DNA of 32,540 nt from Sunxiuqinia dokdonensis. GTDB taxonomy: Bacteria > Bacteroidota > Bacteroidia > Bacteroidales > Prolixibacteraceae. Under the pieces are notes generated by a model. That model saw only the letters and a list, made by a program, of their open reading frames with translations, had not been told where the DNA came from and did no database searches. Positions 1 to 32,540 of the stretch are shown in pieces. The stretch spans positions 1-32,540 of the forward strand of contig NZ_LGIA01000046.1 in NCBI RefSeq assembly GCF_001270965.1. The letters are read 5' to 3'. The translations under genes and the position numbers were made by a program. Numbering within the stretch: position 1 is the stretch's first letter; each line of letters begins with the position of its first letter.

Positions 1-1110
1 TACAGCGGGAATGTCAACAAGTCGCTGACCGCCTACGCCACCGGCTACTATCGCACCAACTCGGTGACTGACCTGCCTTACGTGCAGGTGATGACCCCGC
101 CAAACCCCAACCTGCGGTGGGAAAAAGTCAAAATGGTCAACTTCGGAATAGACTTCGAAAGCAAAAACCATTTGCTCTCGGGCAGTGTGGAGTACTACCT
201 CAAGCGGGGCGAGGACCTGATTGGCCGCGCGCCGCTGGATCCTACCATCGGTTACAGTGTGGGCGGGCGAAACGAGTTTATCGGCAACAACTCGGCCCTG
301 AAAGGTCACGGACTGGATGTGCAGCTGAACGTACATAAAAGCATCGGGAAGTTGAACTGGACTGCACAGCTGCTTTACAGCAAAGCGACCAACAAGATTA
401 CCCGTTACGATTACGAGAGCAATACGATCTCCAGCTACTTCTCATCCATTGCCACCCCTGTTCCCGGAAACCCGCGCTACAGCCTCTACAGTCTGAAATG
501 GGCCGGATTGGACCCACAGACCGGCGACCCGCAGGTCTACCTGGACGGGGAAGTCACCAAAGATTACGCATCCATCCTGTCCAACCTGAGTCTGGAAGAT
601 TTGGTTTACAGCGGTCCGGCGCTGCCCACCGATTTTGGTTCGCTGCGCAACAACTTCCGGCTGGGGGATTTCACCGTGGGATTTACCATCAGCTACAAGT
701 TCGGGTATTATTTCCGCAGGCCTTCACTGAGCTACTCGGCGCTCTTTAACAACTGGATTGGCCATGAAGAGTACGGCGAGCGTTGGATGAAACCGGGGGA
801 CGAGCAGTTCACCCAGGTACCGTCGATGCCCGTGGCTGGAACCAGCAGCTCACGCGACTTTGTCTACACCTATGCCGATATCCTGGTGGAAAAAGGGGAT
901 CATATCCGCTTTCAGGATATCAATGTTTCCTACGACCTGCGGCGCTCAAAGCACCGGTGGCTTCCCTTTAGTAAAGTATCGGTTTACGGCTATGTCAACC
1001 AGCTCGGTATCATTTGGCGGGCCAACAAGCAGGGGCTGGACCCGGATTATATTTTCCGGTTGTACCCGGCTTCGCCAACTTATTCATTCGGTATTAACAT
1101 CACACTTTAA
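1..1110 (+). CDS. SusC/RagA-type TonB-dependent receptor, C-terminal part (5' end outside window)
   Basis: The reading frame is open from base 1 and ends in TAA, giving about 369 residues of the C-terminal outer-membrane beta-barrel of a SusC-like TonB-dependent transporter. Visible hallmarks are alternating aromatic/polar strands, a region reading NPNLRWEKVKMVNFGIDF that is typical of the late barrel of SusC proteins, and an end in FGINITL, the usual short final strand. Plug, carboxypeptidase-like and any STN domain lie upstream of the window. The next gene, a SusD lipoprotein, starts 6 bases after the stop, so the two form a SusCD glycan-uptake pair. The segment looks richer in G and C than the second SusC in this window (24996-28379), and the two barrels are not close copies. 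Substrate cannot be told from this part. Confidence 0.93.
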   Translation, partial: YSGNVNKSLTAYATGYYRTNSVTDLPYVQVMTPPNPNLRWEKVKMVNFGIDFESKNHLLSGSVEYYLKRGEDLIGRAPLDPTIGYSVGGRNEFIGNNSALKGHGLDVQLNVHKSIGKLNWTAQLLYSKATNKITRYDYESNTISSYFSSIATPVPGNPRYSLYSLKWAGLDPQTGDPQVYLDGEVTKDYASILSNLSLEDLVYSGPALPTDFGSLRNNFRLGDFTVGFTISYKFGYYFRRPSLSYSALFNNWIGHEEYGERWMKPGDEQFTQVPSMPVAGTSSSRDFVYTYADILVEKGDHIRFQDINVSYDLRRSKHRWLPFSKVSVYGYVNQLGIIWRANKQGLDPDYIFRLYPASPTYSFGINITL

Positions 1111-1116
1111 TTAATT

Positions 1117-2472
1117 ATGAGATACATTACACCATTATTCATCCTGTTTTTGTTGGGGCTACTGGCCTGCAGTGACGATTTCCTGGAAAGCAAACCGGAT
1201 AAAAAACTGGTCGTTCCATCCACCCTGGACGACTTGCAGGCCATGCTCGATTATTTTGATGTCCACAATGCCAATATGCCCGGCATGGGCGAGCTGTCAT
1301 CGGACGACTACTATATGCTGTTTGACCGCTGGAACAGCCTATCCTCTCAGTACATGAAAAACGGCTATATCTGGGCCAAGGAGATTTGGGAAGGCTCCGT
1401 GTCTATTGATTGGAACAATCGCTACCAGCAGGTTTTCTATGCCAACTATGTGCTGGAAGGCCTGGCGGAGCTCGATCCGTCCGCTGATCCTGCCCGGTGG
1501 GATCAGCTGAAAGGCAGTGCCCTGTTTCACCGCGCTCATGCTTTCTACCAGCTGGCCCAGCTGTTTTGTGCTCCCTACGACAAGTCCGCCTCCAACGAGG
1601 GATATGGGCTGCCCTTACGCCTGACCTCTGACATGAACGTGCATGTTGGCCGGGCAACGGTGCAGGAGACCTACGACCGGATTCTGACCGATCTGACGGA
1701 TGCTTTGGAACTGCTCCCGGAAACTGACCCTTATAAAACCCGGCCGGTGAAAGCTGCGGCCTGCGCCCTGCTCTCGCGGGTGTACCTGACCATGCAGGAT
1801 TACGACAAGGCCTTGGAATATGCCGAACTGGCCCTTGACATCGGCTATGAGCTGATTGATTTTACCAACCTCAATACCGAAGCCTCATACCCGATGGAGC
1901 GGTATAACAGCGAAGTGATCTTTCACAGCCGGATGACCCGCTACTCAACCCTGGCAAGCTCGCGGTTGATTATGGATTCAACCCTGTTTCGTTCCTATGC
2001 GGAGGATGATATCCGCAAAGCAGCCTGGTTTCGGACAGTAAGCGGGAACTATACTTTTAAAGGAAGCTACGACGGTTCGCTGCAAATCTTCAACGGGCTG
2101 GCCATCGACGAATGTTACCTCACCAAAGCAGAATGCCTGGCCCGCCAGGGGCTGGTGGAGGAGGCCATCAACATACTAAATGATCTGCTGGTTGCCCGGT
2201 TTGAAACGGGAAGTTATAGCCCGTTGAGTGTTACTGACCAGCAGGAAGCTTTGTCTGTTATTTTGCTGGAAAGACGAAAGGAGCTGCTGTTTCGCGGTAT
2301 CCGGTGGATGGATTTAAGGCGGCTGAATCTGGATCCTTCCACCGCAACAACCCTTTACCGAAACCTGGACGGAACCCTGTACCAGCTGGAGCCTGGCAGT
2401 CCCAACTATATCTTACCTATTGCCGATGATGTGATTCAACTCTCCGGTATCCCCCAGAACATCCGGGAATAG
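1117..2472 (+). CDS. SusD/RagB family glycan-binding lipoprotein
   Basis: This 451-residue protein pairs with the SusC just upstream (6-base gap) and should sit on the outer face of the outer membrane, capping the SusC barrel and binding oligosaccharide. It begins with a lipoprotein signal peptide ending in LLAC, with Cys18 the lipidated residue, followed by SDDFLESKPDKK, a typical SusD start. Helical TPR-like repeats follow (for example SALFHRAHAFYQLAQLFC and ALLSRVYLTMQDYDKALEYAELAL). The C-terminal SusD motif is clear: LLERRKELLFRGIRWMDLRRLN, ending with YILPIADDVIQLSGIPQN. It is somewhat shorter than many SusD proteins (about 500-600 residues). No degradative gene follows on this strand, and terminator hairpins come directly after it, so any enzymes of this locus must lie upstream of the window or elsewhere. 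Confidence 0.95.
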   Translation: MRYITPLFILFLLGLLACSDDFLESKPDKKLVVPSTLDDLQAMLDYFDVHNANMPGMGELSSDDYYMLFDRWNSLSSQYMKNGYIWAKEIWEGSVSIDWNNRYQQVFYANYVLEGLAELDPSADPARWDQLKGSALFHRAHAFYQLAQLFCAPYDKSASNEGYGLPLRLTSDMNVHVGRATVQETYDRILTDLTDALELLPETDPYKTRPVKAAACALLSRVYLTMQDYDKALEYAELALDIGYELIDFTNLNTEASYPMERYNSEVIFHSRMTRYSTLASSRLIMDSTLFRSYAEDDIRKAAWFRTVSGNYTFKGSYDGSLQIFNGLAIDECYLTKAECLARQGLVEEAINILNDLLVARFETGSYSPLSVTDQQEALSVILLERRKELLFRGIRWMDLRRLNLDPSTATTLYRNLDGTLYQLEPGSPNYILPIADDVIQLSGIPQNIRE

Positions 2473-2480
2473 TGTATGTA

Positions 2481-2508
2481 AAACCCGGGGAGTTGCCACC
2501 CCGGGTTT
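2481..2508 (+). terminator. Perfect 10-bp hairpin ending the susCD transcript
   Basis: AAACCCGGGG (2481-2490) pairs perfectly with CCCCGGGTTT (2499-2508) around an 8-base loop, starting 8 bases after the susD stop. There is no long T tract directly after it, but a second hairpin with a T run follows at 2521-2553, so the two may work in tandem. Confidence 0.7.
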
Positions 2509-2520
2509 AAATTTAGCAGT

Positions 2521-2553
2521 AAAAGGCCCCCACTGGCAGGGCGTCTTTTTTTA
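2521..2553. terminator. Rho-independent terminator with T run
   Basis: AAAAGGCCCCC pairs with GGGCGTCTTTT, with one C/C mismatch and one G-T wobble, around the loop ACTGGCA, and is followed by a run of T. It lies between the + strand susD and the - strand small gene ending at 2557, so it could serve both. Confidence 0.6.
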
Positions 2554-2556
2554 GGC

Positions 2557-2855
2557 TCAATCCTTCGAACGGAAATCGATGTGGTTGTTCACTTCCGAAG
2601 CTTTGACACTGCGCACACCGGCAATCACTTCGGTTTGACTTTCCGAGTATTCCCTGGCGCAATCAGGATCTTCCAGTTTGTCAGGACACAGGTCATCCGG
2701 GCTGGACACCTGGGTCGTGGTCACACTTGTTCCTGATGCATCCATCAAAAACCAATACGTGGAGGACGATTCCACTTTACTTTCGTTTGGAATCACAAAA
2801 GCCTTGCAGTCAATACCATGACCACAGCAATCAAAACTAATGCATACTTTTTCAT
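2557..2855 (-). pseudogene. Small exported protein with apparent one-base frameshift (DUF6520-like)
   Basis: An ATG at 2855 begins MKKYALVLIAVVMVLTA, a good signal peptide, but this frame hits TGA four codons later. The -1-shifted frame continues without a stop as KAFVIPNESKVESSSTYWF and so on to 2557, and its only start would be a GTG at 2796. Adding one A in the GCAAGG stretch joins the frames into one protein of about 99 residues reading TAKAFVIPNES across the joint. That is a sensible signal-peptidase region followed by a short domain with two Cys residues (LCPDKLEDPDC). Size, signal peptide and Cys pair resemble the small DUF6520-type exported proteins of Bacteroidetes, a family assignment from memory and therefore weak. 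The break may be a real mutation or a homopolymer sequencing error. Confidence 0.5.
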
Positions 2856-3306
2856 ACTTCTTGTATTTAAATTAAAAAAATGAATTTGATTTGAATTTTC
2901 CACTTTGGCGGGAAAGACCTGTGCCGGCTATTCTTCAGAAAGACCGGCACTCTATATCGGCATATCGGCGGGACAGCCCCGCCGGAAGAGGGCCAACCTC
3001 CAAAGATTTTGCTCTCGGATATGCGCTCTGGGGGAATATAGCAGGTAAACCCGGACAGCAATAGTCCGCCCAAAGAGCCGTATCACTGACACATCATAGA
3101 AACACCCGGATTGACTTGCTTCGCGCCCCATCTTTTTTACAGTTTTTGTCCTGTCTTAAAAGTAGTGGAGCCACTTATTTTCACTCAGAACCTGGATTAC
3201 GAAATACCTGAATGTAGATTCAGAAAAGAATGAACCTGAATTCAGAAAAAAATGAACTTCATGCACAAATTCATTTAACCTGAGGCAACAGTTAGCACTT
3301 AAGTCA
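2856..3306. other. Gene-free interval with small hairpin and direct repeat
   Basis: No convincing coding sequence is seen here; a 68-residue - strand frame lacks domain features. It contains a 7-bp perfect hairpin, GTGCCGG (2921-2927) with CCGGCAC (2944-2950), whose 16-base loop could partly pair. It also contains an 18-base direct repeat (see 3218-3257). The small exported gene probably has its promoter in the part nearest 2856. Confidence 0.5.
3218..3257. repeat. Two imperfect tandem 22-base units
   Basis: ATTCAGAAAAGAATGAAC (3218-3235) and ATTCAGAAAAAAATGAAC (3240-3257) match at 17 of 18 bases with a 22-base period; CCTGAAT also precedes both. They lie about 50 bases beyond the stop of the Crp-like gene. 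Function unknown. Confidence 0.6.
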
Positions 3307-3918
3307 TCAGGGGTGCCCCCGCTCCCTGATCATTTTCGCGAGTGTTTGCGGGGTAATATTCAAATAAGAAGCGATGATCGCCTTAGATAGCTTCAATTCG
3401 ATACCGGGGTGTGTTTGCAGCAGGCGCCGGTAGCGCTCCCAGGCCGTAGTGCCCACAAGCTCGCGCACCCGTTGCGCGTGATAATAGGCGTACTGGAGGG
3501 AAATACACCGGCTGAAAACCTCTGCCTCCGGAAAGGCTTTGTACACATCCTGCAACTGCCGGTATGAAATGGAAATGAGCAGGCTGCCACGCATCACCTC
3601 AATATTAACATCTGAAACCTTTCGCTGAAAAAAGCTGACCGGGTCACAGACAATGCTCTGTTCCTTCCAAATAATACCAGTCAGCTCCCGCCCGGCATTC
3701 TTGTCGAAATAAAAACCCCGGGCAATGCCCCGCTCTACAAAATACAGGTAGTCGGAAACATGACCGGCGTTTAACAGTAAATACCGGTGACGATGTTCCG
3801 TCATAGTGAGCCGCTCATCAAGGGCTGCGATCAACTCATCGACATAGGTTTTCTCAGTGAGTTTTTTGGGCAGGGGCCGCAATTGAAAAACGACATCGTA
3901 GAGACTGTGTTTTCTCAT
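3307..3918 (-). CDS. Crp/Fnr-family transcriptional regulator
   Basis: This 203-residue cytoplasmic protein has the Crp/Fnr fold. It has an N-terminal cyclic-nucleotide-binding-like beta-roll (residues about 35-125, including HVSDYLYFVERGIARGFYF and the ELTGIIWKEQSIVCDPVSFF strand pair), a long dimer helix (about 130-155), and a C-terminal helix-turn-helix (LSKAIIASYLNITPQTLAKMIRE, about 178-200). The classic cAMP phosphate-binding signature of Crp is not apparent, and no Fnr-type Cys cluster is present, so it probably senses something else or is ligand-free, as is common for the many Crp-like proteins of Bacteroidetes. ATG at 3918 starts MRKHSLYDVV. It stands alone on the - strand, 147 bases downstream of the UpxY-like gene. 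Targets cannot be inferred. Confidence 0.8.
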   Translation of the reverse strand: MRKHSLYDVVFQLRPLPKKLTEKTYVDELIAALDERLTMTEHRHRYLLLNAGHVSDYLYFVERGIARGFYFDKNAGRELTGIIWKEQSIVCDPVSFFQRKVSDVNIEVMRGSLLISISYRQLQDVYKAFPEAEVFSRCISLQYAYYHAQRVRELVGTTAWERYRRLLQTHPGIELKLSKAIIASYLNITPQTLAKMIRERGHP

Positions 3919-4065
3919 AGCTAAACGATTTTTTCCGAAAGTGAATTAATCTTGTGTTTTAGGCATTATTTAAACTGAAATTATAATGCCCCGGGAAACC
4001 GAATAATGGCTGGGTTTTAATAAGTGTCAAAAAAAGGAGAATACTCCTTTATCACCAGGTCTCTA

Positions 4066-4626
4066 TTACCGTTTCTCCACTGCCGACCGACTAATATCGA
4101 TCAAGACTGTATAATTTATGGCCTCCAGCCGGATCCCAAAACGTGTTCTGCCATTCTGTTGGATCAGCACGCCTTCATACCCGGCCAAGGGGCCGGATAC
4201 GATCCTGACAGGTTCGCCTTTGGTGAATCTTGTTTCAACAGTGATCGTTTTATCCATTCCCAACATGCGCTTCACGCCTGCAATATCCTGCCCGGAGATT
4301 GTCGCTGGTTTCCCATCGCAGGAGACAAAAGTGGCCACCCTGGGTTGGCGCTTGATATTGTATAGTTCATGCTCATAGGTGTAAACGAAGAGATAGTTGG
4401 GGAAAAGTGGCAAGGTAATCCTTTTCTTTTGCCGGTTCTTCCAAACCCGTAAGGATCGGATCGTTGGGAAAAAAACTTCGTAATTAAGATCTGTAAGAAT
4501 CTTATGAACCAGTTTTTCAGACCGTGGACGCAAGTAAATGATAAACCATTTCTTTTCGCCTTCATGGTAAGGGCTACCCGGAAGAATTTCGTCTTTTCCC
4601 TGCTTCATCATCCATCTCCTGCTCAT
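4066..4626 (-). CDS. UpxY/NusG-like transcription antiterminator
   Basis: The protein (186 residues from the first ATG) has a NusG N-terminal domain (about residues 25-120, beginning KKWFIIYLRPRSEKLVHKIL and including FPNYLFVYT) and a C-terminal KOW motif (about 134-157, GEPVRIVSGPLAGYEGVLIQ). This is the architecture of UpxY-type specialised NusG paralogues, which in Bacteroidetes let RNA polymerase read through the long leader of capsule or exopolysaccharide operons. Start choice: AGGAG lies at 4616-4620, 4 and 7 bases before ATGs at 4611 and 4608, while the first ATG (4626) has no such site. The true start is therefore probably MMKQGK or MKQGK, five or six residues shorter. Usually such a gene heads a glycan biosynthesis operon; here the only downstream - strand gene is a Crp-like regulator, so it is an orphan in this window. 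Confidence 0.88.
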   Translation of the reverse strand: MSRRWMMKQGKDEILPGSPYHEGEKKWFIIYLRPRSEKLVHKILTDLNYEVFFPTIRSLRVWKNRQKKRITLPLFPNYLFVYTYEHELYNIKRQPRVATFVSCDGKPATISGQDIAGVKRMLGMDKTITVETRFTKGEPVRIVSGPLAGYEGVLIQQNGRTRFGIRLEAINYTVLIDISRSAVEKR

Positions 4627-5108
4627 CGTTCAGATTTTTATGCCCCAAATTCTTCCACGAATCCCACAGTATCTTCACGGTAACATCAAAGGATTGATCC
4701 TTGGTTTGTAATAATTATAAGTAGCTGTTTTTCTTGTATTTAATGAATTGCACTTAACAAAACTCTGTTGAGAAAGACCCACCGGAGGTTGGTCACTTAG
4801 CAAAAGCCAGTTCATAAAATGTGTTTTTGAGACGCATACCGTATGTTCGGTTTTCAAATCTATGAAATAAAATTACATAAACAAACAAATTGATATAAAA
4901 TAATGTCAAATTTTTTGATCAAAAGCCGGATAAAGGTCGTTTGGATTGTTTGGCAAGGTGTTTTCAGCTTGGTCAGCAATTTCAAAAACGAATAAAAATG
5001 ATTGGCCGGATACCAGACTCGAGGGCCCGGTGAAATAAACTTTACCGGGGGTTCTTTCCTAAAATCGCGGTTTTTACCTAAGTTTGTAATCAACAGATCA
5101 ATACGACT
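4627..5108. other. AT-rich gene-free interval between divergent regulators
   Basis: This is the divergent intergenic region between the UpxY-like gene (-) and the TetR gene (+). Short frames of 60 and 77 residues on the - strand have no recognisable features and are not called. The right end carries a plausible promoter for the TetR gene (5055-5086). Nothing else convincing is seen. Confidence 0.5.
5055..5086 (+). promoter_or_regulatory. Putative Bacteroidetes promoter of the TetR gene
   Basis: TAAGTTTG at 5079-5086 fits the Bacteroidetes -7 consensus TAnnTTTG exactly. A -33-like TTTC sits at 5055-5058, 20 bases upstream. The start codon at 5109 would follow a short leader of roughly 15 bases. 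Confidence 0.5.
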
Positions 5109-5702
5109 ATGACTACAAAAGACCGGATTATTGAAGAAGCCTTCAAATTGTTTTTAAACAACAACTACGAAAAAGTAAGTATATCGGATTTGGAAGAAGC
5201 GATCGGAAAAACACGAGGCGCAATATTCTACTTTTTCAAAAACAAGGAAGAGATATTCAATGCTGCTATTGAAACCTACATCATTAAAAAGCAGGCTCCT
5301 GATGAAAAATTTGACTTTTCTGACGATCTGTCTTTGGAACAATTTATTTACCGGTATGTCAAGGGGATAAACACCACCATGTCCCAGATGTTGTCCTTGT
5401 CAGTGGTGAATATTTACAAGCAATATTTCTCTTTGTACCTGCAGGCGTCACGTATCTACCCCAACTTTTCAGGGATCATGGCGGAAAATTCCGTTGCCGA
5501 AATAAGCCTTTGGAAAAAAGTGATCACGCGGGCCATTGACACCAAAGAAATCAAAAAGGTAGATCCCATGCATTATGCGACACTTTTCCGAAGTTGTTTT
5601 CTGGGGCTGGCCTTTGACCGGTGCCTCACCTACGGGCTGGATACGGAAGAATTACTTACAATCTACATGGACCTTTACAACCAGTTGAGACTGAAAAAAT
5701 AA
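5109..5702 (+). CDS. TetR/AcrR-family transcriptional regulator
   Basis: This 197-residue cytoplasmic protein begins with a TetR-type DNA-binding domain: TKDRIIEEAFKLFLNN (helix 1), then the helix-turn-helix KVSISDLEEAIGKTRGAIFYFFKNKEEIF (about residues 20-48) with the characteristic YFFKNKEEI. The remainder is an all-helical ligand-binding and dimerisation domain without a recognisable specific ligand motif. It is followed after 66 bases on the same strand by a ketoacyl-ACP synthase III gene. The gap contains a perfect 10-bp palindrome (5720-5747) that could be its operator, so control of the KAS gene is a reasonable inference, possibly in response to an acyl-type molecule. Confidence 0.9.
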   Translation: MTTKDRIIEEAFKLFLNNNYEKVSISDLEEAIGKTRGAIFYFFKNKEEIFNAAIETYIIKKQAPDEKFDFSDDLSLEQFIYRYVKGINTTMSQMLSLSVVNIYKQYFSLYLQASRIYPNFSGIMAENSVAEISLWKKVITRAIDTKEIKKVDPMHYATLFRSCFLGLAFDRCLTYGLDTEELLTIYMDLYNQLRLKK

Positions 5703-5719
5703 CTGATTTTCTTGTAAGC

Positions 5720-5747
5720 GTATGTAAAACTTATTATTTTTACATAC
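5720..5747. promoter_or_regulatory. Perfect palindrome between TetR gene and KAS III gene, candidate operator
   Basis: GTATGTAAAA (5720-5729) and TTTTACATAC (5738-5747) are perfect inverted repeats around an 8-base A/T-rich centre. No T run follows, so a terminator is less likely than a TetR-type operator or overlapping promoter for the gene at 5769. A TATTTTTA stretch inside it could be a weak -7 element. Confidence 0.45.
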
Positions 5748-5768
5748 CCATCAGTATAATTTAGTCCT

Positions 5769-6908
5769 ATGAAAACAGATGTATTTATCACCGCAGTCAG
5801 CAAATTCTTACCCAACGCCTCTGTTTCCAATGACCACATGGAACGCTTTCTTGGCCTGATTAACGGAAAGCCATCCCGGGTAAAACGCATTGTTCTAAAG
5901 CAAAATGGTATTCAACGCCGGTATTATGCACTTGATGAACACCAAAAGATTACGCACACCAACGCCGAGCTTGCGTTTCGCTCGATCGTAAAACTGTTCC
6001 CAAATGAAAAGATCCCGGATGACCTGGATGTCCTGGCCTGCGCCACCGGAAATCCGGACCAGCTGTTGCCTTCGCATGCCTCCATGGTTCACGGGCTGAT
6101 GAAAAACAAACCGATGGAGATCTATTCTTGCGCCGGCGTCTGCCTGACCTGCCTGCAAGCGCTGAAAGTGAGCTTTATGAGTATTGCTTCAGGGCTTTCG
6201 AAAAAAGCCGTCTGTTCAACTTCAGAGTTGGCTTCCCCTACGCTACTGTCCAAAAACTATGAAGAAGAGTACGAACACTGCGCCCGGGTGGGTGAAGATC
6301 CCTACATGGCTTTTGAAAAAGATTTTCTGCGATTTATGCTCAGCGACGGGGCCAGTGCGGTCCTGCTGTCGGATAAGAAAAACGAAACGGGCCTGTCCTT
6401 TAAGATTGAGTGGATCGAAATAACCTCCTATGCCAACGAGCTCCCTACTTGTATGTTTATGGGTGCCGAGCTCAGGGGTGACGGCGAACTAAAAAGCTGG
6501 AAGGAATTTGAAAGTTCGGACTTGATCAACCGCTCTGTATTTACAGTCAAGCAGGATATTCGCTTGCTAAAGCCTAACATCATTCGTTATTGGGTCGACC
6601 ATCTTGAGCAATGCCTGCAAAAGCACGGAGTAAACAGCTCTGATATCGATTATGTCATTCCCCACGTGTCCTCCATGTTTTTCTATGGCAAGTTGGCCGA
6701 AGAAATCGAAGCCCGAGGAATTGACCTGGGCACGGAAAAATGGTTCACCAACCTCACCGAGATTGGAAACATCGCCTCAGCGTCCATATTTGCTGCCCTC
6801 GATGACCTGGCCAGATCAGGTAGACTGAAGTTAAATGACAAGATTTTACTCTTGGTACCCGAAAGCGGGCGGTTTTCGTATGGAACAGTCTTGCTGAAGG
6901 TAGTGTAG
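5769..6908 (+). CDS. 3-oxoacyl-ACP synthase III-like ketosynthase (FabH/DarB type)
   Basis: This 379-residue thiolase-fold protein carries the full KAS III triad: Cys121 in YSCAGVC (the FabH-style CAG motif), His299 in VIPHVSS and Asn334 in EIGNIASAS. It should perform a decarboxylative Claisen condensation between an acyl thioester and a malonyl- or acyl-ACP partner in the cytoplasm. It is longer than housekeeping FabH (about 320 residues) and has an N-terminal segment (LGLINGKPSRVKRIVLKQNGIQRRYYAL) that I associate with specialised KAS III enzymes of Bacteroidetes such as the DarB/flexirubin group. That sub-assignment is from memory and tentative. No ACP, ketoreductase or cyclase partner is next to it: the following gene is a convergent recombinase 42 bases away. 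The pathway, if any, must be completed elsewhere or may have been interrupted. Confidence 0.85.
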   Translation: MKTDVFITAVSKFLPNASVSNDHMERFLGLINGKPSRVKRIVLKQNGIQRRYYALDEHQKITHTNAELAFRSIVKLFPNEKIPDDLDVLACATGNPDQLLPSHASMVHGLMKNKPMEIYSCAGVCLTCLQALKVSFMSIASGLSKKAVCSTSELASPTLLSKNYEEEYEHCARVGEDPYMAFEKDFLRFMLSDGASAVLLSDKKNETGLSFKIEWIEITSYANELPTCMFMGAELRGDGELKSWKEFESSDLINRSVFTVKQDIRLLKPNIIRYWVDHLEQCLQKHGVNSSDIDYVIPHVSSMFFYGKLAEEIEARGIDLGTEKWFTNLTEIGNIASASIFAALDDLARSGRLKLNDKILLLVPESGRFSYGTVLLKVV

Positions 6909-6950
6909 GATTAACGAAATGAACTCTGGCTAAACGCGACAATTAGGGAA

Positions 6951-8168
6951 TTATTTGAGTCGCTTTCTCAGTTCTTCCATATCATGACTAATTTTCTGCT
7001 CCAATACTTTGGCATAGATCTGAGTTGTTGAAATACTTTTGTGCCCTAACACTTGACTAACCGTTTCAATCGGAACCCCATTACTTAAGGTTACCGTGGT
7101 GGCGAATGTGTGCCGCGCCAAATGAAAAGTCAGATTCTTCTTAATTCCGCACAGATCAGCAATTTCTTTTAAATAGCTGTTCAGTTTCTGGTTTGAGAAC
7201 AATGGGAATACTTTATCCCTGCTGATTGATTTAGGATGCCTTCGGTACGTTTTATAAATATCCAAAGCTCTAGGCAAAAGCGGTATTCTCAGCTTAGTGT
7301 TGGTCTTCTGACGCTTGGAGAAGATCCAGTTTTGGCCGTCTATCCCTAAATTAATTTCATCAGGTCTCAGGTTTATGGCATCGATATAGGAAAGGCCGGT
7401 ATAACAACTAAAAACAAAAATATCCCGCACAGTTTGCAACCGCTCAATCCCGAGCTCCTTGGTTTCAATGTTATGAAGTTCCTTCTCTGTTAAAAACCCC
7501 CGGTCAACTTTTCGGAAACTGAGTTTGTACGAATCAAACGGGTTTTGGGTGATCCAACCCAGGCGAAACCCCAAATTGATCATTTTACGAAATCTTTCCT
7601 GATGTTTCATAACCCCATTATTACCAATCGGTTTGTGGTGATCAAGCGGTTGGTAATTTCTCAGGAAGTATTCAAAATCGGTGATGAACTTGTAATTGAT
7701 CTGGACCAGGTAGATATCCGAAGATTTGAATTTACTTTTCAGGAACCGTTGTAGGTACTTTTTTGTTGTGCGGTAGTTTTTCATGGTGCCGGGAGAAAGG
7801 ACGCTGGTTTGGGTGGTGTTGTGATAATCCACCAGTTCAATCAGCGTGTGTTCATCAGAATCCCCGAGAAAAAGCGCTTTGATGTTTTCCGGGGTAATCT
7901 TCTCTTTATTGATCTGTAACTCCCGGTAAGCATCTGTCAATTGCGAACGGACATGTTCCAGATAGCTGTTAAACTTTTTGGCTTCCGGACTGAAGCCCTT
8001 TGCCATTCCCCGGGCTTTATTCCATTCTTCAACAGCAATAGTCTTTTTCAGGGAAATCTCAATCCGGCGCGTCTCCACGGTAATTCGGGCATAGACGAGT
8101 CCCGTGTCTTTGTCCTTTTTGCCAGTCCGGATAATAAACTGGATACCAAAGGTGTGGGTTGTTTTCAT
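6951..8168 (-). CDS. Tyrosine recombinase / integrase of a mobile element
   Basis: This 405-residue protein has the three-part layout of Bacteroidetes integrases: an N-terminal arm-binding domain (about 1-95), a SAM-like core-binding domain (about 105-215) and a C-terminal catalytic domain. Visible catalytic residues are His349 and Arg352 (FHLARHTFAT), His376 (LGHKSISTTQIY) and nucleophile Tyr385. The first Arg of the classic triad is replaced by Ser260 in CYTGLSYIDA, a substitution I know from IntDOT-type and many other Bacteroidetes recombinases, so it need not mean inactivity. ATG at 8168. It lies between a KAS III gene (convergent, 42 bases) and tRNA-Pro, with repeated ACTCACC motifs upstream that could be its own binding sites. 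No other mobilisation, relaxase or conjugation gene is visible beside it, so it may be a remnant, a solitary integrase or a DNA invertase. Confidence 0.92.
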   Translation of the reverse strand: MKTTHTFGIQFIIRTGKKDKDTGLVYARITVETRRIEISLKKTIAVEEWNKARGMAKGFSPEAKKFNSYLEHVRSQLTDAYRELQINKEKITPENIKALFLGDSDEHTLIELVDYHNTTQTSVLSPGTMKNYRTTKKYLQRFLKSKFKSSDIYLVQINYKFITDFEYFLRNYQPLDHHKPIGNNGVMKHQERFRKMINLGFRLGWITQNPFDSYKLSFRKVDRGFLTEKELHNIETKELGIERLQTVRDIFVFSCYTGLSYIDAINLRPDEINLGIDGQNWIFSKRQKTNTKLRIPLLPRALDIYKTYRRHPKSISRDKVFPLFSNQKLNSYLKEIADLCGIKKNLTFHLARHTFATTVTLSNGVPIETVSQVLGHKSISTTQIYAKVLEQKISHDMEELRKRLK

Positions 8169-8226
8169 ATCATTTAATTTTTATCGGTTTAATCCGTTTC
8201 AACTGCTTCTGTTGAAAAACAAGGCC

Positions 8227-8374
8227 AAAAGACTCACCGGATTCACCAAAACCGGTCAAAAATCATGGTCAATAACTACAAAAATGACCTTTATTAACAA
8301 CTGAACTACAAACGATTAAGCCCTTCTGGTGAGTTCAAAGGTAAAATAAAAAAAGACTCACCGTTTAACTCACC
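8227..8374. repeat. Direct and inverted ACTCACC repeats, candidate integrase arm sites
   Basis: AAAAGACTCACCG is repeated exactly at 8227-8239 and 8351-8363. A further ACTCACC lies at 8368-8374, and GGTGAGT (the inverse) at 8328-8334. The cluster begins about 60 bases before the recombinase start codon, the usual place for arm-type sites of such enzymes. Confidence 0.55.
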
Positions 8375-8419
8375 TGAATTGTGATATTTTCTGATATGAA
8401 TTGATTTGACAAAAATCAA

Positions 8420-8453
8420 AAAAGCCTGTAAATCATACAACTTACAGGCTTTT
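8420..8453 (-). terminator. Terminator of tRNA-Pro
   Basis: AAAAGCCTGTAA (8420-8431) pairs perfectly with TTACAGGCTTTT (8442-8453) around a 10-base loop. Read on the - strand it follows the tRNA 3' end by about 21 bases and runs into a T-rich stretch, so it should end the tRNA transcript. Confidence 0.75.
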
Positions 8454-8474
8454 GACTTCCTTTGATTTCCCATT

Positions 8475-8551
8475 TGGTCGGGATGAAAGGATTTGAACCT
8501 TCGACCCCCACGTCCCGAACGTGGTACGCTACCAGACTGCGCTACATCCCG
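8475..8551 (-). tRNA. tRNA-Pro (anticodon CGG)
   Basis: Read on the - strand the sequence folds as a complete 77-base tRNA. The acceptor CGGGATG pairs with CATCCCG, the T arm carries GGTTCAAATCC, and the anticodon stem CCACG/CGTGG encloses the loop TTCGGGA with anticodon CGG, which reads the Pro codon CCG. Discriminator A and an encoded CCA (8475-8477) are present. Its 3' end faces the integrase gene, a common arrangement for elements that insert at tRNA genes, but its own terminator is intact just beyond and no second copy of its 3' end was seen in the window. Confidence 0.96.
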
Positions 8552-8726
8552 GTGTTTTTGAAGTGGCACAAATGTACAATTTTCAAGGGAAATGATCGAA
8601 CACTTTTTTTGAAAAAAATCCAGTTTTTTGGAAATTTGGGCGATCATCCCCTGCGAATCGTTTTTCGTAATAACGTTAACCGATTGCCAGACTGCAGCTT
8701 TTTATTCAAAAAATAAATACCAGACA

Positions 8727-8758
8727 ATTGACTCTTTTACTTTTATTTCGTACATTTA
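8727..8758 (+). promoter_or_regulatory. Putative promoter of the lysis-like cassette
   Basis: TACATTTA at 8751-8758 is a near match to TAnnTTTG, with ATTG at 8727-8730 as a -33-like element 20 bases upstream. It lies about 27 bases before the amidase start. Confidence 0.35.
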
Positions 8759-8785
8759 TTAACAATAAACTAAACGTTCAATTCT

Positions 8786-9514
8786 ATGCACATCAAAAAC
8801 CTAATCAAAGAACTGCCCTGGCATGCCGACCGTGTTTGGCAAAGACGGGAACTCTCCCAAATTGATAAAATAATCGTTCATCAGGAGTTGGGAGAAAGCA
8901 CTATTGAGCAAGTCAATGCCTACCACACCTCTGTTGGTCCTCAAAACCACATCACCCCCAGAGGCTGCCCGCACATATGTTACCACTATGCCATCCGAAA
9001 AAATGGTGAAATTGTGCAGGTGAACGAATTATCAGACATTGTGTGGCAATGCAAAGGACAAAACACGAGCGGTGTTGGAATCATGCTTGTGGGCAACTTC
9101 TCGGGACCGGGATATGACATGGGAACTAGTGAACCAACGCCGGAGCAAATTCAATCGACCGAACAGTTGGTCGATTTCCTGTTGGAAAGTCTAAGCCTCC
9201 CAAACACCAGTCTTTTCGGACATTATCACTTTGGGAAACCGGCATGCCCCGGACACGTCATGCAAGCCTGGATCGAACAAAAGCGGGGCGTGCTCAATGT
9301 TGGAGTAAGTGAACAAAAAGTTGAAAAATCAATTACTGAAATTCAATCGCGACTCAACACCCTGGGCTATGCTGCCGGAAAAGTAGATGGCCTGCTTGGA
9401 ATGAAAACACAGTCAGCTATACGGCGTTTTCAAGCCGATCAGCATCTGCTGGTTGATGGAATTGTCGGTCCTCAAACCTGGTCGAAATTATTAAACCTAA
9501 CAGCAAAATCATGA
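8786..9514 (+). CDS. N-acetylmuramoyl-L-alanine amidase with peptidoglycan-binding domain (endolysin-like)
   Basis: This 242-residue protein has an Amidase_2 (T7 lysozyme/PGRP-like) domain at about residues 20-160 and a C-terminal PG_binding_1 domain at about 182-237 (EIQSRLNTLGYAAGKVDGLLG ... DGIVGPQTW). Expected zinc ligands are visible: His32 (KIIVHQ), His146 (FGHYH) and Cys154 (PACPGH), and the CYHYAI strand supplies the catalytic Tyr. It should cleave the bond between MurNAc and the stem peptide. There is no signal peptide, so, as for phage endolysins, it would need a holin or other route to reach the wall. The stop codon overlaps the start of the next gene (ATGA), and three further small membrane or secreted genes follow in the same tightly packed unit. 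Confidence 0.92.
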   Translation: MHIKNLIKELPWHADRVWQRRELSQIDKIIVHQELGESTIEQVNAYHTSVGPQNHITPRGCPHICYHYAIRKNGEIVQVNELSDIVWQCKGQNTSGVGIMLVGNFSGPGYDMGTSEPTPEQIQSTEQLVDFLLESLSLPNTSLFGHYHFGKPACPGHVMQAWIEQKRGVLNVGVSEQKVEKSITEIQSRLNTLGYAAGKVDGLLGMKTQSAIRRFQADQHLLVDGIVGPQTWSKLLNLTAKS

Positions 9515-9957
9515 ACTCAAAAAGTAATATCAATCAAGACGAATTCTATACCATCACTCAAAAAGAATTTTGGTTGAAATGGTTTTCCAAATTCATGTTT
9601 ACCCTCATATCGGTAAAAGTATGGGGCTTGATTGCCTGCACCTGGGTTTCAACCTACCTGCTCTTGTGTCATGAAATGGTTTCTGTAGGCGACCAAGTCT
9701 ATGAACTTGGCATTACCGGGGCACAATGGGTAACGTTTAATACAACAATCTGGGGCCTGATTTTCGGCATGAAAGAAATTTTCCGGGTGATGGACAACAA
9801 AGATCGCAGTGACGCAAAAATCATCCAGGAAGACAACAGAACCAAAGAGGAAATTGCCAAAATTACAGCCAGCACGATGACTCCAACCGGTGCATCCGGA
9901 TCTAAATCGACGTACACTGCCGATGGAAAAGAAGTAGTAGCCGATGAACCTAATTAA
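9511..9957 (+). CDS. Small two-helix membrane protein, holin-like
   Basis: This 148-residue protein is not recognised by family. Its start overlaps the amidase stop by 4 bases (ATGA), implying translational coupling. Two membrane segments are apparent: about residues 28-53 (FMFTLISVKVWGLIACTWVS...) and about 70-91 (AQWVTFNTTIWGLIFGMKEIF). They are followed by a polar, charged tail (EDNRTKEEIAKIT) that ends in a Thr/Ser/Gly-rich low-complexity stretch. Size, two helices and position right after an endolysin-like amidase fit a holin or holin-like protein, but this rests on context and topology only. Confidence 0.7.
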   Translation: MNSKSNINQDEFYTITQKEFWLKWFSKFMFTLISVKVWGLIACTWVSTYLLLCHEMVSVGDQVYELGITGAQWVTFNTTIWGLIFGMKEIFRVMDNKDRSDAKIIQEDNRTKEEIAKITASTMTPTGASGSKSTYTADGKEVVADEPN

Positions 9958-10381
9958 CAATGACATTATGGCGAAGAATATTAAAATAATCATCATAGGC
10001 CTGATTATCCTGGCAATTGTTGCTTCACTTATTTTTGTGAGCTTCAAAATTGAAGGGCCAGGAACGCTCATTGGCGGCTTAGCCGTGCTGTGGGCCGGAG
10101 CAAAATCGAAGATCTTTGGCAGTAATAACACAGAAGATAAGATTGAAAAAATCAAGGCCGATCATCATCTAAAACGGGATGAATGGCAAACGGCTAAAGA
10201 AGAGTACGATTCCAAATTTCGGCTGCTTCAGGCGCAAATGCAATACATTGACTACAAATCAGCCTTAATCTCTGAAAAAATTAGTCATTTGGATGAATAC
10301 CAGAAGAAAAAGATCGAGGAAATAGAACATGCCGACAGCGACCAACTGCTGAAACTATTAAATGAAAGGAGTAACCCATGA
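9944..10381 (+). CDS. Small membrane-anchored coiled-coil protein
   Basis: This is 145 residues from the ATG at 9944, which overlaps the previous gene by 14 bases. An ATG at 9968 (MAKNIKIIIIGLII) is an equally good or better start because it places the first membrane helix at the very N-terminus. Hydrophobic segments are at about residues 12-33 (IIIIGLIILAIVASLIFVSF) and about 39-53 (GTLIGGLAVLWAGA). The remainder, from about residue 60, is a highly charged helical region (KIEKIKADHHLKRDEWQTAKEEYDS... EYQKKKIEEIEHADSDQL) likely to form a coiled coil. No family is recognised. It lies between a holin-like and a spanin-like gene, so a part in an envelope-disrupting complex is possible. The stop overlaps the next start (ATGA). 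Confidence 0.68.
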   Translation: MNLINNDIMAKNIKIIIIGLIILAIVASLIFVSFKIEGPGTLIGGLAVLWAGAKSKIFGSNNTEDKIEKIKADHHLKRDEWQTAKEEYDSKFRLLQAQMQYIDYKSALISEKISHLDEYQKKKIEEIEHADSDQLLKLLNERSNP

Positions 10382-10812
10382 TAAAAAAACAAATCCTACT
10401 CAGTCTGCTTTTCATGATCGCGATTGGAGCCTCAGCACAAAGCCGCAAGCTTATACCTGGAGCAAGCTTTACCAACCAGTCGACCGACACGCTGTACATT
10501 ATCCCAATGCAGCAGGTGAAATCGCTTCTGTCAAGTGCTGTCAGCAATGACATTAACGAACAAAAGCTGGAGTTATACCAAAAGAAAATCAGCTTGTTTG
10601 AGGACAGATCAGCACTGGCTGACAGTGCCATCACAATCAAAAAGCTGGAAGCTGACTACTGGCACAGCCAACTTCGCCAAAATGACCAACTACTGGAAAA
10701 CCAACGAATTGAAAACGTTAAACTGATTGATGAAAAGAACCGGATCCGGCAATCGCGGGTGTACTATTTGGTAGCCGGCCTGGTTGCCGGTGCAGTGCTG
10801 GTATCGCTCTGA
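10378..10812 (+). CDS. Secreted coiled-coil protein with C-terminal membrane helix, spanin-like topology
   Basis: This 144-residue protein starts by an ATGA overlap with the previous gene. It has an N-terminal signal peptide ending near GASAQS (residue about 21), a central helical coiled-coil region (about 55-120, KLELYQKKISLFEDRSALADSA...) and a C-terminal hydrophobic helix (about 128-143, VYYLVAGLVAGAVLVSL). It would therefore be periplasmic and tethered to the inner membrane at its C-terminus. No family is recognised. A periplasmic coiled coil as the last gene of an amidase/holin-like cassette recalls Rz-type spanins, but orientation and anchor differ from lambda Rz, so this is only an analogy. 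Its TGA is directly abutted by the stop of the convergent gene at 10813. Confidence 0.68.
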   Translation: MIKKQILLSLLFMIAIGASAQSRKLIPGASFTNQSTDTLYIIPMQQVKSLLSSAVSNDINEQKLELYQKKISLFEDRSALADSAITIKKLEADYWHSQLRQNDQLLENQRIENVKLIDEKNRIRQSRVYYLVAGLVAGAVLVSL

Positions 10813-12024
10813 TTATTTCTCCAGAAAGTCACGCAGATAACTAAACCGGGGAGTCAGTTTTCCGTTTTTCAGAATGGTGGCCCGTTCAACAATCTCCTCT
10901 TTGTCTTCACCAAACAGGGAAGGGAACACTTCGTAGTATAAATCCCGGGCAAAAGTTCGGGAAGCATCCATCGGTAGCGCAGCCGGCAAATTATCGACAG
11001 CGGTGACCGTAACATGCGATGAAGAACTAAATGGCTCCTGCTCAGTTAGCTGTTGTGCATCCACATCGTAAAAAGGAGAATCAATTTCGGAGGTCCGTAG
11101 AGTCGTCGGAATCGGTCCGGGCACATCGCAGCTGATATCCGACACCAGCGAAATACCAAAATCCTTTGATCTCAAATCATCGGCGGTGAAAAAATGTGGC
11201 GAATCCTGATTCCAAAAATGACAGGCAATCAACACGTCAGCCACTTTCGTGTAAGGTAAGAATGCCGATTCATAGTCTGACGGATGATCGAAAAAATGTT
11301 GTTCAACAAAAGGCCCGTTTTTTCTTCTCACATAATCTTCCGGATCCAAGCGCGTAAACACTGGGTGATCATATTCGTGCTCCAGGAATTCTTTGGGCAA
11401 CACTTCCGGAATCCCCAGGTGATGGATGATCTCAAGCGCCCCCGATGCAACACGCCCACCACCGGTGACCACAATCTTCAGCGGCGGAATCTTTAATTTT
11501 TTCAACTGCTGATGTAACACTTTCAGATCCCGGCACTGCTCCGGGCCCGGGAGTTCAACCCGACAAAAGCGCTTCCAAATTCCTACAAAGGCATAGTATG
11601 CTCCAACAACGCCGGCCCAAAAACCAAAGGCCACCAGCCGGGCCCGATGTTTATCAACGAAATACTCATAGTCGATTAAGGTGATATTCTTTTGCGCCAT
11701 CAGCTTGAAAAAGTCACGATTATAGGCCTGTTTTTTAGCAACATGACTAAACATGAGATAGGTTTTCCCTTCAATCAAAGCTTCATTGGCCACTTCCTTC
11801 ACGCCAATCAGCAAATCGCAATGCGACACATCATCGACCACCGGAATATTCAGCTTTCGATATTCATTATCCTGATGAACCCGCCATGTACTTGACTGAA
11901 CAACCAACTCAACTTGCGGGTAGTTTTGCTGAATCAACGCTGCGGTTTCGGGAGTGATGGCCACCCGTCTGTCTTGCCATCGTCTTGTTTCTTGCAGTAT
12001 TCCTACTTTCATTTTAAGAGCCAT
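10813..12024 (-). CDS. NAD(P)-dependent dehydrogenase of the saccharopine/alanine dehydrogenase family
   Basis: This 403-residue cytoplasmic enzyme begins MKVGILQETRRWQDRRVAITPE, the N-terminal AlaDh_PNT signature with the conserved ERRVA-like segment. It has a Rossmann-type nucleotide-binding region at about residues 182-200 (LKIVVTGGGRVASGALEII). The overall length fits NAD-dependent saccharopine dehydrogenase (lysine-forming) or a closely related homologue better than alanine dehydrogenase (about 370), and the middle segment (HRARLVAFGFWAGVVGAYYA) is like that group. The exact substrate cannot be set from sequence alone. Two starts are possible, ATG at 12024 or at 12012 (MKVGIL), the latter matching family N-termini better. 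It is convergent with the lysis-like cassette with no bases between the two stops. Confidence 0.8.
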   Translation of the reverse strand: MALKMKVGILQETRRWQDRRVAITPETAALIQQNYPQVELVVQSSTWRVHQDNEYRKLNIPVVDDVSHCDLLIGVKEVANEALIEGKTYLMFSHVAKKQAYNRDFFKLMAQKNITLIDYEYFVDKHRARLVAFGFWAGVVGAYYAFVGIWKRFCRVELPGPEQCRDLKVLHQQLKKLKIPPLKIVVTGGGRVASGALEIIHHLGIPEVLPKEFLEHEYDHPVFTRLDPEDYVRRKNGPFVEQHFFDHPSDYESAFLPYTKVADVLIACHFWNQDSPHFFTADDLRSKDFGISLVSDISCDVPGPIPTTLRTSEIDSPFYDVDAQQLTEQEPFSSSSHVTVTAVDNLPAALPMDASRTFARDLYYEVFPSLFGEDKEEIVERATILKNGKLTPRFSYLRDFLEK

Positions 12025-12089
12025 TTTCTGTTATTTGCGGTAAGATAGTAAAATCGAACTGTTAAACGATTTTAAAATCAGACAAACCG

Positions 12090-12120
12090 TTTCCACTTCG
12101 TCCATTTTTGTGTACTTTTG
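12090..12120 (+). promoter_or_regulatory. Putative ssrA promoter
   Basis: TACTTTTG at 12113-12120 matches TAnnTTTG exactly. A TTTC at 12090-12093 lies 19 bases upstream as a -33-like element. Transcription would begin slightly upstream of the mature tmRNA 5' end at 12135, leaving a short leader to be removed. Confidence 0.55.
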
Positions 12121-12134
12121 TAGTCCTTTATACC

Positions 12135-12530
12135 GGGGCTGACTGGTTTTGACAGCGGGTAGAAGAGGTATGTAAGCATGTCGAGCTTTGGTTGTTGGCT
12201 CGGAAATCTTAATGATCAAACCTTTAATTGGCGAAAACAATTACGCTCTTGCAGCGTAACCGAATCAAGTAGGTTATGCTTAATCCCGGCACCAGGTGCT
12301 GGGACAAGACATCGTCCGGATGCTATTGCCTTGAGGCTATTCGATATGACGGTGCAAAAAATCGAGGCTAGTTGAATGTTTGCTTTGTACATTCAGCGAA
12401 ACTTAAGAAGCTAAGGTAGTAGTCGGTGGCCTTGATCCTGCTGCTACTCGAAAATCAAGTCGAGGCTACACATGTAGAAAGCATATTGCTTCCTCGTTTG
12501 GACCCGGGTTCGATTCCCGGCAGCTCCACC
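12135..12530 (+). ncRNA. ssrA: tmRNA (ssrA)
   Basis: The 5' end GGGGCTGAC pairs as the acceptor stem with CAGCTCC near the 3' end (12521-12527). The T arm CCCGGGTTCGATTCCCGG is at 12503-12520. The tag reading frame runs from 12230 to TAA at 12257-12259 and encodes GENNYALAA (probably preceded by an Ala carried on the tmRNA), ending in the ALAA degradation signal. The RNA rescues stalled ribosomes and tags their products for proteolysis. After the discriminator A the genome reads CCCA rather than CCA, so the CCA tail is probably added after transcription. The 3' 23 bases are partly repeated 19.5 kb downstream (32065-32087). Confidence 0.97.
12507..12529 (+). repeat. ssrA 3'-end core, candidate left attachment site
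   Basis: GGTTCGATTCCCGG followed by CAGCTCCAC. The first 14 bases recur exactly, and 21 of the 23 bases overall, at 32065-32087 in the same orientation. The 3' ends of tRNA and tmRNA genes are classic integration sites. Confidence 0.55.
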
Positions 12531-12532
12531 CA

Positions 12533-12576
12533 AAATGCTGACTGTCAATCAATTAATATTGACCTAGTCAGCATTT
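12533..12576 (+). terminator. Hairpin after tmRNA
   Basis: AAATGCTGACT (12533-12543) pairs perfectly with AGTCAGCATTT (12566-12576). TCAAT and ATTGA inside can extend the stem. It follows the tmRNA directly, though the T run after it is short. Confidence 0.65.
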
Positions 12577-12636
12577 AGTCATTCAGAAAGAAAACCAGTG
12601 TTTCTTCAGGCTTCTTATCTCGTCTTTTCTCTATTC

Positions 12637-13752
12637 TTAAAACTTTTGTAATTCATCGGGGCCAGGCTTGGCGTAATCCGGATCTTTGGCGCGAATAATG
12701 AGTTCACCGCCAACCAATTTCACTTCCAGCGGAACGAACGTAACGCCTTGCTCGTTGATCGTTTGGGCTGTTTCGGAAAGGTCTCTCGTTTGAATCTCCC
12801 CTGATGGCAATGGTGGAACATTGGCATTGAAAAAAGCCGTACACCACCATTTTCCATGCTCGTCCTGAAATGGCGTTCCATGCCCGAGGAACCGCCCGAC
12901 AAACTTACGCTCGCTGTATGGACCCGTGATTTGATCTGCTGTGGCGTAGTAAAGATTATAACTTCCCTTACGCATAATTCCGGTCGACCACCCTGTGCCA
13001 AAAAGCACGTATTTTCCATGAATTTTTTGGATCAGGCAACCTTCGTGTCCCATCCTGCTAGTTTTGCCAGAGGGGCCGATGTCCACTGCTTCGCCGGAAA
13101 AATCCGAAAGGTCCGGCTTGAGAGGAGCAATTGTAGTGGCTCCCCAAATCATCCACCAGGTTCCATCATCGTTTTTAAACAAAGAAGGGTCGTGGCGTTT
13201 GCCGATCTTCGCCCCCATCGGATTAGTCCAGGGTCGCTGGGGCTCTGCTCCCGTGGCCACTGCCATGTTGGCTCCTGCAACAGGCGAAGGACTGGTGTGT
13301 ACTAAAACCAATTTGCCATCAACAAAATGAAACTCCGGTGCCCACAACCGCCAATCCGACTTCGACACCGTCTTGAACTTTTCCGGGTTTTCTGTAAACC
13401 AAAAGCCATCTTCGAGGCTGAACGGTACACCTAAGGATTTCCAATGAATAAAATCTTTCGATTTCCAGGCCTGGAGCTCAAAACCCACAAGACTCGAATC
13501 GCCCAATCCAATATTATAGATGGTCTGCTCAGATTCTTCGAGCGTGGGCGCTTGTGTTGTACCTGTAAGGTAAAAAAAACCGTCAGGCCCCTTTACCACG
13601 TAAGGATCCCGTATCCAACCATCTTTGACGTGAATGGCACGATCGTGATCAACCAACGCTTCTTTAATTTCTTCGGGGCTCGACAGGGAGCTGGTAACCA
13701 CATCGTCAGGACCTGACGAAATTAAGAATACCAAAAGCAGTAGTAATTTCAT
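12637..13752 (-). CDS. Glycoside hydrolase, GH43-like five-bladed propeller
   Basis: This 371-residue exported protein has an N-terminal hydrophobic signal segment (MKLLLLLVFLISSG) and the three acid residues expected of GH43-type inverting glycosidases. They are Asp49 in GWIRDPYV (general base), Asp188 in KRHDPSLF (pKa modulator) and Glu237 in MGHEGCLI (general acid). The WRLWAPEFHF segment (about 134-143) is also typical of the fold. Such enzymes usually release arabinose, xylose or galactose from side chains; the subfamily cannot be fixed here, and related propeller families such as GH117 remain possible. It is the last gene of the long - strand locus, 61 bases after a sulfatase, so it likely trims the same sulfated glycan in the periplasm or on the surface. 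Confidence 0.82.
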   Translation of the reverse strand: MKLLLLLVFLISSGPDDVVTSSLSSPEEIKEALVDHDRAIHVKDGWIRDPYVVKGPDGFFYLTGTTQAPTLEESEQTIYNIGLGDSSLVGFELQAWKSKDFIHWKSLGVPFSLEDGFWFTENPEKFKTVSKSDWRLWAPEFHFVDGKLVLVHTSPSPVAGANMAVATGAEPQRPWTNPMGAKIGKRHDPSLFKNDDGTWWMIWGATTIAPLKPDLSDFSGEAVDIGPSGKTSRMGHEGCLIQKIHGKYVLFGTGWSTGIMRKGSYNLYYATADQITGPYSERKFVGRFLGHGTPFQDEHGKWWCTAFFNANVPPLPSGEIQTRDLSETAQTINEQGVTFVPLEVKLVGGELIIRAKDPDYAKPGPDELQKF

Positions 13753-13813
13753 AAGCCAATATTTTTAAATTATTATCATCCATTTAATCGCCTGATTCGC
13801 AAAATTGACAGCG

Positions 13814-15415
13814 CTACCTTCCGCTTTGCTGTCGTTCCAACTCGCGAACTTTAGCCCAGTCTTCCACGAGATGTTTCTGCGCCCATTCGTTCCACATTTT
13901 TTTCATTTCACTAACTCGCTCAGGCCATTGACTGGCGAGATTATCCAATTCAGCCGGATCGGTTTTCAAATCATACAATTCCCAGTTTTCGCTATGGGTG
14001 GCACTCCATGCCGAAACCAACTTGAAGCTTCCCAGGCGAACAGCTTTGTTTCCTTCATGCTCCCAGAATATGGGTTCATCATGGATTGGTTTGCTTTTAT
14101 GAATCGCAGGAAAAATGCTTTTGCCAACTAACTTTGGAAGCTGATTTCCTTGGTAGATTTTGGGATAATCGGCTTGTGCCACGTCTTTAATGGAGGCAGC
14201 AACATCAGGTAAAAAACCATATTCCTCAACCCACTGACCATGCCTGTTACTGGAAATTCCATCGGGCCAGTGAACAATTAGCGGCGTACTAATTCCCCCT
14301 TCGTGCACCCAGTGTTTATATCGCTTAAAGGGCGTATTGGAAGCGTTGGCCCACGCTTCGCCGTATGATAACAGAAAACCTCTTTGGCTTTCGAGATTTT
14401 CTGCTTGTCCACCCCCAAGCATGCCCCCCTCGGCGCATGCTCCATTATCAGATAAAAAGAAAATAATCGTATTCTCCAAATCTCCACGTGCTTCCAGAAA
14501 CTCGACCAACTTGCCAATATTCTGATCCATCCGGTCAATTTGAGCCGCATAAATGGCCATTCGCAGATCCATTTCCTCCTGTTGTTCTTTTGACAAAGCG
14601 TCCCAGTCCGGGCCGGCCTGTTCCGACAAGTCCACGTCCCCGGCCAACAGCCCAATCGCCTTCATTTTTTCCAAACGGGCTTCCCTGATTTTTGTCCAGC
14701 CATCCAGGTATTTGCCGCGGTATTTGTCAATATCTTCCTTCAAAGCGTGGAGCGGCCAGTGAGGAGCCGTGTAAGAAAGATAAAGAAAGTAGGGCTTATC
14801 CGGCGTGGATTCTTCAATAAAACGAATGGCATAGTCGGTAAAGGCATCAGTCGTGTAATACTCACCCTCCGCCTTTACAGGATCATTCCCCAGACTTAAT
14901 CCTCTTGGTTCCTCAGGCTTGAAATAATTGGATGCACCGGAAAGTATACCATAAAACTGATCGAAGCCACGCTGCAAAGGCCATTTCTCCTTTCCATGAT
15001 ATCCCAAATGCCATTTTCCGGTCATGAATGTTTGGTAGCCATTCAATTTGAGCATTTCGGCAATTGTCAAACACTCCTTATTCAAATATCCTTGATATCC
15101 GGGCAATCCGTAATTGTGCTGGGTTGGATTATTTGGGGTATTGGTCATGTGCCCGATCCCGGTTTGGTGTGGATAAAGTCCAGTCATGAGCGAAGCGCGC
15201 GTTGGGCAACATCGGGCCGAATTGTAAAATTGTTTAAAGCGCACACCATGCTTGGCCAATTGATCAAGATTTGGAGTTTGGACCTCGCCCCCGTAGCACC
15301 CAATATCCGAAAAGCCCATATCATCAGCCATAATCAAAACGATATTTGGCTTTTGTGCGGCAGAAACACTTAGGGTCAAAGTGGATGCCAGCGTCAGCAA
15401 TGAGAATTTATTCAT
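13814..15415 (-). CDS. Arylsulfatase-type sulfatase (S1 family), Cys type
   Basis: This 533-residue protein has a signal peptide (cleavage near SVSAAQK, residue about 20) and the sulfatase signature CCPTRASLMTG. Cys69 is the residue to be converted to formylglycine (C-x-P-x-R with Arg73). Other active-site elements are Asp31-Asp32 (MADDMG, metal), Lys134/His136 (GKWHLG), His219 (TAPHW), Asp323-Asn324 (LSDNG, metal) and Lys367 (RYKHW). It should hydrolyse sulfate esters in the periplasm. The RCCPTRAS sequence and the GFDQFYG segment are as in the large arylsulfatase A-like group. It needs an anaerobic sulfatase-maturating enzyme, which is not in this window. It is the fifth sulfatase after the SusCD/GH2 genes in the - strand locus. 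Confidence 0.95.
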   Translation of the reverse strand: MNKFSLLTLASTLTLSVSAAQKPNIVLIMADDMGFSDIGCYGGEVQTPNLDQLAKHGVRFKQFYNSARCCPTRASLMTGLYPHQTGIGHMTNTPNNPTQHNYGLPGYQGYLNKECLTIAEMLKLNGYQTFMTGKWHLGYHGKEKWPLQRGFDQFYGILSGASNYFKPEEPRGLSLGNDPVKAEGEYYTTDAFTDYAIRFIEESTPDKPYFLYLSYTAPHWPLHALKEDIDKYRGKYLDGWTKIREARLEKMKAIGLLAGDVDLSEQAGPDWDALSKEQQEEMDLRMAIYAAQIDRMDQNIGKLVEFLEARGDLENTIIFFLSDNGACAEGGMLGGGQAENLESQRGFLLSYGEAWANASNTPFKRYKHWVHEGGISTPLIVHWPDGISSNRHGQWVEEYGFLPDVAASIKDVAQADYPKIYQGNQLPKLVGKSIFPAIHKSKPIHDEPIFWEHEGNKAVRLGSFKLVSAWSATHSENWELYDLKTDPAELDNLASQWPERVSEMKKMWNEWAQKHLVEDWAKVRELERQQSGR

Positions 15416-15475
15416 AGTTTGAAATTATTTGGGTTTGACTGATTTGATCCAGATTGCCTATCTAACGGTCTTAGC

Positions 15476-16843
15476 CTAACGGTTCCAATGTTGGTGCTTT
15501 TTGGCTTCCATCTCAGTTTCCTGTCCCTGATCACCACAATATTCCATCCACTCCTTCAACACACGATCCAGTCGCTCAATGATCTCCTTGCTTTCGGCTT
15601 TATCCGCGATGTTGTGCATGCAGTACTGGTCCTTTTCCACATCGTACAATTCAATTGCAGGTCGATGTTGGTATCGCTCCGTCAGCCACTTTGCCTTTGG
15701 ATCCGTCTCTGCCTTTTCAAGCCAAATTTTAAACAGGCGGCCGGCAGTTTCTGTATTTTTAAAAGTAGCCTCGGGGGTAAGGTTAACGATATAGCGATAT
15801 TTTTTATCGGCAACCGAACGAATTCCGTAGTATTCGCTTCCACTGTAGATTCCGCGTGTTGTTTGCAAAGAAAAAGTATACTGTTTATGCTGTGTTTCTT
15901 TCCCTGTCAGAATCGGCACGATGCTTTTACCGTCCAATGGTGCCGAAGGCTCCAATCCGGCCATATCCACAAAAGTCGGCACTATATCTACATATTCGAC
16001 AATCGCATCCGATTCGCTCCCTGGTTTAACGAATCCTGGCCAGCGTACAATGTATGCGGAATGAACGCCTGCATCATAGCACGTCCATTTGGCAAAGGGA
16101 AGGCTGTTGCCTTGTTCACTCAAATAAACAACGACCGATTGATCCGTAACGTTATGCTTCTCGAGCTTTTCGAGCAAGGTGCCGAACTCGCCGTCCATGT
16201 AATTGATTTCGGCCAGGTATTTACAAAACATCTGCCGGGTCTCCTTGGTGTCCACGTAGTATGGCGGAAGCCTAAGTTCATCTGGATTAAACAGTTCCGG
16301 ATTTCCTTTATTCCACGGTGTGTGCGGTTGATTGGTGGTAACAACCAGGCAAAATGGTTGATCATTCGACGTACAATCCTGGATAAAAGAATCAATCGCA
16401 GCAAAATTCAGATCATTGGTTTTGGTCAGGGGAGCATATAAATCCCAGGGAAAAACCGACTCGGGATTCACATGCGATTTACCAACCAACGCCACTTGGT
16501 AACCAGCCGGTTTCAATTGCTGAACCATGCTCAGCGTTCCTTCATTCGCAATCGTATGATTGGGATGTGCCCCGGTTTTTACAGGCCACAAACCGGTTAA
16601 AAGATTATGCCGGGTCGGGGAACACATGGGAGCCGCCTGAAAACCGTTTGTAAAACGAATGCCCTCGCTTGCAAATTTGTCGATGTTGGGAGTTTGAGAA
16701 TCCGTACTACCGTAACATCCGATGTCAAAATACGTGCAATCGTCGGCCAAAAACAAAACCAGATTTGGCTTTTCCTGGTTCTGAGCATTTAACGCCAAAG
16801 CAGAGCATGTGGCCAGTGCTGCGAGTATTGACTTTTGTTTCAT
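15476..16843 (-). CDS. Sulfatase (S1 family), Cys type, with unusual SEQG metal motif
   Basis: This 455-residue protein has a signal peptide ending near ALNAQNQ (residue about 20). The signature MCSPTRHNLLTG gives Cys74 as the formylglycine residue and Arg78. Asp34-Asp35 (LADDC) and Lys122/His124 (GKSHV) fit the active site. Where most sulfatases have D-N or D-H metal ligands, this one reads LSEQG (Glu243-Gln244), followed by the PFAKW block (Lys252) that is shared with the neighbouring sulfatase at 16884. The GAHPNH segment after the signature is also shared with the sulfatases at 16884 (GAEANH) and 30339 (GAHANH), marking a related trio. I associate this type with sulfamidase-like S1 subfamilies such as S1_8, tentatively. 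It lies 60 bases upstream of the sulfatase ending at 13814. Confidence 0.95.
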   Translation of the reverse strand: MKQKSILAALATCSALALNAQNQEKPNLVLFLADDCTYFDIGCYGSTDSQTPNIDKFASEGIRFTNGFQAAPMCSPTRHNLLTGLWPVKTGAHPNHTIANEGTLSMVQQLKPAGYQVALVGKSHVNPESVFPWDLYAPLTKTNDLNFAAIDSFIQDCTSNDQPFCLVVTTNQPHTPWNKGNPELFNPDELRLPPYYVDTKETRQMFCKYLAEINYMDGEFGTLLEKLEKHNVTDQSVVVYLSEQGNSLPFAKWTCYDAGVHSAYIVRWPGFVKPGSESDAIVEYVDIVPTFVDMAGLEPSAPLDGKSIVPILTGKETQHKQYTFSLQTTRGIYSGSEYYGIRSVADKKYRYIVNLTPEATFKNTETAGRLFKIWLEKAETDPKAKWLTERYQHRPAIELYDVEKDQYCMHNIADKAESKEIIERLDRVLKEWMEYCGDQGQETEMEAKKHQHWNR

Positions 16844-16883
16844 TCGGAAATTAGTTTAGGTGAAAATTTAATTCTTTGTTTCT

Positions 16884-18260
16884 TTAGCGAATGCCGAGTT
16901 CATGAGGCGTTGGGCCGGAAATCGGATAGGGAGTTTCAAAAAGCGCCCGGGTATCTCCCTGCTCATTCATCCACTCCTCCAGCAGTTGGTGCATTTCTTG
17001 AATTTGCTCCTGGTGTTCATCGCTGCCAATCAGGTTGTTCTGTTCGGTTGGATCAGTTTCCAGATCATAAAATTCCTCCGCCGGACGAACGTAATACCTC
17101 TGAATAATCGCTGCTGCTGCCGGATCGGTCTTGGCTGCTTCATCCCACGAATCCCAATAAGCCCCGGCCCTTGGTTTTCTCAGAATATCGGAATGGTTGG
17201 AATGATAGTTCTCCGGATAAAGATTAAGTATGAACTTGAAGCGATCGCCACGGACACTTCGGATGGGATATACGTTCATTCTTCCATCGCCACTGTGGGT
17301 GGTAAAAATATATTCGCGAAACTTATCCTTCTTGCCTTCCAACACTTTTATAAACGATTGTCCATCCAAATCACCAGAGACTTTTGTCCCGGCAATTTCA
17401 AGCAAAGTTGGAAAAATATCGACCCAACTCACCATCGCATCGGTTCGTGTATCAGGCTTGATGTGTCCCGGCCACGCCACCACCAGCGGCACTTTGGTTC
17501 CGGCATCGTACAAATTCCACTTCGCAAAAGGCCATTGCGCACCGTGATCGCTCGAAAAGATAAAAACAAAATTGTCGCCAAAACGCTCGCGAGCAAGTTC
17601 ATAAATTCTCCCAACCTCCTGATCAATACCAGTGATATCGGAATAATACATGGCGCGGTGCTCACGCGTTTCTTCGGTGTCAATCAGAAAATCAGGGACA
17701 TTGATTTCTTCCGGTTCATAAAGCAGTTGGTCGGTCCAAAGCACATGTGGCCGACGATCACCCACCAAAAGTGCTATCGGGCCATCTTCGGCCCTGTGAT
17801 CAAGATAATCTGTCACATTTTCGGTCAGTCCGTTCATTTTTCCACTATAGAAATCAAAGCCACACGTCTGGTTCTCTTGCCCATGGGCCACTTTCCCAAA
17901 AGCAGCTACCTCGTATCCAATTTCCTGAAGGTCCTTGTGCAACAAAGGAAACTTTGGATCGGGATAGGTATGATTTGCCTCTGCCCCCGTGCGTGCGGGC
18001 ATCAGACCGGTAAGCAAAGCGGCTCTGCTCGGAGCACAAGCCGGAGAAGCAATAAAAGCTTTGTTGAACACCAACCCCTGTTCGGCTATTTTTTTCAAAT
18101 TCGGAGTTTGAACCTGTGTCGCAGGATTATACAGCGGGGTATCCATCCACCCCATGTCATCGGTTATGTAAAACACGATATTGGGCTGCTCTTTCTGTTG
18201 CCCCCAGCCACACAGATACGCGGATAAGCCCAAGGTTATCAAACAAGTTTTTCTTACCAT
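16884..18260 (-). CDS. Sulfatase (S1 family), Cys type
   Basis: The protein is 458 residues from the ATG at 18260. The frame can be extended three codons to a TTG at 18269, but the ATG gives a normal signal peptide (MVRKTCLITLGLSAYL, cleavage near GWGQQ). The signature ACAPSRAALLTG supplies Cys75 as the formylglycine residue and Arg79. Metal and active-site positions include the TDDMGW aspartates and Asp238-His239 in SSDHGAQWPFAKW. It should act on sulfated sugars imported by the SusCD system. It belongs with the sulfatases at 15476 and 30339 by the GAxxNH and PFAKW/AFGKW blocks, so the three may act on different positions of one repeating unit. A perfect 17-bp hairpin lies directly upstream (18294-18336). 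Confidence 0.95.
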   Translation of the reverse strand: MVRKTCLITLGLSAYLCGWGQQKEQPNIVFYITDDMGWMDTPLYNPATQVQTPNLKKIAEQGLVFNKAFIASPACAPSRAALLTGLMPARTGAEANHTYPDPKFPLLHKDLQEIGYEVAAFGKVAHGQENQTCGFDFYSGKMNGLTENVTDYLDHRAEDGPIALLVGDRRPHVLWTDQLLYEPEEINVPDFLIDTEETREHRAMYYSDITGIDQEVGRIYELARERFGDNFVFIFSSDHGAQWPFAKWNLYDAGTKVPLVVAWPGHIKPDTRTDAMVSWVDIFPTLLEIAGTKVSGDLDGQSFIKVLEGKKDKFREYIFTTHSGDGRMNVYPIRSVRGDRFKFILNLYPENYHSNHSDILRKPRAGAYWDSWDEAAKTDPAAAAIIQRYYVRPAEEFYDLETDPTEQNNLIGSDEHQEQIQEMHQLLEEWMNEQGDTRALFETPYPISGPTPHELGIR

Positions 18261-18293
18261 ACTATGCAAATCTTATCACCACAAACAATGATA

Positions 18294-18336
18294 TTGATTG
18301 CATCTTTCTCCTTATCAAAGAGAAAGATGCAATCAA
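18294..18336 (-). terminator. Perfect 17-bp hairpin between two sulfatase genes
   Basis: TTGATTGCATCTTTCTC (18294-18310) pairs base for base with GAGAAAGATGCAATCAA (18320-18336) around a 9-base loop. It sits between the stop of the sulfatase at 18348 and the start of the next. There is no T run on the - strand, so it may be an attenuator, processing site or mRNA-stabilising hairpin rather than a full terminator. Confidence 0.6.
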
Positions 18337-18347
18337 ATATTCTTCAA

Positions 18348-19901
18348 CTAATTTCGCCCTTTACGATATTGCCTTTTCGCTTCGGGATGCGTCGCCAGTA
18401 TCGCTTTTAATTCTTCGGCCACTTTTTTATTCTCATTATAGATATTCTTGGTTTCCAGCGGATCATTCAAATAATCGTACAACTCATACCCTTTCTCTGC
18501 TTCAGGATCATTCATATTGGTCCATTCAACCAACCGGTAGCGGTCGGTTCGGATGGCACAGCCCAAATGTCCGCCTTTTGGGAAAGCATGATAAGCATGA
18601 TCCCTCACCCTCGTTTCAGTATTTTTCAGAACAGGAACCATGCTTGTTCCATCGATTGGCTGAGGCGCTTCCGGTTTTTTCAATCCGGCCAACTCAGCCA
18701 GGGTTGGGTAAATATCAACGGTCTCAGCCAACTGGCCGGTGACCGTATTCGGTTTGGCAACACCAGGTGCCACCATGATCATCGGAATAATATTGGCTTG
18801 TTCGTAGTTGGTGTGCTTGGTCCAGTAGCCATGATCGCCCAAATGCCAGCCATGATCGCCCCAAAGGACGATAATGGTATTCTCAAGCATGTTCAAACGC
18901 TCCAATTCATCCATCACCCGGCCAAGCTGTGCATCCATGTAGCTCATTGAAGCATAATAACCATGAATCAACTTTCTGGTCAACGAATCAGCATAAACAT
19001 ACTGGCCCGCAGGAATAGGTTTAAACTGATCTATTTCACCCCCTCTTTTTGTGGCATATCGGGGAGCTCCTTCGGGGTCTTTCTCATACTCCGGCATGGG
19101 CAGTTCCTCCGGATTATACATGTCCCAATATTTTTTTGGTGCACTGAAAGGCAAGTGCGGACGAGCGAATCCAACGGCCATGAAAAACGGTTGTTCCGGA
19201 TTTTTTTTCAGTTCACGCAAACGGTCGATGGCGTGCCTGGCCACGCGTCCGTCGGCATAGGCATCATCCACCACATCGGGCGACTCCCAAGCTGCTCCCC
19301 GGGGTAAATCCCGGTTTGGTGGAAAATCCTCAAAATACATGGGAGTATTCTCAAAGTAGGCTTCCTCACGGGTAAGCTCCCGGTTGGTACTCTCGGGAAC
19401 CAAATATTCAATGACCTTTTCCTTGTGGTGAGGGACGCTCCACGATGCTTCATCGTTGGTGTTGCCATGTCCGATATGAAAAACCTTTCCCATCGATTCG
19501 GCATGATATCCGGCATTCATGAAATGTTGCGGCAGGGTGACCGCGTCGGGATAGGCATCGCGGAACTCGGTTCCAAAATTGTAAAGTCCGGTACTTGTTG
19601 ACCGGGCACCCAGCATGATGTTGTAGCGCGAGGCCATACAAACCGCCTGGTTGCAAAAAGCTTTATTAAAGCGTACTCCCCTGCTTGCCAGTTTGTCAAT
19701 ATTGGGGCTCACGGCAACCGGATCGCCATAACAACCTAAATTAGGTTTTAAATCGTCAACCAAAAACAAAACCACATTCTTGCGATTTTCATTTGATTGA
19801 GACATGGCCTGCTGCCCGTGCCCAACACTCAAACTACAAAGCAAAACTGCAGCGCCAAGTGGCGTTTTGCTTTTAAACGAAAAATTTTTCAACGAATTCA
19901 T
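18348..19901 (-). CDS. Iduronate-2-sulfatase-like sulfatase with CMASR active site
   Basis: The protein is 517 residues from the ATG at 19901. A nine-codon extension to TTG at 19928 is possible but less likely. The signal peptide ends near VGHGQQ. The active-site signature reads VCMASRYNIMLG: Cys88, then Ala instead of the usual Pro, and Arg92, so it is C-x-A-x-R. Literature on sulfatase maturation describes the motif as C/S-x-P/A-x-R, so formylglycine formation is still expected. The rest fits the S1_7/iduronate-2-sulfatase group: MGKVFHIGHG, FARPHLPFSAPKKYWDMY, and the metal motif WGDHGWHLGDHGYWTKHTNYE (Asp349-His350). It is in the middle of the sulfatase run, downstream of the sulfatase at 19944 and upstream of the hairpin at 18294. 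Confidence 0.95.
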   Translation of the reverse strand: MNSLKNFSFKSKTPLGAAVLLCSLSVGHGQQAMSQSNENRKNVVLFLVDDLKPNLGCYGDPVAVSPNIDKLASRGVRFNKAFCNQAVCMASRYNIMLGARSTSTGLYNFGTEFRDAYPDAVTLPQHFMNAGYHAESMGKVFHIGHGNTNDEASWSVPHHKEKVIEYLVPESTNRELTREEAYFENTPMYFEDFPPNRDLPRGAAWESPDVVDDAYADGRVARHAIDRLRELKKNPEQPFFMAVGFARPHLPFSAPKKYWDMYNPEELPMPEYEKDPEGAPRYATKRGGEIDQFKPIPAGQYVYADSLTRKLIHGYYASMSYMDAQLGRVMDELERLNMLENTIIVLWGDHGWHLGDHGYWTKHTNYEQANIIPMIMVAPGVAKPNTVTGQLAETVDIYPTLAELAGLKKPEAPQPIDGTSMVPVLKNTETRVRDHAYHAFPKGGHLGCAIRTDRYRLVEWTNMNDPEAEKGYELYDYLNDPLETKNIYNENKKVAEELKAILATHPEAKRQYRKGRN

Positions 19902-19943
19902 AATACGATGTTTTGAGGATCTGTTCAATCCTAATTTTCAGTT

Positions 19944-21383
19944 TCAATTTACCGACTGCGCCTCATATTTGGTTTTATCCACATCGTGCGGATAATGCTT
20001 GTACCAATCGGTCAACTGCTTTTTTAATTTTCCAGTGATCTCCGGCATTTTCTCAGCCAGATTCTTTGATTCTCCGACATCCTGCATTAAGTTGTAAAGC
20101 TGGACATTCGTCCCATCAACATCCATCAACAGTTTGTAGTCGCCTGATCGAATCGCCAAATCCGGGTTATTCTCTCCATTGTAGCCCGGCCGATCGGGTG
20201 GTCGAATCCAGAACAGCGGTTTGTCGCGAAGAATTTCCTGCTCTCCCTTCAGAACTTTCAGCATACTTTGCCCGTCGTATTCTACTTCCGGATCAGGATT
20301 GGCTCCAGCCAGTTCCATAAATGTAAGTGGCAGGTCGATGGCTGCAAGCACGGTCTTTTCATTGACGGTTCCAGCCTCTTGCTGATCAATTTCAGCTGGC
20401 CACCAAACGATAAAAGGCTCGCGAATGCCACCATCATACAAATAGGTTTTGTACCCGCGCAGTTCCCCGGCTTTATTAACTGCCATATCAGGTCCATTAT
20501 CGCTGGTAAAAACAACCAGGGTGTTTTTATGCAAATCCGGATCATTTCTGAGAAATTCAAACAAACGGCCCATTTGACGGTCCATTTCGTGCATCACCCC
20601 AAAAAACCGGGATTTGGTACTTAAATCGCCCCGCAAAGCAAGCGGTGGTTCCAATGGGGTGTGAATATCATCGGGCCACAAATTGATGTAGAAAGGTTTT
20701 CCGGCTGCTTGCGCATTTTTTATAGCCTCGAAAGTCCGGTCAACAAAAATCTCGGTGAAATTTTCCCGTTTGGCCCAATGGACTTCTCCTTTACCAAGCG
20801 CTGCCGACTGTTTTTCGAGCCCGCGGGTGCTGTCTGGCAAATTAAGGGTTTCGTAGGTCGCCAGGTAACGTTCGCCCAAGCCTTCGAACTGGGTGACCGA
20901 TTCATCAAATCCATATTCGGTGATCATGGGAACATCAGATACATCACGTCCACCTCCCATATGCCATTTACCAATGTGAGCCGTATAATAACCGGCGGCT
21001 TTTAAGTTCCGGGCCACCGAAGGCGCCAAAGGGTTCAGGCAATGATTCATGCCACGCTCTTTGTTGTCAGTTCTTCCGCTAATATAAGAGGTGACTCCCC
21101 AGCGGGACGGGTATTGACCCGTTGTAATGGCCACCCGTGAGGGAGAGCAAATGGGCGAATTCACATAGAATTGACTAAAACGTATTCCTTCCTGAGCCAA
21201 TCGATCAATATTTGGCGTATGAACCTCTTTGTTCCCATAACAACCCAAATCTCCATAACCCATGTCATCAATAAAAATCAGTATAATATTGACTTTCTCC
21301 TGGGCGTAGCTGTAAAGACCACTCAAAGCCAAAATTAAAAGTAGAACAAATTTATTCGCATTACTTATCCAATACTTACGCAT
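19944..21383 (-). CDS. Arylsulfatase-type sulfatase (S1 family), Cys type
   Basis: This 479-residue protein has a signal peptide (MRKYWISNANKFVLLLILAL, cleavage near SYAQEK, residue about 28). The signature ICSPSRVAITTG gives Cys79 as the formylglycine residue and Arg83. Other elements are Asp39-Asp40 (IDDMGYGD), Lys139/His141 (IGKWHMG), His241 (DDIHTP), Asp295-Asn296 (TSDNGPD) and the YKTYLYDGGIREPFIVWWP block. It is directly downstream of GH2 (34 bases), so it should be co-transcribed and act with it. It is not close to the GAxxNH trio. Substrate position cannot be set from sequence. Confidence 0.95.
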   Translation of the reverse strand: MRKYWISNANKFVLLLILALSGLYSYAQEKVNIILIFIDDMGYGDLGCYGNKEVHTPNIDRLAQEGIRFSQFYVNSPICSPSRVAITTGQYPSRWGVTSYISGRTDNKERGMNHCLNPLAPSVARNLKAAGYYTAHIGKWHMGGGRDVSDVPMITEYGFDESVTQFEGLGERYLATYETLNLPDSTRGLEKQSAALGKGEVHWAKRENFTEIFVDRTFEAIKNAQAAGKPFYINLWPDDIHTPLEPPLALRGDLSTKSRFFGVMHEMDRQMGRLFEFLRNDPDLHKNTLVVFTSDNGPDMAVNKAGELRGYKTYLYDGGIREPFIVWWPAEIDQQEAGTVNEKTVLAAIDLPLTFMELAGANPDPEVEYDGQSMLKVLKGEQEILRDKPLFWIRPPDRPGYNGENNPDLAIRSGDYKLLMDVDGTNVQLYNLMQDVGESKNLAEKMPEITGKLKKQLTDWYKHYPHDVDKTKYEAQSVN

Positions 21384-21417
21384 ATTAAGATTTTCAAAAT
21401 GGTTTCAATTGTTATTT

Positions 21418-23259
21418 TTATTCCTCGAACAAGACCGAATGAATGTTTCGCAAGGTATCCACAGGAATCTTAATAACTTCTCGGTCGTATGTGATCAGTC
21501 CATTTACTTCGCCCTCCACATCGGTTGTCTGGGTATATACAGCAGCCGACAAGCCTTTACTTTTTTTCATTTCAACGATTTGGTCAAATTTGTATTGATA
21601 GTTCTTCAAAAGTTCGTCAGCCGAATGGTAGGTTTGATAGCCCCAGTTACGCATATTCGGATTCCACAAGTGACCATCGATTGGGTAACCAATACCGCCA
21701 TATTCGCCAATTACAGAAGCCCGGTCGAGCGAAGTTGCCGGAACATGAACTTCGGTTTGGTACGTGTGGATATCGTAAATATCACCACACGGTCGAAGCG
21801 CCCAGCCACTCACGGCATTCACCAGGCGAGTAGGATCCAAAGCCTTGACCTGATCCGAAATCCTACAAGTGGCATACTGTCCCCAGCCTTCGTTAAAGGG
21901 AACCCAAATAACGATGGATGGTGAATTATAATGCAGATCAATCATGCGTCGCAGTTCCCACTCAAACTGTGCAGCATCGGCTGACCGCTGATTCAAATCA
22001 TCGCCATGACGCGAAACGTGCTGCACCCGTGCAGGGCGTTCCTGGCCGTCTTCAGGTAAAATGACCATACCCGAAGGCATATCCTGCCAGACTAAAATTC
22101 CCAGCTGATCGCAATGATAATACCAACGATCAGGCTCAACCTTGATGTGCTTACGGATCATGTTGAAACCCATATCTTTGGTCAGCTGGATGTCATATTT
22201 CATCGCTTCGTCAGAAGGAGGCGTGTGCAAGCCATCGGGCCACCATCCCTGATCCAAGGTTCCGTAGTGGAAAAGTGGTTCGTTGTTTAAAAACAAATAT
22301 TGATTGCCATTCAAGTCGCCCAGGCTGATTTTACGCATGCCAAAATAGCTGGACACTTCGTCCAATATCTCCCCGTCAGCGTTCGTCAAGGTCAACTTTA
22401 AATCATACAGAAAAGGATGATCCGGTGACCATAACTCGGGTGCTTCAATTTTAATGTCCATATTGCGATCTGCCACGACTTCGCCTGAAGCTATCTCCTT
22501 TCCGTCTTTCAACACCGTAGCAGTTACCATATATTCCGGTTTCAGTGGTTTGTTGAGCATAGGAATAATTGATACTGACTCCGAATCAATGTCGGGTGTA
22601 ATTTTAGCTTCAGCCAGAAAAGCTTCCGACGAAACCGCTTCGAGCCAAACGGTTTGCCAAATACCGCTGACCGGTGTGTACCAAATTCCCTGTTGCGGCA
22701 TTTGCTGTTTGCCCCGGGGCTGCACCCCAAAGCTGGATGGATCGTCAACGCAAACAATAATCTCCTGCTGTCCTTTATTTTTCAGATATTTGGTAATATC
22801 GAACGAAAAGCGATCGTAAGCGCCCTTGTGCGAACCAACCAACGCACCATTCACCCAGACCGAAGCGGCATAATCCACTGCTTCGAAATTAAGCAGGATA
22901 CTTTTCCCCTGCCAACCGGCCGGCACTGAAAAAGACCGTTTATACCACAACCGATCATCAGGCATGACTGATTTACCAACACCTGACAAAGCTGATTCGA
23001 CAGAAAAAGGAACGAGAATTTTCCCTCGAAACTTTTGTGGTAAAGCTTGCTCTCTTTTCTGTATCGTAAAATCCCACAACCCATTCAGGTTTTGCCAGTT
23101 TTCGCGTTCGAACTGAGGCCGGGGATATTCATTCCAGACCTGATCCGGAGTAATTTCTGATGCCCACCGGGTCATCATCTTTCCTTGCACAGGCGTCCAT
23201 TGCTGAGCGCTTGATAAAAGTCCCAAGAGGATAAATAAGCTAACGATGATACTTTTCAT
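21418..23259 (-). CDS. Glycoside hydrolase family 2 enzyme
   Basis: This 613-residue protein has a signal peptide (MKSIIVSLFILLGLLSSAQ, cleavage near SSAQQ). The three-part GH2 core is seen: a jelly-roll sugar-binding domain (about 55-205, NLNGLWDF ... YKRSFSVP ... VWVNGALVGSHKGAY), an immunoglobulin-like domain (about 210-310) and a TIM barrel (about 315-600). The acid/base is Glu457 (WVPFNEGWGQ) and the likely nucleophile Glu519 (VIGEYGG). GH2 covers beta-galactosidase, beta-mannosidase and beta-glucuronidase; the NEGWGQ form is common in Bacteroidetes enzymes of unsettled specificity. It is the first enzyme after SusD, separated by a 251-base gap containing a strong hairpin, so its level may be lower than that of SusCD. 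Confidence 0.93.
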   Translation of the reverse strand: MKSIIVSLFILLGLLSSAQQWTPVQGKMMTRWASEITPDQVWNEYPRPQFERENWQNLNGLWDFTIQKREQALPQKFRGKILVPFSVESALSGVGKSVMPDDRLWYKRSFSVPAGWQGKSILLNFEAVDYAASVWVNGALVGSHKGAYDRFSFDITKYLKNKGQQEIIVCVDDPSSFGVQPRGKQQMPQQGIWYTPVSGIWQTVWLEAVSSEAFLAEAKITPDIDSESVSIIPMLNKPLKPEYMVTATVLKDGKEIASGEVVADRNMDIKIEAPELWSPDHPFLYDLKLTLTNADGEILDEVSSYFGMRKISLGDLNGNQYLFLNNEPLFHYGTLDQGWWPDGLHTPPSDEAMKYDIQLTKDMGFNMIRKHIKVEPDRWYYHCDQLGILVWQDMPSGMVILPEDGQERPARVQHVSRHGDDLNQRSADAAQFEWELRRMIDLHYNSPSIVIWVPFNEGWGQYATCRISDQVKALDPTRLVNAVSGWALRPCGDIYDIHTYQTEVHVPATSLDRASVIGEYGGIGYPIDGHLWNPNMRNWGYQTYHSADELLKNYQYKFDQIVEMKKSKGLSAAVYTQTTDVEGEVNGLITYDREVIKIPVDTLRNIHSVLFEE

Positions 23260-23454
23260 TTTGATTTAGTTTAGGTTTTCAATAAAATGAAGTCAAACGG
23301 TCTCCAAAGAGTTCGTCTGTCGATAATACTACAAAATTGAAGCACAAATTACTCAGTGCTTTCCCCTTTAAAGTCGCACGAGACTATAGCTACGGCTTTA
23401 ATTTGTCGAAAACACCCGCCGTGTGCTAATCGTCCAATATCCAAATTTGATTAA

Positions 23455-23496
23455 GAAACAGGGCCATCAACACGTTTGTGGAGAAGGTCCTGTTTC
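23455..23496 (-). terminator. Hairpin downstream of susD, likely partial terminator
   Basis: GAAACAGGGCC (23455-23465) pairs with GGTCCTGTTTC (23486-23496), with one G-T wobble, around a 20-base loop. It starts 14 bases after the susD stop on the - strand. It would separate highly expressed susCD from the downstream enzymes. No T run follows, so read-through is possible. Confidence 0.55.
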
Positions 23497-23510
23497 ACAC
23501 TGCAATCCTA

Positions 23511-24977
23511 CTAGTACCCTGGATTTTGCTCACAAAGCGGATTGGCGTTAATCTCGGTTTGTGGAATCGGGAACAGTTTATGATGCTCGTCAGCAATTGT
23601 AATTCCTCTGGCCTTCGCCGAGCTGATAAACTTGCCATGACGCAGCAAATCTTGTCTTCTTACTTTTTCAGCATATAATTCCCAGCCTCTTTCATCCAAA
23701 ATGCGGTCGCGTAATGTTTCTTTGGTGTAATCGCCAAGAACCAGTGGTGTCGTCAAACCGGCACGATCGCGAACTTCCTGAATCAGATCCAATGCTTCCT
23801 GCGTTGGTCCATTCAATTCATTCAAAGCTTCGGCTCGGGACAGCAGGATATCGGCATAGCGAATAACGGCAATGTCATTTCCATGGCTGTTGCCAACGGC
23901 ATCCGGATCCGGAACATACTTAAATGAGCGTGTGTTGTTATTGTTGAGCAACGAAACCGTATTGCCTGCGGTATTGATATATTCAGAGATGATCAATGCT
24001 CTCCGTTCATCAGCCGGATCAAAAGAGTTATAGAAAGAATCCATTACTCTGTCCATTCTGGCCCAATTCCGCATATTCTCTTTAAAAACGATCGAACCAT
24101 CGACAGTACTTTTAAATTGAGGAGGGAAGGCACCATTCATAAACTCGTTGCCGGGCCCCTGCGTACTGCACGGATATACCCAAACAAACTCCTTCTGCCT
24201 GGTTTCATTATCAACTGTAAACAAGGTGGTATAATCGGGCCATAATTCGTATTCATTCAGATCCATCAGATCCTTGGCGGCATCAGCACATTTTTGCCAC
24301 TGCATGGTATTCAGGTAAAATTTTGTCAGGTATCCCAAAGCGGCTCCCCTTGTTGCCCGGCCGTACTGATATCCTGGCGTATCTCGGGCTGGAAGCACTG
24401 AGGATACATCCGAGAACTCTTTTTCCAAAAAAGTTTGCATTTCGGCATCAGTTGCACGAGCCATGGCCAAATCACCGGTTGTCGACAAACGCAATGGCAC
24501 CGGCCCCCACATGGTATAAAGAATATAATATGCAGAGGCTCTTACAAAACGAGCCTCTGCCACCAATCTTTCTTTTGTTGCATCATCAATAGGCGACTGG
24601 TCTATGTTCTCCAATACAAGGTTGCAATTTCGGACCGAATAATAACAGTTGTTCCACAAACCGGTCCAGTGCGTCGGATAGGATGCATCCCAGGTAAAAG
24701 CCAGCATGACCGTGGCCTGAAGGTTTACCGCGCCGCCGGTTTCCCAAAAATGGTCACAGGTCCATTCTTCCTGAAACCAGATGTTACCACCAAAGTTATC
24801 GGTAATCTGGGCATCACGGTATGCGCCAAAAAGAACGCGTTCAACACCGTTTGCAGAATTAAACAGCGCTCCGGGATCAAGTTGTGAGAATACATCTTCG
24901 TTCAGTTGTTCTTCACAGCTGGAAAACATCATTGACGTGACCAGCAAAACGGCTGATATATAATATTTCAATTTCAT
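23511..24977 (-). CDS. SusD/RagB family glycan-binding lipoprotein
   Basis: This 488-residue protein has a lipoprotein signal peptide ending in MMFSSC (Cys21 lipidated), followed by EEQLNEDVFSQLDPGALF, a typical RagB/SusD start. It has TPR-like helices (ATKERLVAEARFVRASAYYILYTMWGPVPL) and the C-terminal SusD block (ILDERGWELYAEKVRRQDLLRHGKFI ... HHKLFPIPQTEINANPLCEQNPGY). It should cover the mouth of the SusC barrel encoded just upstream (18-base gap) and bind the imported oligosaccharide. The WGPVPLRLST and AVIRYADILLSRAEALNEL segments are classic for the family. It is unrelated at close range to the SusD at 1117, so the two SusCD systems probably bind different glycans. Confidence 0.96.
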   Translation of the reverse strand: MKLKYYISAVLLVTSMMFSSCEEQLNEDVFSQLDPGALFNSANGVERVLFGAYRDAQITDNFGGNIWFQEEWTCDHFWETGGAVNLQATVMLAFTWDASYPTHWTGLWNNCYYSVRNCNLVLENIDQSPIDDATKERLVAEARFVRASAYYILYTMWGPVPLRLSTTGDLAMARATDAEMQTFLEKEFSDVSSVLPARDTPGYQYGRATRGAALGYLTKFYLNTMQWQKCADAAKDLMDLNEYELWPDYTTLFTVDNETRQKEFVWVYPCSTQGPGNEFMNGAFPPQFKSTVDGSIVFKENMRNWARMDRVMDSFYNSFDPADERRALIISEYINTAGNTVSLLNNNNTRSFKYVPDPDAVGNSHGNDIAVIRYADILLSRAEALNELNGPTQEALDLIQEVRDRAGLTTPLVLGDYTKETLRDRILDERGWELYAEKVRRQDLLRHGKFISSAKARGITIADEHHKLFPIPQTEINANPLCEQNPGY

Positions 24978-24995
24978 AACATAAACAGATTAAGA

Positions 24996-27900
24996 TTAAA
25001 AACCGAGTTCTACGCCTAAGGTATAAGTTCTATAAACAGGATATGAATTAAAATCGATCTTCAAGCTACTGTCCCCATTGGAGTTAGTAGTCGGATCTTG
25101 TCCTGAATAATTCGTGATGGTATATAAGTTTTGACCACTTACATACACACTTATCCGATCAAATACCCGCTTGGTTTTCAGCGGCACCTGATAGCTCAAC
25201 TGTGCGGTTTGAAGCCGGATATAAGACGCATCCTCAACCGTCAGGTCACTGACTGCCTTGTTGCCCTGCCCTGCCGGATTGACAAACGATGGATATTCGT
25301 TTGAAGGATTTGTTTCAGTCCAACGATTCAGGTATGGCTCGGCCATTCTGTTTCGCCGGTGACTTACCGGATAATACGTTTCAACTTTTGAGTTATTCAA
25401 CATATCAACACCGGTAGCTGCATCAATAAAAACATTCAACTGAAAGTTCTTGTATTCCAGAGCATTTGTCATACCCATTGTAAAAGAAGGAAATGATTTT
25501 CCAAGGATAACACGGTCGTTGGTGTTGACAACATCATCGCCATTGATGTCTACAAATTTCACATCGCCTGGCTTCACGGGATCTTTGGTTCCCGAGGCGT
25601 CAATCTCTTCCTGCGATTGCCATATTCCGTCTGTCCTGTACCCATAAAATGAGTCGAGCGTTTCTCCCTCTCTGATGATTGCAATTTGAGAAGTTGACTG
25701 GCCTGCGCCGGTATGAATAATTTCTGCAATATCACCTGTATCCGTCACTCGGTTGCGCAGGGTGCTGAAATTGAGGCTGGTATTCCACTTCAGTTTTCCC
25801 GTCAAATTCCGGGAGTCGACTGTAAACTCAAAACCACTGTTTTTGATGTTCCCAATGTTCGACATGATCGACGTAAAGCCTGTTGACGCCGGAACAGGCA
25901 GAGCAAACAGCATGTCAAAGGTATTCTTCTGGAAATAGTCCATAGAAACGGCGATTCGGTTTTCCAGAAAACCCATATCAAAGCCAAAATTGATCTGTTC
26001 GGTTGTTTCCCATTTAAGGTCGGGATTGGCAATGCGGGTCGGGGCAAAGGTCACATATGGTTCTCCGTCGAGAATAACCTGAGCTCCTTGTCCAAACGTA
26101 GTGATAGAAAGGAAATTACCAATATCCTGGTTGCCTGTTCGCCCAACACTTGCCCTAAATTTCAATGTATTGAAAACATTCAGGTTTTTTATAAAATCAT
26201 GCTCGTGCATTTTCCAGGCGAAAGCACCCGACGGGAAATAGCCGTATTTACTGTTGGTCCCAAATCTTGAAGAACCATCAACCCGAAGCGTAGCAGTAAA
26301 CAGGAACTTGTTTAACAAGTTATAATTTGCCCTTCCAATATAGGACAACAACTTGTTGTTGTTTTTCGAACTGTCCATCGTGTAGAGTGAAGAATTGGCC
26401 AGAGACATATTATCCGTTTTCGATTCGTCAACCGGAAAACCCTTGCCCGTACCTGAGAAATTTATATTGATAAATTTCTGGTAGGTGATCCCTCCCATGA
26501 CCGTGAAGCTACTGTTGTTTTCCAGATCGCGGTGATAGGTTGTGGTGAATTCTCCCAGGTAATTGTTCCTGGTACCGGTCAAAACCGTTCCAATCCCTTC
26601 GTTTGCCCTTCCATCTTTGGTCAAACGCGAAACGTAGGTATCTCTCCGGCTGTTTCTGCTGTCGAAGCCAACATTTAGCTTCGCCGTCCAGCCTTTCATA
26701 AGCGTGTACTCGCCGAACACCGTTCCTAGCGTTCTGTAATTATCTGTCTCGCTGGTTTTACCATAAACAAGAGCCAACGGATTTTCAAGATTCATCCAGG
26801 AAACAACCTGATAATTCCCTGCATCGTCAAAAATACTGAGTGTCGGGTCATAGCCCCTTGCGGCATAAAGCGAACTTCCCTCTTCATTGGTGCTAAAGCC
26901 AATTGGAACAACATTGTCATGTGTATAAGAAGTTGAGAAGTTAATGCCAAAGGTCATTTTATCAGCTTGATGCTCGAGGTTAAACCTCGAATCATAGCGC
27001 TCATAACCAGAGGTGATCAACACGCCATCCTGATTAAAATAATTTAAGGATGCAAAGTACTTGGTCTTATCACTGCCACCAGTGAAAGACAAACTGTGGC
27101 TATGAATGACTGCGTTGCGAAGAAGTTCATCCTGCCAGTCGGTTCCGCCATCTTGAATCTCAGTCACCCGCTCGGCTTCCGACACATTGGACCCCGGAGT
27201 ATCCAGTATTTCATTCAATATCCGCTGGTAGTCATCAGCTTTAAGAACCTCAATCATGTCCTTCGGTGTCTGAATTCCGGTGTATCCGCTATAGCTAACT
27301 CTTAGTGCCCCGGAGGTACCTTTTTTAGTGGTTACCAAAATGACACCGTTAGCTCCTCTGGCTCCGTAGATTGCTGTTGCCGATGCATCTTTTAAAATCT
27401 CAATAGACTCAATGTCGGCAGGATTGATGTTTGCCATCGGACTCCGCGGCACGCGTACACCGGGTATAGTTGTCCCGTTTCCGGAGATAACCTGGCTATT
27501 TTCAATAGGCAGTCCATCGATAACATACAAAGGACCAGCACCAGCATTAACCGAACCAGCCCCGCGAATTTGCACCGTTGTGCCACCTCCGGGTTCATTA
27601 CTGGCCTGTGTAATTTGGACGCCTGCTGCTTTTCCTTGCAGCAGACCCGAAATGGTTTGCGTTACACCTTTATTCAAATCTTCTTTTCGGAATGAAGAAA
27701 CAGAACCGGTCAAATCGCTTTTCCTCACCGTTCCGTATCCAATGGCCACCACTTCTTCCAATCCAATGGTGCTTTCCGTCATCACGACGTTAAAAGTTGA
27801 TTGACTTCCAACCAAGAGCTCAACACTTTCCATCCCCACAAAGGAAAATAGAAGTGTTTGGTTTGAACCAACATTATTCAAGGTGAATTGACCATCCATG

Positions 27901-28379
27901 TCGGTAATTGTTCCTTGTGTGGTTCCTTTCACGACGACCGTGGCACCCGGAATAGCCTCTCCATCCGCATTGCTTACCGTGCCCCTAACCGTCCGGTTTT
28001 GCTGCATCTGAAAGTTGGCCTGATCGGCCGACAAGACAATCTGCCTGCCAATAACTTCGTAAGTAATTGGGGTGTCAGCCAGTACCTCATCCAAAATTTC
28101 CGTGACGTTCTTGTTGATAAATTCTGCTGAAACCTGAGCATCAACATCAATTTTTCCATTGTAGAAAAACCGATATTCACTTTGGTTTTCAATGTCCCTC
28201 AAAACGTCTTCAATGGTCGTGTTGTCGGCCACGACCGTTAATTTAGTCGATTGCGAATAGCCATTAGAGGCTAAACTTCCTAAAAATGTGACACATAAGA
28301 AAAGAATTGTTAGTCTCATTTTTCTAAAAATTTGGTAAAACAATGGTTTAAAGCCATCATTACATCGCTTTTTTTTCAT
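24996..28379 (-). CDS. SusC/RagA-type TonB-dependent receptor with STN signalling domain
   Basis: This full-length 1127-residue outer-membrane transporter has these domains in order: a signal region (the first helix is around residues 21-42, and Met21 is an alternative start), an STN domain (about 48-118, KLTVVADNTTIEDVLRDIE ... ITYEVIGRQIVLS), a carboxypeptidase-regulatory-like domain (about 128-205, VRGTVSNADGEAIPGATVVVKG), a TonB plug (about 210-350, with VQIRGAGSVNAGAGPLYVIDGLPIE and AIYGARGANGVILVTTKKG), and a beta-barrel to the C-terminus (ending TLGVELGF). The STN domain marks it as a receptor that reports substrate import to an inner-membrane FecR protein, and a FecR gene and an ECF sigma gene lie directly upstream. 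It should import oligosaccharides from the sulfated glycan this locus targets. Confidence 0.97.
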   Translation of the reverse strand: MKKKRCNDGFKPLFYQIFRKMRLTILFLCVTFLGSLASNGYSQSTKLTVVADNTTIEDVLRDIENQSEYRFFYNGKIDVDAQVSAEFINKNVTEILDEVLADTPITYEVIGRQIVLSADQANFQMQQNRTVRGTVSNADGEAIPGATVVVKGTTQGTITDMDGQFTLNNVGSNQTLLFSFVGMESVELLVGSQSTFNVVMTESTIGLEEVVAIGYGTVRKSDLTGSVSSFRKEDLNKGVTQTISGLLQGKAAGVQITQASNEPGGGTTVQIRGAGSVNAGAGPLYVIDGLPIENSQVISGNGTTIPGVRVPRSPMANINPADIESIEILKDASATAIYGARGANGVILVTTKKGTSGALRVSYSGYTGIQTPKDMIEVLKADDYQRILNEILDTPGSNVSEAERVTEIQDGGTDWQDELLRNAVIHSHSLSFTGGSDKTKYFASLNYFNQDGVLITSGYERYDSRFNLEHQADKMTFGINFSTSYTHDNVVPIGFSTNEEGSSLYAARGYDPTLSIFDDAGNYQVVSWMNLENPLALVYGKTSETDNYRTLGTVFGEYTLMKGWTAKLNVGFDSRNSRRDTYVSRLTKDGRANEGIGTVLTGTRNNYLGEFTTTYHRDLENNSSFTVMGGITYQKFININFSGTGKGFPVDESKTDNMSLANSSLYTMDSSKNNNKLLSYIGRANYNLLNKFLFTATLRVDGSSRFGTNSKYGYFPSGAFAWKMHEHDFIKNLNVFNTLKFRASVGRTGNQDIGNFLSITTFGQGAQVILDGEPYVTFAPTRIANPDLKWETTEQINFGFDMGFLENRIAVSMDYFQKNTFDMLFALPVPASTGFTSIMSNIGNIKNSGFEFTVDSRNLTGKLKWNTSLNFSTLRNRVTDTGDIAEIIHTGAGQSTSQIAIIREGETLDSFYGYRTDGIWQSQEEIDASGTKDPVKPGDVKFVDINGDDVVNTNDRVILGKSFPSFTMGMTNALEYKNFQLNVFIDAATGVDMLNNSKVETYYPVSHRRNRMAEPYLNRWTETNPSNEYPSFVNPAGQGNKAVSDLTVEDASYIRLQTAQLSYQVPLKTKRVFDRISVYVSGQNLYTITNYSGQDPTTNSNGDSSLKIDFNSYPVYRTYTLGVELGF

Positions 28380-28514
28380 AGTTTTGAAAATTGGTTTAAT
28401 GAACTACTTGATTTAAACTATTTACAAAAGAGGTGGGAACCGCAACTTTCCTCCTCTTTTTCTTTTTCAACATTTCATTTAGGTTTTAGTCATTTTCATC
28501 ACGTTTTAATGGTT

Positions 28515-29507
28515 TTATTTCTTTTCAATTTTTAATGTCCTGGTATTCTGATCGTAACTATATTCTAAGGGCATCGAACGGCGAATCAATTCCATCACCT
28601 CACTCAGGGTTTCCATCTCAATGGTTCCGGTAAACCAAAGATTTTTAATCTCATCGTTATCAACTTCAATTTTTACATTATACCAACGCTCCATGCGCTT
28701 GGCCACTTTTTCAAAAGGTTCGCGATAGAAAATCAGTTTTCCATCTTTCCACGACGTGAAAATTTCAGTTTCAACAGTTTGTATTTCAAGTCGATTATTT
28801 TCATTAACAAAAGCTTGTTCCCCCGGCTTTAGCGTAATCGACGTGCCGGCGCCGACACGAAGATTGACCGCGCCTGCAACCAGTGTGGTCTGAAAATCAT
28901 CGTCAGTATAAGCTTTAACATTAAATGAAGTTCCAAGCACCTCTATCTCACCGTAGGCTGTGGAGACTATAAAAGGTTTTCGGCTTTTGATTACATCGAA
29001 ATAGGCCTCCCCTTCGAGCTGAATGCTGCGCTGTCCCTTAAAATTGGAAGGATAACTCAGTTTCGACCCCGAGTTCAGCCAAACGAGTGAACCATCGGGC
29101 AAGGAAAATTTCGACTTTCCCCCGTAGGGTATGGAAATTTCCTGAACTTGCTGATCACTTGAAAACTTCTGAAAATGAACAAAATAGATACCACTTGAAA
29201 TCAATAAGCCAAAAACAAAAGCTGCTGCAATCGATAAGGCTTTTTGATAAAGAATAGCTTTTTGCGACCGAACTGGCTTTATATTGACTGGCCTGATTCT
29301 GGATTTCAAACGATTCCACTGTTGTTCGACCTCAGGATTGTCTGCCTGAATTACTTTTTCCCGAAGTTCTTTCTGCTGCCCGATAAAAAACTGTTTGAAG
29401 GTTTCATCGACATGCATCTTTTGTAGCAAATCCTGTTCTTCTGCTGTCGACAATTTTCCTTGCATAAAGCGGAAAATCTGTTCTCTATAGGTCTGATAAT
29501 TTTGCAT
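28515..29507 (-). CDS. FecR-family anti-sigma factor
   Basis: This 330-residue inner-membrane protein has an N-terminal cytoplasmic segment (about 1-85), which should bind the sigma factor. One membrane helix follows (about 87-110, YQKALSIAAAFVFGLLISSG). The periplasmic part contains the FecR domain (about 120-215, SIPYGGKSKFSLPDGSLVWLNSGSKLSYPSNF ... RSIQLEGEAYFDV) and a C-terminal STN-like/DUF4974 region (about 255-328, KLIFYREPFEKVAKRMERWYNVKIEV). It receives the signal from the STN domain of the SusC at 24996 and controls release of the sigma factor encoded upstream (120-base gap). Lengths and order match the standard Bacteroidetes trans-envelope set. Confidence 0.95.
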   Translation of the reverse strand: MQNYQTYREQIFRFMQGKLSTAEEQDLLQKMHVDETFKQFFIGQQKELREKVIQADNPEVEQQWNRLKSRIRPVNIKPVRSQKAILYQKALSIAAAFVFGLLISSGIYFVHFQKFSSDQQVQEISIPYGGKSKFSLPDGSLVWLNSGSKLSYPSNFKGQRSIQLEGEAYFDVIKSRKPFIVSTAYGEIEVLGTSFNVKAYTDDDFQTTLVAGAVNLRVGAGTSITLKPGEQAFVNENNRLEIQTVETEIFTSWKDGKLIFYREPFEKVAKRMERWYNVKIEVDNDEIKNLWFTGTIEMETLSEVMELIRRSMPLEYSYDQNTRTLKIEKK

Positions 29508-29627
29508 TGAATTCTTGCCTTTCTATTGGTAATACAAGAAGACAAGCATTTTTACCAACCTACATCGGTATTTTTTTTCTAATTAAAATTGAAGTGAGTT
29601 TGAAAAAAGTGCCCCAAAGATCGAAAA

Positions 29628-30230
29628 TCAGCAGCTACTCTTTTTGTTTTTCGATAAGTAAATAAAAAGCAATAATAAGCTCCGACTCAGTTGTTCCCGG
29701 GCTATAGTCATACCCTTAGCCAACTGTTTATCCACCATGGTCATGGAAATCTGCATTTCTTCGGCAATCTCCCGGTTTTTCTTTCCTTCAATCCATTTCA
29801 TACGAAAAACGATCCCACACTTATCCGGCATTAGCTTGATAATTCGATTTAACTCGCGATGCAGTAAATCCTCCATGGAAACAAATGCGCCACTGGCTTC
29901 GAAACTCAAGTGGTGCAACTCTTCGGAAACAAGGCATGCCTGTTGATGTAGATATTTTTCTTCAACAATTCGATGCTTCAAGATATTTAAACACTTATTT
30001 TTTAGTACAGTAAAAATATAGCCCGGAATATTTCGCTCGCGTTCCAAAATGCTTTGGTCTTCCCAAAGTTGAAAAAACAAATCCTGAACAACATCATTGG
30101 CTTCGTCATCACTGTGAAGAAATGAGGCGGCATATCTCTTTAGCCGAGGATAATATAGCTTGAAAAGATCCTCAAAAATCCTCAGCCTTTCTTCTTGCCA
30201 TCGTCCGATATTGTTACTATCCCAATTCAT
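29628..30230 (-). CDS. ECF-type RNA polymerase sigma factor
   Basis: This 200-residue cytoplasmic protein has sigma region 2 (about 18-60, FEDLFKLYYPRLKRYAASFLHSDDEANDVVQDLFFQLWED) and sigma region 4 (about 125-180, LNRIIKLMPDKCGIVFRMKWIEGKKNREIAEEMQISMTMVDKQLAKGM), the arrangement of Bacteroidetes ECF factors of the FecI/RpoE type. It has a hydrophobic, basic C-terminal tail. Paired with the FecR gene just downstream and a STN-bearing SusC, it should activate susCD and probably the downstream enzyme genes when substrate is being imported. A TAnnTTTG element is found about 77 bases upstream, consistent with basal expression by the housekeeping sigma factor. Confidence 0.95.
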   Translation of the reverse strand: MNWDSNNIGRWQEERLRIFEDLFKLYYPRLKRYAASFLHSDDEANDVVQDLFFQLWEDQSILERERNIPGYIFTVLKNKCLNILKHRIVEEKYLHQQACLVSEELHHLSFEASGAFVSMEDLLHRELNRIIKLMPDKCGIVFRMKWIEGKKNREIAEEMQISMTMVDKQLAKGMTIAREQLSRSLLLLFIYLSKNKKSSC

Positions 30231-30306
30231 TTAAAAAACAATTTGCCGGCAACACATTTTATCGCTAAATAAGGACTTTTGAGCTTCGGCTATTTCTGTC
30301 TGTGCA

Positions 30307-30314
30307 CAAATTTA
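30307..30314 (-). promoter_or_regulatory. Possible -7 element for the ECF sigma gene
   Basis: On the - strand the bases read TAAATTTG, an exact TAnnTTTG match. No clear -33 partner is seen. Transcription from here would give a leader of about 70 bases before the start at 30230. Confidence 0.3.
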
Positions 30315-30338
30315 GTTTAGCCAGTGCAGCAGGCATCG

Positions 30339-31793
30339 TTACTTAAAGATATAATGAATCACCGGCCCTTTTTCCTTTCTTTCGGGAGCTTGGTAAACTC
30401 CGGTTTCCTGATCACCCTGACGCTCCCGCCACGCATTCATTTCGGAACGGAACCTTTCCATTACTTCTTTGTAATTCTCATCCAATGCCAGGTTGTGCTG
30501 CTCATCCGGATCGTTCAAAACATCATACAATTCTTCAGCAGGGCGGTTGTGATACCGCCAGAGTACAGATGCTGCATGCTCCGCCTTAAACGACTCGTTG
30601 ATCCAGGTTTCCCAGTATTCGCGTCCGCCGTCATGATCTTTGGCTTTATTCATATGGGTATTGTACTGGATTTCAGGAGCCAGGTTTAAAATGTATTTAT
30701 AGCGCTTGCTGCGAATCATTCGCATCGGAGCCATGTTCATTGTCCCGTCGCCGGTATGGCTGGCATAAACCAGCTCATGCAGGTCATTGACTTTACCCTG
30801 TAGTAAGGGAACCAAACTTTTCCCATCCACCTGTTCTTCCTGATCGCCAGCATTGCCCCCGGCCAGATCAATGGCTGTTGGCACCAAATCAGTGAGCGAG
30901 ACCAAGGCGTTCGTTTCGCTGCCGCCCTGCAAAGTGTTGGGCCATTTAATCAGCAAAGGGACACGAATCCCGTAATCATAGAGGTTCCACTTTCCAAAAG
31001 CCCACTGCGGCCCCTGATCGGCTGTGAAAATCACTATCGTATTATCCTGTAATCCGTACTTTTCCAAGCTATTCAAAAGCTTTCCGACATTACCATCCAT
31101 CTTGCTAATGTCAGTGTAGTAACGCGCCCTTGACTTCCGGGTAGCTTCGGTATCAATATGGATGGAGGGAATATCCACTTCAGCTGCATCATATTCCGCT
31201 TTCTCCGGCCAAATCACATGCGGACTATGGTCATTCACAACCAACATAAAGGGTTCGCCTGTTTTCGAAGCATCTGACAACCACGCATCCACCGGCCCCA
31301 TGTTCAGGTCGGTCCACAACACGCCTTTGTCTTCATAACCGGGCTCCGGCACATTCGTGTTGTGAATCATATCGAATGGATACGAACTCATGGGCCCGAT
31401 ATGCAGCTTCCCGGCAAGTCCAACCTGGTAGCCCGCCGTCTGAAGGTACTCAGGCAAGGTTTTTATCCCTGCTGCAATACCGGCATGGTTGGCATGTGCC
31501 CCATTCCGGAAAGGATACAAGCCGGTATGTATTGAAGCGCGCGATGGCGAGCAGGTAGGCGAACTCGCAAAAGCATTGGAGAACACAACAGATTCATCAG
31601 CCAGCTTGTCCAGATTGGGTGTTCTGACCACACGATTTCCATACGGTCCAATGTCGTTGGCTCCCAAATCATCGGCCACAAAAATGACGATGTTTGGATA
31701 AGCATCTTTAGGGGCAGGTGCAGACTTTAAGGTTACTGGCAGAATTAATGCCGATGCAATTTGTGAAGCAATTAAGGTCTTAGTTGGTTTCAT
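30339..31793 (-). CDS. Sulfatase (S1 family), Cys type
   Basis: The protein is 484 residues from the ATG at 31793. The frame extends ten codons to a TTG at 31823, but the ATG gives a proper signal peptide (MKPTKTLIASQIASALILPV, cleavage near LKSAPA). The signature TCSPSRASIHTG has Cys81 as the formylglycine residue and Arg85. The metal site reads ADDLG near the start and ADQG (Asp259-Gln260) later, followed by PQWAFGKWNLYDYG. Together with GAHANH after the signature, this groups it with the sulfatases at 16884 and 15476. It lies upstream of the sigma/FecR genes and may be transcribed on its own from a promoter at 31829-31836 (-), so a basal level could generate the first inducing oligosaccharides. 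This last point is inference. Confidence 0.95.
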   Translation of the reverse strand: MKPTKTLIASQIASALILPVTLKSAPAPKDAYPNIVIFVADDLGANDIGPYGNRVVRTPNLDKLADESVVFSNAFASSPTCSPSRASIHTGLYPFRNGAHANHAGIAAGIKTLPEYLQTAGYQVGLAGKLHIGPMSSYPFDMIHNTNVPEPGYEDKGVLWTDLNMGPVDAWLSDASKTGEPFMLVVNDHSPHVIWPEKAEYDAAEVDIPSIHIDTEATRKSRARYYTDISKMDGNVGKLLNSLEKYGLQDNTIVIFTADQGPQWAFGKWNLYDYGIRVPLLIKWPNTLQGGSETNALVSLTDLVPTAIDLAGGNAGDQEEQVDGKSLVPLLQGKVNDLHELVYASHTGDGTMNMAPMRMIRSKRYKYILNLAPEIQYNTHMNKAKDHDGGREYWETWINESFKAEHAASVLWRYHNRPAEELYDVLNDPDEQHNLALDENYKEVMERFRSEMNAWRERQGDQETGVYQAPERKEKGPVIHYIFK

Positions 31794-31822
31794 CCTGATA
31801 AAATGTTGTTTTCGGGCAGGCA

Positions 31823-31862
31823 AGGTATCAAAAATACCTCGACACGCTATCCACCGACGAAA
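31823..31862 (-). promoter_or_regulatory. Putative promoter with small palindrome, upstream of the first sulfatase
   Basis: On the - strand TATTTTTG (31836-31829) fits TAnnTTTG exactly, with TTTC at 31862-31859 as a loose -33 element. The -7 element is embedded in a 6-bp inverted repeat, AGGTAT (31823-31828) and ATACCT (31834-31839). The expected leader is about 30 bases. Confidence 0.42.
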
Positions 31863-32064
31863 TGTTTTTTTATCGCGGGACTCCTGGTCTATTTTTTTAA
31901 TTGAAAAATACAGGTATGGACTAAGTTCCTTGAAAATTTTATTACTTATAACTCAGCAAACGAAAGCAACCTGAAACAAAAAGCAGTGCATTTTCAATCT
32001 GACAATTCGGGAGTTTGAAGGTTTTGAAAAGTTAGGTGTTTTGTTTTTAACAACATAAATTCAT

Positions 32065-32087
32065 GGTTCGATTCCCGGAAGTTCCAC
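32065..32087 (+). repeat. ssrA-like 3'-end fragment, candidate right attachment site
   Basis: GGTTCGATTCCCGG is identical to ssrA 12507-12520 and is followed by AAGTTCCAC where ssrA has CAGCTCCAC, so 21 of 23 bases match. The sequence just before it does not fit a T-arm 5' strand, and no tRNA body can be folded upstream, so it is a stub of a tRNA/tmRNA 3' end and not a gene. Confidence 0.55.
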
Positions 32088-32112
32088 TTTTCCAAAAAGC
32101 ATTCAATAAAAA

Positions 32113-32141
32113 ACTCCTGTAAGCATCACATTTACAGGAGT
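32113..32141 (-). terminator. Terminator of the GH78-like gene
   Basis: ACTCCTGTAA (32113-32122) pairs perfectly with TTACAGGAGT (32132-32141) around a 9-base loop. On the - strand it is followed by TTTTTTATT, and it lies 80 bases after the stop at 32221. Confidence 0.75.
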
Positions 32142-32220
32142 ATTTAATTTGCTGAGTGCGTCTTTAAAGATTGGCAAGTACAGTAAGCACACATTTACCG
32201 TGGTAAAGGAGACTGAACCA

Positions 32221-32540
32221 TTACCGACCGGTTAATTCAAACTTATAGCTTCCCGACTCCAACTTGACGATTAAACCATCAGCATCCATATGGACTTGCT
32301 GGATGCCGGAAACTCCCTTGACATAGTCTCCCTTTTCCCAAATGACTGTGCCGCCTTCTTTCAATTTCAAATTTTTTAAATCAAATGCTGGAAGGACAAC
32401 CGTACCTGAAGTATTTGATGGAAGCGTTACGTCATATTCGAACGAACCTTCCGATTTTGTCCAGGATGAAATGACCTGGCCAGCAACGGTTTCCTGCGAA
32501 GCCTCAACACTTGTCAAGCCCATGGGAACTGAAGGGCGCA
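32221..32540 (-). CDS. C-terminal end of a probable GH78-like alpha-L-rhamnosidase (5' end outside window)
   Basis: The frame is open to the window edge and gives about 106 residues. They read as a beta-rich C-terminal domain with the segments GLTSVEASQETVAGQVISSW, VTLPSNTSGTVVLPAF and LIVKLESGSYKFEL. This pattern is like the C-terminal beta-sandwich of bacterial GH78 rhamnosidases, where an ISSxWK strand, an IPxNTTATVYLPA strand and a closing GSGxYxF strand are usual. The catalytic (alpha/alpha)6 domain is outside the window, so activity is not shown. It lies just outside the ssrA-like repeat at 32065, so it belongs either to the adjacent chromosome or to a neighbouring island. Confidence 0.6.
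   Translation of the reverse strand, partial: RPSVPMGLTSVEASQETVAGQVISSWTKSEGSFEYDVTLPSNTSGTVVLPAFDLKNLKLKEGGTVIWEKGDYVKGVSGIQQVHMDADGLIVKLESGSYKFELTGR

Follow-up and report, generated by a model that had tools for sequence, protein, structure and literature searches.

The 32,540-nucleotide stretch of Sunxiuqinia dokdonensis DNA analyzed here (the window) carries a sulfatase-rich PUL that is probably cargo left in a decayed tandem array of islands integrating site-specifically at the 3' end of the tmRNA gene ssrA. A preliminary description had proposed that the PUL entered in one step as a 19.6-kb island. Our analysis supports its bracket as a genuine ssrA-island structure, and a decayed tandem array is a better reading than a clean one-step insertion. 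The single step is not supported, given a right junction made of two element ends, a left junction with no recognized element end, a mosaic PUL and ordinary composition.

The bracket at ssrA

ARAGORN places ssrA at 12135-12530 on the plus strand (12135-12531 by Rfam RF00023). Its 3' core at 12507-12529 recurs at 32065-32087 on the same strand with 21 of 23 bases identical and no tRNA around the copy, which confirms the repeat as originally described. The window has an intact ssrA at one end of the interval and a displaced, directly oriented 3' fragment at the other. Matches at many genomic sites had been named as grounds for doubt. A degenerate pattern for both copies, allowing up to three mismatches, finds only these two sites in the whole genome (4,962,831 bases, 225 contigs) and has no match in 100 dinucleotide shuffles of the window. 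The features are as follows.

12135-12530, plus: ssrA (tmRNA), integration target, core at 12507-12529 (ARAGORN, Rfam)
12531-12593, plus: flank after ssrA, strong hairpin (z -4.8)
12637-13752, minus: GH43 glycoside hydrolase (Pfam)
13814-15415, minus: sulfatase 1, active-site motif kept (Pfam, motif)
15476-16843, minus: sulfatase 2, motif kept (Pfam, motif)
16884-18269, minus: sulfatase 3, motif kept (Pfam, motif)
18348-19928, minus: sulfatase 4, motif kept (Pfam, motif)
19944-21383, minus: sulfatase 5, motif kept (Pfam, motif)
21418-23259, minus: GH2 glycoside hydrolase (Pfam)
23511-24977, minus: SusD-like binding protein (Pfam)
24996-28379, minus: SusC-like TonB-dependent transporter (Pfam)
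28515-29507, minus: FecR anti-sigma factor (Pfam)
29628-30230, minus: ECF sigma factor (Pfam)
30339-31823, minus: sulfatase 6, motif kept, gene adjoining the element end (Pfam, motif)
31922-32064, plus: distal end (P arm) of an ssrA island, 81% identical to the G006 island end, with the 14-mer AATTCGGGAGTTTG from 32004
32065-32087, plus: second copy of the ssrA 3' core, 21/23 (pattern search, shuffles)
32088-32150, plus: integrase-side end (P' arm) of an ssrA island, terminator-like hairpin (z -6.2)
32221-32538, minus: C-terminus of a GH78-type alpha-L-rhamnosidase, cut by the contig end (Pfam)

Pfam bears out the earlier claim of a single minus-strand glycan locus. The 12 genes between the cores encode a GH43 enzyme, five sulfatases, a GH2 enzyme, SusD, SusC, FecR, an ECF sigma factor and a sixth sulfatase, and no housekeeping gene or integrase was found among them. 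The locus combines a SusC/SusD pair, carbohydrate-active enzymes and a regulator, and all six sulfatases keep the active-site motif C-x-[PA]-x-R. Judged by these domains, the 12 genes form one PUL, putatively for a sulfated-sugar substrate. Because no recombinase lies between the repeats, the locus is no complete island and can be a relict at best. Nor was an island backbone gene recognized between the cores, which counts against an origin as island cargo. A partial second copy of sulfatase 4 (96% amino acid identity) is present at the start of contig C35 of the same genome.

The two junctions

At 32065, alignments show a join of two ends of a family-wide ssrA-targeting element and not a simple, isolated scar, since the upstream bases match a distal island end and the downstream bases match ends that follow ssrA elsewhere. 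The 143 bases 5' of the second core (31922-32064, the P arm) match, at 81% identity, the distal end of an island at ssrA in a congener (G006; Sunxiuqinia, Prolixibacteraceae); that island is 23 kb long and carries an integrase. With the core included, the match is 82% over 173 bases (31922-32094). The 14-mer AATTCGGGAGTTTG is common to this arm and to ends in three other genera, and is invariant in 8/8 aligned P arms from four genera (8 of the 11 detected, the window included; two from G015 and one from G019 were left out). The displaced fragment thereby borders on an element end that other islands at this target also have. The 63 bases 3' of the second core correspond to the terminator-bearing end that two congeners, and other genera as well, have directly after an intact ssrA; the sequence after 32087 is 87% (G004) and 84% (G006) identical to that after ssrA over 63 nt. 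No integrase or arm repeat was found behind this P' arm at 32088.

The contig stops at 32540, which leaves 453 bases beyond the repeat and hides the right-hand context, and the joins of the 225-contig assembly are taken as assembled; both points count against an origin as island cargo. The rhamnosidase C-terminus 3' of the repeat indicates that glycan genes go on beyond it. When the genome was searched for GH78, partial genes on contigs C136 and C196 seemed, by profile positions, to be better partners for each other than for the window.

The left junction has no recognized element end. A P' arm directly after ssrA, an arm repeat and an integrase are all missing there, which again counts against island cargo. 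The flank at 12531-12593 is 19-29% identical to the seven flanks compared. Its first six bases are those following ssrA in G079, a genome from another genus, with no other match past ssrA; this agreement could represent ordinary chromosomal flank.

ssrA islands in relatives

The more complete islands share a layout of ssrA core, P' arm with terminator-like hairpin, arm repeats, tyrosine integrase, cargo, Fic gene, P arm and core copy, which is seen whole in G006. Islands are stacked at ssrA in G006, S. indica and G007. At least 11 of 140 genomes have a P' arm and core placed exactly at the 3' end of ssrA (G004, G006, G007, G011, G013, G015, G018, G024, G035, G036 and G037). Where a distal end with a core shares a contig with ssrA, it is downstream of ssrA and on the same strand in 11/11 cases: the window, G006, G007 (two), S. 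indica (two), G047, G050, G073, G075 and G112. Two of these, one S. indica end and that of the window, served as search queries; the G075 core has six mismatches and the G112 match is limited to core and terminator.

Two things in relatives had been named as support: different cargo at this point, or an empty site with ssrA followed directly by the sequence after 32087. Different cargo is present: behind the same kind of end, G006 carries type I restriction-modification, NACHT, Mrr and Fic genes. The site also occurs without this insert. In G004 and G006, ssrA does run directly into the post-32087 sequence, but that piece is an island end and not chromosomal DNA. In G003, ssrA is followed by the pfl operon. 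We rejected pflB-pflA-focA as the native ssrA neighbor, and describe G003 only as having no island end detected, because a close pflB was found in just three of seven genus genomes (G001, G003 and G005; not G000, G002, G006 or the 71% complete G004). TTTTTC..CTCCTGTAA was rejected as a native ssrA terminator: a similar end follows tRNA-Ser in G123 and also precedes the integrase in several islands. Three genes upstream of ssrA are 94-97% identical between G006 and S. indica; 3' of ssrA, the two share no genes except island genes (reciprocal best matches, 50% identity, 95 kb read).

Four more ssrA-core ends have other PULs inside them, and in G073 an intact 407-aa integrase frame at ssrA shares its bracket with a PUL. 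Among the 12 ends, queries apart, that offer 5 kb or more for inspection, three (G006:C10, G075 and G073) have FecR-SusC within 5 kb. Excluded from this count are G070 (0.7 kb inside), G132 (3 kb), the whole remnants of G050 and G112, each about 2 kb long, the ends of G028 and G001, which have no core, and both query ends. The expectation is about 0.4, given 509 FecR_C matches across about 79 Mb from 15 genomes (Poisson probability about 0.007, a hand estimate ignoring orientation); the enrichment is only suggestive. Some ends do not fit the pattern. At G015:C39, SusC/SusD genes lie 10-18 kb in from the end and on the other strand, and G015:C4 and G019:C87 yielded neither PUL nor Fic gene inside. 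Both G007 ends have Fic pieces alone and no PUL in the sequence within reach, which makes a broken Fic gene by itself no PUL marker. It is a rather doubtful extension of these observations that the P-arm end of Prolixibacteraceae ssrA islands might have served repeatedly as a docking site for complete PULs under FecR control that differ from one another (SusC 28-36% identical), at most 5 kb from the end and reading toward ssrA, with the Fic gene broken or missing. Such PULs may move from genome to genome without an integrase of their own, using borrowed ssrA-specific ones.

Origin of the PUL and known systems

Searches of six congeners, among them the 71% complete G004, did not find the PUL. 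An earlier search scored the two best candidate stretches per genome; a SusD rerun scoring all candidates gave a best value of 43%, in G001. The strongest listed match in the genus is S. indica C33, whose DNA is 68% identical across about 1 kb at the FecR-SusC border. In a PUL of G079, five of the proteins are 88-94% identical (SusC 89%, SusD 93%, Sulf4 94%, Sulf5 93%, Sulf2 89%), whereas the alanine dehydrogenase-like gene beside ssrA is 65% identical. Identity is weaker for Sulf3 (73%), Sulf1 (64%), FecR (54%) and ECF (50%), and GH2 and Sulf6 have no counterpart in G079. Against this best relative the PUL reads as a mosaic, and its uneven identity and two genes without counterparts argue that it did not come from the G079 lineage as one unit. 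A comparison of k-mers and GC inside and outside the repeats, proposed in the preliminary description, gives no signal. The PUL is fifth nearest to the genome mean among 21 segments, and its GC is 0.454 against a mean of 0.450 for 19 background stretches, which came from contigs named by earlier matches and were not random; with GC and tetranucleotides both ordinary, composition is uninformative on its origin.

The PUL lies between ssrA and the P arm and core of one island, with the P' arm of another island next. Its own island would have lost or exchanged the integrase, Fic gene and left end, and would now be a non-autonomous remnant, movable only if an ssrA-specific integrase acted in trans on both cores. 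On the question of cis-mobilization, the sequence shows two cores, the right one with two mismatches. Several lines of evidence favor island cargo: the unique second core, the conserved P arm, the consistent downstream placing of distal ends and the varied G006 cargo; the lack of a close SusD in congeners and the 89-94% identity of PUL genes to G079 against 65% for the ssrA neighbor; and the PULs inside four other ends, with the G073 integrase frame.

The leading alternative, which we consider unlikely, is that the PUL was not island cargo. It would have entered, or already been in, the ssrA region. Homologous or illegitimate recombination would have linked it to the decaying array, replacing the integrase end and the body that separated ssrA from the P arm. 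The left junction with its six G079-like bases, the lack of a backbone gene between the cores and the mosaic identity all fit this, and in S. indica a PUL begins just behind an integrase reduced to about 139 residues over two frames. In gut Bacteroides, the available part of PMC8845570 describes most variable PUL regions as lacking mobile-DNA signatures. However, recombination would have had to break near the 3' end of ssrA and again about 100 bases away from the P arm; site-specific recombination is simpler, and G073 holds a PUL and an intact integrase frame within one ssrA bracket.

It is highly improbable that the integrase at 6951, raised earlier as a candidate, put the PUL in from the other side of ssrA. 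Although it is the only integrase among the scanned window proteins (Pfam), it sits directly behind tRNA-Pro (8475-8551, minus) with its own terminator hairpin and GGTGAG repeats, and an integrase located at this same tRNA-Pro in G006 is 55% identical to it over 92 aa, compared with 38-42% for those at ssrA in G006. In S. indica, G001 and G003, the short sequences read behind tRNA-Pro contained no relative of it. Sequence comparison assigns it to a tRNA-Pro island of its own. That the 23-base match arose by chance, or is a fragment from the 3' end of an unrelated tRNA, has next to no probability: the T-loop motif GGTTCGATTCC occurs in many tRNAs, but only two matches exist in 4.96 Mb, none in shuffles, and conserved island ends lie on both sides.

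Island insertion at ssrA is a known kind of event, PUL cargo being the unusual part. The closest precedent appears to be the ssrA-specific islands of Dehalococcoides, which in the available part of PMC3146451 include vcrABC as metabolic cargo, have an integration module in 16 of 31 cases and are proposed to be cis-mobilizable where the module is missing. As far as that account goes, they have the CcrB-like recombinase DsiB and rdhA cargo, whereas the islands described here have tyrosine integrases, Fic genes and PUL cargo and belong to another phylum. We take DsiB to be a serine recombinase. For gut Bacteroidetes, the parts available report 47 SusC/D loci on MGEs (PMC6907783) and porphyran, agarose and lambda-carrageenan use carried on ICEs or mobilizable plasmids (PMC8845570). 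The present locus resembles the mobile PULs described there in that a complete SusC/D locus would lie on mobile DNA; unlike them, it has no recognized conjugation or integrase gene, an ssrA target, a Prolixibacteraceae host and a relict, tandem structure. The tRNA/tmRNA islands of Islander, in the available part of PMC4383910, likewise have ends marked by a restored target gene and a displaced fragment. The present interval differs in holding no integrase. Island catalogues such as Islander seek an integrase in the interval.

How variable PUL regions without mobile genes arrive is described as an open question in the available part of PMC8845570. Here the mobility genes are gone and an attachment scar and element ends are left, which would show how a PUL comes to look chromosomal after island decay. 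The end signature (core, AATTCGGGAGTTTG arm and hairpin) can be searched for further such PULs.

The repeated ssrA end and the locus between its copies

The tmRNA gene ssrA ends at 12530, and bases 12507–12529 (the core) recur at 32065–32087 with two differences. No third match was found in the host genome at up to three mismatches, confirming the direct repeat reported in the preliminary description and making these its sole two places. The host genus Sunxiuqinia belongs to the Prolixibacteraceae (Marinilabiliales, Bacteroidota); its assembly spans 4.96 Mb in 225 contigs, and the window is one entire contig, C46 (32,540 bases), which terminates soon after the second core within another glycan gene. 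We searched two genome sets, 7 from the genus and 140 from the family, each including the host's own.

Between the cores lie 12 minus-strand genes that form one polysaccharide utilization locus (PUL), sulfatase-rich as first described:
minus strand, in order: GH43, sulfatases 1–5 (Sulf1–5), GH2, SusD, SusC, FecR, ECF sigma factor, sulfatase 6 (Sulf6)

The active-site motif C-x-[PA]-x-R is kept in six of six sulfatases. Neither a backbone gene nor an integrase was recognised between the cores, the latter as already noted from the sequence, and PUL composition is ordinary. Another PUL (ECF, FecR, SusC, SusD) lies on the host contig C35 (L084, 1–17570), whose start falls inside a sulfatase gene 96% identical to Sulf4.

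Island ends in the window

The 143 bases before the second core (31922–32064) have 81% identity (117 of 145 columns) with a sequence in the congener G006 that precedes a second ssrA core. The latter lies 23.0 kb downstream of the core within ssrA itself. The 14-mer AATTCGGGAGTTTG is present in similar distal ends from four genera (8 of 8 aligned). The 63 bases after the second core contain a strong hairpin and match the sequence directly 3' of intact ssrA at 87% in G004 and 84% in G006. At least 11 of the 140 family genomes have this integrase-side piece, the P' arm, placed precisely at the 3' end of ssrA; the integrase behind it is full-length in G004 and G006 and has at least 271 residues in G007. 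A similar hairpin and arm repeat lie directly 3' of tRNA-Ser in G123:C401 (L115, 1407–1830), so we assign the piece to the element rather than to ssrA. Several RNA genes appear to serve as targets for this element family. Since distal end, core and integrase-side end are consecutive, position 32065 is the junction of two stacked ssrA islands.

The left junction differs. The flank after ssrA (12531–12593) matches none of the island ends compared and has just six bases in common with the corresponding flank in G079, a genome of another genus. The proposal that the PUL is ssrA island cargo is supported by the ends around the second core. A clean insertion is not, given a left flank without a recognised island end, no recognised backbone gene or integrase between the cores, the ordinary composition, and a contig that stops shortly past the second core in another glycan gene.

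One candidate suggested for the inserting enzyme, Int 6951, lies upstream of ssrA:
8475–8551, minus strand: tRNA-Pro
6951–8168, behind tRNA-Pro: tyrosine integrase (Int 6951)

Region 6951–8551 is the start of a second island, comprising tRNA-Pro, a CCTGTAA..TTTACAGG hairpin, GGTGAG repeats and the integrase. Int 6951 resembles an integrase found at this tRNA-Pro in G006 more than it resembles the ssrA integrases. With its own tRNA-Pro, hairpin and repeats and this nearer relative, Int 6951 belongs to a different island and is set aside as the PUL-inserting enzyme. Allowing up to 7 mismatches on the same strand, no second tRNA-Pro core turned up in the window. Sixteen stretches of the host genome, Int 6951 included, are related to the ssrA integrase of G004; full-length relatives reach at most 40% identity, and the closest fragment (64% over 67 residues) lies near the start of contig C221.

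The tRNA-Pro island start is arranged in the same style as the ssrA islands. Beside it, 3307–6908 holds NusG-like, TetR and KAS III-like genes and one without a Pfam match (CRP-like by guess). Homologues (51–80%) lie 2–6 kb past ssrA in G075, which has a second NusG-TetR-KAS III set (47–87%) in reversed order at 53–56 kb.

Stacked islands and other PULs in relatives

Eleven core-bearing distal ends share a contig with ssrA (two being queries), and every one is found downstream of it and in its orientation. The G006 array runs ssrA, type-A island (integrase, restriction-modification, NACHT, Mrr, Fic), core and finally one end of another type of island, whose integrase is split across three frames. 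In S. indica, ssrA is followed by a type-B island, a decayed core, a type-A end with the integrase reduced to about 139 residues, a PUL, a type-B end and another decayed core. In the single-contig genome G007, two type-A ends are located 146 kb and 256 kb beyond ssrA (C1, 4716062–4972300). In G001 a Fic gene and a P-arm (distal-end) remnant separate ssrA from the pfl operon; in G003 (uncultured Sunxiuqinia 4-1396) the pfl operon comes after ssrA and an island end was not found. The ssrA-less contig G006:C10 (L017, 5561–12000) carries an ssrA core, type-B end, Fic fragment and PUL, and represents a rearranged array or, alternatively, a far end.

ECF/FecR/SusC/SusD loci lie just inside the distal end, reading toward ssrA, in S. 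indica, in G006:C10 and in G075, whose core has decayed (6 mismatches). G073 has a 72-kb bracket with an intact 407-aa integrase frame at ssrA; 4.3 kb inside it is a FecR/SusC/SusD locus with a broken SusC frame. Pairwise identity among the four whole SusC proteins, one of them from the window, is 28–36%, so these PULs differ from each other. Across the five PUL-bearing ends, Fic is missing (window) or broken (the other four), whereas a full-length match shows it intact at ten ends or remnants, none of which has a PUL in that position, a pattern that has exceptions:
intact Fic: G006:C1, S. indica first island, G047, G021, G015:C39, G132, G028, G050, G112, G001

Enrichment of PULs over chance at island ends is suggestive only.

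Ancestry and possible route of the PUL

The PUL does not look vertically inherited. No close SusD was found in the six congeners (best 43%; the G004 genome is 71% complete), whose best hits at DNA level are island ends or short stretches of SusC or FecR-SusC. G079 carries ECF-FecR-SusC-SusD-Sulf5-4-3-2-1 in the window's order, on a contig other than its ssrA contig. Protein identities are 89% for SusC, 93% for SusD, 94% for Sulf4, 93% for Sulf5 and 89% for Sulf2, against 65% for the single vertical-type marker compared, an alanine dehydrogenase-like gene next to ssrA. Lower values were obtained for Sulf3 (73%), Sulf1 (64%), FecR (54%) and ECF (50%). Counterparts of GH2 and Sulf6 were not found in the 41-kb G079 contig, which ends at the place expected for GH43. 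This uneven identity and the two genes lacking counterparts mark the PUL as a mosaic that G079 did not donate as a whole.

The anatomy in relatives suggests that a tyrosine integrase inserts islands at the ssrA 3' end, each insertion restoring ssrA and supplying a new terminator-like hairpin. Islands stack at this site, as shown here; one of those in the window probably carried or acquired the PUL, and its integrase end would later have been lost or exchanged. The PUL now lies between two cores, an intact one with no recognised arms and one flanked by arms on both sides. An ssrA-specific integrase acting on both cores would be expected to release the PUL as a circle.

In Dehalococcoides, ssrA islands that carry metabolic cargo occur in tandem, and many of them have no integration module (PMC3146451). 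Gut Bacteroidetes carry PULs on mobile elements (PMC6907783, PMC8845570). A literature search by titles and abstract openings, with thin coverage of subscription journals, found no report of PULs in ssrA islands among the papers listed. Stacking at ssrA, metabolic cargo and a missing integration module are shared with the Dehalococcoides islands as described there (PMC3146451). As far as those accounts extend, a PUL in an ssrA island is a further case of known phenomena, namely ssrA islands with metabolic cargo and mobile PULs.
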